From NCBI RefSeq assembly GCF_900188275.1, contig NZ_FZNY01000001.1, forward strand, positions 868,001-932,000: a DNA stretch of 64,000 nucleotides, written 5' to 3'. The notes beneath the pieces were generated by a model. That model had not been told where the DNA came from and did no database searches. It saw nothing but the letters and a program-made list of their open reading frames with translations. The stretch comes from Dokdonia pacifica. Lineage in GTDB: Bacteria; Bacteroidota; Bacteroidia; Flavobacteriales; Flavobacteriaceae. Positions 1 through 64,000 of this stretch are shown in pieces (the stretch's first letter is position 1; the number at the start of each line of letters is the position of its first letter). The position numbers and the translations under genes were made by a program.

Positions 1-373
1 AGAATACAGCAAGAATAGCTGCATACCCAGCCACTGTTCTATTTGCAGTAATCAATAAAGAAAACCTATAGACTCCTGTTATAAAAAGCACAATACTTAA
101 AAGTGCCACGGTAAACAAACCAAATTTCAATCCTCCAATTAAAGAAAGTATTCCAATAGATTGATGCACCAAAGGAGGATAACTAGTTACTGTAAACCCA
201 GTATACCATTTATAATTCCAGGGTTCAAACCAGCTATTTGCATAATGATCTGCAAAAAATAAATGTATTAACGCATCATAGGTTGTTTCTAACGTAAAAA
301 AGATAGACGTACCATGAAATGCAAGTCCCACAAGTAGGGCTATCAACAGGTATTTATTAGTACTTCCTTTCAT
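1..373 (-). CDS. Polytopic membrane protein, probable glycosyltransferase, N-terminal part (runs off left edge)
   Basis: Open frame on the minus strand from an ATG at 373 through base 1 with no stop. The visible 124 residues start with a short positively charged stretch, a hydrophobic helix (about residues 8-27), a loop with several Trp/Tyr, the motif SYPPLVHQS near residue 67, and two further hydrophobic helices. A first loop rich in aromatic residues and a YPPL-H motif are typical of large multi-pass membrane proteins of the PMT/PTPS-related glycosyltransferase type. The divergent neighbour is a polyprenol-phosphate-sugar synthase-like GT2, the usual donor partner for such enzymes, which fits. 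Family identity is inferred from a fragment only. Confidence 0.6.
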   Translation of the reverse strand, partial: MKGSTNKYLLIALLVGLAFHGTSIFFTLETTYDALIHLFFADHYANSWFEPWNYKWYTGFTVTSYPPLVHQSIGILSLIGGLKFGLFTVALLSIVLFITGVYRFSLLITANRTVAGYAAILAVF

Positions 374-550
374 GTATTACGTCACTATTCTTTTGAATTT
401 TAAAGATATAACAAACTTCCCGCTTAGAAAGAAAGTGTGGTCTATGCTTTTTTTTCATTCACCTATACAAAAGCGCCATCCATCGAATATCGCTCAAAAA
501 GGCAGGGGTTCACACCTACTTTTGACCAAAGAAACCCAAACATATTGAAC

Positions 551-1369
551 ATGAAAACAGGAATTATCATACCATGCTACAACGAAGAAAAACGTTTAAA
601 TGTAGATGCGTTTATCAATTTTATTACAACAAACGAAAAGTATCATTTATGCTTTGTAAATGACGGAAGTAAAGACAACACACTAGAAGTTTTAGAATCT
701 ATTCAAAAAAATGCTCCTTCAAGCGTAAGTATTGTAGATATCAAGAAAAACTCAGGAAAAGCAGCTGCTGTACGATATGGATCAAGATATTTATTCAATA
801 GAAAAGATATCGACTATATTGGTTTTATAGATGCCGATCTCTCCACAGATTTTGATGACTTCAAAAATCTTACAGAGACACTTCACAAAAACAAAGAACT
901 TATGCTTGTGTATGGATCTAGAGGGAAAGGCGAAGGACAGATAGAAAGAAATTTTATGAGATGTGTATTCTCTAAAATTGTAAAATCCATTGTATTCTTC
1001 ATTTTAGGTCTCCCAATAGAAGACACACAGTGTGGCGCAAAAGTTTTTAGAAGAAATGCAATCCCTGTTGCGTATAATAATACGTTCTTAACGAGATGGT
1101 TATTTGATGTCGAGATCTTTTTACGTTTAAAAAAGCACTTTGGTTCAAAAGAAATTATGAATAAAATGTATGAGCAACCTTTAAACCGTTGGGTACATGT
1201 AGACGATTCTAAATTAGGAATGAAAGACGCTATTCAAATTCCAGTTAAACTATTACAAATTTGGGTGTCTTATAATGTATATAGTACTTTTAATGTACAA
1301 GAAAACACTCCTGAAATAGCGCCACAAGTCATCGTATTACAACCAGAAAATCTTCCTATGGCAGCATAA
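551..1369 (+). CDS. Family 2 glycosyltransferase, DPM1/polyprenol-phosphate sugar synthase-like
   Basis: 272 residues from the ATG at 551. The frame is open back to 437, but the family's conserved start (GIIIPCYNEE) follows directly after the Met at 551, and the upstream residues resemble no domain. GT2 features: the nucleotide-sugar strand IIPCYNEE (about residues 4-11), FVNDGSKDNT (about 37-46), and the metal-binding DADLS (about 94-98). A late LTRWLFDVEIFLRLKK segment matches the DPM1-like subgroup. There is no obvious C-terminal multi-TM domain, only one hydrophobic stretch (about 145-160). It probably moves a sugar from a nucleotide to a polyprenyl phosphate at the inner face of the membrane, for use by a membrane glycosyltransferase such as the divergent neighbour. 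The sugar is unknown. Confidence 0.85.
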   Translation: MKTGIIIPCYNEEKRLNVDAFINFITTNEKYHLCFVNDGSKDNTLEVLESIQKNAPSSVSIVDIKKNSGKAAAVRYGSRYLFNRKDIDYIGFIDADLSTDFDDFKNLTETLHKNKELMLVYGSRGKGEGQIERNFMRCVFSKIVKSIVFFILGLPIEDTQCGAKVFRRNAIPVAYNNTFLTRWLFDVEIFLRLKKHFGSKEIMNKMYEQPLNRWVHVDDSKLGMKDAIQIPVKLLQIWVSYNVYSTFNVQENTPEIAPQVIVLQPENLPMAA

Positions 1370-1413
1370 TTACACGAACTACATAATATAATAAGGTATT
1401 ATGTTTTTAGGTG

Positions 1414-1498
1414 TACGCTTTAACGATTCGCTCTCCATATTGTCGTGAACCTGCCTACCGGCAGGTAGGTCTCATAAGTTCGCTTTCGCGAAAGCGTA
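1414..1498. repeat. Intergenic repeat with inverted termini, copy A
   Basis: An 85-bp element between two convergent genes. It begins TACGCTTT and ends AAAGCGTA, perfect inverted 8-mers. Inside are the shared words CGCTCTCC and GTGAACCTG and a GC-rich hairpin around 1451-1469 (CTGCC and CTACC pairing with GGCAG and GGTAG). Its right end contains the palindrome GCTTTCGCGAAAGC. Related copies lie at 52041-52129 and 63372-63448. No coding potential. Confidence 0.8.
1481..1496. repeat. Palindrome GCTTTCGCGAAAGC, intergenic copy
   Basis: Perfect 16-bp palindrome CGCTTTCGCGAAAGCG, forming the right end of the longer element 1414-1498. The same core recurs about a dozen times in the window. Confidence 0.9.
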
Positions 1499-1531
1499 TA
1501 CAACAAAATTAACTGTGTAAAATAACACTCC

Positions 1532-3826
1532 TTATATATCAACAAAAGCTTTTTCTAAAACACTAGCCCCTGTGCAGAATACAATAAGCTGGTCATCATC
1601 ATCCGTTTTTCTTTCTTTTTCTATTTGATTTGTAGGGTTTACAATAATTTGACGCTTTAATCCTTCCTCATCTAATAACTGTTTTAAAGCTTCTTCGTCT
1701 ATGATTTCTTGATCGTTAGTATTATGGTATACAACTCTTACCCCTATTAATAAAATACCTTGATTTCTTAATATAGGTATTAATTGATCATATGTTTTAT
1801 GTACTAATGATTTAAACTTTTGAAGTTTTAAATCTATTGTATAAAACTCATTGAATTCATTGTAATTAAGCACTTCATCTAACACTTTTGAAACTCCATG
1901 ATTTAAAAGGCTTTGTGTAATAATATTTTTACTATAAACGCTGCTATTTATTATCTCGTTTACATCAGATTTTTTCAGATCTTCTGTATACTTCTGATCA
2001 TTTAGTTCTGCAATTATATAAATGGAGTCTATATATTTATCTACTTCATGTTTTTCGTATTGTGACGTTGCTTCTTTGAGGTGACTTGTTTTTTCTAACA
2101 TTTTTTTTCTACAATATCGAGATATTGCTAAAGATCGTAGAAGTGTTTTTTGATCTGCTTCTTTCGTTGTATTCTCTGAGAGAATGACAACTGTATTGGC
2201 ATTTTCAATGTTGGCTTTTTTAAGAACTATCTCGTCTGTTGCATCACCAGCAACAAACTCAACATATCGCTTTTCTTGAAGTTTTTTTATTTCAGGATAA
2301 TCTTCTAGTATTTGCGAAGGGTTTTCTACAATGGCAATAATTTTACCAAGTTTCTTCTTATAAGAATTCTTAGCTCTAATAAGTTCCTCAAGGAATTTAG
2401 AAGTTGTACTTTTCCAACCTATAACTATAATATGATTTTTAGTATTGAATTGCATAAGTCCTTGTTTTCTTTTTTTATTGAATTTATAGATTATATACTC
2501 ACAAAAACCGATGATAATAGATCCTACTATTAATATATAAGAGCTAAAAGACAACATAAGTTGTCCTATATAAGATAAAGGGAAAATATTATTATTATTT
2601 CCTGTTAGATTGGTAATAATAATCCAAAAGTGTAGATCTGTTTTTGTTAAGTTTAGCACTTTGCTCTTGATTCCTAGTTTCTTATAAAAAGAAGATTCTG
2701 CCATAAGAAGTCCTTCTACGCTTATATAGTAGAGAATACAAATAACAAATATCCCGAGAATGATATGTTTATATCTTATCCAGATGATAAGCATATCTAT
2801 CTTAACTAGTTGTTTACGTAATATGTATAACACTATTCCTCCAATTAAAAAAATAGAAAAAAGGAGTGTTATTTTTGCAATATCCCATGTGGTATAATGC
2901 AGTAACTCTCCTGTAGTTGTACTCATAGGAATACCATATATAAAACCATGATTTTCTTTATTCTGGAAATAGATAACACTTCCTTTGATGCTCTCAGCAA
3001 TTACAGATTTATCACTTTTTGTAGCTTCAAATAAAGACTGCGATATTGCTTTTTTAGAAGACTCATGAATATCTTCAATACTTTTATCCAATCCTACAAA
3101 AAATGTCCAACTACCTATGGTCTTTTTTTTATTGTCAGACTCAATTGTAATAGGAGATACATTATTAATTTTACTTATTATGAGTTGGATTTCTGAATTT
3201 GACAAATTCACCAATCCTATCTTTTTATTTGTCTCTAAGTTTTGTATTGGAAGTGAAAATGTAATAAGTGCATCTATACTACCATCGATCAATGATTGAG
3301 ACAAAACAGGATACGTCCCTTCTACAATCTCTATATCATTAAGGTTAACATTTAATAACCTACAGATTTTTTCAAATATTTTAAATGAGTAACCTGTCTT
3401 ACTTGTAAATCCTATTTTCTTAAACTTTTTACAGCCTTGAACTAAGGAACTATCGATTGCTAATGATTTTTGTGTGTAAACCAATAACTTTTCTTCAAAT
3501 AGAGGAAGAATGATTTCTACATTTTTTATACCATTTACTTCATCATATATATTTTCTAAAAGTACATCACGTTGTACGATAGCAAAATCTGCAAATCTGT
3601 TATCTAGTTGTTGAATATTTTCTAAAGATCCAGAACTTTCAATATTTATAAACTGAAAATGAGGATAAATACTATCTAAAGCTTTCGTAATAAGAGCTCC
3701 TGTTTTATTATAGTTTCCACCCATACTTCCCGAAGAAAGAATGTATTGTTTTTTAGCAACTTGTGAGTTTACAAACTGAAAAAGACATAAGAAAAAAAGA
3801 AACGATATGTTTTTAAATCGACGCAA
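1532..3826 (-). CDS. TAXI-type periplasmic binding domain fused to a 2-TM ion-channel-like pore and a TrkA-N/RCK domain
   Basis: 764 residues. A signal peptide (about 1-21) is followed by a TAXI-family solute-binding domain (about 27-295) opening with the family-like ILSSGSMGGNYNKTG. Then come a TM helix (about 316-336), a second TM (352-372), a re-entrant pore-like segment (397-418) and a final TM (420-446). A cytoplasmic Rossmann RCK/TrkA-N domain starts near 464 (HIIVIGWKSTTSKFLEE, later EFVAGDATDEIVLKKA). The pore reads FWIIITNLTGNNNNIFP, placed like the TVGYGD filter and trailing Pro of K+ channels but with Asn replacing the filter residues. The nucleotide loop GWKSTTS lacks the classic GxGxxG, recalling CASTOR/POLLUX-type RCK domains. 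The architecture is that of a ligand-gated channel with a periplasmic sensor. It is the last gene of the tubulin/actin-like operon, 16 nt after the preceding lipoprotein gene. Ion selectivity and ligand are unknown. Confidence 0.75.
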   Translation of the reverse strand: MRRFKNISFLFFLCLFQFVNSQVAKKQYILSSGSMGGNYNKTGALITKALDSIYPHFQFINIESSGSLENIQQLDNRFADFAIVQRDVLLENIYDEVNGIKNVEIILPLFEEKLLVYTQKSLAIDSSLVQGCKKFKKIGFTSKTGYSFKIFEKICRLLNVNLNDIEIVEGTYPVLSQSLIDGSIDALITFSLPIQNLETNKKIGLVNLSNSEIQLIISKINNVSPITIESDNKKKTIGSWTFFVGLDKSIEDIHESSKKAISQSLFEATKSDKSVIAESIKGSVIYFQNKENHGFIYGIPMSTTTGELLHYTTWDIAKITLLFSIFLIGGIVLYILRKQLVKIDMLIIWIRYKHIILGIFVICILYYISVEGLLMAESSFYKKLGIKSKVLNLTKTDLHFWIIITNLTGNNNNIFPLSYIGQLMLSFSSYILIVGSIIIGFCEYIIYKFNKKRKQGLMQFNTKNHIIVIGWKSTTSKFLEELIRAKNSYKKKLGKIIAIVENPSQILEDYPEIKKLQEKRYVEFVAGDATDEIVLKKANIENANTVVILSENTTKEADQKTLLRSLAISRYCRKKMLEKTSHLKEATSQYEKHEVDKYIDSIYIIAELNDQKYTEDLKKSDVNEIINSSVYSKNIITQSLLNHGVSKVLDEVLNYNEFNEFYTIDLKLQKFKSLVHKTYDQLIPILRNQGILLIGVRVVYHNTNDQEIIDEEALKQLLDEEGLKRQIIVNPTNQIEKERKTDDDDQLIVFCTGASVLEKAFVDI

Positions 3827-3842
3827 TGGGTTTTAATTTAAA

Positions 3843-4250
3843 TTATAGTAAACTTTTAAAGGATGTCTCTAAAATAAAATTAGCCACTATAGGCCCATAT
3901 GTTTTAATCATATCATTACTTTTCTTATCTACTAACAACTCTACATTTTGCTGCCTATCACTATAAAGACGAACATATTTTACTTGTTCCCTAGTTATGC
4001 TTTGGGAATTATTATATGGTTTACTCGATATAAAAGGGATACTCCCTGTCTCATCTTCTATAATACTTATAGAATAATTCATAAATGATGCTGTCTCTAC
4101 AATAGAAATATTGGATATTATGAAATAATCTTTAGCTGCATATTTAGCAGGGTTATCTTTGATCATTTGTATAGTGGTCACTTCAGATCCACATGAAGTT
4201 AGTATTAGTGTAAAAAACAATGCGATCTTTAGGTAGTTTGGCGTTTTCAT
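3843..4250 (-). CDS. Small lipoprotein of the tubulin/actin-like operon
   Basis: 135 residues with a lipoprotein signal peptide ending in the lipobox LTSC (Cys20). The mature part has alternating beta-type segments (DYFIISNISIVETA, MNYSISIIEDETGSIPFIS), which resemble a small OB-like barrel, but I recognise no family. It sits 4 nt downstream of the vWA gene and 16 nt upstream of the channel fusion, so it is surely co-transcribed. It probably acts in the periplasm beside the channel's binding domain; that role is inferred from position only. Confidence 0.7.
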   Translation of the reverse strand: MKTPNYLKIALFFTLILTSCGSEVTTIQMIKDNPAKYAAKDYFIISNISIVETASFMNYSISIIEDETGSIPFISSKPYNNSQSITREQVKYVRLYSDRQQNVELLVDKKSNDMIKTYGPIVANFILETSFKSLL

Positions 4251-4254
4251 AGTC

Positions 4255-6111
4255 TTAGCTTTTAATTTTTATAATTTCATTTTCTAATCTATCCCTATAA
4301 TCTTTATAAGATATTATGTGTAAAAAAATAGAAAAGAGTATAACCGAGACTATTATTACAATTGAGAAAGTTTCTAATAATTCTTTGTTATATAATATTA
4401 GATCTGAAATAAGTATAGATAAATGACACCCGAGATATACTGTCATTAGCACATAAAACATCAAAGAAATCCAGAGAAAAGGTTTAGTTTTATTCTTTTT
4501 GATTTTAAGCCTTAACAAACAAATTAGATAATAAAAAAACAGATATAAAGAAGTAAAAGTAAATACAAGGTATAAGGCAAATAAGTATAAACATGCTGTT
4601 ACTGGTAAAACTGGTTTAAATAGAATAGGATGTCTAACTGCATAACTTGTATTTGGATAGCTATATTCTAAAAAAAAGTTTTTACTTTCTATTTCATCTA
4701 CTAAAAATGATATTTCATATATATCACTATTTGAGCCTTTTAACTTCCCTTTTTGATATTCATATAATTTTATTTCATCAGGAGAATTACTACTACTCTC
4801 TTTAGAAATAGTTATATAATCATAAGGTTTTATATAGTTTTTGGGTCTTATTCTGTTAGCAAATCCGACAACTAAATCCCTATCCCCATTTTGGCGTAGT
4901 ATCTGTACTTCCCCTTTATAATCAAATTTATAATCTTGTTTATTCCAAGAGTGATAGGTTATCAATGGTTGCGCAACTTTCGCATCAATGACTGTAGAAA
5001 ACATAGTATTTATCTCTTCATCTATAGCAAGTTGATTATCAAGATGTTCTTCATATTCAAAAAAATATAAATGATTAAAATTTCTTCTAAATGTTTCTTT
5101 AATAGCCTTAGATACATATTTAGATGAACTACTTGTATTAGAGTTATTGAATGAGATTAAATTTAATTGAGACACTCTATTTCTAATATTGTACCAAACA
5201 TTTTCTACATCTTTTACATTTTTATCTAAAAACGCTTCTTCATGATAAAAATCACTTAAGAGTATTATACTTGTATGGTCATATTTTTTCCCATAACCAT
5301 TATTCCTCGTAGTTCCATTACCAATAAATTTAGGTGCTTTAAGCTCTTTACCAAGCTCATAAAAATCTGTAAATCTATTATTTATAATTTTTTTATAATC
5401 ATCCGTATTATAAACATTTATTTTTTTTAGGCAATCTATTATTGCTTTACTTCTAGTACTATCATCATATTCATCATAATCAATCTTAAGGGCTTTTTCA
5501 ATATGATTTACCACCTTTACATTCTTTTCACTTCCTGTATAAATAAGTACTTCTATATGTGTTAGATTCCTTTTTTCATCACGTGTAAGCTGTTCTAATG
5601 CTGTAAGTAAAAATAAATCCTCAACTTTAATAGTACTAGTATCTATATGTTTCTCAAAATCATATATCTGATCATTTAATTTGTTAACTAGTCTCTGTTT
5701 TATTTTACTTTCTTTACTATCCTTAATAGATCCAGTTTTATCAAGAAGAATTGTAATTTTTCTAGTAGGATATTCTGTAATTATATTATCTTGAAAATCA
5801 ATGATGTTACTTGGATAAAGGTCTTTAACATTTATTCCATATTGCTCTACAGGGAAACGAAGAATATCCTCTATAGAAAACCAATCATATTGACGATCCA
5901 GATTGGCTGTATACTTATCGTAACTAGAAAAAACATCCGCATGTATTCCAAAAATAAAGGTTATAAGAGCAAAGGAAACAAGCAATATTTTACTAAAAAC
6001 TTTAGGTAAAATACTTTTTATAATTTGAAATGTAAATTTATTCTCAAAATAAAATAGTATTAAAACACTACTTATAAAAAATATCAATGTCCATAAAAAA
6101 TAAGTTTCCAT
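4255..6111 (-). CDS. vWA-like domain protein with flanking membrane segments
   Basis: 618 residues. Two N-terminal TM helices (about 5-22 and 43-58) precede a von Willebrand A-like domain starting at KITILLDKTGSIKDS (about 118-132). This provides a MIDAS-type D-x-T-x-S, with the later strand SIILLSDFYHEE (281-292) supplying the second acidic site. After a beta-rich region (about 375-480) come three C-terminal hydrophobic helices (about 500-525, 545-565, 577-600). The vWA domain lies between TM 2 and TM 3 and is likely periplasmic. It overlaps no neighbour but is spaced only 4 and 11 nt from them. vWA proteins are known partners of the bacterial tubulin-like family encoded in this operon. Family-level function is inferred. 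Confidence 0.75.
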   Translation of the reverse strand: METYFLWTLIFFISSVLILFYFENKFTFQIIKSILPKVFSKILLVSFALITFIFGIHADVFSSYDKYTANLDRQYDWFSIEDILRFPVEQYGINVKDLYPSNIIDFQDNIITEYPTRKITILLDKTGSIKDSKESKIKQRLVNKLNDQIYDFEKHIDTSTIKVEDLFLLTALEQLTRDEKRNLTHIEVLIYTGSEKNVKVVNHIEKALKIDYDEYDDSTRSKAIIDCLKKINVYNTDDYKKIINNRFTDFYELGKELKAPKFIGNGTTRNNGYGKKYDHTSIILLSDFYHEEAFLDKNVKDVENVWYNIRNRVSQLNLISFNNSNTSSSSKYVSKAIKETFRRNFNHLYFFEYEEHLDNQLAIDEEINTMFSTVIDAKVAQPLITYHSWNKQDYKFDYKGEVQILRQNGDRDLVVGFANRIRPKNYIKPYDYITISKESSSNSPDEIKLYEYQKGKLKGSNSDIYEISFLVDEIESKNFFLEYSYPNTSYAVRHPILFKPVLPVTACLYLFALYLVFTFTSLYLFFYYLICLLRLKIKKNKTKPFLWISLMFYVLMTVYLGCHLSILISDLILYNKELLETFSIVIIVSVILFSIFLHIISYKDYRDRLENEIIKIKS

Positions 6112-6122
6112 AAAAATTTATA

Positions 6123-6968
6123 TTAACTATCCCACCATTTCTTTAAATCATTTAGGGGTGATTTATTTTTATTTTTTGTACTTGATTCTAAAAGGTTTTT
6201 AAATTTTATAATAAAGGCTTCATCAAGACCAGAAAGGTTTTCTTGTACTTTTTCAAGTCCTTCCTGTAATTCTTTTTCCATGGTCCCTACTTTATCTGTA
6301 AGCAATTGTATTTGATTTTCTTTAAGTACTTTTTTAAGTCCGCTATTAGTTTCCTGAGTTACTTTATCTATAGTGTCTTTACTATTTTCTAAGGAGCTTG
6401 CGATTGTCTTCTCTCCGCTTATAGCAATTTGTTTGATTTTGCTACTCATACTTTCTTCTATAATTTGGAGGGCATCTTCTATCTCTTCTTTGATATCTTT
6501 TAGGTTTTTTTCATAATTAGAGATTACCATTTTTATTTTTCCATATACCTTTTCAAGTTCATCATTACTATTAACCAGTAATGGTTTTAAGTCATTATTT
6601 TTTGTAATATTTTCTTCTGTCCTTTCAAGAAGATTCGTTAGTAAATCATTATTTGTTTTGAGCAACTCTGTTAGAGATGTATAATCTGCTTTAATAAAAG
6701 CTGTTACTTCCTTAAATTTTGATTTATGATCACTAATTAAATGTGTATGCTCTTTTTCTAATGAGTCTAGTGAAGCGGTAGATAATGCTGTAAATGCAGT
6801 TACATTTTTCTCTAAGACCAGAAGTCCTTGAGAGAAAAAACTTTTCAACGTCTTAAGCTCTTTATTTAGATAATTAAAATTATTCTCTTTATATGTTTTT
6901 ATATATTTCCATAAAAGAAATAATACGATGATATGTGTTATAATTAGTAATACAACCAATATTTCCAT
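6123..6968 (-). CDS. Membrane-anchored coiled-coil protein
   Basis: 281 residues. A single N-terminal TM (about 2-20) is followed by a basic stretch and then about 230 residues of almost uninterrupted charged heptad-like helix rich in Lys, Glu, Leu and Ser, ending LNDLKKWWDS. Positive residues after the TM predict a cytoplasmic coiled coil. The helix resembles those in apolipoprotein-like or RmuC-like proteins, but the RmuC nuclease domain is absent. In this operon it could tether or organise the cytoplasmic actin- or tubulin-like filaments at the membrane (inference). The upstream gap of 71 nt holds a GCTTTCGCGAAAGC palindrome. Confidence 0.65.
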   Translation of the reverse strand: MEILVVLLIITHIIVLFLLWKYIKTYKENNFNYLNKELKTLKSFFSQGLLVLEKNVTAFTALSTASLDSLEKEHTHLISDHKSKFKEVTAFIKADYTSLTELLKTNNDLLTNLLERTEENITKNNDLKPLLVNSNDELEKVYGKIKMVISNYEKNLKDIKEEIEDALQIIEESMSSKIKQIAISGEKTIASSLENSKDTIDKVTQETNSGLKKVLKENQIQLLTDKVGTMEKELQEGLEKVQENLSGLDEAFIIKFKNLLESSTKNKNKSPLNDLKKWWDS

Positions 6969-7005
6969 AATATAATAGATTTACTATCGTGAGCATAAGC
7001 TATAC

Positions 7006-7019
7006 GCTTTCGCGAAAGC
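7006..7019. repeat. Palindrome GCTTTCGCGAAAGC, inside the long operon
   Basis: Exact 14-bp palindrome in the 71-nt gap between the coiled-coil gene and the 560-residue lipoprotein gene. It has no T-tract, so it need not terminate transcription. Confidence 0.9.
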
Positions 7020-7039
7020 ATATATACCCACATCATTTT

Positions 7040-8719
7040 TTATACAATTTTAATAGGGAGTTTATCTTTCACTCTCCACTTACCATCTTCTAAGGTCATT
7101 GTGCCACCTTGTGTTCCTATTTCTTCTATCCTAGTACCTGATGAATTAAAGTTTTCTGGTTTTAATTCACAAATAGGGAGTAACAACGAGTCATAACTCA
7201 TAATTCCAGCTTGCATCATCTGTTCCTGATCTAATAACAAATGGAAAGTAGCTTGTGTAACATTATCGGGAGAAAGCGATAGTTGCAAAGCACTATCACG
7301 AGCTTTTGTTTTCGATTTTTTTTCATCTGAGAGTGCTCCTCTCACGTCTGCAAATGGGAAATAAAAAACAAGATTTTCCTGTAACATCTTATGAAGATGC
7401 GTTTCTATACTTTGTTTAAAGTCGTTTATAATCCCAGAGAGCACTTCTTGTGTTGTTGTAAGCGGAAGTTCATTAATAAGGTTTTGTCTTAATAGCTGTA
7501 CTTTTGCTCGCACCTCAGACTCAGGGATAATTGCCGTGTTTATTGTAGGGAGAAAATCTTCTGTTGTAATACGAGCATGTATTTGTTGTATTGCAACATC
7601 TTGAGACACGCATTCTTGTATATCACTTTCTAATAATGCACGATGCTTCTGAATTTGTTTAGAAATATAGGAGGTTAATTCTTGTTCTGAAGTAAACCTT
7701 TCTGATCGAGCTGATGCTATAGTATCAGAAAGAAGTGTGTTGTAGGTAACTTCTTGATCTTCTACACAATTTCGATGATAGTTATGTAATAATGTTTTAT
7801 GCATCGTTTCATATGCATTTTCTATTTTATTCTTTACAATATGGTCACTTAACTTTGAGGGTTTGGGTTTAAAAACATCATCAGATTTGTTTTCTGGTTT
7901 CGTTTTAATTGAAGCTAATTTTTCTGTAGCTTTTGATAGTTTTGAATTTAACTGCCTTCTCTTTTTCTTATAGAATATATATTGTAGTATGTTAAGTATG
8001 ATACTAACTAAAAGTAGTATCAAAAAAAGTAAGCCTTGTTTTTTTATGAATTCAATTAATTTCTTGAATTTGTTTTTACCCTCATCCGGGATAGTTATCC
8101 CATTTTCTTCTTTTACTAGATTTTCAAGAGGCTTTTGATTTCCTTTTAAATCTAATTCTTCAATATCATTTTTTAGAGTATCAATATTTGCTTTAATTTC
8201 ATCATTTAGTTTTATATATAACTCATTAGAAATTCTCTCTTTTCCAACAATAGTATCAATATAAAAACGGCTTTTTAAGATATTATCTAATCCTTTATAA
8301 ATAGAATCTTTTGCTAAGTCTAAAAATAGCATGTCCCTGTATTTAACTAGAGATTTTACATATAATTTTACGTTTTTCTCACTTTCAGTTCCATTCTTAA
8401 GTTTTGAATTAAATTCATTTAAAGAAATAGATTTTAAAACAATTTTATTTTCTGGACTACTTTTATAAACACGATCTGTCAATACACGATCTATCATTTT
8501 GTAGCCTATCTTATCATAAAACTTTATGATAAGTTCTTTTTTCCTTTCAACAACACTAATACTATCTCTTTCAAATATTTCTTCTCCTAACTGTTCTATT
8601 TCTTCTTTATTGCTATCAATAGTATTCTCTATAGAGCCTTCTGGTTCTAATCTGTCACTACACCCCAATAACATTAAAAAACTTATAAAAGCTATGTGTA
8701 AACTATATGTATATTTCAT
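7040..8719 (-). CDS. Lipoprotein-type membrane protein with a cytoplasmic-type C-terminal domain
   Basis: 559 residues from the ATG at 8719; an in-frame GTG at 8722 overlaps the upstream stop and is the alternative start. The N-terminal signal ends in the lipobox LLGC (Cys at about 20). A charged helical region (about 25-220) is followed by a TM (about 229-249) with KKKRR right after it, predicting that everything beyond lies in the cytoplasm. The C-terminal 300 residues are helical and then beta-rich, ending EDGKWRVKDKLPIKIV. If the Cys is lipidated, the protein would span from a lipid anchor on the outer side through the periplasm into the cytoplasm, which is unusual. It is translationally coupled to the actin-like gene (stop and start touch) and may be its membrane receptor (inference). 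No family recognised. Confidence 0.65.
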   Translation of the reverse strand: MKYTYSLHIAFISFLMLLGCSDRLEPEGSIENTIDSNKEEIEQLGEEIFERDSISVVERKKELIIKFYDKIGYKMIDRVLTDRVYKSSPENKIVLKSISLNEFNSKLKNGTESEKNVKLYVKSLVKYRDMLFLDLAKDSIYKGLDNILKSRFYIDTIVGKERISNELYIKLNDEIKANIDTLKNDIEELDLKGNQKPLENLVKEENGITIPDEGKNKFKKLIEFIKKQGLLFLILLLVSIILNILQYIFYKKKRRQLNSKLSKATEKLASIKTKPENKSDDVFKPKPSKLSDHIVKNKIENAYETMHKTLLHNYHRNCVEDQEVTYNTLLSDTIASARSERFTSEQELTSYISKQIQKHRALLESDIQECVSQDVAIQQIHARITTEDFLPTINTAIIPESEVRAKVQLLRQNLINELPLTTTQEVLSGIINDFKQSIETHLHKMLQENLVFYFPFADVRGALSDEKKSKTKARDSALQLSLSPDNVTQATFHLLLDQEQMMQAGIMSYDSLLLPICELKPENFNSSGTRIEEIGTQGGTMTLEDGKWRVKDKLPIKIV

Positions 8720-8721
8720 CA

Positions 8722-11700
8722 CTATGCTCCTTTAAATTCATTAATAGCATCAGACACAATAATTTTGGAAAATGCATAGAGATATGCTTTTATCGCCTCA
8801 AAGAAAAAGGTATCATTAATGATAGATTCTTGTTCTACTTCAATCTTATGATTAATGACTTCTCGTATGGTATTTTTTATTTTTGATGCATTTGTAAAAA
8901 ATACTTTGAGTTTATCTGTATTATAGGATTTATCTACTCCAAAATTCTTTACAAAATCTGCCTGATACCATAGTGAGTCAAAGAAATATTCAAAAAAGGA
9001 AACGATGTTTTCTGAAACCTCATCAATTTTTGTATTATCCTCTTTAATAAAATCTGCATATTTCAAATTTCGTTTACTTTCTGCATCTGTATCTTTAATA
9101 AGGTCTTCTTTCGTTCCTATAGAGATATAATAATTTTCAGTATCAAGCGTAGGGTCTAGTTTTATTTTTTCGATTCCTTGTATCCCTCCTATTGCTGTCG
9201 ATTCTTTTGGATTGCTTAAGATCTGCAACTCTATTTTGTGGAGTTCTTCTAGGTCAAATACTTCTTTAGTAAGTAATTGTACAACTTTAGACATTCCTTG
9301 GGATCTATTCAAGTTTTTGTCTCCATTTGTGATTTCTAGGAGTTTAGCTCCGTTACCACTTACTCCTATATATGATGGAAGTTTATCTACCTCACTCATC
9401 TTTAAAATCTGCATAGAATGATAAAAAATAGCGCAGTTGTGAATCAAGAAAAGGAGTTTAAACTCACTATCTAATTTCAGGTTTTTAGTAAATGAACTAT
9501 AATTAAAGAAATAGCTTACTAAGTCTGTAGACTGTAACCCTTTTGATTCTTTAATATATTTCATTGTTTCTATTTTTTTCACACTACTCCCAAAATGCTT
9601 AAGCATCTGGTCTTCATATTTTGATACAAATCCGTTATCAAAAGGATTATGACTACCATAGGATTCAAAAAGACTATTCCCAGCAAATCGATACGATGTT
9701 GTTAACGTAGGCTTATTGTTTCTAAAGACAATAAGGTCTGTTGTCCCGCCTCCAATGTCCAGATTCATATACACCTCTCCTGTTCCAAATGTTCTATCGT
9801 AGCTATAATAAGGTGCCCAAGATTCAGTCACAGATACTAGTTTTGAAAGATTATCTGATTTACTGTAATAATTCATATATAATTCGTTCCAAATTGTATT
9901 AAATACTGTCATTTGCTTATTCCCCATACTTAAAGGTTTAAACCAAATTACATTTGCTGCTTTAGGCTTATATCCTTCACTAAGCAACTTATTCCTTCCC
10001 ATCCAAGCAAGTTGCTCTATAAAACCTCTTAGTTTATTATAAGCACCTTGATTTTTACTGTCTGTAACTCCCCATTTAATATTAGAATGTGAAAAATCAT
10101 ACTCTCTTCTTAGTACATTATGACCAAAAGCAAAAGGAATATTTGCATTTGAAAGTATATTAATACTATTTACCTCTTCTGCATTAGTATCATTATCTAC
10201 ATTAATTACAGAGCGTATAGGAAACTTAAACAGAGAGTTATCACCTACCATACTTGGTAAGAACTCCGCATCTTGTACTACTCCATAAATAGGGTTCACT
10301 TCATTAAGGTCATTCTTTTTATAATCTTCTCCTTCAGATGACCGTTCATTAAGTAATACGAAGTGTGGTTGCATAGAACTTCCTTTCCCTTCATAATTTG
10401 ATAAATTTTCTACCTGATTAGCTGTTTTTAAAGCCACAAAACTATTACTTGTTCCTATATCAAATGCAATCGATGTATCTCCGTCTATAAGCTGCCTAGG
10501 TTCTCCCATTAAAGGAAGTAGGCAACCATCTAATGTTGTATTTTCATCTAGATTTTTTACGGTTACTGTTATTCCATCAAACGTGATATCACGATTACTA
10601 TTAAATGTTAACTCTCCTTGTTCGTTGTAAGTAATATTTGTGATATCTAAATATGTAGAAATGGAAGGGTACCCTTCATCCTTTCGAGTTCTAGAATGTG
10701 AATGGGCTTCTACTTTTGCTATCGTAGGTATTGTATTTTCTTCTCTAAAAAACTGATAGTCTATTTCTTCTCCTTTCAAATGAAAAGAAAGTGCTTTGTA
10801 TCTGTCATTAAATACAGGGTCTGAAACTTTAAAAAATGGATAGATTCCAAAGGCAAGAGAAGATTTAACTACCGCTCCATAATCTGGGTTATCTATCGTT
10901 TCTGGAGCGACAAAATCATAGGTTCGTTCAAACTTTATAGTACCTCTACCATTATCTCCCTGCACAGGAATATCTAATGTTATTAATATGGCTCCTAGGT
11001 TCAATTTTTCAACAGTGATCTGTTTTTTGAGGTCTTCTATAGTAAAATAATTAAAATAGGTTGGAGTCACTGGTAATATGATATTTTTTACAGGCCCTTG
11101 AGGTAACCAGTACTTATCTATATTTACATTATACTCTAACTGGATAAGGTGTTTGGAAAGAACATCATCACGAGTAATCCAAGGATACTCTATAACAGAT
11201 TCTGGCAATTTCCGATCTTCTATGGAAGCTGTAGATCTAACGATACAATTTTCTGGAAATGTATTATCCAGATATGTCCATCTTTTCTTAGTAACTCCTT
11301 CTAATAAAGCAAGTGGAGGACGTTCTAATCGTTTAGATGTTTTAATAACAAAGTCACTATTTTTAGCTATTTGTTGTTCATTTATACTATTAAATTTTTC
11401 ACATAAAAAAGGTACTCTTCCACTTAAAAAGCTAATTTCTTCATTATTAATCTCAAGGATTCTATAATCTCTTACTAACTCTGTAGCATTACCTCTTTCT
11501 AATTCCCCTACTAGTTTTCTTACGTCATCACTAGCTGTTATTGTGTTGTTATTTTTTATATACGTTTGTAATTCCTTAAATGATTGCGCCACTTCTGGCT
11601 CTGTAGCAAAAAGCACATTCATATACTTTTGAAAATCCTCTTCTCTTTCATACAATGCCTTATTAGTAGAAAAGAATTTTCTATTCTGCTTATCGGATAT

Positions 11701-12270
11701 AGTAACTAATACTGAATCTCCCGTTGTAAAAAACCCTGTATACGGAGAAGTGCCTGCGACTATTGTATTATCAATGTAAATCAAAATACACTCATCAAAA
11801 GCATTTGAAATTCCCTGATTTACAAAACGCCTATCATTGTTATAATTTGTGATAAAAATTTTCAATGTTTCAGCAAAAGTCTTCAATCCTACATTTTTAT
11901 CTTTTATTAATGCTGTAAGTTCTTCCTTTTTCCATAGCTGGATCTCTATTCTATCTTGAAGTTTTAACGTCTCATAGCTAAATAAAATCTCAAATACATC
12001 TAAACACTGTGAAATGTATTTATGATAACTTGTTTTACCTCTAAGTACTGAAGAATCATCAACAAAAGCTTTATTGATAAATGTAAAAGAAGTTTCAAAA
12101 AGATGCATTTGTGCAAATGGAGATGGGATAGAGGTAACAGGAACTTCTATCTTACTTATATTATCCTTTATCTCTTGTATCTTATTTTCATCATAAGGAT
12201 TATTAGGATAGGCATTCCAACCATTATTTGCAATATTTTGTTCAGGTATAAGGCTTAATTTATGTGACAT
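8722..12270 (-). CDS. Very large actin/Hsp70-fold ATPase
   Basis: 1182 residues. The C-terminal half carries the actin/Hsp70 ATPase signature set: phosphate-1 loop IAFDIGTSNSFVA (about 601-613), phosphate-2 MNLDIGGGTTDLIVF (about 835-849) and an adenosine-type motif YIGVSGNGAKLLEI (967-980). The N-terminal 600 residues have no recognised domain and are rich in beta-strand patterns; Hsp70 proteins normally begin with the ATPase domain. There is no signal peptide or TM, so it is cytoplasmic. It follows the tubulin-like gene by 44 nt and touches the lipoprotein gene downstream. It is likely a nucleotide-driven switch or filament acting with the tubulin-like GTPase. Whether it polymerises cannot be told from sequence. 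Confidence 0.8.
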   Translation of the reverse strand: MSHKLSLIPEQNIANNGWNAYPNNPYDENKIQEIKDNISKIEVPVTSIPSPFAQMHLFETSFTFINKAFVDDSSVLRGKTSYHKYISQCLDVFEILFSYETLKLQDRIEIQLWKKEELTALIKDKNVGLKTFAETLKIFITNYNNDRRFVNQGISNAFDECILIYIDNTIVAGTSPYTGFFTTGDSVLVTISDKQNRKFFSTNKALYEREEDFQKYMNVLFATEPEVAQSFKELQTYIKNNNTITASDDVRKLVGELERGNATELVRDYRILEINNEEISFLSGRVPFLCEKFNSINEQQIAKNSDFVIKTSKRLERPPLALLEGVTKKRWTYLDNTFPENCIVRSTASIEDRKLPESVIEYPWITRDDVLSKHLIQLEYNVNIDKYWLPQGPVKNIILPVTPTYFNYFTIEDLKKQITVEKLNLGAILITLDIPVQGDNGRGTIKFERTYDFVAPETIDNPDYGAVVKSSLAFGIYPFFKVSDPVFNDRYKALSFHLKGEEIDYQFFREENTIPTIAKVEAHSHSRTRKDEGYPSISTYLDITNITYNEQGELTFNSNRDITFDGITVTVKNLDENTTLDGCLLPLMGEPRQLIDGDTSIAFDIGTSNSFVALKTANQVENLSNYEGKGSSMQPHFVLLNERSSEGEDYKKNDLNEVNPIYGVVQDAEFLPSMVGDNSLFKFPIRSVINVDNDTNAEEVNSINILSNANIPFAFGHNVLRREYDFSHSNIKWGVTDSKNQGAYNKLRGFIEQLAWMGRNKLLSEGYKPKAANVIWFKPLSMGNKQMTVFNTIWNELYMNYYSKSDNLSKLVSVTESWAPYYSYDRTFGTGEVYMNLDIGGGTTDLIVFRNNKPTLTTSYRFAGNSLFESYGSHNPFDNGFVSKYEDQMLKHFGSSVKKIETMKYIKESKGLQSTDLVSYFFNYSSFTKNLKLDSEFKLLFLIHNCAIFYHSMQILKMSEVDKLPSYIGVSGNGAKLLEITNGDKNLNRSQGMSKVVQLLTKEVFDLEELHKIELQILSNPKESTAIGGIQGIEKIKLDPTLDTENYYISIGTKEDLIKDTDAESKRNLKYADFIKEDNTKIDEVSENIVSFFEYFFDSLWYQADFVKNFGVDKSYNTDKLKVFFTNASKIKNTIREVINHKIEVEQESIINDTFFFEAIKAYLYAFSKIIVSDAINEFKGA

Positions 12271-12314
12271 GTCTGGTTGTGTTAAAGTCTTTACATTAAA
12301 TATTCATAAAACAA

Positions 12315-13850
12315 TTAAAGAACAAAGCGTTTTGCTATAATTTCAGCTATACCTTTATTCAAGAGTATATGTACATCTCTATCCATATTTCCATGTTGGA
12401 GATCTATGATATCACTAGCTAATTTTGAAAACTCTTCATCATAGTTGATGCTATCTTTACTGAAAAATGATTGCTTTTTGTTTGCAGGCATTCCAGTAAT
12501 AAGTGTAAAAAGTTTTTCATTAGTGATATGTGTCTTAACAGGTAGTAAACCATCTACGTCTTTTCCTAACTCGTCTCTATTATTTATAATAGATAGATCA
12601 AATGGTAAAAACTTACGATCATGTCTTTCCTGAGATGTCTCATATAACCATCTGTAGTAATAAAGCTTAGTAAATTTTTCTAAATGCTTAAAGAAATTTT
12701 GAGAATCATAATTACTAGGAAGTTTAAGTTCGTTACGCCATGCTAATTTTTCATCTCGCAACGCTACTTTCATAAAATTAGATACATATACATTAAAGTA
12801 ATGAAAGTGAAGAAGGCTATGTTTTAGCCCATCATTTTTAAGATGTTTAAGATCTATGCTACCTACATCGGTATCAAGACCATATTCAAAGAACTTAGAG
12901 GGGCTTCCTAAATCTTCTTTTGTATTTGCTGTTGCATCATAATCCATAAAATCGATGATGGAAGATGCCGCTGTAAGCTCTATAAAATTAGATGGATTTT
13001 TTTGCTCAATACCTCCATCAAAATTTTCATAATTACTTTGTCTTGTATCCCCTACATAGTACATCGCATTTATAAGCGGACTTAGATTTCTATTGTAATA
13101 AGAAAGTGCGGCTTTTGTTTTGGTAATAAACGTACTTGAATTAATCGCGCTTTCTCCTGTATTAAATTTTTCTACATCTACTTGAAAATAGGGTAATACA
13201 GAAACCCCACCTATAATAGCGCTATTAATAAAAGCGCCATTATTTAATGGTGTATTTGGATCTCTAAATACATTCATTAATAATGGAAAACCAGCGGCTC
13301 CTGTACCCCCAAAAATGGAGCTAATCACAAAAATCCGATCATTCTGACTAAAGTCTTGCGTAAACTCTTTAAATTCTGGAGATTCTACTACGTTTTTTAA
13401 AACAACACTTCCCACATTAGGGTTTCCTAAAAATCCTTTTTCTAATGGCATATCTTTGTTCTCTGTACTATATAGTAAATCAAAAAGTCCTTTTGTATTT
13501 TTAAAGCCTTTTGCATTAAGGGTATTATAACTCACCATATCTCTAAGCGTCCCGTAGTCTGTGCCGCTAATATTAAGCTCTTTAGGAGGCATAATTTTAG
13601 TCCTAAAAAAACACCCTTGATCTTGATCATCAGAAATTCCTTTATACACCGTATCATGAATATTATTATACCCTTTTATAATATTTCGACACTTTTCTAC
13701 ATCTCCATTATTGATATCTGTATCAATGATCATTGGAATGATCTTTTCTGTATTCGTCTTAATACCTGAGGCTAATAACATTGCTAAGGAGCTTAATACT
13801 CTCGAACCTGTTCCGCCAATGGCAAACAGATATAATTTTGGTTTTGACAT
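12315..13850 (-). CDS. Tubulin/FtsZ-superfamily GTPase (Tubulin_2-like)
   Basis: 511 residues. The N-terminus YLFAIGGTGSRVL (7-18) is a tubulin-type first nucleotide loop, followed by an acidic strand IIDTDINNG (41-49). The family signature appears as SIFGGTGAAG (178-187), matching the tubulin/FtsZ GGGTGS/TG loop with Ala substitutions. Length and sequence differ from cell-division FtsZ (no conserved C-terminal tail) and fit the divergent tubulin-like family that Makarova and Koonin (2010) linked to vWA proteins and predicted membrane remodelling. The gene sits 4 nt after a small membrane protein gene in an operon with two vWA-like proteins, which fits that prediction. A cytoplasmic GTPase, possibly filament forming. 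Confidence 0.85.
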   Translation of the reverse strand: MSKPKLYLFAIGGTGSRVLSSLAMLLASGIKTNTEKIIPMIIDTDINNGDVEKCRNIIKGYNNIHDTVYKGISDDQDQGCFFRTKIMPPKELNISGTDYGTLRDMVSYNTLNAKGFKNTKGLFDLLYSTENKDMPLEKGFLGNPNVGSVVLKNVVESPEFKEFTQDFSQNDRIFVISSIFGGTGAAGFPLLMNVFRDPNTPLNNGAFINSAIIGGVSVLPYFQVDVEKFNTGESAINSSTFITKTKAALSYYNRNLSPLINAMYYVGDTRQSNYENFDGGIEQKNPSNFIELTAASSIIDFMDYDATANTKEDLGSPSKFFEYGLDTDVGSIDLKHLKNDGLKHSLLHFHYFNVYVSNFMKVALRDEKLAWRNELKLPSNYDSQNFFKHLEKFTKLYYYRWLYETSQERHDRKFLPFDLSIINNRDELGKDVDGLLPVKTHITNEKLFTLITGMPANKKQSFFSKDSINYDEEFSKLASDIIDLQHGNMDRDVHILLNKGIAEIIAKRFVL

Positions 13851-13854
13851 CGTA

Positions 13855-14241
13855 TTAAAATTTTACAGGTATATATTTTGGAAAAATTGAGAAACGCTTA
13901 AAAATGAGAGAGAATATGAAATAGAATACAAAAGCGTATATAGTATTGATCAAAGTAAAAAGCCATATCTCAAAAAAAATAGTGTCAAAAGCTAGATCAA
14001 AAACAGCAAAACCTTCTATAAATAATGTGCTTATAAAGACAACAATCATATTAAGTAAACCAAAGAGAAACCACTTTCCAACAGTAGCATATTTCATATT
14101 TTTCCTGCCGAAATACATATAGTATAATAGCGTAAAAAATAGGGTAGTAATGAGTAGTATTAAAAAGCCTATGAGATACCCTTTTTCATCCCAAACGGAC
14201 CAATTATTTAAATCTTCAAAGAAAAAGTAAAATGCTTCCAT
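13855..14241 (-). CDS. Small integral membrane protein of the operon
   Basis: 128 residues with three clear hydrophobic helices (about 20-42, 55-77, 92-115) separated by short charged loops, and a basic C-terminus. No family recognised. It is packed between the vWA-like lipoprotein (4 nt) and the tubulin-like gene (4 nt), so co-expression is certain. A membrane anchor or adaptor for the tubulin-like protein is a reasonable guess from position. Confidence 0.65.
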   Translation of the reverse strand: MEAFYFFFEDLNNWSVWDEKGYLIGFLILLITTLFFTLLYYMYFGRKNMKYATVGKWFLFGLLNMIVVFISTLFIEGFAVFDLAFDTIFFEIWLFTLINTIYAFVFYFIFSLIFKRFSIFPKYIPVKF

Positions 14242-14245
14242 AGTG

Positions 14246-15544
14246 TTATTTCTGTTGTTTTGTTAGTGTAAATTCTAGTAGTGGTTTTTTTTCTGTATAC
14301 GCTTTCGCGAAAGCGTCTAAAATAAATTTAAAAGCAAACGTCTTGTGTTCTAATATCTTAGTTGAAACACCTAGATCATCATCAAGATTGGTATCTTCTA
14401 TCCAAGTAGGTATTCTATTATGAACACTTATTTTAATTTCGGTAGTAGTGGGATCAAAATCTGATAATGTAGGTTGAATAAAATGAGTATATCCCTCTTG
14501 ATTAATCTGTGATTTATTTGGAATATTTTCAGAAAGTAGCATTGTTGCATCCTTAATTTGTATATCTATTGTATTTTGAATATAGTCAGGGCTTACCAAA
14601 TAGTTAGTAGGAGAAATTATGATTTGATTTAATGGGTTTTCTTGTTTGTGAAGACGAAGTCCTATGGTAAATTGTGCTGGACGCCTTACATCTATTTCTT
14701 TAATAATAAGGGTTCCTTTTTCTGAATTAATAGCGATTTTCCCTGTTTTAGGATGATCTAATAAGGCAAAATCTACTTCTTTAGGAGTTAAATTATAAGT
14801 ATGCGCTTCTGCATACCCTTTAATAATTCCTTTTGACACTAAATCACTGACTCGATTTTTATCTCCAAACACCCAAATGTAAAAAGGACGATTCTTTAAA
14901 ATTTCCCCTTGATAGGGTCTGTTTGAAATAACATTACCTCCAGTGTTCTTTCTATCATAATAATAATCTCCATTGAAATCACTCGTATATTTAAAAACAG
15001 CAACACCCATGCTTTCATTATATACTAACTGTTGATATATTTCACTAGTTACTAAAGAACCCTCTGCCATTGTATCTGTCTTTCCAAGATCTACAATACA
15101 GTCTGATACAAGAATGCTAATATCTGTAGCTTTTGTAGAGGATATTACATCACTAAAAACACGTTGTAACTTTGACGACCTACCATTAAGTAATGATCCT
15201 CCTCTAAGTTGATCAAAAAATACCGTTTTAGATTGTTTGTATTTACGAGATACATCTGAGATCGTGTGGAGTGTTGTAGGGATTTCATAATCTCTTTCTA
15301 AATCTGTAATCAAAAAAGGAACAATATCTTTTAAGGTATAATTACCTGAAACATTAGAGTTAACATACCCCTTCATGCTCATTGAGGTTTCTAAATAGAA
15401 ATTGATGTTTTCTACTTGAAGAGTATCTATGCTACTATTACTTTGTGATCTTTCAAGTACATACATTTGAGGATCACTACAAGCAGTAATCACAAAAAAG
15501 AATAAAAAAACAATAGATGTGTAATTATACTTATAGCGGTTCAT
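14246..15544 (-). CDS. vWA-like lipoprotein with altered MIDAS
   Basis: 432 residues from the ATG at 15544, just past the YidD stop; an in-frame ATG at 15559 would overlap yidD by 14 nt. Lipobox ITAC. The vWA-like fold is suggested by INFYLETSMSMKGY, where the expected D-x-S-x-S reads E-T-S-M-S, and by DISILVSDCIVDLG further on. The middle and C-terminus are beta-rich. Near the C-terminus the gene contains the palindrome GCTTTCGCGAAAGC (14301-14314), read on the coding strand as DAFAKAY. Probably periplasmic and lipid anchored, the second vWA-like member of the operon. The Glu for Asp change may weaken metal binding. Domain call is by motif only. Confidence 0.65.
   Translation of the reverse strand: MNRYKYNYTSIVFLFFFVITACSDPQMYVLERSQSNSSIDTLQVENINFYLETSMSMKGYVNSNVSGNYTLKDIVPFLITDLERDYEIPTTLHTISDVSRKYKQSKTVFFDQLRGGSLLNGRSSKLQRVFSDVISSTKATDISILVSDCIVDLGKTDTMAEGSLVTSEIYQQLVYNESMGVAVFKYTSDFNGDYYYDRKNTGGNVISNRPYQGEILKNRPFYIWVFGDKNRVSDLVSKGIIKGYAEAHTYNLTPKEVDFALLDHPKTGKIAINSEKGTLIIKEIDVRRPAQFTIGLRLHKQENPLNQIIISPTNYLVSPDYIQNTIDIQIKDATMLLSENIPNKSQINQEGYTHFIQPTLSDFDPTTTEIKISVHNRIPTWIEDTNLDDDLGVSTKILEHKTFAFKFILDAFAKAYTEKKPLLEFTLTKQQK
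14301..14314. repeat. Palindrome GCTTTCGCGAAAGC inside a coding region (frame AFAKA)
   Basis: Exact palindrome within the vWA-like lipoprotein gene, encoding AFAKA on the coding (minus) strand. Confidence 0.9.
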
Positions 15545-15545
15545 T

Positions 15546-15836
15546 TTATAATGGTTCATGGTTATTTAATAAGCGTGGATGAATCTCTTCTTCTTGAAAT
15601 ACAATATTATTTGAAGACACTAATATTTTTTGAGAAGGCACTTCTACTATTGTATAGCCAGATCTACAATGTTTGTAGCGATACAGGAATGCTCTTATGC
15701 CAGCAAGTAATCCCTTTGTTTTTGTGATATTATATACATAATGAGAGCAACTCTCTTTAAAAAGACATCGCTTCCTTCTTGAAGCTGGAATTAATTTCCA
15801 GTACAAACGAATTATTATGAGCAATAAGTGTCTCAT
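15546..15836 (-). CDS. YidD-like membrane protein insertion factor paralogue
   Basis: 96 residues with the YidD pattern: an amphipathic N-terminal helix (LLLIIIRLYWKLIPASRRKR), CLFKESCSHYVYN with paired Cys and the S-H-Y that replaces the usual S-x-Y, then KGLLAGIRAFLYRYKHCRSGY. The usual length is 70-90, with a short divergent tail here. The housekeeping yidD normally lies with rnpA and yidC; this copy heads the tubulin/actin operon, so it may be a dedicated paralogue that helps insert the operon's membrane proteins. It overlaps the DUF4177-like gene upstream by 4 nt. Confidence 0.8.
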   Translation of the reverse strand: MRHLLLIIIRLYWKLIPASRRKRCLFKESCSHYVYNITKTKGLLAGIRAFLYRYKHCRSGYTIVEVPSQKILVSSNNIVFQEEEIHPRLLNNHEPL

Positions 15837-16042
15837 TTTTTTTCAAAAACAACGAGACCTACATGTGTCACCGTATCTGGCGTAGCACCAATACCAAAAC
15901 AGCCTTCTTTTCCTGGCGTAAGCTTATCGCTGTACTGATGATTTTTATACTCCCATCCATCTATTACATTTTGATTAATAATGGTTTGCAATTCTTTATC
16001 TGGCGATGCAGATCTAAATAGAGGTACTACTTTATATTCCAT
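15833..16042 (-). CDS. DUF4177-like small protein, first gene of the tubulin/actin operon
   Basis: 69 residues: MEYKVVPLF, a helix, DGWEYKNHQ and a final strand VTHVGLVVFEKK. This matches the short DUF4177 pattern (a sheet with the GWE motif). Cytoplasmic, function unknown. It starts 27 nt downstream of the -7 element described at 16070-16114 and its stop overlaps the yidD-like start, so it is the promoter-proximal gene of the 14.5-kb operon. Confidence 0.65.
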   Translation of the reverse strand: MEYKVVPLFRSASPDKELQTIINQNVIDGWEYKNHQYSDKLTPGKEGCFGIGATPDTVTHVGLVVFEKK

Positions 16043-16069
16043 AATTATATGTTGATTTTAATGTTTTAC

Positions 16070-16114
16070 CAAATCTAAAAACATTAACAATCAACACGTT
16101 ACGGGTTTCCGTAA
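16070..16114 (-). promoter_or_regulatory. Promoter of the tubulin/actin operon with TTACGG-N4-CCGTAA operator
   Basis: On the minus strand the palindrome TTACGGAAACCCGTAA (16114-16099) is followed after exactly 21 nt by TAGATTTG (16077-16070), a perfect match to the Bacteroidetes -7 consensus TAnnTTTG. The palindrome covers where the -33 element would lie, as expected for an activator site. Identical spacing occurs at four other promoters in the window. Confidence 0.75.
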
Positions 16115-16181
16115 ATACAAAAAGTATTTTAAATTAAGGAGCTATAAAAAGAATCCCATTTTTAAGAAAGCTCCATAAATA

Positions 16182-16499
16182 CTAGTCCTCCCATCCACAT
16201 AAAGTCCTACCTAGTTCTTTTGCTTTAGACATAGAAACTTCAAAAATATCTGTAGAGCATGGCTTTAATCCTCTACAAGATTTTTTGTAATGATATCGCT
16301 TACTTCTAGGCCCTTTACAGATATAAACCTCTTTACTAGTAGTAAAATTACTTTGTAAATACTCATATGAATGTTTATTTGAAACATCTAGTCTTGCATC
16401 TTTTTTATAAATATCTACTTCAAAAGATGTCAGGAAATACATAGAAACAAAACAGCCCGCTATAAACGAAAATCCTATGAGTACTAGATTCTTTAACAT
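16182..16499 (-). CDS. Membrane-anchored protein with Cys/His C-terminal motif
   Basis: 105 residues. An N-terminal TM (about 4-25) is followed by a linker and a compact C-terminal motif YICKGPRSKRYHYKKSC, then RGLKPC and, near the end, GRTLCGWED. The four Cys and nearby His fit a small zinc-binding or disulfide-linked fold found at the C-terminus of many bacterial nuclease-associated and phage proteins (Ada-like metal site). No enzyme is visible. It is the last gene of the small-protein operon, 3 nt after the TPR gene. Confidence 0.6.
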   Translation of the reverse strand: MLKNLVLIGFSFIAGCFVSMYFLTSFEVDIYKKDARLDVSNKHSYEYLQSNFTTSKEVYICKGPRSKRYHYKKSCRGLKPCSTDIFEVSMSKAKELGRTLCGWED

Positions 16500-16502
16500 C
16501 TC

Positions 16503-17480
16503 TTAATTTTTACGCTGTGATCGTATCATTTGAATAATTTCTGCTGTCTCTAAAATATCAGGTCGTTTTTTCTTTACTTTCTTGAGATCTCGAATCATTT
16601 CTGAAAATACCGCATTAGCTTTCCATTGATTTTTAACCAGTTCTATTGCCTGTATATAAGTTTCAATTGCCTTATCGCTTTCACCAGAAATTAAGAGTAT
16701 AAGTCCTTTATTTGCTTTTACCCAGCCTAATTCATACACAGAAAGGGATTTATCACAATACTCCATTGCTTTATCTATATTATTTTTCTCATAGTATCCC
16801 CATCCTAAGGTTCCATAAGATTCTGCTTTTCGCTGTGCCTCAGATTTTGGAGGTGCAGGTTCCCTCTTATTTGTAAGTAAAGCTGTGAGAACGGTTCCTA
16901 CTATATCTGGTCTTGACTCAATAATGGCAGCCACTTCAATAGTGATATTTGCTCCTGTCCATCGATTTGGATTTTTAATGCCTAAATACCAACTGCCATT
17001 AGTAACATCATCTACTCGTATGGCTCCTTGTAATGTATTCTTAACATTTCCCTCAGAAATTGAATAAAAAGAACCGCCATTATTATCTACCTTACGTTGA
17101 AAAAGATTTATATTTTTAGAATCACATACATAAACATCAATAGCACAAGAACCTTTAGGCACATAGATGTTTGATAACCTATTTGGAATAGCCTCTTTTG
17201 ACGTTTGAAGTAATGAAGATAACTGTGAAGTTAAATTCAGATTTTTACTTTCCGATTGTTGTTTGGAAGTAGAGAAGCTATAATACCAAGCAACTGTATT
17301 GGGAGGTAAATCTACTTTAATGTACGTTCTTGAAGTTCCTCCTACAGATGCATTAAGACCGCCATTTAAATACATACTTCTGGGTTGTATAAGTTGTCGT
17401 ACTTCGCGTTTAATTTCTAGACCTTGAGCAGAGATACTCTGTGTTAAAAAAAGGATTAGAACGATGACTATATTTTTCAT
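16503..17480 (-). CDS. Secreted TPR protein, paralogue of the upstream gene
   Basis: 325 residues with a signal peptide (cut near ISAQ, about 18). An N-terminal beta-rich domain contains SRTYIKVDLPPNTVAWYYS and IDVYVCDSKNINLF, and the C-terminal part has TPR-like helices (ESYGTLGWGYYEKNNIDKA, KANKGLILLISGESDKAIE). The neighbouring gene 17487-18395 encodes the same layout, so the pair arose by tandem duplication. Function unknown; periplasmic or surface location predicted. Confidence 0.65.
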   Translation of the reverse strand: MKNIVIVLILFLTQSISAQGLEIKREVRQLIQPRSMYLNGGLNASVGGTSRTYIKVDLPPNTVAWYYSFSTSKQQSESKNLNLTSQLSSLLQTSKEAIPNRLSNIYVPKGSCAIDVYVCDSKNINLFQRKVDNNGGSFYSISEGNVKNTLQGAIRVDDVTNGSWYLGIKNPNRWTGANITIEVAAIIESRPDIVGTVLTALLTNKREPAPPKSEAQRKAESYGTLGWGYYEKNNIDKAMEYCDKSLSVYELGWVKANKGLILLISGESDKAIETYIQAIELVKNQWKANAVFSEMIRDLKKVKKKRPDILETAEIIQMIRSQRKN

Positions 17481-17486
17481 ATTAAA

Positions 17487-18395
17487 TCATTTTATCTGCA
17501 TTTCTACCATTTTTATAATTTTATCAACTTCAGCTATTGAAGGTTGTTCTTTTCTTATCTTTTTAAGCTCAATAATTAGATTTGAGAATACATTTTCTGC
17601 ATTTGATTGTTCTTTAATCAATAATATAGCATCAAAAAATGTTGAAAGCGCCTTATCTGTATCATATAGTTGTAATTGTGATAATCCTTTTATTGAAGTA
17701 ACCCATCCTAATTTTGTAATACGATTTACTTTCTCACAATAGGCAATACTCATGGTGTAGTTTCCATTTTCATACTCATCTTTTGCGGCATAGCCTAATA
17801 ACTCAGCTTTTAATACCGCAGCTGATTTCTCCTGTTCAATGATCGTTTCTACAATGGCAACTACTTCAATATTAATATGCACCCCTATAAATCTTGCTGG
17901 GTTTTTTAACCCAAGGTATAATACCTCATCTTTAATATCATCCATCACTACAACTGCCTGTTCTGTGTTCTTTACAGTCCCTTCTATATGATGATTATAA
18001 TTTCTTTTTTTTACAAAAGGAGTAACATTTTTATCATCCAACACATAAATATCAATACCACAACTCCCCTCTGGAATTTCAATTTTAGATTGCAAATTTC
18101 CTTTTAATCCATCATTGTTTGTATACAAGCCAACTAGTTGAGACATTAAATTAATCCTCGCCAACTTTTTCTTATATATTGAAGTTGTAAAACTGTAATA
18201 CCATCTAACTGTATTGGGCGGGAGATTTACTTCTACAAATGATCGAGATGATCCTTCTATGCTAGAAACAATTCCAGATTGGAGATAAATGCTTCTGCTA
18301 GAGACCACTTCAACAGGCTCTTGAATACGTTCTACATATTGTGAAAAAAGTAATTTTGAACATAATAGTAGATAAATCCAAATAATTTTAGTCAT
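17487..18395 (-). CDS. Secreted TPR protein, paralogue of the downstream gene
   Basis: 302 residues from the ATG at 18395 (an ATG two codons earlier is possible; both overlap the nuclease-domain gene slightly). Signal peptide ending LLFSQ. The N-terminal domain shares RSIYLQSG, SRSFVEVNLPPNTVRWYYS, GSCGIDIYVLDDKN and YLGLKNPARF with the next gene, followed by a TPR-like helical tail. The pairs keep the same order and domain borders but have diverged widely, implying an old duplication. Unknown function. Confidence 0.65.
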   Translation of the reverse strand: MTKIIWIYLLLCSKLLFSQYVERIQEPVEVVSSRSIYLQSGIVSSIEGSSRSFVEVNLPPNTVRWYYSFTTSIYKKKLARINLMSQLVGLYTNNDGLKGNLQSKIEIPEGSCGIDIYVLDDKNVTPFVKKRNYNHHIEGTVKNTEQAVVVMDDIKDEVLYLGLKNPARFIGVHINIEVVAIVETIIEQEKSAAVLKAELLGYAAKDEYENGNYTMSIAYCEKVNRITKLGWVTSIKGLSQLQLYDTDKALSTFFDAILLIKEQSNAENVFSNLIIELKKIRKEQPSIAEVDKIIKMVEMQIK

Positions 18396-19443
18396 TATCA
18401 TATAACTTAATCGTTGCTAATAACTCCTTCTCAAATTGATAAATATCTTCAATAGTGGTTATATGTTCTTTTTGCTCTTTTTTCTCCTTTTTAAAAATCC
18501 CTATCTGTTTTTTCTTTCCATTAAAATATAATCTACATAATGGCTTACGATTATTATCATCAAGTAGAATTCCAAAATAAGATTGTGTATCTCTTGCAAC
18601 GATACGATCTACAGGAATGTCACGTCTTAAAATAGCTACTACAATCCTATAAGCATCTTGCTCTTCTTCGGTAGTAATGACTTTTGATTCTTTCTCTTCT
18701 ATAATTGGATGTTCTTCTTGTTGCTTTTCGTGTTCTTTAGTAAGTGCTGTATTCAATCTGTCATTTACACGATCACTAATAGTTTGATTTAATGCTTTGT
18801 GGACTAGTTTTGAAAATTCTTCGTGAACTCGTTCTGTAAATCTACCTGAATACACTTGCCCTGTAAGAAGTTTAACCATATCATACGAAGGAGAGATCAA
18901 CTCTTCATTAAGAACTTTCTTGATTTCTTTTGTATATTTTAATGAGCTCGCATTATCTACAATTTTTTCTATATCAAAATTTGACTTATGAAACTTAGCA
19001 ATTTCGTGAATGGTATTTTCTTTTAATAAGGTGATGTCAAATTCTAAAAAAGGTTTTTCATCCATTTTATTAGCTTCCTCTAAGTCTGTATAAAAACGAT
19101 ATTCTATACCATTTGTCAAAAGAGCAAAGCGTGTTTTTGTAGTGTGAAAATAACGGAACAATTGTGAGTTATGTATATCTAAATTTGTGTTCCAATATTT
19201 ACATTCTATGATAAGTATAGGTTGTTCATTTTGAATGATTGCATAATCTACTTTTTCACCTTTTTTAAGCCCAATATCTGCTGTAAATTCAGGAACTACT
19301 TCTGTTGGATTAAAAGTATCGTATCCCAAAAGATTGATAAATGGTAACACAAAAGCATGCTTTGTAGATTCCTCATTTGTAATATGACTTTTAAGTGGAT
19401 TAATCTTATCTGCTAGTGCTTTAAGTGCGTTATGTATGTCCAT
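18388..19443 (-). CDS. Orphan type I restriction HSDR_N-like nuclease-domain protein
   Basis: 351 residues. The N-terminal domain (about 1-165) matches the PD-(D/E)xK nuclease domain of type I restriction R subunits and stand-alone relatives: FVLPFINLLGYD, then KVDYAIIQNEQPILIIECKYWN with the catalytic D...ExK, then QLFRYFHTTKTRFALLTNG. A helical region follows and then a C-terminal domain (EEEQDAYRIVVAILRR ... YFGILLDDNNRKPLCRLYF), common in stand-alone members. There is no helicase, methylase or specificity subunit nearby. It could be a nuclease or a DNA-binding relative. It lies within the second operon of the regulated region, between small envelope proteins, which is unusual. Confidence 0.75.
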   Translation of the reverse strand: MDIHNALKALADKINPLKSHITNEESTKHAFVLPFINLLGYDTFNPTEVVPEFTADIGLKKGEKVDYAIIQNEQPILIIECKYWNTNLDIHNSQLFRYFHTTKTRFALLTNGIEYRFYTDLEEANKMDEKPFLEFDITLLKENTIHEIAKFHKSNFDIEKIVDNASSLKYTKEIKKVLNEELISPSYDMVKLLTGQVYSGRFTERVHEEFSKLVHKALNQTISDRVNDRLNTALTKEHEKQQEEHPIIEEKESKVITTEEEQDAYRIVVAILRRDIPVDRIVARDTQSYFGILLDDNNRKPLCRLYFNGKKKQIGIFKKEKKEQKEHITTIEDIYQFEKELLATIKLYDND

Positions 19444-19448
19444 AGTAT

Positions 19449-19667
19449 TTATAGTTTATCTAGTGCTTCAGAAAATATAGCATTGAAGTGCCTGGTTACT
19501 GTTGTTTCTTTACCTTTTGAGGATACATATTCCAATCCTAGCAATTCAAGTTCTACAACAATAATCCCTTTATTTAATTCTAATTTTAAGCTGTTTTTTT
19601 TAATCGATGAACGATTATTACAGGATATAAATGTTATCACGAATACAATTAAAATGAAAGCGCTCAT
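19449..19667 (-). CDS. Small putative lipoprotein
   Basis: 72 residues from the ATG at 19667, chosen because it removes the overlap with the upstream Cys-rich gene (earlier in-frame ATGs at 19697 and 19718 exist). A hydrophobic N-terminus ends in a lipobox-like FISC, followed by a short beta-type region (KGIIVVELELLGLEYVSS) and a helix. No family recognised. It lies 5 nt upstream of the nuclease-domain gene. Confidence 0.5.
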   Translation of the reverse strand: MSAFILIVFVITFISCNNRSSIKKNSLKLELNKGIIVVELELLGLEYVSSKGKETTVTRHFNAIFSEALDKL

Positions 19668-19677
19668 AATAAAAAGT

Positions 19678-19884
19678 TTAAGTGGTGTGACAGGCATTAG
19701 AGCATGTATAGCATCCATTTGATTTTGAATACGTTTTCTTTGCCTCTATTACTGCCGATTGACAACTCAAGTAATCACCTAGATATTTTTTACTCTTTAC
19801 AAACGGTAAGTATATACACCCATCTTTATGCACCTCATGATCCCCATTAGATTGTGCATTATTATTTACATAATATTTTGCCAT
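19678..19884 (-). CDS. Small Cys-rich protein (NGDHEVHKDGC family)
   Basis: 68 residues: YYVNNNAQSNGDHEVHKDGC, then YLGDYLSCQSAVIEAKKTY, ending NGCYTCSNACHT. This arrangement (HEVH-x2-GC, a spaced C, and a final C-x2-C-x3-C-H) is a recurrent small bacterial family that I recognise by sequence but whose function is unknown. The Cys/His set suggests zinc binding in the cytoplasm. It lies 7 nt after the 42-residue gene and is part of its operon. Confidence 0.75.
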   Translation of the reverse strand: MAKYYVNNNAQSNGDHEVHKDGCIYLPFVKSKKYLGDYLSCQSAVIEAKKTYSKSNGCYTCSNACHTT

Positions 19885-19891
19885 TTGTTTA

Positions 19892-20020
19892 TTATTTAGA
19901 AGGTTTAGATGGAGTTGGTCTAGAGGGTTGTCTAGTAGGATTATTATCTCTTCTGGGCCCTGAAGGATTCCCTGGTTTTTTACTTGGCCAATTAGGAGGT
20001 CTTTGTGGTTGCTTTGCCAT
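19892..20020 (-). CDS. 42-residue Pro/Arg/Ser-rich small protein, first gene of operon
   Basis: The ATG at 20020 gives MAKQPQRPPNWPSKKPGNPS, then a basic, proline-rich, low-complexity tail and a stop at 19892. There is no hydrophobic segment; likely disordered. A good start is supported by position: it is the first ATG after the promoter and operator at 20047-20091 and is 7 nt from the Cys-rich gene that follows. Function unknown. Confidence 0.65.
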   Translation of the reverse strand: MAKQPQRPPNWPSKKPGNPSGPRRDNNPTRQPSRPTPSKPSK

Positions 20021-20046
20021 AATCTCTTGAGTTTTTAGTATACCTC

Positions 20047-20091
20047 CAAAGCTAAACTAGCTAAACAACAAACCCTTACGGAAATCCGTAA
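20047..20091 (-). promoter_or_regulatory. Promoter of the small-protein/nuclease operon with TTACGG-N4-CCGTAA operator
   Basis: On the minus strand TTACGGATTTCCGTAA (20091-20076) is followed by 21 nt and then TAGCTTTG (20054-20047), a perfect TAnnTTTG -7 element. The palindrome is extended outward by AACCC/GGGTT, so the transcript of the YegP-like gene could also form a hairpin here and end. Confidence 0.75.
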
Positions 20092-20121
20092 GGGTTTAAA
20101 TATATTAGGTAAGATAGATTT

Positions 20122-20304
20122 CTAAGTCAAATCTTCTACTCCAGCAATAGGAGCATTTGTTTTAACAGAAGCAATACCTTTCTCACAATTTTGCTTAGTA
20201 GTATACATTTCACTAGTTGCAATTATTTCTTTATTGCTAGCATGAAGATTAAAATAATACTGACTGTCGGTACTAGTATTAATTGTAAATTTTGGATATC
20301 CCAT
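20122..20304 (-). CDS. YegP-like (DUF1508) small protein
   Basis: 60 residues: KFTINTSTDSQYYFNLHASN, then KEIIATSEMYTTKQNCEKGI and ASVKTNAP. This is a single DUF1508/YegP repeat (strand-strand-helix with FxLxAxNxxIIAxSExY). Cytoplasmic, biochemical role unknown. It has its own promoter (20331-20375), a weaker version of the palindrome-controlled promoters nearby. Confidence 0.85.
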   Translation of the reverse strand: MGYPKFTINTSTDSQYYFNLHASNKEIIATSEMYTTKQNCEKGIASVKTNAPIAGVEDLT

Positions 20305-20330
20305 AAATAAGTTTTAAATATTAATAATTA

Positions 20331-20375
20331 CAAAACTAGATCTACCTATAAACAATTCCTTATGGTTATCCTTTT
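20331..20375 (-). promoter_or_regulatory. Promoter of the YegP-like gene with degenerate operator
   Basis: Minus strand: AAAAGGATAACCATAA (20375-20360) keeps GG-N4-CC and the TAA end of the operator, followed by exactly 21 nt and TAGTTTTG (20338-20331), a perfect TAnnTTTG. Same geometry as the three strong sites, but one half-site is weak. Confidence 0.55.
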
Positions 20376-20427
20376 TATCAAAATTTATTTTAAATATACT
20401 ATTTAATCAAAGCGTCCTTATATATAT

Positions 20428-20441
20428 GCTTTCGCGAAAGC
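20428..20441. repeat. Palindrome GCTTTCGCGAAAGC with extended arms, intergenic
   Basis: Exact core, flanked by TATAT and ATATA that extend the dyad. It lies between the response-regulator stop (20487) and the YegP promoter, so it could act in the 3' end of the regulator transcript, although there is no T-run. Confidence 0.9.
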
Positions 20442-20486
20442 GTATATAGGATTAATTAAAAATTCTTTATAAAAAAACATAAAAAA

Positions 20487-21134
20487 TCAAATAACACCCC
20501 AGTCTTTAGCAATGGAAATAAGGTGCACCGGATTACTAGCATTAAAAAGGACTTTGAGCTTATTGAGTTGCTTTTCAACACTACTAATACTACAATTTAA
20601 TTGTTGCGCTATATACTTTTGTTTGACACCTCTAGACAACAACTCTAATAATAAGATATCTTTTTCTTCTAATTCGTTAATCTCATCAGTACTTCGTAAT
20701 AACTGACTTGTTTTTGGGGTACAATAAGAATGTCCTTGTATAATGGTTTCAATCGCTTTTCTAATATGGAGGGAAGCATCACGCCCTTTTTCTACAAAAG
20801 CATCAATATGATAGTTTTCATACAACTTTTGAATACGAGCTATTCTCTTTTCTACAGAATATACAATAACTTTTAAGTTTGGCAAGAGTTCTCTAGCTTC
20901 GAGAATTAATCCTTCTCCCTTAACGATAGTACGTTGTCTATGATCTTCTTCAAAATTGAGATCTGTTATTAAGAGATCATAAGGGTGTCCATTATCTGCA
21001 GATACTCGTATCTTCAATAAAGCATCATCACAATATTTAACTTTTTCAATAATAGGATTGTATGTGCTTAGCGCATCTTCAATTCCAAAATGATTTGTAT
21101 CGTGATCTTCTGCAATGATTATTTTAGTAAACAT
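20487..21134 (-). CDS. NarL/LuxR-type response regulator
   Basis: 215 residues. The receiver domain has the acidic pair at IIIAEDHD (about 5-12) and the phosphorylatable Asp58 in LLITDLNFEED. The usual late Lys site is less clear (AFVEKGRDA). The C-terminal HTH is of LuxR type: EKDILLLELLSRGVKQKYIAQQ (broken by family-typical positions), then SISSVEKQLNKLKVLF. It follows the histidine kinase gene by 16 nt, so the two form a two-component pair. NarL-type regulators bind short inverted repeats, and the TTACGG-N4-CCGTAA sites at 16099, 20076 and 23456 surround this gene. That it binds them is inferred. Confidence 0.9.
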   Translation of the reverse strand: MFTKIIIAEDHDTNHFGIEDALSTYNPIIEKVKYCDDALLKIRVSADNGHPYDLLITDLNFEEDHRQRTIVKGEGLILEARELLPNLKVIVYSVEKRIARIQKLYENYHIDAFVEKGRDASLHIRKAIETIIQGHSYCTPKTSQLLRSTDEINELEEKDILLLELLSRGVKQKYIAQQLNCSISSVEKQLNKLKVLFNASNPVHLISIAKDWGVI

Positions 21135-21150
21135 ATTTGAGGAAAATTAA

Positions 21151-22842
21151 TTAATTCGTAAAATATAAATAGGCTCTAAAGCCCTGATTTATTGATGAGT
21201 TAAAAGTAATACTTCCCCCTATGTCATGCATACGGGTTTCCATATTATTTAAACCGCTCTTTCTCAAATTGTCTAAAACGACCCCTTTTCCATTATCTGT
21301 ATATTGTATTTGATATTTATTTCGCTCTCTTTTAAACATGATCCTAACCTCAGTAGATTCACTATGCTTTTTCATGTTTACAAACAACTCTTGTATACAA
21401 CGGTAGACATTGGTCTTTTTATAATTTGGCAGGTCATCCCAATTGATACCTGCATTTACATTGGTTAACACCTTTACCCCTTTTGTACGGTGTTGCATAA
21501 TCAAAAAATTAAGGCTCTCTGTAAAGTTTGTAGTATCAAAACTTCCGATCTCCGCAGAGATGTCTCTTGTACGATCATATATATTATCCATTTTATTCTC
21601 AAGCGGTTTTTTAACACTATTTGGAATCTCAGCTTGACGACCTATAAAGTTTAATATATCAGACATATCGTTTGCCAACTCATCATGTACTTTTTTTGAT
21701 AAGCGACGTTCCGTTTGATAGGTTTCTCGTATGGCAACTTTTACTTTTTCTTTTTTGTGTTTAGATCGTAGATATAGGTATAGAAAGATTCCTATGATCA
21801 ATAATATAATACCACCACCTACAAATAGCAGCTTCTGACGTTTGTTTTTTGCTTCTGCTTGTAATTTCTGAGTTAAAGCCTTTTGACGCTCTTTTTGGAT
21901 ATCATATTTTGCATGTGAAAATTTAACATCCCTTGCCAATTCCTTTTCTCTCAAACTAGTCTCTATATCTAGATATGCTGAATAGTAAGGATTTTCTTCA
22001 AACTTTAATAGATTAGATAATGCTTCTTTTTTATATGTCGGGGTATTAATTTTCTTAGATAATTCAAGAACTTTATTACTATAGATTAGAGCAGAATCTA
22101 AATTCCTAAACCGATAGTATTCTGAAAGTTGTTTAGAACTCGAAAACATTCCAGTAAGGTCATTTTCATTGGTTCTTATAGTTAGGGCTTGTAGCATATT
22201 TACAATCCCATTAGGGTTTTCTAACTTAGATTGAACAAATCCTAAATTTGCCAATACTCTTGCATTTTCTTTTTTGTCTTTATTTAAATAGGTTAAATCA
22301 TTTGCATACGAGAGTTCCGTTAATGCTTGTTGTAGCCTTGCCTCATTTATATAAACATTGGCTTTATTATTATAAGCTTTGATACAGTCATCTAAGTTAT
22401 TAGATAATCTTAACACATTATCATATGATTCAATCGCATTTTCATAATCATTAAGCTCTTTATGAGCTTTTCCTAAACTATTATATAAGCTAATAATGAC
22501 TCCTAGACTCCATTCATCAATTTTTTTTTCATCAACCAATTTTAGTGCAGAAATAGCACTGTTTTCACTTTCATTGTAAGCGCCTAATTCAAACTCAACT
22601 ACAGAAAGCATGCTTAGATTATAAATAGTACCAGTAGTATCGTTTTGTTCTGTACTTAACTCTCTGGCTTGATCAAAAAATAAATAACTTCCTATTAAAT
22701 CTTCTTCTCCTTTAGGTGATGAGATTAATTCCGACCAATATGCTATACTATCTCTATCTATAGTTTGTTGTGCTATAAGGTTTCCACTTTTGACGCAGAA
22801 AAGAAATAAAAAAAAGAGGGATGGTGTTTTTAAACATTTCAT
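21151..22842 (-). CDS. TPR-containing HisKA_3 sensor histidine kinase
   Basis: 563 residues. Signal peptide (about 1-24), TPR-like helical repeats in the periplasm (about 70-275), a coiled-coil linker, one TM (about 338-358), then the dimerisation/phosphoacceptor region RRLSKKVHDELANDMSDIL with His386, as in NarX/DegS-type kinases. The ATP-binding domain follows (QELFVNMKKHSESTEV, TDNGKG, GLNNMETRM). This layout is common in flavobacterial kinases that sense periplasmic protein or peptide signals through TPRs. It is co-transcribed with the regulator downstream and a small proline-rich lipoprotein upstream, which may be part of the sensor. Confidence 0.9.
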   Translation of the reverse strand: MKCLKTPSLFFLFLFCVKSGNLIAQQTIDRDSIAYWSELISSPKGEEDLIGSYLFFDQARELSTEQNDTTGTIYNLSMLSVVEFELGAYNESENSAISALKLVDEKKIDEWSLGVIISLYNSLGKAHKELNDYENAIESYDNVLRLSNNLDDCIKAYNNKANVYINEARLQQALTELSYANDLTYLNKDKKENARVLANLGFVQSKLENPNGIVNMLQALTIRTNENDLTGMFSSSKQLSEYYRFRNLDSALIYSNKVLELSKKINTPTYKKEALSNLLKFEENPYYSAYLDIETSLREKELARDVKFSHAKYDIQKERQKALTQKLQAEAKNKRQKLLFVGGGIILLIIGIFLYLYLRSKHKKEKVKVAIRETYQTERRLSKKVHDELANDMSDILNFIGRQAEIPNSVKKPLENKMDNIYDRTRDISAEIGSFDTTNFTESLNFLIMQHRTKGVKVLTNVNAGINWDDLPNYKKTNVYRCIQELFVNMKKHSESTEVRIMFKRERNKYQIQYTDNGKGVVLDNLRKSGLNNMETRMHDIGGSITFNSSINQGFRAYLYFTN

Positions 22843-22876
22843 CCCCCTAAAGTACTAACTATTATTTAGTTAACAA

Positions 22877-23053
22877 TTATCCGCCGTTATTTCCACTTCC
22901 TGTTGGTGGTGGCGGTGGTGGTGGCAGAATAGTTCCGTCTTCCCCACAACATGCTTGAGGGTTTTGAAATTCATCTAGTGTTGAATCGTCAGGGTTACAC
23001 GAAGTAAAAAACATACTACCAAAAATTGTGGCTATTAAAAATAACTTTTTCAT
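22877..23053 (-). CDS. Tiny proline-rich lipoprotein upstream of the kinase
   Basis: 58 residues from the ATG at 23053: lipoprotein signal peptide with lipobox FTSC (Cys19), then an acidic segment, ACCGEDG with paired Cys, a run of seven prolines, and a Gly/Asn tail. It lies 34 nt upstream of the histidine kinase start. No family recognised. The invariant-looking CC and polyproline suggest a real exported peptide, perhaps a ligand or accessory of the kinase (inference from position). Confidence 0.65.
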   Translation of the reverse strand: MKKLFLIATIFGSMFFTSCNPDDSTLDEFQNPQACCGEDGTILPPPPPPPTGSGNNGG

Positions 23054-23066
23054 GATTTAAAAAAAT

Positions 23067-23144
23067 TTAAAATGTTGAAAAAGGAGTGCCTGTCTGAGAC
23101 GATCTCAGATATACTGTACGGGTTTTTAAGATCCCGTTACTCAT
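23067..23144 (-). CDS. Possible 25-residue leader peptide
   Basis: An ATG at 23144 preceded at good distance by AAGGAG, opening a 25-codon frame (MSNGILKTRTVYLRSSQTGT and five more residues) that ends 13 nt before the lipoprotein start. Its start codon lies in a short hairpin (23139-23152), and the frame spans the next two hairpins. It may be a regulatory leader peptide or chance within a structured RNA. Confidence 0.35.
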   Translation of the reverse strand: MSNGILKTRTVYLRSSQTGTPFSTF

Positions 23145-23209
23145 GGGTGAGTTCTCCTTGATTTTTGGAAAGTTGAAATCCATATCACAGTTACCGCTGG
23201 TAACTTTCC
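23093..23209 (-). ncRNA. Structured 5' leader of the lipoprotein/kinase/regulator operon
   Basis: On the minus strand four dyads lie in a row: GGAAAGTT/AACTTTCC (23202-23209 with 23167-23174), overlapping the alternative GTTACC-AGC-GGTAAC (23190-23204); ACTCA/TGAGT (23139-23152); ACGGG/CCCGT (23118-23137); and the 7-bp TCTGAGA/TCTCAGA (23093-23109). The first two pairings exclude one another in part, as in switch-like leaders. A -7-like ACAGTTTG at 23230-23223 would start the transcript just upstream. I cannot assign it to a known RNA family. Confidence 0.45.
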
Positions 23210-23231
23210 GATCGCACATTGGCAAACTGTT

Positions 23232-23276
23232 TTATAGATTTTACTAAGAAGTAGTTTTGTACAATTAGTGTGTTAG
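23232..23276 (+). promoter_or_regulatory. Second, degenerate operator and -7 copy upstream of 23578
   Basis: TTATAGATTTTACTAA (23232-23247), then 21 nt, then TGTGTTAG (23269-23276). From 23248 on, 24 of 29 bases match the stronger promoter at 23456-23500 (GAAGTA, TACAATTAG, TGTTAGC), so the two are duplicated promoter units 224 bp apart. This copy has lost most of the palindrome. The region 23145-23577 otherwise holds only these elements and several ATTCCTTAA-like short repeats (23340-23395). Confidence 0.5.
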
Positions 23277-23455
23277 CTAAACACAACAGCAACTATTTCT
23301 TGGGTCAAATATATAACCACTTAAACCCCTTGTTTATAAGGGATTCCGAAGATTCCTTAAAATCCTAAAGATTCCTTAAAATTCATTGTAATTCCTCAAA
23401 AAACAGATAAAATAAAGTCGATAAGATTTTCAAATTCTCTATAGAAGCATATGAT

Positions 23456-23500
23456 TTACGGGTTTCCGTAAGAAGTAATTTGATACAATTAGTATGTTAG
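23456..23500 (+). promoter_or_regulatory. Promoter of the plus-strand envelope operon with TTACGG-N4-CCGTAA operator
   Basis: TTACGGGTTTCCGTAA (23456-23471), 21 nt, then TATGTTAG (23493-23500), a near match to TAnnTTTG. The palindrome is identical to that at 16099-16114. The predicted transcript would have a leader of about 70 nt before the ATG at 23578. Confidence 0.75.
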
Positions 23501-23577
23501 CCCTATCACTAATCAATATTCAGGCAACATATATATAATTCATATACTCCTGAGTATGAAAATAATTTCCACCAACC

Positions 23578-24978
23578 ATGGAAAGAAAAACATTTCAAAC
23601 GTATAAAAAAGAAATTCTTGAAAAATATCAGGAAGAAAAAGGTGGTGAAGTGCGTAGTTATTTGATAGACCCTACAAGAAAACGTATCAGGGAAGCTTGT
23701 ATTTTTTTATTTGAAAAGAGAAATGAAAAAACCGATAAAGAAATACTAAGAAGGTTTTTTGATTTCAGAGAAGGAGAAGATCAACAACAAAAAATTGAGA
23801 ATTTTCATCTCAATAAGTTTCGGCCTATTGATAATTTCTTAAAAGGGAAGACTAAAGACCCTGATAATATCTGTGTAGAAATGGTCAGTTGGCTGATCGA
23901 TTTTAAGCCTAGATCTTATACCATTTACTTTTCTTATAATACTATGTATTACCCTGCAAAAAAGAATAACCTTCCTAATAGTTCTAATTCTAAAGAATCT
24001 ATTCTTGAAAAATCTAATACCCCTAATTCAATAGAAGACCCTAAACCAATACCTAATGATCTTGACAATGGCTTATCTCATAATAAAAATGAAGATCAAG
24101 ATTTTGAAAACTCACCTCAAGTAAACCCTCCACAACTTTGGAAATTATTACTAACAATCACAACTATTCTTATTCTAATAGTAACTATAACTGGCTATTT
24201 TCTAAAAGATAATATTCAACTTATTACATCACTTCCGTCAGAAGAACAACGCTGTATGGTATGGAATGAAGATCATTATGAAGAGGTTACTCCCTGCCCA
24301 TTGGAATCATTAGCTAGGTTACAAGAATATGATAAAAAACTGATCGATAACTTCCAAAAAATAGAGGTGAATATAAACACTCAATTTTTTTATCAAAATG
24401 GATCGCCCCGTATATGGTATTATAAAAAACCTAATGGCAAGATTGATTATTTTACTGCAAATGGTTTTCATCCTATTTTTAAAAAAGATGTGAAACCTAT
24501 CTCACAACATATCATTAACAAATATGTATTAAAATCTCCTTTTAATACTTCTTTTTTAAATACTCCAGAAAAGGAAGAACTTGCCTTGTTTATTTTTCGT
24601 AATGATACTTTAGATCTTGAAATTGCAAAACGGTTACAAAAAACACTTTTTTCAAATTATAGAAGTACTCCATATTTAATTGCTTCAAAAAAACTCAATC
24701 CGCAAATAAAGGAACACCTTCAGCAAGGAGATCTTTCTATGTATAAAAGTGACATGAAAAAACACATAGATTATTTATGTGTAGGTACTGTAAGTTACAC
24801 CTATAGAGAATCTGGTGTGAAACCAAAACGATTTGCTTGTGACATACAATTAACCTATGAAATATTTGATACTCAAGGAAATCCTGAACTTGATAAATCT
24901 TATTCAAAAACAATCACAGGGTCTGGATTTACAAAACAAGAAGCTCAACAAAACGCACTAAAAAAAATAACACTATGA
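23578..24978 (+). CDS. Single-TM protein with cytoplasmic helical N-domain and periplasmic C-domain
   Basis: 466 residues. The N-terminal 125 residues are basic and helical (KRIREACIFLFEKR, RRFFDFREGED, DNICVEMVSWLIDFKPRSY). An Asn/Ser/Pro-rich linker follows, then one TM (about 193-214) and a periplasmic domain with RCMVWNEDHYEEV and YFTANGFHPIFKKDVKPI, and a C-terminal part resembling the lipid/protein-binding CsgG-FlgO type fold (LEIAKRLQKTLFSNY, YLCVGTVSYTY). The layout recalls a membrane transducer. Its stop overlaps the start of the next gene by 4 nt, and the promoter carries the shared palindrome. Exact family not recognised. Confidence 0.6.
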   Translation: MERKTFQTYKKEILEKYQEEKGGEVRSYLIDPTRKRIREACIFLFEKRNEKTDKEILRRFFDFREGEDQQQKIENFHLNKFRPIDNFLKGKTKDPDNICVEMVSWLIDFKPRSYTIYFSYNTMYYPAKKNNLPNSSNSKESILEKSNTPNSIEDPKPIPNDLDNGLSHNKNEDQDFENSPQVNPPQLWKLLLTITTILILIVTITGYFLKDNIQLITSLPSEEQRCMVWNEDHYEEVTPCPLESLARLQEYDKKLIDNFQKIEVNINTQFFYQNGSPRIWYYKKPNGKIDYFTANGFHPIFKKDVKPISQHIINKYVLKSPFNTSFLNTPEKEELALFIFRNDTLDLEIAKRLQKTLFSNYRSTPYLIASKKLNPQIKEHLQQGDLSMYKSDMKKHIDYLCVGTVSYTYRESGVKPKRFACDIQLTYEIFDTQGNPELDKSYSKTITGSGFTKQEAQQNALKKITL

Positions 24979-25796
24979 AAAATATACTACTTCTAACAAC
25001 AATCATATTCTATCATTTTTCATATACTACAAAAGCTCAAGATTTTGATACAGAAGTTGGAAAAGCAGTTGCAACTATTGCGCAACAACTCAACAAAAAG
25101 AAAAACATTCAAGTAGCGATATATCCTTTTAAATTTTTAAAAAATAATGAAGAAGGACTTGCTGAGTATATTACAGACGAGTTTTGGGAAGGGTTACCTC
25201 AAAAAGCAATTTCCTATGAGGTGATGGATAGAGCTACTTTTGAAGAGTATTTTCAAGAACATCAATTAAAATCAGAGGGGCTTATTGACCCTACTACAGA
25301 AAAACAGTTTGGTATGCTCATTGCAGCCGATGCTTATGTTACAGGTAAGGTATATGTTTTTAATAGTATTATTCGCCTTAAAATAAAAGTTACAGACACT
25401 CAAACTGGAAAAATAATAGCTACTGGTTCTCAAAAACTACCTATCACATATGACATGGCGCAATATTTAAATTTAGAAGGATGGGAAGAAAAGAAAAAAG
25501 AAATTGAAAAAAATAAAAGTGAAAATCCTAATTGTGATAAAGAAAACGTGGGGGATGTTTGTTTTCAAAATAACACAAAAAACTTCTACTATATAGAAAT
25601 TATTGATCAGGGTACATTACCAACTATTATAAGCACGATTTCTGTTAATATAGGGGAATATGGGTGTTTTAAAAACCTTCCTTTAAAAGGGTTTCATTAT
25701 CGTGTTTCAAAAGATAAATATGGTGTTAGTAATAATAATAAATTAGGCTCCTTTCATATTAAAGAATGTGAATCTAAAGTTATTACTATAAATTAA
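24975..25796 (+). CDS. CsgG/FlgO-like secreted protein
   Basis: 273 residues with a signal peptide (cut near KAQ, about 22). A central domain fits the CsgG/FlgO fold: IQVAIYPFKFLKNNEEGLAE, TDEFWEGLPQKAISYEVMDR, FGMLIAADAYVTGKVY, RLKIKVTDTQTGKII. The C-terminal extension contains three Cys (NCDKENVGDVCF, GCFKNL, KECE). No lipobox is seen, so periplasmic or surface. It is coupled to the preceding gene by an ATGA overlap and probably works with that gene's similar C-terminal domain. Confidence 0.65.
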   Translation: MKNILLLTTIIFYHFSYTTKAQDFDTEVGKAVATIAQQLNKKKNIQVAIYPFKFLKNNEEGLAEYITDEFWEGLPQKAISYEVMDRATFEEYFQEHQLKSEGLIDPTTEKQFGMLIAADAYVTGKVYVFNSIIRLKIKVTDTQTGKIIATGSQKLPITYDMAQYLNLEGWEEKKKEIEKNKSENPNCDKENVGDVCFQNNTKNFYYIEIIDQGTLPTIISTISVNIGEYGCFKNLPLKGFHYRVSKDKYGVSNNNKLGSFHIKECESKVITIN

Positions 25797-25818
25797 AATT
25801 CTTTAAAAACGTCTAAAA

Positions 25819-26028
25819 TCAACAATCTATATCTGATACCATTTTAGATTCTCCAGGACAATCACGATGGCACGCTAATTTTAAAATCTCTAAAGAACCC
25901 TGTTTATTTTGCAACACACAACCACAGCAAAGTTGATCTCCATTTGGAAAACGTAATCCCGCTGTTATTTTCTTTTGTTGCTTTGAGGTAAGCGCTTCTG
26001 CTCCATTTAAATGTATTAACTTTTTCAT
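25819..26028 (-). CDS. Cys-rich peptide with GG-type leader, possible RiPP or bacteriocin-like precursor
   Basis: 69 residues. The N-terminus MKKLIHLNGAEALTSKQQKK followed by ITAG matches the leader class of Bacteroidetes peptide precursors (LNGxxxLxxxxQKxIxGG type), with AG in place of GG. The core has six Cys (CCGC, ACHRDC and a terminal C). No dedicated peptidase/ABC transporter is adjacent. It lies convergent with the CsgG-like gene. Product class inferred. Confidence 0.65.
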   Translation of the reverse strand: MKKLIHLNGAEALTSKQQKKITAGLRFPNGDQLCCGCVLQNKQGSLEILKLACHRDCPGESKMVSDIDC

Positions 26029-26198
26029 AGTGGCACCTTTTTTCTATCTATAAATATATTCAATATAAATTGTTATCTGCTATAAATCAGGTATTTTATA
26101 TTTATTTTAAAACAAAAAGTATTCAAATTCTTAAAAATAACCGCTACGATACTTTTTAAGGATTCCGTACCTTGTGATACGATCAATACTTTATTATT

Positions 26199-27512
26199 AT
26201 GTTTTTATCTCGTTTCACTATTCCTTTAGTCATTATTGGGATTCTTTTTCAGTCCGCTTTCGCGAAAGCGCAACAACTCTCAAAACCAGAGCAGCAACTC
26301 ATTGCTCAAGTATCTAAAAACAACCCGGAAGCCATCCAGTTTTTAGAAGAAGTTGTAAATATTAATAGCGGCACACTACATCTAGAAGGGGTAAAAGAAG
26401 TAGGAGATGTATTTACAAAAGCATTTCAAAATATTGGATTTGATACACAATGGATTGAAATGCCTCCAGAGATGAATCGTGCTGGACACCTGTTTGCTAC
26501 AACAAAAGGAAACAAAGGAAAACGTTTATTATTGATAGGGCACTTAGATACGGTATTTGAAAAAGATAGCGAGTTTCAACAATTTGAAATGGTCAATGAT
26601 TCTATTGCAAAAGGTCCAGGTGCCAACGATATGAAAGGAGGAAATGTTGTTGTATTGTATGCTTTAAAAGCATTGTATGAGTCTGGGTTATTAAAAGATT
26701 CGCAAATAACAATTGCTTTCACAGGAGATGAAGAAAGCACCGGAAAACCATTAAGCATTAGTAGGAAACCATTAATAGACGCGGCAAAACAAAGTGATAT
26801 CGCGTTAGGGTTTGAAACCTCAACCGGATTTGATAATGCTACAGTAGCTCGGAGAGGATCTTCAAATTGGAACGTAACAGTAACCGGAAAACGAGCCCAT
26901 TCTTCAGGTATTTTTAGTGAGTATACTGGTGCAGGGGCAAATTTTGAGCTTGCACGTATTTTACACCAGTTCTACACAGATGTAAAAGGAGAAGAACTGT
27001 TAACCTTTAATCCTGGGATGATGCTAGGAGGCACAAGTATGGACTTAAAAGCTCAAGAAAGTAAGGGCGCTATTTTTGGAAAAGGCAATGTTGTTGCACA
27101 AACAGCTTATGCTCAAGGAGGTTTACGATTTATTTCAGAAGAACAAAAAGAACGAGCGCGTGCTAAAATGAGAGAAGTTGTTGCTAATAACCTTCCGCAC
27201 ACTAGTGCAAAGGTTGAGTTTCAAGATAGTTATCCTGCTATGAGACCTACTCCAGAAAATTATGAATTATTAGAAGTTTTAAGTCAAGTAAGTCAAGATT
27301 TAGGACAACCAAAAGTAGAAGGATATGATCCCGGTAAAAGAGGAGCCGCAGATGTGTCTTTTGTAGCTGCATATGTTGCATGTCTTGATGGTTTAGGAAC
27401 TATGGGGACAGGAGCGCATACACCTTCTGAAACTGTAAATCTCAATACTATCGAAATGCTCACGCAACGTACTGCTATTTTGATTTATAGATTAATTAAT
27501 ACCCCTAGATAA
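26199..27512 (+). CDS. M20 family metallopeptidase (glutamate carboxypeptidase-like), secreted
   Basis: 437 residues with a signal peptide (about 1-24). M20 zinc-ligand motifs are all present: LLIGHLDTVF (His, Asp), GPGANDMKGGNVV (bridging Asp), FTGDEESTG (catalytic Glu pair), a dimerisation/lid domain with GKRAHSSG, and a late GTGAHTPSE His. This corresponds to the CPG2-like subgroup. The signal peptide coding sequence contains the palindrome GCTTTCGCGAAAGC, read as SAFAKAQ at the likely cleavage site. It likely cleaves C-terminal residues of peptides or folate-like compounds in the periplasm. Confidence 0.85.
   Translation: MFLSRFTIPLVIIGILFQSAFAKAQQLSKPEQQLIAQVSKNNPEAIQFLEEVVNINSGTLHLEGVKEVGDVFTKAFQNIGFDTQWIEMPPEMNRAGHLFATTKGNKGKRLLLIGHLDTVFEKDSEFQQFEMVNDSIAKGPGANDMKGGNVVVLYALKALYESGLLKDSQITIAFTGDEESTGKPLSISRKPLIDAAKQSDIALGFETSTGFDNATVARRGSSNWNVTVTGKRAHSSGIFSEYTGAGANFELARILHQFYTDVKGEELLTFNPGMMLGGTSMDLKAQESKGAIFGKGNVVAQTAYAQGGLRFISEEQKERARAKMREVVANNLPHTSAKVEFQDSYPAMRPTPENYELLEVLSQVSQDLGQPKVEGYDPGKRGAADVSFVAAYVACLDGLGTMGTGAHTPSETVNLNTIEMLTQRTAILIYRLINTPR
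26255..26270. repeat. Palindrome GCTTTCGCGAAAGC inside the M20 gene (frame AFAKA)
   Basis: Perfect 16-bp palindrome encoding AFAKA, placed at the signal peptide end of the M20 peptidase. Confidence 0.9.
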
Positions 27513-27606
27513 TCCTAGAAATATCATCTAATATTAAAATGATGTTATTTATTCATAGCGAATTAGGTTTTTTTAGTATTTTGAGCGTTCTATCAACTTT
27601 TTTAAA

Positions 27607-30600
27607 ATGGTCAAAAACTATATTTCCTTTGTATGCTCCCTTTTCATTTTTCTATCAGTAACTGCTCAAGAAAAAATTTCTTACGAAAGTAGCACTGAAA
27701 TCCTTAAAAAAGCTTCCGAGTTAATCGACCAAGAAAAAGTTGATGATGCTATCGCTGCTTTACAAAAAATAAGTCCTAACGATTCATTGTATAATGATTT
27801 TTTTGTCACGATATCGTATTATCAAATTGCGCAAGAAAAATATAAAGATGCTATTACTACTATAGATAAAGGATTACAACTGGAAGGGTATCCAAATACT
27901 AGGTTAGGTTTCTATATAAATAAAGGCATTTGTTATGAAAATCTAGAATCTTATGACCTTGCTAAAGAAGTATACCTAAAAGGGCTTGAAGAGTTTCCTA
28001 GAAATTATGAATTACGTAATAATCTTTCTATTATAAATCAAAAGCTAGAAGAACCTCAAGAAGCATTTAATAACTTAATGCTTACGATGGAGTCGAGTCC
28101 ACTATACGAAAACACCATGCTTAATCTTGGAAATATGTATAGAAGGCAAAATAAGAAAGCACAAGCACTTCTGTTATATAATCTATATCTTCTATTTGCT
28201 CCTGATGAAGAAAACTCTTTTGCTGTTTTAAAAGTAGCTAACGAAATGGTAAGTGGTTCTGCAAAAGCCGAAGACAAGCCATTTGCAATCACACCAGATG
28301 ATGATCAATTTGAAACACTAAATCTTATTATAGAAAGTGAATTAGCGCTTCAGAAAGATTATAAAATTCCTAATGCCATCAATATTGGCTTTGCAAGACA
28401 AACACATGCTTTACTTGCACAATTAAAAGAAGAACCTTTTGAAGGATCATCTGTATTATGGAGCCAAAAAATCATTCCTTTTTTTAATTGGATTAATGAA
28501 AATGATCATTTTGATGCCTTGTCATACACGACCGCATATCCTATTCAAAATGAAGATTATAAAAAAATTATCGCAAAAAAAACAGACGATATCAAAGACT
28601 TTCTTCCAATTGCATATCAAAAATGGGTAGATCTTGTTAGCGAGAATAATATAAAAGAAGTAAACGGTAAAAAAGAAGCTATCAATTTTAATTATGTAGA
28701 TGGTATTCTAAATGGTGAAGGCGCCGCAGTAGATGGAGACACCCCTATAGGAAAGTGGGTATACTATGACAGTTCAGGAAGAATTATCGCTAGAGGACAA
28801 TTTACTGATGGAGAGCGTGACGGAGCATGGGAATGGTATCACGAAAATGGAAAGTTAAAAGAAAAAGGGGGGTATAAAAAAGGACTTGAACAAGGGCTCT
28901 ATAATTTTTATCACGACAATGGTAATCAAAGCCTTACAGTAACTTTTAAAGATGGAAAACTAGATGGCACCTATACTTCTTACACCTCACATGGTGGTCC
29001 ATTAGAAAAACGTACCTACAAAAATGGAGAAATGAATGGCATAAGACAGCATTTCTTTGAAGCAGATCAAAGTTTAGTAAAATATGAATACGCTATGAAA
29101 AATGGAGATTATGACGGCGACTTCAAAGAATATTATGCTAATGGAGTTCTTGCACAAGAAATGACATTTAAAAATGGCATAAAACAAGGAGTTGAAAAAG
29201 TATACCACCCTAATGGAAAACTAGCATCAGAAGCCACGTTCAAAGATGGAGAGTATGAAGGCCCTTATAAAACATATCACCCTTCTGGGAAATTAAAATC
29301 AACTGGAACATATGAAAAAGGAATTAATCAAGGGGATTGGAAAAGTTACTTCACAAATGAAGTTTTAAGCGAAGAAGTGGCGTATACAAATGGAAAATTA
29401 AACGGTCCATTCTTATCCTACGATAGAGAAGGAAAATTAGAAAGTAGCTTCTTATATCGTAACGGATTAATCAAAGAATACACCTATTATGCTAAAGATG
29501 GCACAATCATTGAATCTCAGAAAAAGAAAAGCGGCGATCTAAACTATAAAGGTTTTATGGCAGACGGCACACTTATTACAGAAGGATTATACGATGTGAA
29601 AGGAGGTAAAATGGGACTTTGGTCTTATTATGACAGGTATGGGTCTATAACAGATCAAACTTCGTATACCGAAAATTTAGCACAAGGAGAATCTAAAGTG
29701 TTTTATCCAAATGGAAACATCAAAGATCTCAACACCTATACAGATGACACGGTTACTGGTTATGGGGCCTCTTACTATTCTTTTGGTCAAATAAGAGCAC
29801 AAGGGTATTATAATGAAGACGGTTTAAAAGATGGTTTTTGGATTTCTTATTATCCTGATGGAACATTAAAATCGGAAACCTATTATCACAAAGGTGATTA
29901 TAACGGTACTCAAAAATATTATGCTCCTAATGGTCAATTAGAAAGTAAAAACACCTACAAATTTGACACTTTGCTTACCGAAACGTATTACGGTCAAGAC
30001 GGAAAGGTATTACAAAAAATAGATCGCTTTGATCCTTCGCTCAATGAGATTGTGTATTATTATGAATCTGGTGATGTTCAATCCAAAAATGCATATAGCA
30101 ATGGGGTATTACACGGTAAGTACACCTCTTATGACTTTTATGGCAAGCTATACGCAGAAGCCATGTATGTAAACGATGAACTGCAAGGCACTATTAAAAT
30201 ATATTACCCAGATGGCACTATAAAATCTGAGAGAAATTATGATCTAGGAAACCTACACGGTTATTATAAAACGTATTTCGAAAACGGACAGGTAGAAGAC
30301 ATCTATTCGTATCAAAATGGAGAATTAGTAGGAGTTTCTGAAGAGTTCAATGAAGCAGGTATTAAAGTAGGTGAAGTTCCATATATAGATAATGAAATCC
30401 ATGGAGCTCGCAAATTTTATGGAAAAGAAAAAGGGACACTGCAACTTATCAGGTTTTATGATAAAGGAAAATTAATTGGGTATAGTTACCTTGATAAAGA
30501 AGGAAAAGAACTCCCTATGATATCCTTACCTAATGGTACTGGAAAAGTAATATCCTATTATCCTAATGGAAAAGTAGCTAGAGATATGACGTATGATAAA

Positions 30601-30918
30601 GGATATTTACAAGGAGAATATATAGCTTACTATGAAAACGGAAATCCAGAACGTAAACATACAAATGTAGACGATGAATATAATGGCACTGCTTATACCT
30701 ATTATCCTGATGGAACATTAAAATCAGAGACTCAATATAGTCATGGATATAAACAGGGCATAGAAAAAAAATATCACCCTAACGGAAACATTAAAGAAGA
30801 AGGTAACTACAGAAATGATGAACGTTCTGGAGATACGCACTACTATAATGAGCAAGGAAAGAAAACAAAGACAGAACACTATTTCAATGAAGAAATCGTT
30901 TCATCACAAACTTATTAA
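27607..30918 (+). CDS. Large TPR and MORN-like (YwqK-type) repeat protein, secreted
   Basis: 1103 residues. Signal peptide (about 1-20), TPR-like helices (about 30-210), a linker, and from about residue 360 to the end some 25-30 tandem repeats of about 23 residues with the pattern YY-x2-G-x-L-x5-Y-x-N-G-x2-G (for example WEWYHENGKLKEKGGYKKG). Such repeats are MORN-like beta-hairpins, commonly labelled YwqK antitoxin, a name that does not imply toxin control here. Probably a long periplasmic or surface beta-solenoid. It is followed by the transglutaminase-like gene with 1 nt between stop and start, so it is part of that operon. Confidence 0.8.
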   Translation: MVKNYISFVCSLFIFLSVTAQEKISYESSTEILKKASELIDQEKVDDAIAALQKISPNDSLYNDFFVTISYYQIAQEKYKDAITTIDKGLQLEGYPNTRLGFYINKGICYENLESYDLAKEVYLKGLEEFPRNYELRNNLSIINQKLEEPQEAFNNLMLTMESSPLYENTMLNLGNMYRRQNKKAQALLLYNLYLLFAPDEENSFAVLKVANEMVSGSAKAEDKPFAITPDDDQFETLNLIIESELALQKDYKIPNAINIGFARQTHALLAQLKEEPFEGSSVLWSQKIIPFFNWINENDHFDALSYTTAYPIQNEDYKKIIAKKTDDIKDFLPIAYQKWVDLVSENNIKEVNGKKEAINFNYVDGILNGEGAAVDGDTPIGKWVYYDSSGRIIARGQFTDGERDGAWEWYHENGKLKEKGGYKKGLEQGLYNFYHDNGNQSLTVTFKDGKLDGTYTSYTSHGGPLEKRTYKNGEMNGIRQHFFEADQSLVKYEYAMKNGDYDGDFKEYYANGVLAQEMTFKNGIKQGVEKVYHPNGKLASEATFKDGEYEGPYKTYHPSGKLKSTGTYEKGINQGDWKSYFTNEVLSEEVAYTNGKLNGPFLSYDREGKLESSFLYRNGLIKEYTYYAKDGTIIESQKKKSGDLNYKGFMADGTLITEGLYDVKGGKMGLWSYYDRYGSITDQTSYTENLAQGESKVFYPNGNIKDLNTYTDDTVTGYGASYYSFGQIRAQGYYNEDGLKDGFWISYYPDGTLKSETYYHKGDYNGTQKYYAPNGQLESKNTYKFDTLLTETYYGQDGKVLQKIDRFDPSLNEIVYYYESGDVQSKNAYSNGVLHGKYTSYDFYGKLYAEAMYVNDELQGTIKIYYPDGTIKSERNYDLGNLHGYYKTYFENGQVEDIYSYQNGELVGVSEEFNEAGIKVGEVPYIDNEIHGARKFYGKEKGTLQLIRFYDKGKLIGYSYLDKEGKELPMISLPNGTGKVISYYPNGKVARDMTYDKGYLQGEYIAYYENGNPERKHTNVDDEYNGTAYTYYPDGTLKSETQYSHGYKQGIEKKYHPNGNIKEEGNYRNDERSGDTHYYNEQGKKTKTEHYFNEEIVSSQTY

Positions 30919-30919
30919 T

Positions 30920-32845
30920 ATGAGATATACTAGTATCCTAGTACTCTTGTGTATACTAAGCATTACTGCGATAGGTAATGCTCAAGAGTCACCAGAATTT
31001 ATAAAATATAAAAATGCATATCCTGATGAGTATCTAGCTAGACTCACCTCGCAACGACTTATTGACATTTCTTTAGATGATGATGAAATAAAAATATCAC
31101 AAACTATAGAAGAGGAAGACCTTTTACTTAATGAAACGGCACAATTTGCAACAGAAGAATCTGTAGAGTATTCTTCTTTTTTCCTTTTAGATAAAATAGA
31201 AGCAGCTTCTTTAGTATATGACGGTAAAAAATATCGTGAATATGAAGTAACCGATTTTGTGCGTAAAGATGAACTAAGTGAGTCATTTTATGACGACACG
31301 AAGTCTGTAAATTTCTTATATCCTAAACTTCAGCAAGGAGCCATAAAAAAATTAAACTATACAACTTCTATTACCAATCCTAGATTCTTATCTCCTGTTT
31401 ATTTTGGAAACGTATACCCACTTATTAAACAAAAAGTTGAGATAGTGGTAGATAAGGACATCAACTTACGCTTTCAAAAATTTAATATGGAAGGGGTGGA
31501 TGTACGCTTTCGCGAAAGCGAAAAAAGAGGCAGAAAAATATATACTTGGGAAATTGAAAATCAAGAAGCATATGACCTAGAAAGTAATGGCCCAAGTCCT
31601 AAAACGATATTGCCACATATCATTCCTATCATTTCTTCTTACGAAAAGAAAAATGAAGAAATCCCTGTTTTAAATGGAGTTAAAGACCTTTATAATTGGT
31701 ATTACTCTCTTGTAAAAGACATTAACCAAGAAGAGCTGGATGATGAGTTAGTGACAATTACAAATGACCTTATAGCTTCTAAAACCTCAGAGATAGATAA
31801 AGTAAAAGCAATTTATTATTGGGTACAGGAAAATATAAAATACATTGATTTTGAATATGCATTAGGAGGGTTTATTCCTAGAGATGCTAATGCTGTTTTC
31901 CAAAAGAAATTTGGAGATTGTAAAGACAACTCTAGTATTCTTAAGGAGATGTTTAAAATTGCGAAAATTAAAGGAAGCCTCACTTGGTTAGGCACAAGAA
32001 GCATCCCATATAGCTATGAAGATGTACCAACACCTGCTGCAGATAATCACATGATCCTAACCTATGAAAGTGAAGGGAAAACGTATTTTCTAGATGCCAC
32101 AGGAAGATATCTTCCCTTAGAAATTCCCTCATCATTTATACAAGGAAAAGAAGCGCTTATAGAAAATGGTGAAGGTGATTATAAAATTGTAAAAGTCCCT
32201 GTAGTACCAGCAGATCAAAATATTTATAGTGATGTAGTCAATATAAAATTAGATAACAATTCTATTAAAGGAAATGGAACATTAACACTTACTGGATATC
32301 AAAAATCTAATACCTTTAATTATATAGAGAATAGAGATACCCAAGAAAAACTGTTGGAATACTACAATAGTTTTTTACGCAAAGGAAGTAATCGATTTCT
32401 CGTAGAAAGCTTTGAAGAAAAAAATAAATACAGTTATGAAAAACCCTTTGAAGTAGACTATAATTTCACAATTAAAGATTATGCGCAATCTTTAAATGAT
32501 GAGATTTTCATAAATCTTAATCTTTACAAGACTTCTATAAATGCATATAAGATAAAAGAAGACAGAAAAACCAATATTGAATTTAAATACAGATCTGAAG
32601 ATAGTATTACGGTTGTTTTTGAAATCCCTGAAGGGAAAGAAGTAACGTATCTTCCAGAAGATGTTGCCGTAGATAATGACTTTATGAGTGCCTCTATTTC
32701 ATACAAAAAAGAAGGATCTAAAATCATTTACACACACGCATATAAAACAAAAAAACTCATCCTTGAAAAAGAAACACATGACGCTTTTAGAAAATCACTT
32801 AAGAAAATAAATAAAGCGTTTAAAGAAGTTGTGGTTCTTAAATAA
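30920..32845 (+). CDS. DUF3857/transglutaminase-like secreted protein
   Basis: 641 residues from the ATG at 30920, directly after the MORN gene stop; this start gives a proper signal peptide (cut near GNAQ), whereas the longer frame does not. A DUF3857 beta-domain (about 60-240) precedes a transglutaminase-like core with Cys334 (FGDCKDNS), His377 (ADNHMIL) and Asp392 (FLDATG), the full triad. The C-terminal domain is beta-rich. The palindrome GCTTTCGCGAAAGC is inserted in the first domain and reads RFRES (196-200). Periplasmic or outer-membrane associated, substrate unknown. Confidence 0.85.
   Translation: MRYTSILVLLCILSITAIGNAQESPEFIKYKNAYPDEYLARLTSQRLIDISLDDDEIKISQTIEEEDLLLNETAQFATEESVEYSSFFLLDKIEAASLVYDGKKYREYEVTDFVRKDELSESFYDDTKSVNFLYPKLQQGAIKKLNYTTSITNPRFLSPVYFGNVYPLIKQKVEIVVDKDINLRFQKFNMEGVDVRFRESEKRGRKIYTWEIENQEAYDLESNGPSPKTILPHIIPIISSYEKKNEEIPVLNGVKDLYNWYYSLVKDINQEELDDELVTITNDLIASKTSEIDKVKAIYYWVQENIKYIDFEYALGGFIPRDANAVFQKKFGDCKDNSSILKEMFKIAKIKGSLTWLGTRSIPYSYEDVPTPAADNHMILTYESEGKTYFLDATGRYLPLEIPSSFIQGKEALIENGEGDYKIVKVPVVPADQNIYSDVVNIKLDNNSIKGNGTLTLTGYQKSNTFNYIENRDTQEKLLEYYNSFLRKGSNRFLVESFEEKNKYSYEKPFEVDYNFTIKDYAQSLNDEIFINLNLYKTSINAYKIKEDRKTNIEFKYRSEDSITVVFEIPEGKEVTYLPEDVAVDNDFMSASISYKKEGSKIIYTHAYKTKKLILEKETHDAFRKSLKKINKAFKEVVVLK
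31505..31520. repeat. Palindrome GCTTTCGCGAAAGC inside the transglutaminase gene (frame RFRES)
   Basis: Perfect 16-bp palindrome encoding RFRES between two beta-strand segments of the DUF3857 domain. Confidence 0.9.
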
Positions 32846-32907
32846 ACACCATGTGAAATGAGCATAAATAAATTTAATTTGTTTGTGATCAATAAAATAA
32901 AAAATAA

Positions 32908-34878
32908 ATGAAAAAGTACATTTTAGTAGTAATTGCCCTTATATCATCCATGCTATCTGTTGCACAAGATTTAGTGCATACATCGTATAGCTGGGATCAA
33001 AATCCAACGTATACTATAGCAGAAGAAGATAAAGATCTGGATATGGTAGGTCTGAAAGATTATAGAATTGTAGAATATGGATTTGAAAATGAAAATGAGT
33101 TCTACCAATATAATATCATTCACAAAGTATTATGGCTAAACTCTGATGACAGAATTGAAAGATTTAATAGGATATACCTTCCGTATCGATCAGATTCTGA
33201 ATTATTACGAAGCCAAGCTCGTGTAGTTTCGGCAAATGGAATTGTGCAAGAGCTAGATGATTCTAAAATCTTTACCGCTACAGATGAAACTACGAATAGA
33301 ACTATCAAATACTATGCTTTAGAAGGTATAGAAAAAGGAGGGTTTATAGAGTATCTATACATCATCAAAAAAGTGGCAAAATACAAAGGTCAATACCTTA
33401 GATTACAAGAAAACTATAAAATTAAAGATTCTAAGTTTGAACTCTACTCTCCAGAAAATTTAGTATTTAAAATCTATCCTATAAATAGTGATCAAGAAGC
33501 GGCTGAAGATACTGGAGTTGAAGGGAAGCAACATTTAATCATTCAAAAATACGACCTGCCAGAATTAGAGGCAGAAGATCTCTCGGCTGTTGAAGCCATG
33601 AAGCAAGCTATTATTTACAAATTAGATAGCAATAAAGCAACAGGTGCTAGTGGTTTTAGTTCCTACAGCGATATTGCTAAAAACGTACACAACTTTGTAA
33701 ATGCCGAATTAGATAAAGGTGATCTTTCTAAAGTTAAAAAATTCCTTAAAGAAGCTGCCATTGATCCTAATGGAGATGATGAATCAAAAATAAGAACACT
33801 TGAAAACCATATTAAAAACTCTATTTACATTACAAATACAGGAGGTGACCAACTCTCTGACATTGGTTTTGTGATAGAAAATAAAGCAGCTGATGAGACT
33901 GGAGCCATACGCTTATTTGCAAATTCATTAAAAGAATTAGGCATTCCTTTTGAAGTTGTTCTTACGTGTGATAGAACTGAAATGAAATTTGATCCTGAAA
34001 TAGAAGCATTAAACTTTCTTCAAGATTATTTAATCTATTTCCCAACCACAAAACAATACATAGCACCAGGAAAACAAGAAAATAGATATGGTTTCCCTCC
34101 ATTTGAATATACAGACACCTATGGGCTTTTTGTAAAAGAAGTAAAACTTGGAAAACTGAGTTCTGGAGTAGGAAAAGTAAAATATATAGAATCTCCGGAT
34201 GCAGCAGCATCTGTAGATGAGATGACCTATAAAGTTACGTTTGATCCAGAAGACTTAACAGAAGTAAGCATTGATTTTGATCATGCTATAGGTGGTTATA
34301 ATGCCTCATTTATTCACCCATTTATGAATCTCGTAAATGATGAGAATAAAGAAGAATTTTACGAAGAGTTTATCAAAAGAATGGGAGATGAACTCACGAT
34401 AGAATCTAAAGAGATTTTTAATGAAGCTCCGGAAAATTTTGGTATAAATCCATTACGTATCAAAGCCACGCTTTCTAGTAGCGCCTTTACAGATAAAGCA
34501 GGACCAAAATACCTATTCAAATTAGGAGAACTTATAGGGCCGCAAATAGAAATGTATCAAGAAAAAAAGCGTCAATTACCTGTTGAAAATACTTTTAGAA
34601 AAACGTATTTACGTACCATAGAAATTACAATTCCTGAAGGATATACCATTAATAACTTAGATGATATTAATATTGATAATCGTTATGAAAAAGATGGAAA
34701 AGACCTTATGAATTTTATCTCTTCTTATACAAAAGAAGGAAATAAGATTATTATTACAGCAAATGAAATGTATGATCAAAATATTCTTCCTGTAGCGTTA
34801 TATGAAGAATACAGAACCGTAATTAATAGTGCTGCAGATTTTAATAAAGTTACCTTGATTTTAGAACCAACAAAGTAA
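32908..34878 (+). CDS. DUF3857 protein with a catalytically dead transglutaminase-like domain
   Basis: 656 residues; signal peptide (cut near SVAQ, about 19). The DUF3857-like N-terminal domain (ERFNRIYLPYRSDSELLRS, NRTIKYYALEGIEKGGFIEY) and helical core match the preceding gene's layout. At the position of the catalytic GDCKD the sequence reads AADETGAIRLFANSLKELG with no Cys, and no His/Asp pair follows in the usual form. It is therefore probably a non-enzymatic paralogue acting as partner of the upstream enzyme. It ends at a strong bidirectional terminator. Confidence 0.75.
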   Translation: MKKYILVVIALISSMLSVAQDLVHTSYSWDQNPTYTIAEEDKDLDMVGLKDYRIVEYGFENENEFYQYNIIHKVLWLNSDDRIERFNRIYLPYRSDSELLRSQARVVSANGIVQELDDSKIFTATDETTNRTIKYYALEGIEKGGFIEYLYIIKKVAKYKGQYLRLQENYKIKDSKFELYSPENLVFKIYPINSDQEAAEDTGVEGKQHLIIQKYDLPELEAEDLSAVEAMKQAIIYKLDSNKATGASGFSSYSDIAKNVHNFVNAELDKGDLSKVKKFLKEAAIDPNGDDESKIRTLENHIKNSIYITNTGGDQLSDIGFVIENKAADETGAIRLFANSLKELGIPFEVVLTCDRTEMKFDPEIEALNFLQDYLIYFPTTKQYIAPGKQENRYGFPPFEYTDTYGLFVKEVKLGKLSSGVGKVKYIESPDAAASVDEMTYKVTFDPEDLTEVSIDFDHAIGGYNASFIHPFMNLVNDENKEEFYEEFIKRMGDELTIESKEIFNEAPENFGINPLRIKATLSSSAFTDKAGPKYLFKLGELIGPQIEMYQEKKRQLPVENTFRKTYLRTIEITIPEGYTINNLDDINIDNRYEKDGKDLMNFISSYTKEGNKIIITANEMYDQNILPVALYEEYRTVINSAADFNKVTLILEPTK

Positions 34879-34892
34879 TTAGAAAATATCCT

Positions 34893-34930
34893 AAAAAAGC
34901 CCTCTATTGAATACAATAGAGGGCTTTTTT
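34893..34930. terminator. Bidirectional intrinsic terminator
   Basis: Stem GCCCTCTATTG / CAATAGAGGGC (34899-34909 with 34914-34924), loop AATA, A-run on the left and T-run on the right, between convergent genes 34878 and 34949. It can serve both strands. Confidence 0.9.
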
Positions 34931-34948
34931 CTTTTAGTGATATCGTTG

Positions 34949-35488
34949 TTATTTAAGCAAATCGTCGTACATCGATCTTAATTTACGCACCTTAGGATCT
35001 ATCACTGCAAGGCAATACCCTTGTTCTTGATTATTGTTATAATAATCTTGATGATACTCTTCGGCATCATAAAATATAGGAAGTGCCGAAATTTCTGTAA
35101 CAATAGGGTCATCATAATACGCTTGCACTGCTTTTACCACTTCTTCTGCTTGTGATTTCTGAGTTTCATCATGATAAAAAATAACAGATCTATATTGAGT
35201 ACCTCTATCTGCTCCCTGACGGTTTAAAGTCGTAGGGTCATGTGTGGTCAAGAATACGGTAAGCAACGCCACATAATCTATAGCTGTAGGATCAAAGGTT
35301 ACTTGAATGACCTCTGCATGTCCTGTAAGTCCAGAACATACTTCTCTATACGTTGGCTTACCAGGAGCATTCCCTCCTGCATATCCTGATACTACTTTTT
35401 CTACTCCTTTTAAACGTTGTATAACGGCTTCTACACACCAAAAACAACCGCCACCAAAGGTGGCTATTTCTCTATTTGTATTACTCAT
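34949..35488 (-). CDS. msrA: Peptide methionine sulfoxide reductase A
   Basis: 179 residues from the ATG at 35488. This start forms the overlap ATGAGTAA with the stop of the DUF2452 gene, and the upstream extension is not conserved. The MsrA active-site motif FGGGCFWC is at about 10-17, followed by GYAGG, EVCSGLTGHAEVIQVTFDP and the C-terminal YHQDYY. Reduces methionine-S-sulfoxide in proteins; no signal peptide, so cytoplasmic. Confidence 0.95.
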   Translation of the reverse strand: MSNTNREIATFGGGCFWCVEAVIQRLKGVEKVVSGYAGGNAPGKPTYREVCSGLTGHAEVIQVTFDPTAIDYVALLTVFLTTHDPTTLNRQGADRGTQYRSVIFYHDETQKSQAEEVVKAVQAYYDDPIVTEISALPIFYDAEEYHQDYYNNNQEQGYCLAVIDPKVRKLRSMYDDLLK

Positions 35489-35903
35489 ATTCTTTTTCGT
35501 TTTTATCAATTTTTGACCACACTTTATCAGTGTTAAGGGAAAATGTTCCTACAAAATCCCATTGGCATTCTTCTGGAGAAATTAAAGATAAAAAAGGATT
35601 GCCATCTTTTGATCGATATAGGTGATATATCTCACCTACAATAGGCTCAAAAGAGAACTTTGCCGAATATATAAGGTTATTATATTCAAATTGTTCCATC
35701 ATGGCTTCATATTTTGCCTTTAAGTTCTCATACTCTGTCTTAAATTGATGGTTAACCTTATTAATATTTGTGTTTTTCCAAGTAGTAACGTCATCAGTGA
35801 CAATAGCTGGGGCACCCAAATTGGTTGCATAGGGTGTTAATGCAGCATCATAACGACCTTTTTCCTCATTATAAACTACTTGATCTGGTTTTTTCTTTGT
35901 CAT
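35481..35903 (-). CDS. DUF2452 family protein
   Basis: 140 residues: KPDQVVYNEEKGRYDAALTP, then LGAPAI, a central helix, and FSFEPIVGEIYHLYRSKDGN with a C-terminal WDFVGTF. This is the DUF2452 pattern. Cytoplasmic, unknown function, often called GTP-binding without visible GTPase motifs; none are seen here. Translationally coupled to msrA downstream by an 8-nt overlap. Confidence 0.8.
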   Translation of the reverse strand: MTKKKPDQVVYNEEKGRYDAALTPYATNLGAPAIVTDDVTTWKNTNINKVNHQFKTEYENLKAKYEAMMEQFEYNNLIYSAKFSFEPIVGEIYHLYRSKDGNPFLSLISPEECQWDFVGTFSLNTDKVWSKIDKNEKEYE

Positions 35904-35952
35904 ATTCTATTTGGCTTTCTACTATGAAGACATTTATTTTTTTAGGACTGAG

Positions 35953-36008
35953 TACGCTTTCGTACTTCGACTAGCTCAGTATAAACTTCACTTTCGTGAA
36001 AGCGTATA
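35953..36008. repeat. Second type of TACGCTTT-bounded intergenic repeat
   Basis: Starts TACGCTTTCGTACTTCGAC and ends TTTCGTGAAAGCGTATA, so its termini are inverted like those of the 1414 element, but the interior (CTCAGTATAAACTTC) differs. A related copy on the other strand is at 61755-61799. It lies between the DUF2452 and DUF2805 genes. Confidence 0.7.
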
Positions 36009-36026
36009 TAAAACATTCCTCAGTTA

Positions 36027-36332
36027 TTATCTTCTTTTAGATATCTTATTGTGTGTAATCTGTTTTTGTCTGCTACACTTAAATCGTGCATCATCTATAT
36101 CATACATACGTTTTACCTCATGTTTTGTTTTACGTCCTTGCACACGGGCACGCCACATTCTAAAGCTACTAGGCTTCATCTCACGGCGCATCAAATTAAT
36201 AACCTCCTGTTCTTTGATACCAAACTGCATTTTAATTGCATCAAAAGTAGTGCGATCTTCCCATGCCATTTCTATAATACGATCTATTTCTCGTTCTGTA
36301 AATTCTGGTAGTGTTTCTTTCTTTATAGCCAT
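36027..36332 (-). CDS. TIGR03643/DUF2805 family protein
   Basis: 101 residues: LPEFTEREIDRIIEMAWEDR, TTFDAIKMQFGIKEQEVINL, MRREMKPSSFRMWRARVQGR, KTKHE. This is the TIGR03643 (DUF2805) family, which carries an HTH-like helical core and occurs with photolyases and DUF2256 in many marine bacteria. It overlaps the photolyase upstream by 1 nt (TAATG) and closes the light-repair operon. Confidence 0.9.
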   Translation of the reverse strand: MAIKKETLPEFTEREIDRIIEMAWEDRTTFDAIKMQFGIKEQEVINLMRREMKPSSFRMWRARVQGRKTKHEVKRMYDIDDARFKCSRQKQITHNKISKRR

Positions 36333-37828
36333 TAATCAAAGTTATTTCTATCAGCAAGTGTATGTCTCTTTAAAATACGATAGCTTTCTTTTTTAACCAA
36401 GCTATTCTCTTTTAAATTCCATAAAATCTCACCTGCTTGTTTTCCTGTTTTTTTTATATCTACAATAGGTAAAGGGTAATCTTTACCTATAAATGTATTG
36501 CAAAATTGTTGTTCTAAAAGGCTCATTGTATACGGCTCATGTATATAAGCGACTGGAACCTCCTTAAGCTCTGGCACCCATTTTTTTATAAAAACTCCTT
36601 CAGGATCATAAGTCATACTATTTTTCACAGGATTATAAATACGTAACATATTAATTCCTGTTTCTCCAGCCTGCATTTGAATTTGAGGATAGTGAATACC
36701 TGGTTCAAAATCTAAAAATTGCTGCGCAAGATGAGGAGAAGCATCTTGCCAAGGCTGCCATAAGTTATGCGTAAAAAAAGAAAGTGTCATGGCGCGCATT
36801 CTAAAATTAAGATATCCTGTTTCCATTAGGCAACGCATACAAGCATCTACAAGAGGGTATCCAGTCTTCCCTTCTCGCCATGCTTTTTGATACACTTCAT
36901 TTTTGGTTTTCTTAAGCTTGTGATACCCTTTATTTATGCTTACAAACTCCATGGTGTCTTCCATTTCAAACTTCTGAATGAAGTGAGCTTGCCAACGAAG
37001 CCTAGAGGTAAATCCATCTATAGCTCGTTTATATGATGCCGTCTTCCTAAAGTGCTTTGCTAGTTGCCATACCTGACGTATAGAAAGATTTCCCCATGCG
37101 ATATAAGGAGATAATCGAGAGCAACTTTTTCGCGCAAGCGTAGGCTTTGAAATGTGTTTATTATAGGTTGTGTATCGTTCTTTTAAAAAGGAGTCTAGGT
37201 ATCGTAATCCGTTATGTGTTCCTCCTGGTTGTAAAGAGGATTGCTTAGGTGTTTCTAATGATGGAATCAAGAAATTTTCTCTTAGATGTCCTATAAAATC
37301 TAAAGCAACAAGTTGTCCTTCTTTAGGTTGAAAAGGTAATTGAGGTTGTTTCATAAACCATTCCCAGTCTTCTCGCCATCCATTACGATTACGTAATCCT
37401 CTTTGTACACCATTATTACAAAACTCTACCCATCCAAATTTTTTATCTGGTTGTTCTTGCTTTAAGGATTCAGCATAGCCCTCTAATGCAAGATCACGAT
37501 CATAGGTAATACGCAGTCCTGTTTCTTGATGAGAAAATACCGTATGTATTTTTATATGTTCTAACAAGGTTTTAAAAACTGGTAGTACTTCACCTTCTAC
37601 AATGAGGATCTCTGTATGATACACTTGTAATTGTTTTTGTAAGTAGTGTAATGACTCTTTTACAAAATTCCAGTGTCGTTCACTGTAGTGTTTGTCTTTT
37701 AGTAAGGAAGGTTCAAAAACATATATTAATAGCACAGGAAGATCTTCTTGTAAAGCATTATACAATGCAAGGTGATCATGCAAACGCAAATCCCGTTTTA
37801 ACCATACTATGTTTACTTCCTTTTTAAT
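36332..37828 (-). CDS. Cryptochrome/photolyase family protein, start codon unusual
   Basis: Photolyase: N-terminal Rossmann-type domain, then FAD-binding helices with [49 protein letters not shown] and a divergent [15 protein letters not shown] where class I enzymes have a DAMPYFRIFNP-type stretch. The expected first strand [15 protein letters not shown] is encoded from about 37816, in frame, but no ATG, GTG or TTG precedes it. The first standard start (TTG at 37789) would delete it. An ATT at 37828, overlapping the upstream stop as ATTAA, or an ATA at 37810 placed 5 nt after AGGAAG, are possible non-standard starts. I give the ATT; the true start is unsure. Likely repairs UV dimers or senses light. 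Confidence 0.8.
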
Positions 37829-39359
37829 AATTTGATGGGTTTTTGATAATATCTTGTGCTCTTTCTTTATGTTGCATCAACGTTTCTTTATCCATTTTAT
37901 GTAATAATGAAAGCATCATACGCATGCGTTGATTGTCTTTAAAAAAGGATTGTTTTTCATCTAGAAAATTCCAATACAAACTATTGAACGGGCATGCATC
38001 TTCTCCCGTCTTTTTACTTACTTTATAGTGACAACCCTTGCAATAGTTACTCATTTTATTAATGTAACTACCACTAGACACATAAGGTTTTGTGGCAATC
38101 TTACCGCCATCTGCCCATTGAGACATTCCTCGGGTATTTGTAATCTCTACCCACTCAATGGCATCTATATAAATACCCAAATACCAAAGATCAACTTCGG
38201 CAGGATCAGTCATCGTAAGCAATGCATAATTACCTGTTATCATTAAGCGTTGGATATGATGCGCATAGGCATTATCTAAACTATTATGAATGCTACACTT
38301 TAGGCAATTCATTTTAGTATCTCCTGTCCAATAAAAATCTGGCAATGGATTATGATTCTCTAGATAATTTACAGATGCAAACGCTGGCATTTGCATCCAA
38401 TACATACCACGCATGTATTCTCGCCAGCCTATGATTTGACGTACAAAACCTTCTACTTGACTGATATCAATATCATTTTTATGTGATCTCCAATAGCTAA
38501 TTACGGTAGTCACTACTTCTTTGGGAGATAAGAGTTTACTATTCATAGCAAAGCTCAATCTACTATGATAAAGATAGGCTTGATCTGGATCCATGGCATC
38601 TTGGTAATCACCAAAATGAACCAATAAATGCTCGCAGAAATAGTCAAGAACTGCAAGACTTTCTTCTCGTGTAGTTGCCCACCCGAATGTTTTTGGATGG
38701 ATCTTCCCTATGGTTTGTATACCTTCTTGATGTAGTAATTCTACCAGAGCTGTCACATCTTTTTCAAATGTCTTTTCTGGAGGAATGAGTGTGTCTTGTT
38801 TCCACTTTTTACGATTGCTTTGGTCAAAATTCCATTGCCCGCCTTCAGGGTCTTTATCAGTAATCATCATCAGATCATATTTCTTTCGCATCATACGGTA
38901 GAAATATTCCATGGTATATTGTTTTTTCCCTTTAAAAAAATCTTCTAGATCGGTACGGGACGTCATAAAATGTTCGGTATCAAAAACGGTGGTGGGGATG
39001 TGTTCGCTTTCGCGAAAGCGTACCAATTCTTGATCCAATCGGTATTCATCTGGCTCTTGATATTGAAACGCATCACATTCTTCTTCTGTGATCACCTTTT
39101 TGATATTAGCTATTACTGTATGCTGATTTTGAGGATCATCTAGTGTATAATAAATAACCGTATGGCCTTGACTTTCTAGGTGTTTTGCAAAAGATCGCAT
39201 AGCACTAAAAAAGGCAACTACTTTTTGAATATGGTGTGTAACATAGGTAGTCTCCTGACGCATTTCTGCCATCAAGTATATCACATTACGATCTACTTGA
39301 TGGTACCAAGAATGATGATGATTAAGCTGATCACCTAATATGAGTCTAAGAGTTTTCAT
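37824..39359 (-). CDS. FeS-BCP type photolyase/cryptochrome (PhrB-like)
   Basis: 511 residues from the ATG at 39359, which starts the conserved [16 protein letters not shown]. Upstream in-frame residues overlap the Cry-DASH gene and are not conserved. The LILGDQLN start is typical of iron-sulfur bacterial cryptochromes/photolyases. The C-terminal cluster Cys are present: NCLKC, NYCKGC and [16 protein letters not shown] and FEG-type FAD-site residues follow family order. The family repairs (6-4) photoproducts. The gene contains the palindrome GCTTTCGCGAAAGC at 39005-39020, read RFRES. It starts 1 nt after the Cry-DASH stop. Confidence 0.9.
39005..39020. repeat. Palindrome GCTTTCGCGAAAGC inside the FeS photolyase gene (frame RFRES)
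   Basis: Perfect 16-bp palindrome read on the coding (minus) strand as RFRES, followed by EHIP. Confidence 0.9.
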
Positions 39360-39360
39360 T

Positions 39361-40659
39361 TTAAAATAGCGTTTCTTGTAACCATAATTTCCTAAACTTT
39401 CCCTGAGGATCATAACGATCTGCTTGACCATTAATATTAAATTTTCGATCCCTAGGGTCATTGCCTACTCCTGCATTATACATCCAGTTCCCCCAGTTAC
39501 TATGTACATCGTAATCTATGAGCATAGATTCAAAATAAGCCGCTCCAATACGCCAATCTTGTTTGAGTTCTTTTGCCCAATAACTTGCTACATTTTGTCT
39601 CCCTCGATTACTCATCCATCCTGTTTTACGCAACTCAATCATATTAGCATTCACAAAGTCATAAGGAGTCTTCCCTTCTATCCAATCTTGTAATGCTGCT
39701 TTATTAGTACTCCATTCATAATCTTTGTGAAGAATACCTCCCATTTTAAAAATAGCGTTTCCGTATTTGAGCGAAACGTATTTAAAGTAATCCCTCCATA
39801 TTAATTCAAAAATGAGCCAATAGGTATCTTGATTCTTCTTGATTTCCTTCTCAAATTGTTGGACCTCCCAATAAATTTGTCGTGATGAAATGCTCCCATT
39901 AGCTAGCCATGGAGATAATTTACTACTATAGTCTGTGCCGACTAAACCATTCCGGGTTTTCTTATAAAAAGCTAATTTTCGGGTTTCCCAGAAGTAATAA
40001 TGTATTCTTTTTTTGGCTTGTACTTCACCTCCCATATAGGGAAATACTGTACGAGTATCTATAGTAAATTTATCTAACCCTAATACAGAAAGTGTAGGTA
40101 CTTCTGTATTATTTTGAATACGATTAGATACAGGAAGTTTTATGATAGAAGGGAGAACAGTTCTTACAGCAACTTTCTTTTCACACTCTTTTCGAAATGC
40201 CGTAAAAACATTAGGTATCTTTTCAAATCCCTGATAGGGTATATCATCTGGATGGAATAAGAACTGATCATACGTTTCATGCCAAGTGATGTGATGAGCT
40301 TTTTCTTTAACTTGAGTGACAACACTTACTTCTTCTTGTGTCCACTCTTTCTGTAAAAATACATCTGTAATCGAGTAAAAATCAATAATTTTCGGAATAA
40401 CATTAATTGCATCATCGTAATGTAGCAATAAATCAATATTTAAAGATTCTAAGGATGTTTTAAGTTCTCTAATTGTTTCCAATAAGAACTGTGCACGATA
40501 CTTTTCTGTTTTTTTAAAACCAAATATATCTTCTTTAAAAAATGCTTTTTCAAAGCAATAAAGAGCTATGACACGATTGCCTTTAGCAACAGCATTATAA
40601 AGGGAATGCTGATCTTGTATTCGCAAGTCATTTTTAAACCAAACTAATGAGGTGCTCAT
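39361..40659 (-). CDS. Cry-DASH type cryptochrome/photolyase
   Basis: 432 residues: [19 protein letters not shown] at the start, [37 protein letters not shown] and the Cry-DASH-like end [20 protein letters not shown]. Length and C-terminus fit Cry-DASH (no long tail). Known to repair cyclobutane dimers in single-stranded DNA and to have light-sensing roles. Its start overlaps the DUF2256 stop (ATGA), so it is second in the operon. Confidence 0.9.
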
Positions 40660-40805
40660 ATCCTAGTATTACTCTTTTTATTACGTTTACATCGTTCACT
40701 ACAATAGATTACATCCTCCCAATTGCGTTTCCATTTTTTTCGCCAAGTAAATGGCAAATCACAGACAATGCATATTTTTTGAGGAAGTGTTTGCTTATGA
40801 TGCAT
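40656..40805 (-). CDS. DUF2256 small zinc-finger-like protein
   Basis: 49 residues from the ATG at 40805: [20 protein letters not shown], then [11 protein letters not shown]. Two Cys pairs (C-x2-C, C-x3-C) around a basic Trp-rich loop, typical of DUF2256, which is regularly adjacent to Cry/photolyase genes. Its TGA overlaps the Cry-DASH ATG by 4 nt. Presumably binds zinc and perhaps nucleic acid. Confidence 0.9.
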
Positions 40806-40881
40806 TAGATATATTTTGTTCAAAGATATCTAAAAAAGATTAAACAAATAAATGTTATGAGATTAGGATACTACATAAAAG

Positions 40882-40918
40882 GTAAAAAGGGCCACAAAGT
40901 ATATGACCCCTTTTACAC
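40882..40918 (-). terminator. Probable terminator of the LamG gene
   Basis: Imperfect dyad GTAAAAAGGG / CCCCTTTTAC in the 152-nt gap after the minus-strand gene ending at 40958. Confidence 0.5.
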
Positions 40919-40957
40919 AACTCAACCAAACTAGTTCTTAATAATTCTTAATAGTAT

Positions 40958-42598
40958 CTAGAGACAGGTAAAGCAATCTGCGTCAAGATTAAATAGTTGT
41001 TCTATTTCAGTAGGATTTAACGCTTTTTTATAGACTCTCAAGTCATCAAGATGACCTGTGAATCCATGACCTAGGGTAAAAAAAGATAACGGGTTATCCC
41101 CAATATCAAACTGGGAATTCGGTATAATGTCTCTTAATTGATTATCTCTATAAAGAGTCACTGTATTAGTTTCATCAACGGTAACCACTAGGTGGTGCCA
41201 ATCTGTATTTGACCATACTACATCTGCTTCTTCTAGCCAGTCAGAATCAATAACACTGTATTGCAGACTATCAATAAAGTAAGGGGTATTTAATGTAAAT
41301 ACTTTTAATTCAAAACCATCACCTACTTGTGTTCCTTTTTGAAACATGATCTCAACATCACTTGGGTTTTCATTTTGCATTTTAAACCAAACACTTATAG
41401 AAAAAGCATCACCTTGTACGATTTGATTTGTAGTAGTAACGGGTATTGATAAAGAATCTGCCTGAACAAATGAATATGCACAGGTAGGATTACCAGCTCT
41501 ATCTTCTACAAACTCTCCATCTGTGTTTTCTATAGTATATCCACTAATTAAATCTTTAAATTCATTTGAAAATGGCATATAGATGACCAAATCGTCAAAT
41601 AAGACTTCTGGATTTTCACAACAATCTTCAACGATGAGTGTTAAAGGAAATATTTCAGATACCGTAGGGTTTAAAATAAGTTCAACTCTATAATATAGAG
41701 TTTGTGAATTTACAAGGTTTGTATACGAAGTAGGTATTGGAATCGGATTTACTTGATTTATAGCATCTGCCTGTGTTTCATAATAGGTCACATCATATAA
41801 ATCGAGATCACTACAGTTTTGCACAGCTTCTGTAAGATCAAATTCCTGAATTTCATCATTATTATCATCACAAATAGAAAGCTCTATAACATCAAAACAG
41901 ATATCAGGCGCGATAAAACTGCAATTAAGATTTGCATTATTAATACCTACTTCTAATTCTGAATTACTGGTGACTTCTATTGTATTTCCGTTATCATAAA
42001 CAAGAACTACTGGGTAATTTAAACTTGCAAAAATAGCACTGTCATTACCTATGCTTACAAGAAATTCATATAATGCTTCATCATTATTAATGGTGACTAC
42101 ATCTGCATCTTGAAAATCTGAATTAAAAACAGAAAAAGAGATAGGATATTGAAAATCTACACACGTTATTACATCTTCTGCAAAACAGTTAATAACATAT
42201 TGCAATAATTCTTCTTCACTAGTAACAAGTACTTCTGTATGATCACTAAGTGTTATGGTTATAGGAAACGATATCTCTATAACATCATCATCTATATCTG
42301 AAGAGTTAATATTATCTTCTACCAGTGATATATCATTAAGTGTATTGATAACAATAAGCTCACCATTTACCGTAACAGATACAGGAAGGTTAATCTCTAT
42401 ACAACTTGCATTATCTAATAGATCATCTTGAGAACCATCATTTGATGAAGTTTGTAATAATAATAAAGCCAAATTAGAGTTTGCACTTATAACCTCCTCA
42501 CTATCGGGAGTTATAATTTCTGATCCTTCTTGCTGACAAGAAACACCCAACATGCAAAGGAGGAAAATCAGAATATATGTTACTTTATAATTTAGCAT
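40958..42598 (-). CDS. LamG/concanavalin A-like domain lipoprotein
   Basis: 546 residues. Lipobox LGVSC (Cys21). Three imperfect copies of a beta-type unit (INLPVSVTVNGE, ISFPITITLSDH, FQYPISFSVFNSD, with EL or EEL near each end) cover about 60-220. A short adhesion-like segment with ETQADAINQVNPI (typical of Bacteroidetes gliding or surface proteins) follows, and then a C-terminal LamG jelly-roll (about 345-540: FSISVWFKMQNEN, HHLVVTVDETNTVTLYRDNQ, GHLDDLRVYKKALNPTEIEQ). Surface lipoprotein, perhaps glycan or protein binding. Divergent from the ECF sigma gene, possibly in its regulon. Confidence 0.8.
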   Translation of the reverse strand: MLNYKVTYILIFLLCMLGVSCQQEGSEIITPDSEEVISANSNLALLLLQTSSNDGSQDDLLDNASCIEINLPVSVTVNGELIVINTLNDISLVEDNINSSDIDDDVIEISFPITITLSDHTEVLVTSEEELLQYVINCFAEDVITCVDFQYPISFSVFNSDFQDADVVTINNDEALYEFLVSIGNDSAIFASLNYPVVLVYDNGNTIEVTSNSELEVGINNANLNCSFIAPDICFDVIELSICDDNNDEIQEFDLTEAVQNCSDLDLYDVTYYETQADAINQVNPIPIPTSYTNLVNSQTLYYRVELILNPTVSEIFPLTLIVEDCCENPEVLFDDLVIYMPFSNEFKDLISGYTIENTDGEFVEDRAGNPTCAYSFVQADSLSIPVTTTNQIVQGDAFSISVWFKMQNENPSDVEIMFQKGTQVGDGFELKVFTLNTPYFIDSLQYSVIDSDWLEEADVVWSNTDWHHLVVTVDETNTVTLYRDNQLRDIIPNSQFDIGDNPLSFFTLGHGFTGHLDDLRVYKKALNPTEIEQLFNLDADCFTCL

Positions 42599-42758
42599 TT
42601 CTAAGATTTAAATTACAAATATTAAAAATTATGCTTTATTTGTAAACTCTTTTTGAGGTATAAAACTTCATTATTAAAACAATCTACCTATTAAAACTCC
42701 TACCTTTACTTTATAAAAAATATTACATCTTTGTATTTTTCCCAACTGATACAGCCAA

Positions 42759-43274
42759 ATGAGTAAAAACTTACATAAAAATATTTGTGAAGAAACTTTA
42801 TACTCAAACTTCTTTAAGAAGTATGCTGACGACTTACATTCTTTTTTATACTATAAGTTTGGAGATCACTTAAATCCTAAAGATAAAGTGCAAGAAGCTT
42901 TTATTAAGGTTTGGGAAAACTGTAAAAATATCACCCCAGAGAAGGCTAAGAACTATTTATTTACTGTAGGAAATAACTTAATGCTTAATGAAGTAAAGCA
43001 TCAAAAAGTAGTATTAAAATTTCAACAAGAAAAACCAAAATCACACACCAATGAGAATCCTGAGTTTTTGATGGAAGAACATGAGTATTCTCAAAAGCTA
43101 CAAAAAGCTATCGCAAGCTTAACCGAAGCACAAAGAGTTGCTTTCTTATTGAATAGAATCGAAGGGAAAAAACATAAAGAAATAGCATTGCTTTTAGATA
43201 TTAGCACAAAAGCTGTTGAAAAACGTATTTACGGTGCTCTTAAAAAATTAAAAGAACAAATTCACGAATTATAA
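42759..43274 (+). CDS. ECF RNA polymerase sigma factor (sigma-70 family)
   Basis: 171 residues. Region 2 (about 20-80: SFLYYKFGDHLNPKDKVQEAFIK, broken here) contains the DkvQEAFIKVWEN core; region 4 (about 115-170) has TEAQRVAFLLNRIEGKKHKE and KAVEKRIYGALKKLKEQ as HTH. Follows the flavobacterial pattern of a sigma gene directly before FecR and a TonB receptor. It reads promoters for surface uptake genes on release from FecR. Confidence 0.9.
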   Translation: MSKNLHKNICEETLYSNFFKKYADDLHSFLYYKFGDHLNPKDKVQEAFIKVWENCKNITPEKAKNYLFTVGNNLMLNEVKHQKVVLKFQQEKPKSHTNENPEFLMEEHEYSQKLQKAIASLTEAQRVAFLLNRIEGKKHKEIALLLDISTKAVEKRIYGALKKLKEQIHEL

Positions 43275-43331
43275 TTTAACAAAGGGTAGGAGTTTTAATA
43301 GGTAAATTGTTCTATTAGTGAACGTATAGTT

Positions 43332-44225
43332 ATGGAAAGAGAAGAATTAATAAGAAAATGGCTTGATAATGAGCTAAATCCTAAAGAGTTACAACTCTTT
43401 AAGGAGTTAGATGATTATGCAGATTTGATTCGTATTTCTGAAAGTGTTCAAAAATTCAAACCAACCTCTTTTGATACTGATCTAGAATTAGATAAATTAA
43501 AAAATACGATAGCGCACAAAAATCAGAAAAGAAATTGGTTAAAGCCATTATCTGCTATTGCAGCGGCTATTGTTGTACTTTTTGGCGTCTATTATTCTTT
43601 CTTATTACAAGAAACCGAAGTTTCAACGCTAGCGAGTCAAAAACAAGAAGTTATACTTCCTGATAATTCTAATGTTTCACTTAACTCATTGTCTTCATTA
43701 TCATACAATGAAAAAGATTGGGATCAACAACGAGAAGTTAAATTACAAGGAGAAGCCTTCTTTAAAGTAGAAAAAGGAACTACGTTTAATGTAAAAACAA
43801 AAACAGGACTTGTGACTGTTATTGGAACTCAATTTATAGTTAAAGACAGAGACGAATTATTTGAAGTTATATGTTATGAAGGAGCCGTACGCGTAGATCA
43901 TAATGGTCAATCTATAGTTTTAAAACAAGGAGATCGTTATATCAAAATGGCTGGAACCATAGCTTCTCAAACAAAAACAAAGCGACAAAGTCCTTCTTGG
44001 ATTTCGAATACTAGCACTTTTAAAAGTTTACCTTATAGTGCTGTTATTGCTGAGTTTGAAAGACAATATGATATTAAAATTATTGCAAAAGATATAAACT
44101 CAAAACAACTGTTTACGGGAAGTTTTATTCACAATGATATTGATATTGCCTTAAAATCTATTACCTTACCCCTAAATCTGGAGTACACCAGAACAAATCG
44201 AATGATAACTTTAAAGGGTGAATAA
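43332..44225 (+). CDS. FecR-family anti-sigma factor
   Basis: 297 residues. A short cytoplasmic N-terminus with a WLDNELNPKE motif, one TM (about 72-90), the FecR domain (VILPDNSNVSLNSLSSLSYN, GEAFFKVEKGTTFNVKT, VTVIGTQFIVKD), and the C-terminal DUF4974-type STN-like domain (AEFERQYDIKIIAKDINSKQ). It holds the ECF sigma factor in check until the TonB receptor signals. Its stop overlaps the receptor's GTG start by 8 nt. Confidence 0.9.
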   Translation: MEREELIRKWLDNELNPKELQLFKELDDYADLIRISESVQKFKPTSFDTDLELDKLKNTIAHKNQKRNWLKPLSAIAAAIVVLFGVYYSFLLQETEVSTLASQKQEVILPDNSNVSLNSLSSLSYNEKDWDQQREVKLQGEAFFKVEKGTTFNVKTKTGLVTVIGTQFIVKDRDELFEVICYEGAVRVDHNGQSIVLKQGDRYIKMAGTIASQTKTKRQSPSWISNTSTFKSLPYSAVIAEFERQYDIKIIAKDINSKQLFTGSFIHNDIDIALKSITLPLNLEYTRTNRMITLKGE

Positions 44226-46533
44226 AAAAAATAGATTAATTCTCTTTTTCATTATTGTCATTTTTAGTTTCTCTGAAATACTCTCTCAAACCAAAGAAGA
44301 AACTGAAAAAAAATCCCTCTCCTATGTATTGGAGCTCATAGAGGATCGGTATGATATTCGCTTTTCTTATGCAGATGACACCATCCTAAATAAAAAAACT
44401 ATTGTCCCCAAAACTGACCTGCCTTTAAAGCAGGTTTTGCTGATTTTAGAAAAAAATACTGGCTTAAAATTTGAAGTTATAGATGAACGTTTTATTGCTA
44501 TAAAACAAATTCAAGAAGAAACACTTGCGAGTCAACAACTAGAAGAAGTATACATAAAAAACTATCTTACTTCTGGTATTTCAACTAATAGGACTGGGGC
44601 TATTATAGTAAAACCAGATGATTTTGGGATCTTACCAGGTCTTATAGAACCTGACATACTACAAACCATCCAAGCTCTTCCGGGTATTTTAAGTGTAGAT
44701 GAAACGGTATCAAATATTAATGTCCGAGGAGGCACCCATGATCAAAATTTGATTTTATGGGACGGCGTAAAAGTATACCAATCTGGACATTTCTTTGGGT
44801 TAATCTCTGCATTCAATCCACACCTCGCAAAAAATATTTTTGTTGCAAAAAATGGAACAAGTGCTATTTATGGAGATGGGGTATCTAGTATCATAGATAT
44901 CCAACTAGACCCTTCTATTAATGATGAGTTTTCTGGAGGAATTGGATTTAATTTTATAGACGCAAATGCCGTTGCAAAAATCCCTTTATCAAAAAAAGTA
45001 GAACTCCAACTATCCGCTAGAAGATCTATCACCGACCTTATAGAAACACCAACATTTAATCAGTATTTTGATCGTGTTTTTCAAAACACTGAAATCACAA
45101 ATACACAATCTGATACGGATCAAACTATTATTAGAGATGAGGCATTTTACTTTTATGATATAGGAACAAAATTACTATATGATATTTCAGAAAAGGATAA
45201 GCTCCGTTTTAATTTTACATCTATTTTTAACTCTTTAGATTATCTAGAAGAAACAGATATTTTAAATACTAGAGAGGCTTCTAGTAGTGGTATTACACAA
45301 CAAAATATTGCTACAGGAATTACGTACACTAGAGATTGGAACACTTCATTTTCTAGTGACATACAACTTTACGGATCTTTTTATACACTAGATGCTACCA
45401 ATGCCGATATCATTAATGATCAACGATTAGATCAAAAAAACGAAGTCTTAGATACAGGTATAAAACTAAATACAAATTACAAAATTCGTAATGGTGTAAA
45501 CTGGGTGAATGGGTACCAACTTTTTGAGGTAGGCGTTACAAACTTAGAAGATGTAGACAATCCTCCTTTTAGAAGTAATGTCAAAGAAGTTTTAAGAAAT
45601 CATGCGCTCTATAGTGAGCTACATTTAACTACAAAATCTAAAAAAACAGATATAAAAACTGGGATAAGAGCCAATTACTTTGGAAAATTTGACAGACTAC
45701 TCCTAGAACCTAGAGTGAGCTTCAGTCAAGAGTTTTTATCCGATTTTAAAGTAGAGGTATTAGGAGAGCTTAAGAGTCAAACAACCTCTCAAATTATAGA
45801 TAGGCAAAATGATTTCATAGGTGTTGAGAGTAGACGTTGGGTATTAGCAAATGATAGTACAATCCCTATTATTAAAAGTAAACAAGCATCTATAGGCTTC
45901 AAATACAATAAAAATAAATTACTCGTCAGTGCCGAAGGTTATCTAAAAAAGGTAGATGGTATTACAGCTCGAAGTCAAGGATTTCAAAATCAATTCCAAT
46001 TTGTAAATGCTATTGGAGATTATGAAGTAAGAGGATTAGACTTTCTTATCAATAAAAGATTCAGAAACCTAAGCGCGTGGTTAAGTTATTCTTTTAGTGA
46101 AAACTACTATGAATTTGACACGCTAAATGACGGAAATCGTTTCCCAAATAATGCAGACATCACACATGCATTAACTTTTGCTGGAGCTTATACTATTGGA
46201 AACAATCTAAAATTTGCACTCGGTGTTAATTGGAGATCAGGCAATGTCACTACCTTGCCAGATGGAGATAGCCCTTTTGCAAGAGAGATTATTTATGGCC
46301 CTCCAAATGGGGAGCGAGTAAACGATTATATTAGAACCGATTTCTCATCTACCTATACATTTGATTTAAAAGGAAAAGCAAAAGGAAAAATAGGTGTCTC
46401 ACTATGGAATATATTAAATAGAGAAAACATCCTCAACACTTATTTTATTGTAAATGATGATAGTACAATTTCTAGAATAGATAATAAATCTCTAGGAATA
46501 ACCCCAAATTTTAGTTTTAGAGTTTCTTTTTAA
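44218..46533 (+). CDS. STN-containing TonB-dependent outer membrane receptor
   Basis: 771 residues from a GTG at 44218 overlapping fecR. Signal peptide (about 1-23), an STN/secretin N-domain (about 30-95: LSYVLELIEDRYDIRFSYAD), then the plug (TIQALPGILSVDETVSNINV, RGG, DGVKVYQSGHFFGLISAF) and a beta-barrel to the C-terminal F. The STN domain is the signalling module that contacts FecR, so the three genes form a surface-signalling unit. It has no SusD partner, so siderophore, vitamin or peptide uptake is more likely than a glycan utilisation locus. Confidence 0.9.
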   Translation: MNKKNRLILFFIIVIFSFSEILSQTKEETEKKSLSYVLELIEDRYDIRFSYADDTILNKKTIVPKTDLPLKQVLLILEKNTGLKFEVIDERFIAIKQIQEETLASQQLEEVYIKNYLTSGISTNRTGAIIVKPDDFGILPGLIEPDILQTIQALPGILSVDETVSNINVRGGTHDQNLILWDGVKVYQSGHFFGLISAFNPHLAKNIFVAKNGTSAIYGDGVSSIIDIQLDPSINDEFSGGIGFNFIDANAVAKIPLSKKVELQLSARRSITDLIETPTFNQYFDRVFQNTEITNTQSDTDQTIIRDEAFYFYDIGTKLLYDISEKDKLRFNFTSIFNSLDYLEETDILNTREASSSGITQQNIATGITYTRDWNTSFSSDIQLYGSFYTLDATNADIINDQRLDQKNEVLDTGIKLNTNYKIRNGVNWVNGYQLFEVGVTNLEDVDNPPFRSNVKEVLRNHALYSELHLTTKSKKTDIKTGIRANYFGKFDRLLLEPRVSFSQEFLSDFKVEVLGELKSQTTSQIIDRQNDFIGVESRRWVLANDSTIPIIKSKQASIGFKYNKNKLLVSAEGYLKKVDGITARSQGFQNQFQFVNAIGDYEVRGLDFLINKRFRNLSAWLSYSFSENYYEFDTLNDGNRFPNNADITHALTFAGAYTIGNNLKFALGVNWRSGNVTTLPDGDSPFAREIIYGPPNGERVNDYIRTDFSSTYTFDLKGKAKGKIGVSLWNILNRENILNTYFIVNDDSTISRIDNKSLGITPNFSFRVSF

Positions 46534-46540
46534 AAAACAA

Positions 46541-47494
46541 CTACTCCGTATATCTATCTCTTAAATTATCAAGCATTGTTTTTGTAATCTCTTCGAGTCC
46601 AAAACTATGCGACCATCCCCAATCATTTCTTGCTTCACTATCATCTATACTTTGTGGCCAAGTATCGGCAATAGATTGTCTAAAATCTGGTTCGTATGTT
46701 ATCTCAAATTCAGGTATATGCTTTTGAATACTAGTAGTAACATCTTCTGGCGCATAACTCACAGCCGCTAGATTGTAAGATGAGCGTATTTTAATAGCAT
46801 CAATAGGAGCATCCATAATAGCAATAGTTGCTTTTATCGCATCATCCATATACATCATAGGTAATACCGTACCTTCTTTTAAGAAACAACGGTATTGTCC
46901 ATGTTTTAAAGCCCGATGGTATATATCTACCGCATAATCTGTAGTTCCTCCACCTGGTTCTGTCGTATAGCTTATAAGCCCAGGATAACGTATGCTACGC
47001 ACATCTACTCCATATTTAGTATGATAGTACTCACACCAACGCTCTCCCGTTTGTTTAGAAATTCCATATACCGTAGAAGGCTCCATCACGGTAGTTTGTG
47101 GTGTATTTTGAGCAGGCGTCGTTTCTCCAAAAACAGCAATACTAGAAGGCCAGAATACTTTTTTCACTTTTTTGTCTTTGGCAAGATTTAAAATATGAAA
47201 AAGCGAATTCATATTAAGGTCCCATGCTTTTGCAGGAAAACGTTCAGCAATCGCACTCAACATGGCTGCCATAAGATATACCGTATCAACTTTATATCTA
47301 AAAACAATATCCTCAACTGCCTCTAAATCTGTTGCATCTAGTAACTCAAAATGAGCACTTTTCATCATCATTTCATTCCCTTCTCGTATATCACTCGCAA
47401 CAATTTTATCTTTGCCAAATCGTTTACTTAATGCCATTGTTAGTTCTGTTCCGATTTGCCCGCAAGCGCCTATAATAAGTATTCGTGATTTCAT
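46541..47494 (-). CDS. SDR-type L-threonine 3-dehydrogenase-like epimerase
   Basis: 317 residues. NAD-binding GACGQIG (about 8-14), LMAAMLSA, SSIAVFG, the catalytic YGISK (Tyr and Lys) and PGLISY. The PGGGTTDYAVDIYHRAL segment and the overall length match the short-chain threonine dehydrogenase family of bacteria rather than the zinc-dependent form. It would oxidise L-threonine to 2-amino-3-oxobutanoate. Confidence 0.8.
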   Translation of the reverse strand: MKSRILIIGACGQIGTELTMALSKRFGKDKIVASDIREGNEMMMKSAHFELLDATDLEAVEDIVFRYKVDTVYLMAAMLSAIAERFPAKAWDLNMNSLFHILNLAKDKKVKKVFWPSSIAVFGETTPAQNTPQTTVMEPSTVYGISKQTGERWCEYYHTKYGVDVRSIRYPGLISYTTEPGGGTTDYAVDIYHRALKHGQYRCFLKEGTVLPMMYMDDAIKATIAIMDAPIDAIKIRSSYNLAAVSYAPEDVTTSIQKHIPEFEITYEPDFRQSIADTWPQSIDDSEARNDWGWSHSFGLEEITKTMLDNLRDRYTE

Positions 47495-47518
47495 CTAAAC
47501 TATTTTTCAATAAAAGTA

Positions 47519-47534
47519 CGCTTTCGCGAAAGCG
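47519..47534. repeat. Palindrome GCTTTCGCGAAAGC, intergenic
   Basis: Perfect 16-bp palindrome, upstream of the divergent pair threonine dehydrogenase and the lipoprotein at 47711, with GTA/TAC flanks extending the dyad. Confidence 0.9.
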
Positions 47535-47710
47535 TATACAAAAGCAAACTTAATCATAAATTTTTCTTGTATATTCCTATTTAGGCTACTTTTGTCGAGT
47601 AACTTTTTTGTTACTTATAAAATGAGCATACATAAATTTAATTATCATTCACATTTTCATATAATTACATTTTTTATGCAAATTCCTGAATGTGAGAAAA
47701 TTTTAAACAA

Positions 47711-48352
47711 ATGAAGCAGCGTATACTCATATACTTATTAAGTTTATTTTTCCTTTTTACAGCATGTGAAAAGAAAGAAGCACAAGATCAGGAATCTGAA
47801 ACTATAAATGTAGTGACCATAGATACGATGATGATTCCTAATAGTACTCAAGGATTAAAACCTTCTTTACGCCTTACACCAAAAGCCCAAGAAGCGGTTA
47901 GAGATTGGTCATTGTATCAAAACCTTTCAAAAAGATTAGATAGCCTACAAGGAGTGTCTTTAGGGAAAACAAAAAGTCAATTATCAATTCTAATTGCAAC
48001 ATTTGATGGTCAAGAAGAAGCAGAAGAAGCCATTGTAAACTTAACGCCCGATAATTTGGAAAGTCCTGCTATAAATGCTCGATTATTATCGGTTGAAACA
48101 AAGCTTAAAATAGTCAATAACTATGCACAAAAAAGTGAGCCTAATGCCCAAGAAATTACAAATGGTATTATCGAACTTAAAAATGCTTTTCAGAATCTAA
48201 ATCTTCAAGTGAATGAAAAATTTGCATTAACTATAGAGGAAATGCTTGAGCAACTCAATCAAGAAATTGACAAAACAAATGATTCTCCAGAAGCAGAAAA
48301 ACCAACACCTAGAGGAAAACCTCCAGTAAAAATCTACAAACCAAATCAATAA
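47711..48352 (+). CDS. Lipoprotein with helical mature part
   Basis: 213 residues. Lipobox FTAC (Cys20), then an acidic helical region (KAQEAVRDWSLYQNLSKRLD and later LNLQVNEKFALTIEEMLEQL) and a Pro/Lys-rich tail (PRGKPPVKIYKPNQ). No family recognised. The upstream region shares a 24-bp word with the region before 32908. Likely anchored at the outer membrane. Confidence 0.65.
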   Translation: MKQRILIYLLSLFFLFTACEKKEAQDQESETINVVTIDTMMIPNSTQGLKPSLRLTPKAQEAVRDWSLYQNLSKRLDSLQGVSLGKTKSQLSILIATFDGQEEAEEAIVNLTPDNLESPAINARLLSVETKLKIVNNYAQKSEPNAQEITNGIIELKNAFQNLNLQVNEKFALTIEEMLEQLNQEIDKTNDSPEAEKPTPRGKPPVKIYKPNQ

Positions 48353-48379
48353 TACGTATTATTTTACTTGTATTTGTAG

Positions 48380-48487
48380 AGGTTCCAGTGTAGAAAAAAA
48401 GAAAATGGTGTTTGGAAAGTAAAATATTATGTACTGTCTATTGCTAATGAAAATGTAGCGACCATTACTGAAATAAAAAAAGAATAG
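48380..48487 (+). pseudogene. Possible gene remnant (35 codons without start)
   Basis: An open stretch reading RFQCRKKENGVWKVKYYVLS, then IANENVATITEIKKE, ending TAG. It has a stop directly upstream and no start codon. The composition is protein-like (Lys/Glu, alternating hydrophobic residues), so it may be the end of a decayed gene. The rest of the 284-nt gap before the M13 gene shows nothing clear. Confidence 0.3.
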
Positions 48488-48636
48488 GATCGCTTACAAA
48501 TGGAAAAAATGACAAAACAGTAAACAGCCTATATATCAGACTACTACGCTACATGTTTAGACTTTTGTATTTTCGTTGTAACAATACATAAAAAACTACG
48601 TCTTATTGACCATAATCAAGAAACCTTAAAACTGAT

Positions 48637-50706
48637 ATGAAACTAATAAAAACTGTTGCTATTGTAGCTTCTTGTACACTTGCACTTGCAAGTTGTAAAC
48701 AAGAAACAGCACAAAAAGACACAGCAACGACAACCACAGAAAAAATACCAGGTATTGTCCTAGAAAATATGGACACTGCTGTAAGTCCTAAAAATGATTT
48801 TTACAATTACGTAAATGGTAGTTGGATGAAAAACACAGAAATCCCTGCAGATCGCACAAGCTGGGGAGGATTTAGTGTATTACGTAAATCTACAGATGCA
48901 GATGTATTAAAAATACTAGCAGATGCAAAAGCGAGTGGCAAGTATGCTCCTGGATCTGATCAAGCAAAAGCAATTGCTATTTTTGATTCAAAATTAGATA
49001 CGGTTGCTCGTAACCAAGCAGGTATTGCACCTATTATGCCTGCCTTAAAAGAAATAGAAGGCATTACTAATCTAAGTGATTTACAAACCGTCCTTGCTAA
49101 AAATCCATCTGTAAGCTCTCCATTTATTGGAATAGGCGTACAAGGAGATTTAAATAATAGTGCTATGAATGCTGTTTATTTAGGAGCTAATGGACTTGGA
49201 TTACCTGATCGTGATTACTACTTAGAGCAGGATGATAAATCAAAAGAAATTCGTGAAGAGTATAAAAAGCATATTGCTAGAATGCTACAAATGATTGGAG
49301 ATAGCGAAAAAGATGCTCAAGTTGCTGCAGATAAAATCTTAGCAATGGAAACACAACTTGCTGAACCTCGTCTTGATAAAGTTCAAAGTCGTGATGCTCG
49401 TAACTACAACAACCCTCGCTCTATAAGTGAAGTAGATGCTATGCTTTCTTCTATAGATGTAAACAAAATGATTTCTGACCTAGGAATTACAAAGAAGTTT
49501 GATACACTTATTGTTACACAATTACGCTTCACTGAAGCTTTAGACAAATTCTTAAAAGAAACACCTATTGAAGACGTTAAAACCTTACTAAAATGGGACA
49601 CTTTTAATAGCGCTACTGGGTTATTAAGTACAGATGTCGAAACTGCAAACTGGGAATTTTACAGTAAGTATTTAAGTGGTGCAGAAAAACAACGCCCAGC
49701 AGACGAGCGTGCACTTGCTACGGTAAATGGAACCGTAGGTGAAGCTTTAGGGCAATTATATGTAGATGCTAAGTTTCCACCAGAGGCAAAAGCTAGCGCA
49801 GAAACAATGATTAAAAATGTAATTGAAGCTTATAAAGAAAGAATCCAGAAACTAGATTGGATGGGTGCAGAAACAAAAGCAAAAGCAATTGAAAAACTTG
49901 ATAAGTTTACTGTGAAAATTGCATATCCAGATAAGTGGGAAGATTATAGCGCGATGGAAGTATCTGCAGACAAAAGTTATTTTGATAATATGACTGCTGT
50001 AGGTAAATGGGGACAAGACAAAAACTATTCAGAAATTGGAGAGCCTGTAGATAAGTCAGAATGGGGAATGTCTCCACAAACAGTAAATGCATATTTCAAT
50101 CCACTTAATAATGAGATTGTATTCCCTGCAGCTATTTTACAACCACCTTTCTATAACTACACTGCAGATGAGGCTGTAAATTATGGAGGGATTGGAGCTG
50201 TAATTGGTCACGAAATTTCTCATGCATTTGATGATAGTGGTGCTCGTTTTGACAGCGACGGAAATCTTAAAAACTGGTGGACAGAAGATGATCTTAAAGC
50301 CTTTACAGAAAGAGGAGACGCACTTGCAGAACAATATAGCAACTTAGAAGTATTAGATAGTGTTTATGTAAATGGTAAGTTTACATTAGGAGAAAATATT
50401 GGAGACTTAGGAGGTGTTTTAGGAGCATATGATGGTCTTCAGAAATTCTTTAAAGAAAATGGACGTCCTGATGATATAGATGGATTTACTGCAGAACAAC
50501 GCTTCTTTATGTCATGGGCAACTGTATGGAGAACAAAGAGTCGTGATGAAGCATTACGTACACAGGTAAAAACTGACCCTCACTCTCCAGGAAAAGTACG
50601 TGCAACTCAACCACTTCTTAATGTAGATGCTTTCTATGAAGCATTTGATATCAAAGAAGGAGACGCTATGTATTTAGCACCAGAAAAACGTGTTCGTATC
50701 TGGTAA
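48637..50706 (+). CDS. M13 family zinc metallopeptidase (neprilysin/PepO-like) lipoprotein
   Basis: 689 residues. Lipobox LASC (Cys19). M13 features: DFYNYVNGSWMKNTEIPAD near the N-terminus, YFNPLNNEIVFPAAILQPPF, the zinc site HEISH (525-529), downstream ENIGDLGGV with the third ligand Glu, and the C-terminal DPHSPGKVRATQPLLN with the conserved NVDAFYEAF. The length is as in the family. Degrades peptides in the periplasm or at the surface. Ends at a clear terminator. Confidence 0.95.
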   Translation: MKLIKTVAIVASCTLALASCKQETAQKDTATTTTEKIPGIVLENMDTAVSPKNDFYNYVNGSWMKNTEIPADRTSWGGFSVLRKSTDADVLKILADAKASGKYAPGSDQAKAIAIFDSKLDTVARNQAGIAPIMPALKEIEGITNLSDLQTVLAKNPSVSSPFIGIGVQGDLNNSAMNAVYLGANGLGLPDRDYYLEQDDKSKEIREEYKKHIARMLQMIGDSEKDAQVAADKILAMETQLAEPRLDKVQSRDARNYNNPRSISEVDAMLSSIDVNKMISDLGITKKFDTLIVTQLRFTEALDKFLKETPIEDVKTLLKWDTFNSATGLLSTDVETANWEFYSKYLSGAEKQRPADERALATVNGTVGEALGQLYVDAKFPPEAKASAETMIKNVIEAYKERIQKLDWMGAETKAKAIEKLDKFTVKIAYPDKWEDYSAMEVSADKSYFDNMTAVGKWGQDKNYSEIGEPVDKSEWGMSPQTVNAYFNPLNNEIVFPAAILQPPFYNYTADEAVNYGGIGAVIGHEISHAFDDSGARFDSDGNLKNWWTEDDLKAFTERGDALAEQYSNLEVLDSVYVNGKFTLGENIGDLGGVLGAYDGLQKFFKENGRPDDIDGFTAEQRFFMSWATVWRTKSRDEALRTQVKTDPHSPGKVRATQPLLNVDAFYEAFDIKEGDAMYLAPEKRVRIW

Positions 50707-50735
50707 TACGCATTTATGACCACATAAAACTATAG

Positions 50736-50761
50736 AAAACCGCTTATAAATAAGCGGTTTT
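50736..50761 (+). terminator. Intrinsic terminator of the M13 gene
   Basis: Stem CCGCTTA / TAAGCGG with TAAA loop, flanked by AAAA and a TTTTC tract, 30 nt after the stop. Confidence 0.8.
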
Positions 50762-50918
50762 CTTGTTTTAGCTTTAAATAACACTTTATTTTACCTCCCA
50801 AGCCGCTAACAATCAGAACCTTACGTTTGTTTTTAAAATAAGTCAATATAAGTGCCTGTAAATCAATATATGGCACTATCATTGCCTAGTATTAAATAAT
50901 TAATTTTAAATTTTAAAA

Positions 50919-51110
50919 ATGAATAAAGGAACAGTGAAATTCTTCAACCAAACAAAAGGTTTTGGATTTATTACAGAAGAAGGAGCAAGCAAAGATCACT
51001 TTGTACACATTTCAGGTCTTGTAGACGAAATACGTGAAGGAGATGAAGTAGAGTTTGACCTACAAGAAGGTAACAAAGGACTAAATGCAGTAAACGTAAA
51101 AGTTTTATAA
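50919..51110 (+). CDS. Cold-shock domain protein
   Basis: 63 residues: MNKGTVKFFNQTKGFGFITE with the RNP1-like KGFGFI and RNP2-like HFVHIS. A single cold-shock domain, single-strand nucleic-acid binding. Its long untranslated leader (about 150 nt after the previous terminator) contains the hairpin AGTGCC / GGCACT (50851-50877), perhaps part of the regulation of this class of mRNA. Confidence 0.95.
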   Translation: MNKGTVKFFNQTKGFGFITEEGASKDHFVHISGLVDEIREGDEVEFDLQEGNKGLNAVNVKVL

Positions 51111-51131
51111 AACAGCATATATATTTTGTAC

Positions 51132-51159
51132 AAAACCCATCCTAGTGATGGGTTTTTTT
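51132..51159. terminator. Terminator of the cold-shock gene
   Basis: Stem AAAACCCATC / GATGGGTTTT with CTAGT loop and a T-rich tract, between convergent genes. Confidence 0.85.
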
Positions 51160-51167
51160 GTGTTTTT

Positions 51168-51971
51168 TTACAACGCTACTTTAAACTCATACCCTAGCAC
51201 ATCATAAACAGAAGTGCTATCTACTTTTTTAAAAACAACATCTCCTTCTTCATCATATTGAGGTGCTGTTAAATCTAATTTTTCAGCTTGTGCAGTATAA
51301 TACTCTCGCTTTGTAGGGTGTTGTGGAGCAACAGCATTAAAAATATGTCCAAAAGCATTTTTTTGAATAATAGATAAAAGAATCCCGATACAATCCTCAC
51401 GGTGTATCATATTTACAGGCGCATTCCCATTACTCAGTCCTTTTCTTCCTGCTAAAAAACGTACTGGGTTTCGGCTTCCCCCAAACAAGCCTCCAAAACG
51501 AACAATAGTGGTTTCAAACGCAGAGGTGTTAAAAAATATTTGTTCTACGTCATATAACTGTTTTGCGGCATTGCTTTGTGGTTTAGGAATATCCTTTTCT
51601 GTTACCTCTCCTTGAGCATCATCATACACAGAAGTACTACTAATCAGAATCACTTTTTTGATTGCTGCATTTTCTATTTCGTGTAAAAAATGCGCCATTT
51701 TAAGGGCATAATTAGCTCCTGTATTTCTCCTTAATCCTGGCGGAATCATAATAGCCAATACATCAGTATCAGAAAGAAGCGTGTCTATCTTTCCCGTAAC
51801 TCCTGTTTCTGTTAAAACGATGGGATAAGCGGCAACACCTCTTCTTGTCATTTCTTGCGCTTTAGCAGTATCTGTTACACTACCTTTTACCGTATACCCA
51901 AGACTAAGTAAGGTAGATGCAAATGCATTTCCTAACCATCCTAATCCAGCAATTGTGATTTTTTTATTCAA
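51168..51971 (-). CDS. NAD(P)-binding SDR-family epimerase/dehydratase-like
   Basis: 267 residues. ITIAGLGWLGNAFASTLLSL is the Rossmann start (GxGxxG), then ILISSTSVYDDAQGEVTE, IVRFGGLFGGSRNPVRFLAG and MIHREDCIGILLSII. This resembles the YeeZ/atypical SDR group (nucleoside-sugar epimerase-like). Substrate unknown. Convergent with the cold-shock gene. Confidence 0.8.
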   Translation of the reverse strand: MNKKITIAGLGWLGNAFASTLLSLGYTVKGSVTDTAKAQEMTRRGVAAYPIVLTETGVTGKIDTLLSDTDVLAIMIPPGLRRNTGANYALKMAHFLHEIENAAIKKVILISSTSVYDDAQGEVTEKDIPKPQSNAAKQLYDVEQIFFNTSAFETTIVRFGGLFGGSRNPVRFLAGRKGLSNGNAPVNMIHREDCIGILLSIIQKNAFGHIFNAVAPQHPTKREYYTAQAEKLDLTAPQYDEEGDVVFKKVDSTSVYDVLGYEFKVAL

Positions 51972-52040
51972 TAGTTTTTATTTTCATTCCTGCATCAGCA
52001 GAAACCTTATTAATATTCTTTTTCAGTAGTTATTTTTCTT

Positions 52041-52129
52041 TATACGCTTTAACGCTTCGCTCTCCCTTTGGTTGTGAACCTGTCTGCCGGCAGGCAGATC
52101 TCACAAATTCGCTTTAGCGAAAGCGTATA
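52041..52129. repeat. Intergenic repeat with inverted termini, copy B
   Basis: 89 bp, TATACGCTTT at one end and AAAGCGTATA at the other (perfect inverted 10-mers). Shares CGCTTCGCTCTCC, TGTGAACCTG and ACAAATTCGCTTT-type words with copies A and C. GC-rich hairpin CTGCCGGCAG in the middle. The end palindrome has a single change (GCTTTAGCGAAAGC). Confidence 0.85.
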
Positions 52130-52132
52130 ACA

Positions 52133-54505
52133 TTATTCTTCTATTACTGTCTGATCTATAGCGAGCGTATCTGTTTTTGTTTTCGCGAAAGCGGAAACAT
52201 CAATAGTGCGTTCTACAACAACAGCGTCATTTGCTATAAATGGTTCTGGTTTTGTGTTTTTTGGCCTTGCCGAAACTGTAAAACTTGGATTATCTAATAA
52301 ATCATAAGAGAATTCTTTAAGGGTAAATGTAGGCATCACTCCTTCAGGAGCTCCGTAAGTAACCTCCAAAGAATCTCCTTGAGTTAGGTAATAACTTAAC
52401 ATTCCTTTACTACCTCGCTTTTTATATAAGGTTTCAGTGCTATCAGGTTTAAACTCTTTTCCATTGTAGGATAAATATTGAAACGGAGTACCTATAGGTG
52501 AGTACAATCGCATCTGGTGTACATTTCGTTTTGGAACAATCGTCATGGTTGTATAGGCAATAGTTCCTATAACAGTATCTTGAGAAACTCGTATCTCACT
52601 TTCTGGCAAATTAATAACTGCTGTTTCTTTTGCATAGGAATAAGGGGTGTTGTATTTACTCCCAGCTGCGTTGCCTATATACTTAGTTGCTGGTTCAGGA
52701 TTATCTCCTAAATAACCACGTGTCCAATCATCTATATGTTGAGCATAGGTTGCCCAGTATGCTTTATTGGTATCTGCATTATGATAGTATAGTAAACTAT
52801 TAGGTTGTTGTCTTTCTGGCGAAGAACTCGATTTTGCGTGAGCAACTCCCAAGAAAATAAAAGCAGTTAACAGACTGAGTACACCAACTATTTTTTTGTT
52901 TCTAAAAAACCCAAAGACAGGAATTAATAAACCAAAAAGTAATACCGTAAAGATTACCGAGACATATAACATATCTGGGCCTAATCCCACTGGAAAAAAC
53001 TGTACTAATGGTGCAAAAAGGAAAATAGCAGGTGCAGATAAAAGCACCATTAAAGTCACACTAGGATTGGTCTGTCTTATTAATAAAAACAATGCTAATA
53101 AACCAAAGTATACCGGAATGATAAAGAATGCTGCTCCTTGAAGTTTAAGCGCTAATGCTATATTGATAATCAACCATATGGTAAGTGGCGCTACCAATGT
53201 ACTTGCAGTATGCTCTGCTTTTACCATTTTATGATAAATACCAAAACATAAACTAACACCTAAAAGTACAAAAGCTATCGTATACCAATGTCCATTATAA
53301 ATAAATACAGGAAGAATTTCATTGTAGGATGGGTATAGTATTTTAATAAGTCCCCATAATAAATAGAGAAGTCCTCCTCCTAAAATTAGACTTAACATAA
53401 AAGCACCAAATCCTTTAGAAATAGCCTTTTTATATAATCTCTTCTTTTTAAAACCATAGGCGATTACAACAACAAAAAGAACAATAGCTAGTATAAGCAT
53501 AGGCCAAATCCAAGAAAAAGGATATGCAATAAACGTTGCAACGGCAGTATCAAAATAGACATAATCTTCACTAGATTTTACAGAAGACAAATCAGCATCG
53601 GCATAGTATTTTAATAGTGGCATTAAATAACTTCCTTGATGTTCTAAACTATTCTCATCTAGATTTTCGGCAGTATCGTTTATAGTATGATAGTCATAGT
53701 GATCGTCTATAAAAGCAAAGAAAAACCCATCTATATCACCATCTTCTCTCAGAATAGTAGAATCTGTATCATTGGGAAGCATTTTATAGATACTATACAT
53801 TAATGAGGTTGCTACAGGGTACTTAACATCTGCGTCCATAAATCCCTTAATAAGATTTGCATTTCCTCCATTGGTTTCTACAATCATATTAGAAGGTCCA
53901 CCACTCCCGCGTGCTTCAAAATTAAGAGCTACTCCTACATTTTTGGCCCAAGGATGTTCATTTACAAATAAAGAAGCGCCATCAAGACCTAATTCTTCAG
54001 AATCTGTAATACAGATAATGATATCATTTTTAGGGGTAGTGCCACTTGCGAGATATGCACGTACAGATTCAAGAATAGTAACGACTCCAGATCCTGCATC
54101 ACTGGCTCCATGAGAAGAACTATGAGGTGCACTATCATAATGAGACATGAGCATCAAAGCTTTTCCATTTTCTGACCCTTTAATGCGTGCAAGAATATTT
54201 TGTGGCTTTACTAAATTTCCATATCCTCTCCATTGATCAAATGTAAATCCTTCTTGTACTTGGGTTTCTAATCCTAATTTTTCTAGTTCTTTTACAATAT
54301 ATGCGCGCACTTCTGTATGTGCTTTTGTTCCCACAAAATGGGGTTCTTTTGCAATCACCTCCAAGTGTTGCATAGCGCGCGCTGTAGAAAATTGAGTAGC
54401 GGGAGCATCAAGACCGCTTATTTCTTTTGGTAGTAATGAACTAAAAGCTACAGATACTAATCCTATAATAAGAACTATAGAGAAAATATGAACAATACGT
54501 CTCAT
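52133..54505 (-). CDS. M28-type zinc aminopeptidase with a multi-TM C-terminal region
   Basis: 790 residues. An N-terminal signal-anchor is followed by the M28 catalytic domain (about 40-290): LMSHYDSAPHSSSHGASDAG (zinc ligands His and Asp), CITDSEELGLDGA (catalytic Glu-Glu) and DDHYDYHTINDT (last His). Then 8-9 hydrophobic helices (about 325-550) and a periplasmic beta-rich tail. The layout is that of ER metallopeptidase-like M28 membrane proteins. It also contains a half palindrome (52181-52194), read SAFAK, near the C-terminus. Confidence 0.9.
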   Translation of the reverse strand: MRRIVHIFSIVLIIGLVSVAFSSLLPKEISGLDAPATQFSTARAMQHLEVIAKEPHFVGTKAHTEVRAYIVKELEKLGLETQVQEGFTFDQWRGYGNLVKPQNILARIKGSENGKALMLMSHYDSAPHSSSHGASDAGSGVVTILESVRAYLASGTTPKNDIIICITDSEELGLDGASLFVNEHPWAKNVGVALNFEARGSGGPSNMIVETNGGNANLIKGFMDADVKYPVATSLMYSIYKMLPNDTDSTILREDGDIDGFFFAFIDDHYDYHTINDTAENLDENSLEHQGSYLMPLLKYYADADLSSVKSSEDYVYFDTAVATFIAYPFSWIWPMLILAIVLFVVVIAYGFKKKRLYKKAISKGFGAFMLSLILGGGLLYLLWGLIKILYPSYNEILPVFIYNGHWYTIAFVLLGVSLCFGIYHKMVKAEHTASTLVAPLTIWLIINIALALKLQGAAFFIIPVYFGLLALFLLIRQTNPSVTLMVLLSAPAIFLFAPLVQFFPVGLGPDMLYVSVIFTVLLFGLLIPVFGFFRNKKIVGVLSLLTAFIFLGVAHAKSSSSPERQQPNSLLYYHNADTNKAYWATYAQHIDDWTRGYLGDNPEPATKYIGNAAGSKYNTPYSYAKETAVINLPESEIRVSQDTVIGTIAYTTMTIVPKRNVHQMRLYSPIGTPFQYLSYNGKEFKPDSTETLYKKRGSKGMLSYYLTQGDSLEVTYGAPEGVMPTFTLKEFSYDLLDNPSFTVSARPKNTKPEPFIANDAVVVERTIDVSAFAKTKTDTLAIDQTVIEE
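52181..52194. repeat. Partial TTTCGCGAAAGC palindrome inside the M28 gene (frame AFAK)
   Basis: TTTCGCGAAAGCGG; the other arm reads GTTTTCG instead of GCTTTCG. Encodes SAFAK on the minus strand. Confidence 0.8.
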
Positions 54506-54554
54506 AAGGGGTTGGTTTGGTTTTCCTAAAAATACAATTTTTGGAGATGTTTAC

Positions 54555-54568
54555 GCTTTCGCGAAAGC
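54555..54568. repeat. Palindrome GCTTTCGCGAAAGC, intergenic
   Basis: Exact palindrome between the divergent M28 and CBS-protein genes. Confidence 0.9.
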
Positions 54569-54636
54569 ATAAACCGTATAATCTCCTTTAAATTTAGTAA
54601 CTTTAAAAGGATTTAGGCATTAAAAAGCAGTTTGTT

Positions 54637-55101
54637 ATGGGAATTAAAAGTTTTACTGGGCGCCGTGCTAAACCTTCAAAAGGAAACCCAACGGATATTA
54701 AAGTAAGTGATTATATGACTAAAAAGTTAATCACATTTAGACCAGATCAATCTGTCCTAGAAGTGATGAATACACTTATTAAAAACAAAATTTCAGGAGG
54801 ACCTGTAGTGAATGAAAATAACGAACTCATGGGTATCATCTCTGAAGGTGATTGTATGAAGCAAATTTCGGAAAGTCGCTATTATAATATGCCTATGGCA
54901 GATATGGTTGTAGAAAAACATATGGCTAAAGAAGTAGAAACTATTGATGGAAACATGAATGTATTTGATGCTGCCAATAAGTTTGTAAATTCAAAACGCC
55001 GCCGTTTTCCTATCGTCGAAAATGGAAAGCTTGTAGGACAAATAAGCCAAAAAGATGTGCTAAAAGCCGCACTTACATTAAACGGACAAACCTGGAAATA
55101 G
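54637..55101 (+). CDS. CBS-domain pair protein
   Basis: 154 residues. Basic N-terminus, then two CBS domains: VSDYMTKKLITFRPDQSVLE ... ISGGPVVNENNELMGIISEG (about 23-80), and EKHMAKEVETIDGNMNVFDA ... RRRFPIVENGKLVGQISQKD (about 90-146). Stand-alone CBS pairs bind adenosyl nucleotides. Its target is unknown. 12 nt upstream of the serine hydrolase gene, so probably co-transcribed. Confidence 0.9.
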   Translation: MGIKSFTGRRAKPSKGNPTDIKVSDYMTKKLITFRPDQSVLEVMNTLIKNKISGGPVVNENNELMGIISEGDCMKQISESRYYNMPMADMVVEKHMAKEVETIDGNMNVFDAANKFVNSKRRRFPIVENGKLVGQISQKDVLKAALTLNGQTWK

Positions 55102-55113
55102 ACTAGCGATAGA

Positions 55114-56616
55114 ATGCTTAAAAAAGGATGCCTGATTATTGGGTTATTAATTACGTCTCTATGTAACTCACAAAATATAGAAAGTGAATTAGCCACTATT
55201 TTTGAATCTTACCAACTTATGGGGATGTCGGTTTGGGTCAATACACCGGACACTTCAGAACAATTTCATTTCGGATTAAGAGATTTTGATAGGGATTTGC
55301 CTATTAATGCTGCGACCAAATACCGTATTGCATCTGTATCAAAATCAGTTTCAGCACTAGGTCTTATAAAACTATATAGTGATGGGCTTTTTGATCTGGA
55401 CGATGATATTTCAGAATACTTAGACTATACCGTACGTAATCCTCAATATCCTGACATACCTATTACATTTAGAATGGTATTATCGCATACCAGCAGTCTT
55501 CAAGATGGTGATGGATACAATCCGTTTTTACAAGGAACCTTTAATCAGCTCCCAGTACCTAATATCTCCGAAGTATTAATACCCAATGGAGATTACTACA
55601 CAACCAATATGTGGCGTACAGAAACGCCTGGTACTTTCTTTGCCTATAGCAATATCAATTTTGGTCTTATAGGAACACTTATAGAAAAAATAAGTAATGA
55701 GCGATTTGATATCTATATGAAGAATGAAATCCTAAATCCTCTTGGGATTGACGGAAGTTTTAATGTTAGAGATATCACAGATATTAATGATATTGCAGTA
55801 TTGTATCGTAATAATGGAGGCTGGCAACCACAAGTAGATAATTATGCAGGTGTCGTGCCAGAACCTCCTAATATTGGCAACTATACCCCAGGAACAAACG
55901 GGGTTTATTTTGGACCACAAGGGAGTTTGCGCATATCTGCAGAAGATACAGGCGTTTTTTTAAATTATGTAGCCTCTGATGGTATAGACTCTTCACTTAT
56001 TATTAGTCAAACTATACTTCAAGAAATGAAAGCAATAGCTTGGGATTATAATGGGAATAATGGCGATAATTATTTTGGGCTTTTTAATCGATGGGGCTTA
56101 GGATTACACCATGCAAATACTACAACGGGAGATCAAATTTGTAATCTAGGAGAATATGATAGCTTTATTGGTCATCCTGGAGAAGCATTTGGTCTCGTAA
56201 GTGATGCCTATTTTAACACCCAACAAAACATCTCTTTCTCTTTACTCATAAACGGTATTTGGAATGGGTATGACCTTGGTGAAAACTCATCTTATTATAC
56301 AGTAGAAGAAGATGTATTTGAAGTATTATGTAATTACTTTCAAGATACACTCAATCTATCAGATGTATCTGTAAGCAATACAGTACTGATTACACCAAAT
56401 CCTTCTACAAAAGAAACTACCATTATTTTAGGAGAAATAATAACTCCCATTTCATACACTATTTATGATAGCAAAGGAAGTTTTCAAAATTCAGGAATGC
56501 TTCATACTAAGAATACCATACTAGATATTTCTGCACTATCTCGAGGTGTGTACTTTATAAAAATTGGAAACAATAGTACTAGTACTACTACAATCAAAAA
56601 ACTATTGATTAAATAG
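55114..56616 (+). CDS. Beta-lactamase-fold serine hydrolase with T9SS sorting domain
   Basis: 500 residues. Signal peptide (about 1-17), class C-type fold with the SxxK motif in RIASVSKSVSALG (about 70-80), an AYSNINFGLIG Tyr motif and an HPG motif (FIGHPGEAFG). The C-terminal 80 residues (ITPNPSTKETTIIL, YDSKGS, LDISALSRGVYFIKIGN, KLLIK) are a type IX secretion sorting domain, so it is exported to the surface. Hydrolase substrate is unknown (esterase, D-aminopeptidase or transpeptidase-like). Confidence 0.9.
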   Translation: MLKKGCLIIGLLITSLCNSQNIESELATIFESYQLMGMSVWVNTPDTSEQFHFGLRDFDRDLPINAATKYRIASVSKSVSALGLIKLYSDGLFDLDDDISEYLDYTVRNPQYPDIPITFRMVLSHTSSLQDGDGYNPFLQGTFNQLPVPNISEVLIPNGDYYTTNMWRTETPGTFFAYSNINFGLIGTLIEKISNERFDIYMKNEILNPLGIDGSFNVRDITDINDIAVLYRNNGGWQPQVDNYAGVVPEPPNIGNYTPGTNGVYFGPQGSLRISAEDTGVFLNYVASDGIDSSLIISQTILQEMKAIAWDYNGNNGDNYFGLFNRWGLGLHHANTTTGDQICNLGEYDSFIGHPGEAFGLVSDAYFNTQQNISFSLLINGIWNGYDLGENSSYYTVEEDVFEVLCNYFQDTLNLSDVSVSNTVLITPNPSTKETTIILGEIITPISYTIYDSKGSFQNSGMLHTKNTILDISALSRGVYFIKIGNNSTSTTTIKKLLIK

Positions 56617-56621
56617 TATTC

Positions 56622-57149
56622 TTATTTTTCTAATTCAAACCAAGCTAGCATAATATCTTCAGGTTCGTAGAAAAAGTCATCTTTACGCTCAAGCCCTATT
56701 TTTTCTAGTACACGACATGAGGCACCGTTCCCCAACTCGGCTATTCCGCATAATTTTTGATTAGGGAAATGCTCAAAAAAGTAATCTCTTGCTACAATAG
56801 AAGATTCTGTAGCATATCCTTTTCCCCAATATTGAGGCATAAATCGATACCCTACATCATAAAAGTTAGAATGTCCATTAGGTGACCATTCGGTATTCAT
56901 TTTAAGGCCTGTCCATCCTATCCAATCACCACTTGATTTTTCAATAGCTGCCCAACGTCCTATTCCATACTTCTCATACTGCATACGGATACTATCTATA
57001 TATGCACGTGCCTTTCCCATACACGAGATAGGGTTCTTTCCTAAATATTCATGTACTAAAGGATCAGTATCTAAGCGAAACATATCTCCTGTATCCTCTA
57101 TAACAATTTCTCTAAGGATAAGACGTTCGGTCTCTGCATATATTTTCAT
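56622..57149 (-). CDS. GNAT acetyltransferase (RimJ/RimL-like)
   Basis: 175 residues: TERLILREIVIEDTGDMFRL, RWAAIEKSSGDWIGWTGLKM, YRFMPQYWGKGYATESSIVA (the acetyl-CoA loop Q-x2-GxGYA-like) and a final LEKIGLERKDDF. This is the typical layout of GCN5-related N-acetyltransferases of the RimJ-like group. Acceptor unknown. Confidence 0.9.
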   Translation of the reverse strand: MKIYAETERLILREIVIEDTGDMFRLDTDPLVHEYLGKNPISCMGKARAYIDSIRMQYEKYGIGRWAAIEKSSGDWIGWTGLKMNTEWSPNGHSNFYDVGYRFMPQYWGKGYATESSIVARDYFFEHFPNQKLCGIAELGNGASCRVLEKIGLERKDDFFYEPEDIMLAWFELEK

Positions 57150-57234
57150 GTCTAATAATTTTGAGCTTGTATTCAGAGCCTAAAGTTAGAAAATAATTTT
57201 TCAGAACATCTCTCAAATTTCTAAAAATAAAAAA

Positions 57235-57259
57235 GGCATTGTCGTCACAATGCCTTTTT
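57235..57259 (-). terminator. Terminator of the small gene at 57313
   Basis: Stem GGCATTGT / ACAATGCC with CGTC loop, an A-rich left arm and a T-tract on the minus-strand read. Directly downstream of the minus gene ending at 57313. Confidence 0.8.
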
Positions 57260-57312
57260 CATAAAGGGGGACTATAGTAATCACTATAGGTATATATAAG
57301 AAGGGTAAAATG

Positions 57313-57501
57313 CTAATTCAAATCCACAAATAAGTGATCCCAAAAATCAGACACTTCATTTGTTTCTTGAGAACTTTCTATAGAATTTACAATAGAAAGC
57401 ATTTGTAAATTTGTAATATATTTTTGAACATCAAAATCTAATAGTGCAGTCATTTCTTCAAAATGTACGTCCATTTGATTTCTTAAGATTGTATTTTCCA
57501 T
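57313..57501 (-). CDS. Small hypothetical protein
   Basis: 62 residues from the ATG at 57501 (an in-frame ATG at 57525 is possible, but would lie almost on the predicted transcription start, TAAAATTG near 57536). Helical, acidic (VHFEEMTALLDFDVQKYITN) and ends DFWDHLFVDLN. No family recognised. It has its own terminator, which supports it as a real gene. Confidence 0.5.
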   Translation of the reverse strand: MENTILRNQMDVHFEEMTALLDFDVQKYITNLQMLSIVNSIESSQETNEVSDFWDHLFVDLN

Positions 57502-57734
57502 GATCAAATTCTTTATGGTTAACACAATTTTAGACGCCTATTCTTCACACACTTACATATGAGGTGATTAAAAAAAGCGTTCTACATTCATTTTTACGCT
57601 CCTAATCTTTAAAATTGACCGTAAAATAAGGTTATCCCATTGGGTATTAATTTTATGTTAAAAAGCATAACAGCTTCAATATTACTCTTAAAATATTCAA
57701 ATTTGGGGTATTTTTAGCTTATTAATTTTATGCT

Positions 57735-58877
57735 ATGAAACACCAAAAACAACTCTTTTCACTTCCTGAAAATGTCACTTATATAAATGGTGCCTATATG
57801 TCTCCGCAACTTAAAAGTGTCGCTGAGGTAGGATTAGAAAGTGTCTTACGAAAAAACGACCCTACTACAATTTCTCCATCAGACTTTTTTACGAATCGTA
57901 CGCTTTTAAAACAACGTTTTGCATCACTTATTAATGCATCAGATTATCAAAACTGTGCTATCATTCCTTCGGTATCTTACGGCATTGCTACCGTTGCAAA
58001 AAATATAGCATTACAAAAAGATGATGAAATTTTATTAATAGATGAACAGTTTCCTAGTAATGTATACGCTTGGCGCGAAAAAGCAAACAGTACGGGTGCC
58101 CATATACGTATAGTCACTCCTCCAGATATTTTTGAAAATCGTGGAAAACAATGGAATCAAAAGATTTTAGAAGCTATCAATACTGCTACAAAAGTAGTTG
58201 CTATGGGTCATATTCATTGGGCAGACGGAACTTTATTTGACCTCATCGCCATACGCAAAAAAGCACATGAAGTGGGGGCAAAATTAATCATAGACGGAAC
58301 CCAAAGTATAGGAGCGCTTCCTTTTTCTGTAGAAGAAATTCAACCAGACGCATTAATTGTAGGAGGTTATAAATGGTTATTAGGTCCATATTCTATTGGT
58401 ATGGCATATTATGCAGATACATTTAATGATGGAGAACCATTGGAATACAACTGGATTAATAGAAAAAATAGTGAAGATTTCAGTCAGTTGATTAATTATC
58501 AAGATGAGTATCAACCTAAAGCCGATCGCTTTTGTGTAGGAGAATCTAGCAATTTTATATTAGTGCCTATGCAAATGAGAGCTATTGAACAGCTATTGGA
58601 TTGGGGCATCCAAAATATTCAAGACTATTGTGAGACTATTTCATCAAAAGCCATTGCACAATTACAAGCCAAAGGATGTTTTATAGAAGACGCCGAGTAC
58701 CGTTCTAAGCATTTATTTGGTGTGTACTTACCTGACCATATCAAAATGGATGCTGTTAAAGACCGCTTTCGCGAAAGCGGAATCTCAGTGGGTATAAGAG
58801 GTGAAGCCATTAGAGTGGCGCCACATGTATATAATACCGCCGAAGATTTTGAGAAATTTGTAGCTTGTTTTTATTAG
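57735..58877 (+). CDS. Class V aminotransferase-like PLP enzyme
   Basis: 380 residues. A fold-type I enzyme of the class V (cysteine desulfurase-like) group: VTYINGAYMSPQ at the start, HWADGTLFDL, IDGTQSIGALPF, and the PLP Lys213 in VGGYKWLLGP. There is no desulfurase Cys loop, so a kynureninase- or epimerase-like activity is possible. The palindrome GCTTTCGCGAAAGC at 58763-58780 reads DRFRESG. 1 nt before the next gene, so co-transcribed. Confidence 0.85.
   Translation: MKHQKQLFSLPENVTYINGAYMSPQLKSVAEVGLESVLRKNDPTTISPSDFFTNRTLLKQRFASLINASDYQNCAIIPSVSYGIATVAKNIALQKDDEILLIDEQFPSNVYAWREKANSTGAHIRIVTPPDIFENRGKQWNQKILEAINTATKVVAMGHIHWADGTLFDLIAIRKKAHEVGAKLIIDGTQSIGALPFSVEEIQPDALIVGGYKWLLGPYSIGMAYYADTFNDGEPLEYNWINRKNSEDFSQLINYQDEYQPKADRFCVGESSNFILVPMQMRAIEQLLDWGIQNIQDYCETISSKAIAQLQAKGCFIEDAEYRSKHLFGVYLPDHIKMDAVKDRFRESGISVGIRGEAIRVAPHVYNTAEDFEKFVACFY
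58763..58780. repeat. Palindrome GCTTTCGCGAAAGC inside the PLP enzyme gene (frame RFRES)
   Basis: The longest perfect dyad in the set (18 bp, CCGCTTTCGCGAAAGCGG), encoding RFRES near the C-terminus. Confidence 0.9.
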
Positions 58878-58878
58878 A

Positions 58879-59271
58879 ATGAGAAAAACGTTAAGTTTTA
58901 ACGAGCTATTAGAGAGAAGGATGTTCCTTCTAATGGGCTTTTTATATTTGATTGCATTCTCGATGACATCTTATGGTGTAAGGTCTTTTAATCAAACTGT
59001 TGGTTATTTATTTGACCCTACATATTATTTTAAAGTGGCCATGATATATGATTGGGTTGTATTTCTATGTATTTATGCTTTGATAGGTTTATTTAGATTT
59101 AAAACAAACGCAACACTTTCTAAAACACACCTATTTGCGACACTTATTGTTATTATACTCTTTGAATTTCAGTATTTTTCTAAAAATTTATATTTCAGCA
59201 TTCTAATTATTTCTTACTTAAGTTTTATTTTAAATATGATCATCAGTTTATATCGCAGGAATAAAATATGA
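58879..59271 (+). CDS. Small membrane protein
   Basis: 130 residues with four hydrophobic helices (about 15-32, 51-73, 83-100, 104-122) and basic termini. No family recognised. Starts 1 nt after the PLP-enzyme stop. Confidence 0.6.
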   Translation: MRKTLSFNELLERRMFLLMGFLYLIAFSMTSYGVRSFNQTVGYLFDPTYYFKVAMIYDWVVFLCIYALIGLFRFKTNATLSKTHLFATLIVIILFEFQYFSKNLYFSILIISYLSFILNMIISLYRRNKI

Positions 59272-59369
59272 GTTGTATGTTATTCATTTTTTAGTAAAAA
59301 TCAGCACGTCAAATAATTTTAATGGTCTGAGCAATAGTCTACCTTTGCAGTCTATCTAAATAGACTGAG

Positions 59370-60782
59370 ATGAACAAAGACACTTTAGAGCTTTCTAAAG
59401 AAGAAATGAAAGCCTACGGATATAGCGTGGTAGATGCTGTTGTGGCTCATTATGACACCCTTAATGACAGAAGCCCTATTGCTACAGGAAGCCGTAAGGA
59501 GATGGACAGCTTATTTTTGGAAGAGGCCCCAGAAAAACCATCAGATCCAAAAGAAGTATTGGATTTTGTGATTGAAAAAGTAATGGATAAAGGTGCCATT
59601 GCGGCGCATCCTAAATTCTTTTCATTTGTTCCGGGACCTAGTAATTATATAAGTGCCATGGCAGATACCCTTGCTACTGGGTATAATGTATTCTCAGGAG
59701 GATGGTCACAATCCCCACCAGCTGCCGAGCTTGAAATTGTGACTATAAGTTGGCTACTCAAAATATTTGGATTTCCCGTCAAAAAAGGAGGCGGAATTTT
59801 CACCAGTGGTGGATCTATGGCCAATCTTACTGCTATTGTAACCGCAAGACGTGTAAAATGTGGTGATGATTTTTCAAAAGCAATTATTTATCTATCAGAT
59901 CAGGCACATTCTAGTAATATAAAAGCTATTAGAACTATTGGTTTTAGAAAAGAACAAATACGCTTAATCCCAACCGATTCTGAGTTTAAGTTTTCTACCA
60001 TAAAATTAAAAAACGCCATCGCAAAAGATCGCCTAGAAGGCCTACAACCTTTCTGCGTTATTGGAACTGCGGGAACTACCAATACAGGTACTGTCGATCC
60101 GCTTAAAGAAATAGCTGCTATTTGTAAAGAAGAAAAACTATGGTTTCATATAGATGGTGCGTATGGAGGTGCGGCCATTTTAGATAAAAAAGGAAAAGAA
60201 CTCTTGAAAGGAATTTCAAAAGCAGATTCTATTACTGTAGATCCTCATAAATGGTTTTTCCAACCCTATGAAATGGGCTGTTTATTAATACGTAATCATA
60301 AATATCTTAAAAGTACATTTGTAGAGAAACCCGAATATCTAAGGGATGTAGAAGGAAATGAATCAGAAATTAACTTCTATGATCATGGCGTACAGCTTAC
60401 TCGTCGTTTCAGGGCATTAAAATTTTACATGTCTCTAAAAACATTTGGATTAAAAGCATTTAGAAAAGCTATTTCATATAATATAGAATTAGCCGAAAAA
60501 ACTGAGAAATTACTCCGTAAAAGTTCGCAATGGGAAATTGTTTCCCCTGCAACTTTAGCTATTATTAACTTCAGGTACAATCCCATAGGAAATAGCTATT
60601 CTGAAAAAGAGCTCGATGCTCTCAACCAGAAGATATCTGAAAGCGTTTTAGCATCCAAAGAGGCCTTTCTAGTAACTACAGTATTAAACGGACAAGTCGT
60701 ATTGAGAATGTGTTTGATCAACCCTCGTACAAGTTTTAAAGATGTAAAAGATACAATTGCACTTTGCGAGCAATTTGCATAA
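59370..60782 (+). CDS. PLP-dependent decarboxylase (aromatic-L-amino-acid type)
   Basis: 470 residues. Group II decarboxylase: AAHPKFFSFVPGPSNYISAM, GGIFTSGGSMANLTAIVTAR, a His-containing DQAHSS, HIDGAYGGAAIL and the PLP Lys294 in DPHKWFFQP. This is the family of aromatic-amino-acid or tyrosine/DOPA decarboxylases. Cytoplasmic; makes amines such as tyramine or tryptamine. The substrate cannot be called from sequence alone. Confidence 0.9.
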   Translation: MNKDTLELSKEEMKAYGYSVVDAVVAHYDTLNDRSPIATGSRKEMDSLFLEEAPEKPSDPKEVLDFVIEKVMDKGAIAAHPKFFSFVPGPSNYISAMADTLATGYNVFSGGWSQSPPAAELEIVTISWLLKIFGFPVKKGGGIFTSGGSMANLTAIVTARRVKCGDDFSKAIIYLSDQAHSSNIKAIRTIGFRKEQIRLIPTDSEFKFSTIKLKNAIAKDRLEGLQPFCVIGTAGTTNTGTVDPLKEIAAICKEEKLWFHIDGAYGGAAILDKKGKELLKGISKADSITVDPHKWFFQPYEMGCLLIRNHKYLKSTFVEKPEYLRDVEGNESEINFYDHGVQLTRRFRALKFYMSLKTFGLKAFRKAISYNIELAEKTEKLLRKSSQWEIVSPATLAIINFRYNPIGNSYSEKELDALNQKISESVLASKEAFLVTTVLNGQVVLRMCLINPRTSFKDVKDTIALCEQFA

Positions 60783-60783
60783 A

Positions 60784-61647
60784 CTAACTTATTGCATCTT
60801 TTTGCGTTAAAGCATCTCCAATAGTAGTTGCCCAATCACCATTGGTATCACTAGAGAATTGCCAGTTCATCATACCTCCAAGTACGCCACTTTGTTGGAT
60901 TGGTTTGATGATTTCTGTAACAATTTCATCCACGGGCATATACCCAGATCCTGCATCATGACTAGTTACTGGCAACCCTATCATTAACTTTTCAGGACTC
61001 ATTCCTTTTAGTTGGGAGAAAGTATCGTAAGCACTTATAATCTCAGGAGGATTTGCACTCCACGGCGGGTTATTATAAAACTGGACATTTAACCAATCTA
61101 TCTGACCCCCTACTTGCTCCATAATAGAAACATACCCATCCATACCACTCCCAACTTGTAAATATGGAGGTTGTGGCGCATGAGTGATTACATATTGTGG
61201 ACTCGGTAATTCTTGTCGTAGTGCCTTGGTTAGATTTACCAAGAGATTTACGCCATTGTATGTAGCTTTTCCCATAAAAGCAAGTGTATCCTCAAAGTCA
61301 AGATCGACACCATCAAGGTTATATTCTTTTACAAAAGCAGCAATAGATTGTGCTAATTTTGTTTCTGAACCAACGATGCCATTATAGGCATTGGAGGTCA
61401 TTTGCCCTCCTCCAAAAGAAATCAATACTTTTTGGTCATTTGCCTTTAATGTAGCTATTGCATCAATAGTATGTTGCGTTAACTTCGGCGGAGACGTAGA
61501 AGCTGCCATACCTCCACCTATTTGTAATGATAATGGGTCATTCTCATTTGTATATAAAAAAGCTAAGATTAAAGTGGTGTATGGAAGATGCACCGCTGAG
61601 CTAAGCGCAATACTACCATTATTATAATAAGATATCAGTTTTGACAT
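60784..61647 (-). CDS. GH18-family chitinase-like protein without signal peptide
   Basis: 287 residues. The GH18 catalytic motif DGVDLDFED with Glu119 (about 112-120), plus KVLISFGGG (SxGG-type) and NVQFYNNP, MIGLPVTSHDAGSGY, GGMMNWQFSSD at the later strands. A compact single domain. No signal peptide or binding module is visible, unlike exported chitinases, so it may be cytoplasmic or use another export route. Convergent with the decarboxylase. Confidence 0.85.
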   Translation of the reverse strand: MSKLISYYNNGSIALSSAVHLPYTTLILAFLYTNENDPLSLQIGGGMAASTSPPKLTQHTIDAIATLKANDQKVLISFGGGQMTSNAYNGIVGSETKLAQSIAAFVKEYNLDGVDLDFEDTLAFMGKATYNGVNLLVNLTKALRQELPSPQYVITHAPQPPYLQVGSGMDGYVSIMEQVGGQIDWLNVQFYNNPPWSANPPEIISAYDTFSQLKGMSPEKLMIGLPVTSHDAGSGYMPVDEIVTEIIKPIQQSGVLGGMMNWQFSSDTNGDWATTIGDALTQKDAIS

Positions 61648-61754
61648 AATAAAAGTGATTTAAGATGTAGCAATTTAATATATATCCTATTGATTATCAA
61701 CACGTAATACTACGTGAATATATAAAATCCATTGCTATATTTTATGCTGTTTTA

Positions 61755-61799
61755 TTCGAAGTTTATACTAAGCTTGGTCAAAGTACGAAAGCATACGTA
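61755..61799. repeat. Reverse-oriented copy of the second TACGCTTT-type repeat
   Basis: Reverse complement reads GCTTTCGTACTTTGACC then AAGCTTAGTATAAACTTCG, matching 35953-35990 apart from a few changes and one insertion. In the 177-nt gap between the GH18 gene and the TspO-like gene. Confidence 0.65.
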
Positions 61800-61824
61800 T
61801 CTTTATAAAAACTAATCCATTCCT

Positions 61825-62625
61825 ATGAAAAAGGTATTTGCTATTGTCAATGTATTCTCTGTTATTCTTGTACTATTAGTAAATGGCCTTTCACAATCTC
61901 AACGTTGGAATAATACTACAATAGGAGAAATCAGTAACAAATATGACAATCTCTTCACACCTGCTGGATATGCCTTTGCCATTTGGGGATTGATCTTTCT
62001 AATGCTTATTGCATATAGTTTATTCCAAATACGCAGGGCTTTTTTTAGCAAAAAAGAATCTCCGTTTATAGAACAAACAGGTTGGTGGTTTGCTATTGCA
62101 AACGTATGCAATGCAGCTTGGGTTGTTGCCTTTACATACGAATATGTAGGACTTTCTGTAATCATTATGCTAGGGCTTTTAATAAGCCTATTACAAATTA
62201 TACGTAATACCAATATGGAACGTTGGGATGCGCCCATTGAGGTAATTGCTTTTGTTTGGTGGCCTATTTGTATCTATAGTGGTTGGATAACAGTTGCTAC
62301 AATTGCTAATTTTAGTGCCTATTTTGCAAGTATCGAACTTACAGGAGGAGAATTCACACAAATCCTATGGACTATGATTATGATAACCATTGCCGTACTT
62401 CTTAATATGTTTATGGTTTGGTTACGTAACCTAAGAGAATTTGCACTAGTAGCTATTTGGGCACTCATTGCCATTTATATGAGACATAAAGATCATATAG
62501 AAAGTATTTCGTATTATGCCCTTTGTGGTGCCATTGTGTTAATAGCTATTATCTCATTACATGCCTTTAACAATAGAAAAACAGCACCACATATAAAGTT
62601 AAAAGAGCGGTTGCGGAAGAAATAA
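61825..62625 (+). CDS. TspO/MBR-related multi-TM protein
   Basis: 266 residues with about eight hydrophobic helices. The first loop NLFTPAGYAFAIWGLIF is the TspO signature (TPxGWxFxIW), and FAIANVCNAAWVVAF, WWPICIYSGWITVA are Trp-rich as in the family. It is longer than the 160-residue five-helix TspO, so it is a distant relative with extra helices. Possibly binds tetrapyrroles or acts as a membrane sensor. Confidence 0.75.
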   Translation: MKKVFAIVNVFSVILVLLVNGLSQSQRWNNTTIGEISNKYDNLFTPAGYAFAIWGLIFLMLIAYSLFQIRRAFFSKKESPFIEQTGWWFAIANVCNAAWVVAFTYEYVGLSVIIMLGLLISLLQIIRNTNMERWDAPIEVIAFVWWPICIYSGWITVATIANFSAYFASIELTGGEFTQILWTMIMITIAVLLNMFMVWLRNLREFALVAIWALIAIYMRHKDHIESISYYALCGAIVLIAIISLHAFNNRKTAPHIKLKERLRKK

Positions 62626-62632
62626 ACACCTG

Positions 62633-63331
62633 CTAATTTATAAACTCTTTGAATCTATACGTAATACGTTTAACAAACATGCGATCCTCTGATTGTAGTG
62701 CTTTTTTTAGTCCAAGAGCAAATGCTTCTTCCAAACCAAGATCACGTAAAATATCAAGTTTAAGGCCTGTTGTAGTATGATCAAAAGTTGTAAAAACTCT
62801 TTGATATATGAGTTCTGCAGACACTATATATTGCAATGCTTTTTTTAGTAACTCCTCCTCTTTTTTATACCTGTAAAGAGTTTGAGATACAAATAGCTTA
62901 TAATCTGCCAGAAATCTAGCTTCAATCATTAATTCCTTTTCAAGCACCACATCTAAAGTATCTAATCCTTTTAGTCCTATTGATTCTAATCTATCAATCT
63001 CTTTATCTGTATGATCAAAATACACCTGCAATACTTTATGTAAAGAATTACTAGACTCTAGCCCCTCTATAATTCCGTTCATTTGCATTAATAAACCATA
63101 TACAATAGTATCTCTATCCGGATTTTCTTGAGACACTTTTTTATAATCTTGATCTAGTTTAATAAAATAATCATAAAGTACTTTCTCTTGGTTTTTAGAA
63201 GGAATGATACTTTGATGTTCAAAAGCAGTATCACAATAACCACAGGTATAGCTACCTGGTGTTGTTTCAGAAAAACCACTACTTGCACCACAACTAGGAC
63301 AAGAAATTTTATACGTTAGCGAATCACTCAT
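62633..63331 (-). CDS. Zinc-ribbon protein with helical C-terminal region
   Basis: 232 residues. The N-terminal zinc ribbon CPSCGASSGFSE ... YTCGYCDTAF (two CxxC knuckles, about 10-35) is followed by some 190 residues of helices (QEKVLYDYFIKLDQDYKKVS, LEKELMIEARFLADYKLFVS). No family recognised. Cytoplasmic; perhaps an adaptor protein. Confidence 0.7.
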   Translation of the reverse strand: MSDSLTYKISCPSCGASSGFSETTPGSYTCGYCDTAFEHQSIIPSKNQEKVLYDYFIKLDQDYKKVSQENPDRDTIVYGLLMQMNGIIEGLESSNSLHKVLQVYFDHTDKEIDRLESIGLKGLDTLDVVLEKELMIEARFLADYKLFVSQTLYRYKKEEELLKKALQYIVSAELIYQRVFTTFDHTTTGLKLDILRDLGLEEAFALGLKKALQSEDRMFVKRITYRFKEFIN

Positions 63332-63371
63332 AATACCTTACAAGATACAGAATCATATGAAAAATATGTTT

Positions 63372-63448
63372 TATACTTTAACGCTTCGCTCTCCCTTTGG
63401 TCGTAAACCTACAGGCAGGTCTCACAAATTCAATTTCGCGAAAGCGTA
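63372..63448. repeat. Intergenic repeat with inverted termini, copy C (shortened)
   Basis: 77 bp sharing TTTAACGCTTCGCTCTCC, GGCAGGTCTCACAAATTC and the end AAAGCGTA with copies A and B, but with part of the central GC-rich hairpin deleted and a damaged left end (TATACTTTAAC). Confidence 0.75.
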
Positions 63449-63449
63449 A

Positions 63450-63475
63450 AAAACCCAACTAAAATAAGTTGGGTT
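63450..63475 (-). terminator. Terminator of the gene at the right edge
   Basis: Stem AACCCAACT / AGTTGGGTT with AAAATA loop, and a T-tract on the minus-strand read, 17 nt beyond the stop at 63492. Confidence 0.85.
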
Positions 63476-63491
63476 CATTATCATTTCTATT

Positions 63492-64000
63492 TTATTGATC
63501 TTCATACGTAGTTAGCACATCCAAATCTGCTTCATGTTTTTTGAGTTTCTTATCATAATCTTTATAAATAGCTTTTGAAAAGAATACAATAACCAAAAGC
63601 ATAATACCAAAGACAATAGCAGAATGACTTAACTTTTCAGGAGTTTGAAAAACATCAAATCCTTTTGCCCATTTTAAAAAAGAGAGCCCTGCAACACATA
63701 ACCAAATAGCAACAATAGACATATCATATATAGCGGTACGCGAAGTATGTATTCTAAACTTGGCAATCTCTTTTTGTAATTGGATAAGACTCAATCTTCC
63801 ATAATCTATCTTTTTCAAAACACTATGCTGAAAATAAGAAAATACCATAGCTCCAGAAGCTACTATAAGCATTAATATATAGGGTACAGAATCGCTTACA
63901 AAATAAATCATACATAAGGATATAACCGCATAGACTAATGCCATATTTTTACCTGCAATCGAAACTTTCAGAAGTGTATCAAAGCCTGTTTTTGCTTTAT
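63492..64000 (-). CDS. Membrane protein, C-terminal part (runs off right edge)
   Basis: The minus-strand frame ending at 63492 is open through base 64000: the codons before the Met at 63944 read KAKTGFDTLLKVSIAGKN without a stop, so that Met is probably internal. The visible part has four hydrophobic helices (after the Met about 2-16, 19-37, 73-89, 101-122) and a charged tail (KKLKKHEADLDVLTTYEDQ). No family recognised. Confidence 0.6.
   Translation of the reverse strand, partial: KAKTGFDTLLKVSIAGKNMALVYAVISLCMIYFVSDSVPYILMLIVASGAMVFSYFQHSVLKKIDYGRLSLIQLQKEIAKFRIHTSRTAIYDMSIVAIWLCVAGLSFLKWAKGFDVFQTPEKLSHSAIVFGIMLLVIVFFSKAIYKDYDKKLKKHEADLDVLTTYEDQ

Follow-up and report, generated by a model that had tools for sequence, protein, structure and literature searches.

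A recurrent operon of Dokdonia pacifica with a tubulin-like protein and a giant actin/Hsp70-fold ATPase: a predicted envelope-anchored assembly

Introduction

The genome of Dokdonia pacifica (Flavobacteriaceae), a marine bacterium, contains a block of genes in which a tubulin-like protein stands beside a very large ATPase of predicted actin/Hsp70 fold and several membrane proteins. What such a set of genes might build, and which of its members belong together, are the questions addressed here. The window, by which we mean the whole 64,000-nt stretch analysed (assembly GCF_900188275.1, contig NZ_FZNY01000001.1, positions 868,001-932,000 of the forward strand), carries the block at 1532-16042.

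Results

The operon and its surroundings

All eleven of the tightly spaced, one-strand genes proposed in a sequence-only reading of this DNA were found as ORFs on the minus strand, with intergenic gaps of -14 to +71 nt (Table 1). A chance grouping of these genes is unlikely because the arrangement recurs in other genomes. A single promoter-like site (16072-16044) lies directly ahead of g01; the promoter scan as a whole gave no surplus over shuffled sequence (100 found, 107.3 expected), and terminator-like sites numbered 10 versus 6.2.

Table 1. Genes of the operon and of the region upstream of it, in window coordinates
Gene	Position	Strand	Feature	Class	Evidence
g01	15832..16042	-	DUF4177-like, 69 aa	first operon gene	Pfam DUF4177 E=1.2e-4, below cut-off
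g02	15546..15836	-	YidD paralogue, 96 aa		TIGR00278 2.2e-16
g03	14246..15559	-	vWA-like lipoprotein, 437 aa	core	conserved residues, profile recurrence
g04	13855..14241	-	3-TM protein, 128 aa	core	recurrent position
g05	12315..13850	-	FtsZl1/Tubulin_2-type tubulin-like protein, 511 aa	core	motifs, Tubulin_2
g06	8722..12270	-	giant predicted actin/Hsp70-fold ATPase, 1182 aa	core	motifs, Foldseek
g07	7040..8722	-	lipoprotein, single TM, coiled coil, conserved C-terminal domain, 560 aa		recurrence
g08	6123..6968	-	N-terminal TM, long coiled coil, 281 aa		recurrence
g09	4255..6111	-	five-TM protein with DKTGS motif, 618 aa	accessory	motif only
g10	3843..4250	-	small lipoprotein, 135 aa	accessory	3/9 clade loci (window, L010, L018)
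g11	1532..3826	-	TAXI periplasmic domain, TM channel-like region, RCK, 764 aa	accessory	Pfam
	16182..19443	-	105-aa protein, TPR protein, related protein without Pfam match, HSDR_N-domain protein	upstream	
	20487..22842	-	TPR histidine kinase, LuxR-type response regulator	upstream	Pfam TPR, HATPase_c, Response_reg, GerE

Upstream of the operon, Pfam matched the HSDR_N domain (1.7e-15) and the TPR protein, and relatives of these genes adjoin the operon in other clade loci (HSDR_N and the 105-aa protein in 8/9 each, the TPR-type protein in 3/9). Further upstream is the kinase/regulator pair, whose HATPase_c, Response_reg and GerE matches, though not the TPR match, fall below their cut-offs. The pair was present upstream in seven of the nine clade loci and in four of six distant loci of the same family, on the opposite strand in L012 and L017, and in none of 15 other loci searched. 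It is possibly the regulator pair of the operon.

The core proteins

The tubulin-like protein g05 carries GGTGSR at aa 12 and FGGTGAAG at aa 180, and the tubulin nucleotide-binding signatures (GGxGx near the N-terminus and FGGTGA/S) were present in 15 of 15 aligned members. Its own match to Pfam Tubulin_2 (PF13809; 21.2 bits, 1.9e-4) misses the 27-bit cut-off, so its membership rests on homology to two relatives above it, L111 (40.8 bits) and L082 (28.4 bits when taken with its neighbours in frame). No classical tubulin T7 motif was seen by eye in the conserved columns, and a PDB profile search with the tubulin alignment gave matches at chance level (best rows IpaD at 0.017 and a TUBULIN/FTSZ entry at 0.27). 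Judged from its motifs and relatives, we assign g05 to the FtsZl1/Tubulin_2 family, in agreement with the divergent tubulin-superfamily protein originally claimed.

The giant ATPase g06 has an N-terminal region of about 590 aa followed by the C-terminal ATPase, in which the phosphate-1 (aa 604), phosphate-2 (aa 838) and adenosine (aa 972) motifs occur in order; all three were recognisable in 15/15 aligned rows. The model of g06 had a low mean pLDDT of 47.4 and was poor outside the C-terminal part. Foldseek returned 365 PDB matches for it at E<=1e-3, with target-normalised TM-scores of about 0.25-0.54; among the 50 listed, 47 titles name MreB/Mbl, Hsp70-type proteins, actin, Ppx/GppA, EutJ or complexes, and three (8r2n, 9y6s and 9cac) are uninformative. 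Profile matches to the FtsA model (0.005 for the window ATPase, 4.1e-5 for that of L112) and the MreB model (9.9e-4 for L112) were below cut-off, and MreB was the best PDB profile match of the ATPase alignment, at 0.019. SrfB was considered as a relative and dropped, no SrfB model appearing in the Pfam/NCBIfam results at E<=1. The motifs and the model together indicate that g06 carries an actin/Hsp70 (ASKHA) fold, as had been proposed for this 1182-residue protein. MreB, FtsA and Hsp70 scored about equally against it, and the modelled fold fits an FtsA-like filament former and an Hsp70-like chaperone alike.

Evidence for von Willebrand-type domains was mixed. In g03 the lipobox cysteine C27 and residues S59 and D153 were unchanged in 22 aligned rows; the vWA-like features are E57xS59xS61 and D153, and a cyanobacterial relative has a DGSGS motif. 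The g03 model (pLDDT 76.7) had no Foldseek match at E<=1e-3 and one weak match to a named vWFA domain. Pfam vWA matched none of the 22 members of the g03 set nor three further relatives scanned, and a PDB profile search with a further alignment (A3) gave no matches. The five-TM protein g09, present in the window alone among nine clade loci, is a possible second vWA protein by its motif. Of the two vWA proteins claimed earlier, g03 thus retains the motif and the weak fold match and lacks Pfam support, and g09 retains the motif. Counting the window, 30 of 32 loci have a g03 profile match next to the tubulin gene; the exceptions are L080, which has none, and L082, cut by the contig start. In 30/31 loci (window excluded), the tubulin gene is preceded by an ORF of 110-175 aa with 3-4 TM segments, corresponding to g04.

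Recurrence and co-inheritance

The tubulin gene was found in 9 of 249 genomes of the family sample, the window's own included, and the ATPase and vWA-like genes adjoin it in all nine. In the phylum sample it was found in 13 of 395 genomes, with the ATPase alongside in twelve (nine strong matches, one of them cut by a contig end, and three weak); in the remaining genome, G624, the tubulin is broken. No strong ATPase match away from a tubulin gene occurred among the matches listed for the 395 genomes. Two plasmids of cyanobacteria, whose ATPases match the profile at E=5.7e-13 and 5.7e-20, keep the order TM protein-tubulin-ATPase, with a vWA-like gene adjoining. Between the two NTPases, patristic distances were correlated (r = 0.97; 0/2000 permutations as high), and their trees had 6 of 12 splits in common.

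The constant part across loci therefore comprises the vWA-like lipoprotein, the 3-4TM protein, the FtsZl1-type tubulin and the giant ATPase of predicted actin/Hsp70 fold. The ATPase is a constant partner of the tubulin rather than a local extra. The neighbourhood search suggested with the sequence-only reading thus returned repeated co-occurrence in conserved order; scattered homologues, or proteins without tubulin or actin folds, were not the outcome.

The spread is patchy, with copies also on plasmids and IMG/VR contigs. One ATPase match and three tubulin matches came from three viral contigs, and the phage records gave no tubulin match. In G206, a genome of the same genus with no tubulin match, no insertion site could be demonstrated because the left-flank homologue is only 37% identical and the right-flank gene has no match at 1e-20.

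Clade and strain accessories

The ATPase, the YidD and the TAXI-channel protein had been presented as equally special features, a view not supported here: the ATPase belongs to the core in nearly all loci tested, YidD is found in 8/9 and TAXI-channel-RCK in 2/9 clade loci (window and L018). We class TAXI-channel-RCK, YidD and the second vWA-like protein as accessories at the level of clade or strain. The predicted YidD paralogy of g02 held: the genome encodes another YidD, which scores 98.4 bits, and g02, at 33.5 bits, is the second copy. Relatives of g01, like those of g02, occur in eight of nine clade loci, and both genes were absent from all compared loci outside the clade.

In g11, the NMT1_3 (9.8e-13) and Slo-like_RCK (4.8e-13) matches each exceed their own Pfam cut-off, and TrkA_N also matched (2.7e-10); the NCBIfam TRAP_TAXI match (47.2 bits) is below its 84.35-bit cut-off. 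The TAXI and RCK domains of the proposed channel fusion therefore stand, and no TVGYG-type potassium filter was visible by pattern scan or reading of the TM region.

Both g07 and g08 were present in 9/9 clade loci, g07 with weak profile matches also in L014 and L071. We considered g08 as a ZorA relic and rejected this: PADLOC gave a ZorA2 tail match at 3e-7, yet the profile comparison gave a probability of 2.5. The ZorA-like profile reached 4e-4 and 3e-3 against g08 of L019 and L022, and we treat all of these matches as coiled-coil similarity.

Motor modules in relatives

New here is a ZorA/ZorB-type motor pair downstream of the tubulin/ATPase block in 11 of 32 loci, in one of them as fragments. 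Two further loci carry TerD (2.8e-68) or OmpA (6e-17) genes. In PDB profile searches, the MotB-like set (L077 excluded) matched 8vvn (E=2.6e-11) and 8qyd (1.1e-6), and the MotA-like set, from which L077 (SH3 and YkuD proteins) and the too divergent L081 were excluded, matched 8vvi (2.5e-6). The ZorA-side match is partly coiled-coil: the composition bias of the 8vvi match amounts to 23.8 bits, coiled-coil proteins of no relation score up to 5.8e-5, and a different ZorA entry gets no better than 0.048. Strong ZorB-type matches occurred in five of 395 genomes, all of them tubulin genomes with the match inside the operon. No such match was found in the window operon or its genome, and the motor therefore has no direct bearing on the window copy.

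The likeness to Zorya is thus that the best PDB matches of the relatives' MotA-type and MotB-type pair are ZorAB structures; the difference is that the cytoplasmic partners here are tubulin and predicted actin-fold NTPases, and that the window copy is without the motor pair. PADLOC, applied to 10 of the 11 operon genes, identified none that was convincing as a defence gene (g08 matched ZorA and LeoB models, g05 PbeC at 0.02). Among ten chosen proteins, the L014 motor gene matched ZorB1 (2.8e-9), L072 had a CARF-type match (4.5e-21) and L077 had weak ones; the L014 ZorA-like protein had none. No ZorC, ZorD or ZorE model matched in either set. The matches for the ten chosen proteins were too few to claim a defence-island setting.

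Discussion

Adjacent actin-fold and tubulin-fold genes are familiar from ftsA-ftsZ of the divisome, whose products are membrane-tethered, and the rarity that had been claimed for such a combination was overstated. The window operon resembles that pair in gene adjacency and predicted membrane tethering, but it is not the division cluster, its ATPase is far larger, with an extra N-terminal half, and its tubulin belongs to the divergent Tubulin_2 type.

The most likely reading is a predicted assembly, anchored in the envelope and driven by nucleotides, that would serve in stress or phage conflict. We give an even chance to the fuller proposal that the operon represents one version of a machine anchored in the envelope, with the vWA-like lipoprotein, 3-4TM protein, tubulin and ATPase as core and an envelope-stress or phage response as likeliest role. 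Its observed part consists of the genes, their folds or motifs, their order, co-inheritance and recurrence. By analogy with actin-fold FtsA holding tubulin-fold FtsZ, the two NTPases would bind to one another and form a nucleotide-controlled assembly on the cytoplasmic side of the inner membrane. Anchorage would come from the TM and coiled-coil proteins, and something in the periplasm or outer membrane may be read or gripped by the vWA-like lipoprotein. Output or power modules would vary by lineage, many having the ion-driven, OmpA-tipped motor of ZorA/ZorB type and two having OmpA and TerD. The window's clade would add g07/g08 and YidD, and the window also TAXI-channel-RCK, with the TPR-kinase/response-regulator pair upstream. 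Upon envelope stress or phage attack, the inner membrane would be locally restructured or depolarised.

An unlikely alternative is housekeeping membrane remodelling or vesicle formation, in which the inner membrane would be bent or pinched by tubulin and actin-fold filaments that play no role in stress or conflict. This is the 2010 proposal for FtsZl1-vWA operons (Makarova and Koonin, PMC2875224), and in the sections of that survey drawn on here its basis is the very set of FtsZl1, vWA, OmpA and many TM proteins. The window operon shares with those operons the tubulin-like family, a possible vWA-type partner, membrane and OmpA-type neighbours and patchy spread in diverse bacteria, and its core is rich in membrane proteins. 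Those sections name P-loop GTPases, kinases and OmpA as partners, a P-loop GTPase or kinase being frequent, not universal, and no actin-fold ATPase, whereas here the constant partner is the ATPase of predicted actin/Hsp70 fold and no P-loop GTPase, nor a diverged P-loop GTPase or kinase partner, was detected by Pfam (11 genes) or NCBIfam (10/11 genes). The ATPase may be among the families left unnamed in that survey. The low frequency (9/249 and 13/395 genomes) and the copies on plasmids and IMG/VR contigs would nevertheless be odd for housekeeping, and the ZorAB-type and TerD modules suggest a response.

We regard as improbable a chaperone-type switch without filaments, in which an Hsp70-like chaperone and a regulatory tubulin-like GTPase set the threshold for effector release, as proposed for the DO-GTPase conflict systems described in 2020 (Kaur et al., PMC7159879). 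The portions of that paper drawn on here combine GTPases with tubulin homologues and an HSP70 chaperone, which also tempers the claimed rarity; among the GAP1-N2 systems, tubulin accompanies two vWA proteins, one of them multi-TM, in one theme, and HSP70 belongs to another. Hsp70 domains are among the closest folds to g06, whose first 590 aa may include a client-binding region, but the near-equal scores of MreB, FtsA and Hsp70 do not single out a chaperone. Moreover, the detailed section of that paper calls the tubulin and HSP70 themes non-overlapping, whereas the two NTPases are adjacent here, and Pfam found no P-loop GTPase, FNIII, GrpE or DnaJ domain in the 11 genes. DO-GTPase and GAP1 likewise had no Pfam match (ten genes at E<=1, g01 at E<=0.01), although Pfam may lack such models. 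A solute-sensing or ion-homeostasis device, in which solute binding by TAXI in the periplasm would open or close an RCK cation channel and the NTPases would only organise the device, is very improbable: the TAXI and RCK domains of g11 are real, the operons of L010 and L021 also end in (other) RCK proteins, and a reviewer of the 2010 paper noted a TRAP periplasmic protein beside an FtsZl1 gene in Polaromonas (PMC2875224, in the part drawn on here), but TAXI-RCK occurs in just two of nine clade loci and none of the compared loci outside the clade, and g11 has no visible potassium filter motif.

Within the envelope-anchored reading, we speculate, tentatively and against the likelier outcome, that the two NTPases form an obligate tubulin-fold/actin-fold cytomotive pair, mechanically coupled in many lineages to a wall-reaching, ion-driven rotary motor of ZorAB type and directed against phage or envelope damage. 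If true, three force-producing principles would be united in one widespread envelope-spanning complex. For the FtsZl1 tubulins, the literature found, as far as the portions drawn on here extend, gives no tested function since their description in 2010. The predicted actin-fold partner, the conserved 3-4TM neighbour and the link in relatives to a motor whose structure is known now provide concrete binding partners and a hypothesis open to laboratory tests. Should the coupling prove genuine, cytoskeletal NTPases would be linked with proton-driven motors of the envelope and with the modular logic behind Zorya-type defence.

Organization of the operon and its core genes

The eleven genes of the operon lie on a single strand, as the sequence-only reading had described, with the gaps between them given in the table below. 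To distinguish core from accessory genes, 32 distinct loci were compared (the window, L010, L018-L024, L012-L017, L071-L082, L086, L087, L089, L111 and L112; the duplicates L011 and L090 were not counted). Within the clade formed by the window, L010 and L018-L024, genes g03-g08 were present in 9/9 loci and g01 and g02 in 8/9 each, with g10 in 3/9, g11 in 2/9 and g09 in 1/9. With 82-100% identity to the window for each gene, L018 nevertheless does not have g09, showing a recent gain or loss of this gene. In L010 and L021 a different RCK protein was found at the operon end.

The dedicated YidD (g02) reported earlier proved to be a true paralogue, as another genomic copy scores 98.4 bits. The ATPase, YidD and channel had been regarded as special extras of a tubulin operon. 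All three are present; however, the ATPase (g06) is core, whereas the channel and YidD are trimmings.

Features of the window and of compared loci (coordinates are those of the window or of the locus named)
Feature	Locus	Position	Order	Description
Operon	window	1532-16042		eleven genes, single strand, intergenic gaps -14 to +71 nt
g01	window		1	DUF4177-like, 69 aa
g02	window		2	YidD
g03	window		3	vWA-like lipoprotein
g04	window		4	3-TM protein
g05	window		5	tubulin-like protein
g06	window		6	actin/Hsp70-fold protein, 1182 aa
g07	window		7	lipoprotein/TM/coiled-coil protein
g08	window		8	TM + coiled-coil protein
g09	window		9	multi-TM protein, DKTGS motif
g10	window		10	small lipoprotein
g11	window		11 (last)	TAXI-channel-RCK fusion
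Kinase/regulator pair	window	20487-22842		TPR histidine kinase and LuxR-type response regulator
Repeat protein	window	27607-30918		1103 aa, many short NGKxxGxxxxYYxNG-type repeats (by eye)
Three neighbouring genes	window	36332-40659		photolyase/cryptochrome-family look (by eye)
Consecutive genes	window	42759-46533		sigma factor, anti-sigma factor, TonB-dependent receptor (by eye)
g08-g10 interval	L018	16884-18110		g09 missing
Neighbour gene	L072	15254-17500		748-aa protein matching PADLOC CARF-type model, 4.5e-21
Decayed copy	L079	9250-12067		tubulin broken, ATPase profile without a match, ZorA/ZorB-type genes in fragments (pieces scored separately)
TerD region	L080	2172-4063		TerD gene (2.8e-68) after tubulin-ATPase pair; two more TerD-like by eye
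OmpA region	L082	7016-8455		OmpA gene (6e-17) after tubulin-ATPase pair; one TerD-like by eye
Operon and phage-like genes	L087 (IMG/VR)	8210-17215		operon, one more gene, then minus-strand phage tail/baseplate-like genes (by eye); no motor genes seen

Recurrence and co-inheritance of the tubulin and ATPase genes

Tubulin was identified in 9/249 genomes of the Flavobacteriaceae, the own genome counted, and in all nine an ATPase and a vWA-like gene adjoin it. Among 395 genomes sampled from the Bacteroidota, the tubulin profile matched 13 and the ATPase profile 148, in an ATPase search that scored the best candidates per genome only. Beyond the cases named here, the ATPase matches listed were short, weak and mostly over the phosphate-2 stretch. 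Nine of the matches listed were strong (eight near full length and one truncated where its contig ends), each of the nine adjoining tubulin. In three genomes (G423, G544 and G521) weak ATPase matches adjoin weak tubulin matches; in G624, whose locus is L079, the tubulin is broken and the ATPase profile had no match.

Upstream of tubulin, an ORF of 110-175 aa with 3-4 TM segments was found in 30/31 loci besides the window, the exception being L079. A vWA-like profile match adjoins tubulin in 30/32 loci; of the other two, L080 has an unmatched lipoprotein at this position, whereas the L082 locus is truncated at the start of its contig. The gene set is also present on a Prevotella replicon, and two cyanobacterial plasmids carry 4TM, tubulin and ATPase genes in conserved order, preceded on both by a vWA-like gene (on the opposite strand in one). 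The tubulin and ATPase trees of 15 loci had a correlation of 0.97, which was reached by 0/2000 permutations, and 6/12 splits were common to both. The recurrent linkage in 9/9 family genomes and the same order on the cyanobacterial plasmids bear out the suggested association: the operon is real and recurrent, and of a more general kind than the sequence-only reading had seen.

The tubulin-like, actin/Hsp70-fold and vWA-like proteins

The tubulin-like g05 contains GGTGSR and FGGTGAAG, and the motifs GGxGx and FGGTGA/S were kept in 15/15 aligned members. It scored 21.2 bits against Pfam Tubulin_2, under the 27-bit cut-off, and matched Tubulin at 0.0047. The Tubulin_2 cut-off was passed by the homologues in L111 (40.8 bits) and L082 (28.4 bits, with neighbours in frame), both of which were matched by the g05 profile (1.4e-47 and 5.5e-32, respectively).

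In g06, a ~590-aa N-terminal region precedes the three nucleotide motifs that characterise the actin/Hsp70 superfamily, and these could be recognised in 15/15 aligned rows. Its AlphaFold model, built from 9 sequences, was poor (mean pLDDT 47.4), with residues 940-1020 mostly at 70-89. Foldseek of this model against the PDB returned 365 matches at E<=1e-3. Of the 50 rows listed, 47 were by title MreB/Mbl, Hsp70-type proteins, actin, Ppx/GppA, EutJ or their complexes, and the fold of the other three was not evident from the title; target-normalised TM-scores were about 0.25-0.54. Matches below cut-off were obtained to FtsA for g06 (0.005), and to FtsA (4.1e-5) and MreB (9.9e-4) for the ATPase of the cyanobacterial locus L112.

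Across 22 rows of g03, C27 (lipobox), S59 and D153 were invariant and E57 and S61 nearly so, and a cyanobacterial homologue has VDGSGSMLGY. The g03 model (pLDDT 76.7) had no Foldseek match at E<=1e-3, and its lowest-E rows were chance-like. The rows of highest probability (0.51) included one named vWFA domain (LapA) and chains of TFIIH, which we take to be vWA domains. Pfam vWA models matched 0/22 members at E<=0.1, and we therefore refer to g03 as "vWA-like".

A ZorAB-type motor and other modules in relatives

A ZorAB-type motor is an unexpected partner of the tubulin-ATPase operon in relatives. In 11/32 loci (L013-L017, L072-L075, L089 and, as fragments, L079), both a MotA-type and a MotB-type gene lie downstream of the ATPase, in most cases with one or two other genes in between. 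The first protein (about 490-580 aa) combines a membrane region of MotA/ExbB type with a long tail; in the second (about 204-264 aa), the MotB-type stretch FFWxSYxDLMTSLFF occurs together with an OmpA-like end. The first gene alone was found in L012, which is cut by the locus end, and in L081 (weak, 1e-6). Both genes were absent from 17/32 loci, barring weak first-profile matches of coiled-coil type in L019, L022 and L112 (0.002); L078 and L087 were cut off.

Most motor-bearing loci went into building the motor profiles, and it is the independent matches that carry weight. For the first set these were Pfam MotA_ExbB (4/13, best 6.2e-5) and, as best PDB match, 8vvi (E=2.5e-6, with strong coiled-coil bias), compared with 5.8e-5 reached by motor-less coiled-coil proteins and 0.048 for ZorA 8qyk. 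The second set matched OmpA (4/11, 2.2e-5) and MotB_plug (3/11, 0.0024) in Pfam, and 8vvn (2.6e-11) and 8qyd (1.1e-6) in the PDB. In the Zorya paper (PMC11890865), 8VVI is type II and 8VVN type I ZorAB. PADLOC assigned the second protein of L014 to ZorB1 (2.8e-9) and gave no match for the first. In the 395 genomes, the second motor profile was strong in five, all tubulin genomes with the match within the operon region, and weak in 11 further genomes, 0/11 of which have tubulin; it had no match in the genome of the window. The TerD and OmpA genes of L080 and L082 may connect the operon with stress systems of the Ter type.

Upstream regulators and spread

Upstream of the operon, the kinase/regulator pair was found in 7/9 clade loci and in 4/6 distant loci of the same family (on the opposite strand in L012 and L017), and in 0/15 other loci searched, some of which had little upstream DNA; L111 and L112 were outside this search. 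Chance recurrence of the pair seems unlikely, because four kinases in the own genome, the operon-side TPR kinase counted, are similar to the latter at 1e-10. Between the pair and the operon, a gene with an HSDR_N domain and one for a 105-aa protein each occur in 8/9 clade loci. The system is patchy and occurs also on plasmids and in three IMG/VR contigs, in one of which phage-like genes adjoin it.

Relation to known systems and possible function

The link of FtsZl1, the tubulin type of g05, to vWA proteins, GTPases, kinases and OmpA was reported by Makarova and Koonin in 2010 (PMC2875224); the FtsZl1-vWA part of it was repeated in 2015 (PMC5898192). The available part of the 2010 paper does not name an actin-fold ATPase as a partner, although g06-type ATPases may be among the unnamed associated families of its supplements; a reviewer remark there mentions a TRAP periplasmic protein by one FtsZl1 gene. 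Tubulin_2 proteins were set apart as divergent in 2023 (PMC9871819). The overview of Kaur et al. 2020 (PMC7159879) describes a class of conflict systems in which GTPases, tubulin homologues and an HSP70 chaperone are joined, akin to the pairing of tubulin and an actin/Hsp70-fold protein here, and therefore the novelty of this pairing is lower; in its detail, the theme that joins tubulin to two vWA proteins does not overlap with the HSP70 theme. In titles and abstract starts of the openly licensed PMC literature, partly the best 20 of about 200, we found no paper in which, with no GTPase involved, an FtsZl1-type tubulin is paired with an actin-fold ATPase, and none in which it is paired with a ZorAB-type motor. 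Motor-coupled vWA proteins were proposed in 2025 (PMC12204202), and the words "tubulin" and "von Willebrand" do not occur in a 2025 MotAB survey (PMC12505986).

Among the strongest points against a machine model, the window copy has no motor, and the formation of filaments is an assumption. In such a model, the two NTPases would form a membrane-tethered assembly partnered by an outer lipoprotein, and the power or output modules would be exchangeable between lineages. We consider the chances even that the operon encodes such a machine with a role in stress or in conflict with phages.
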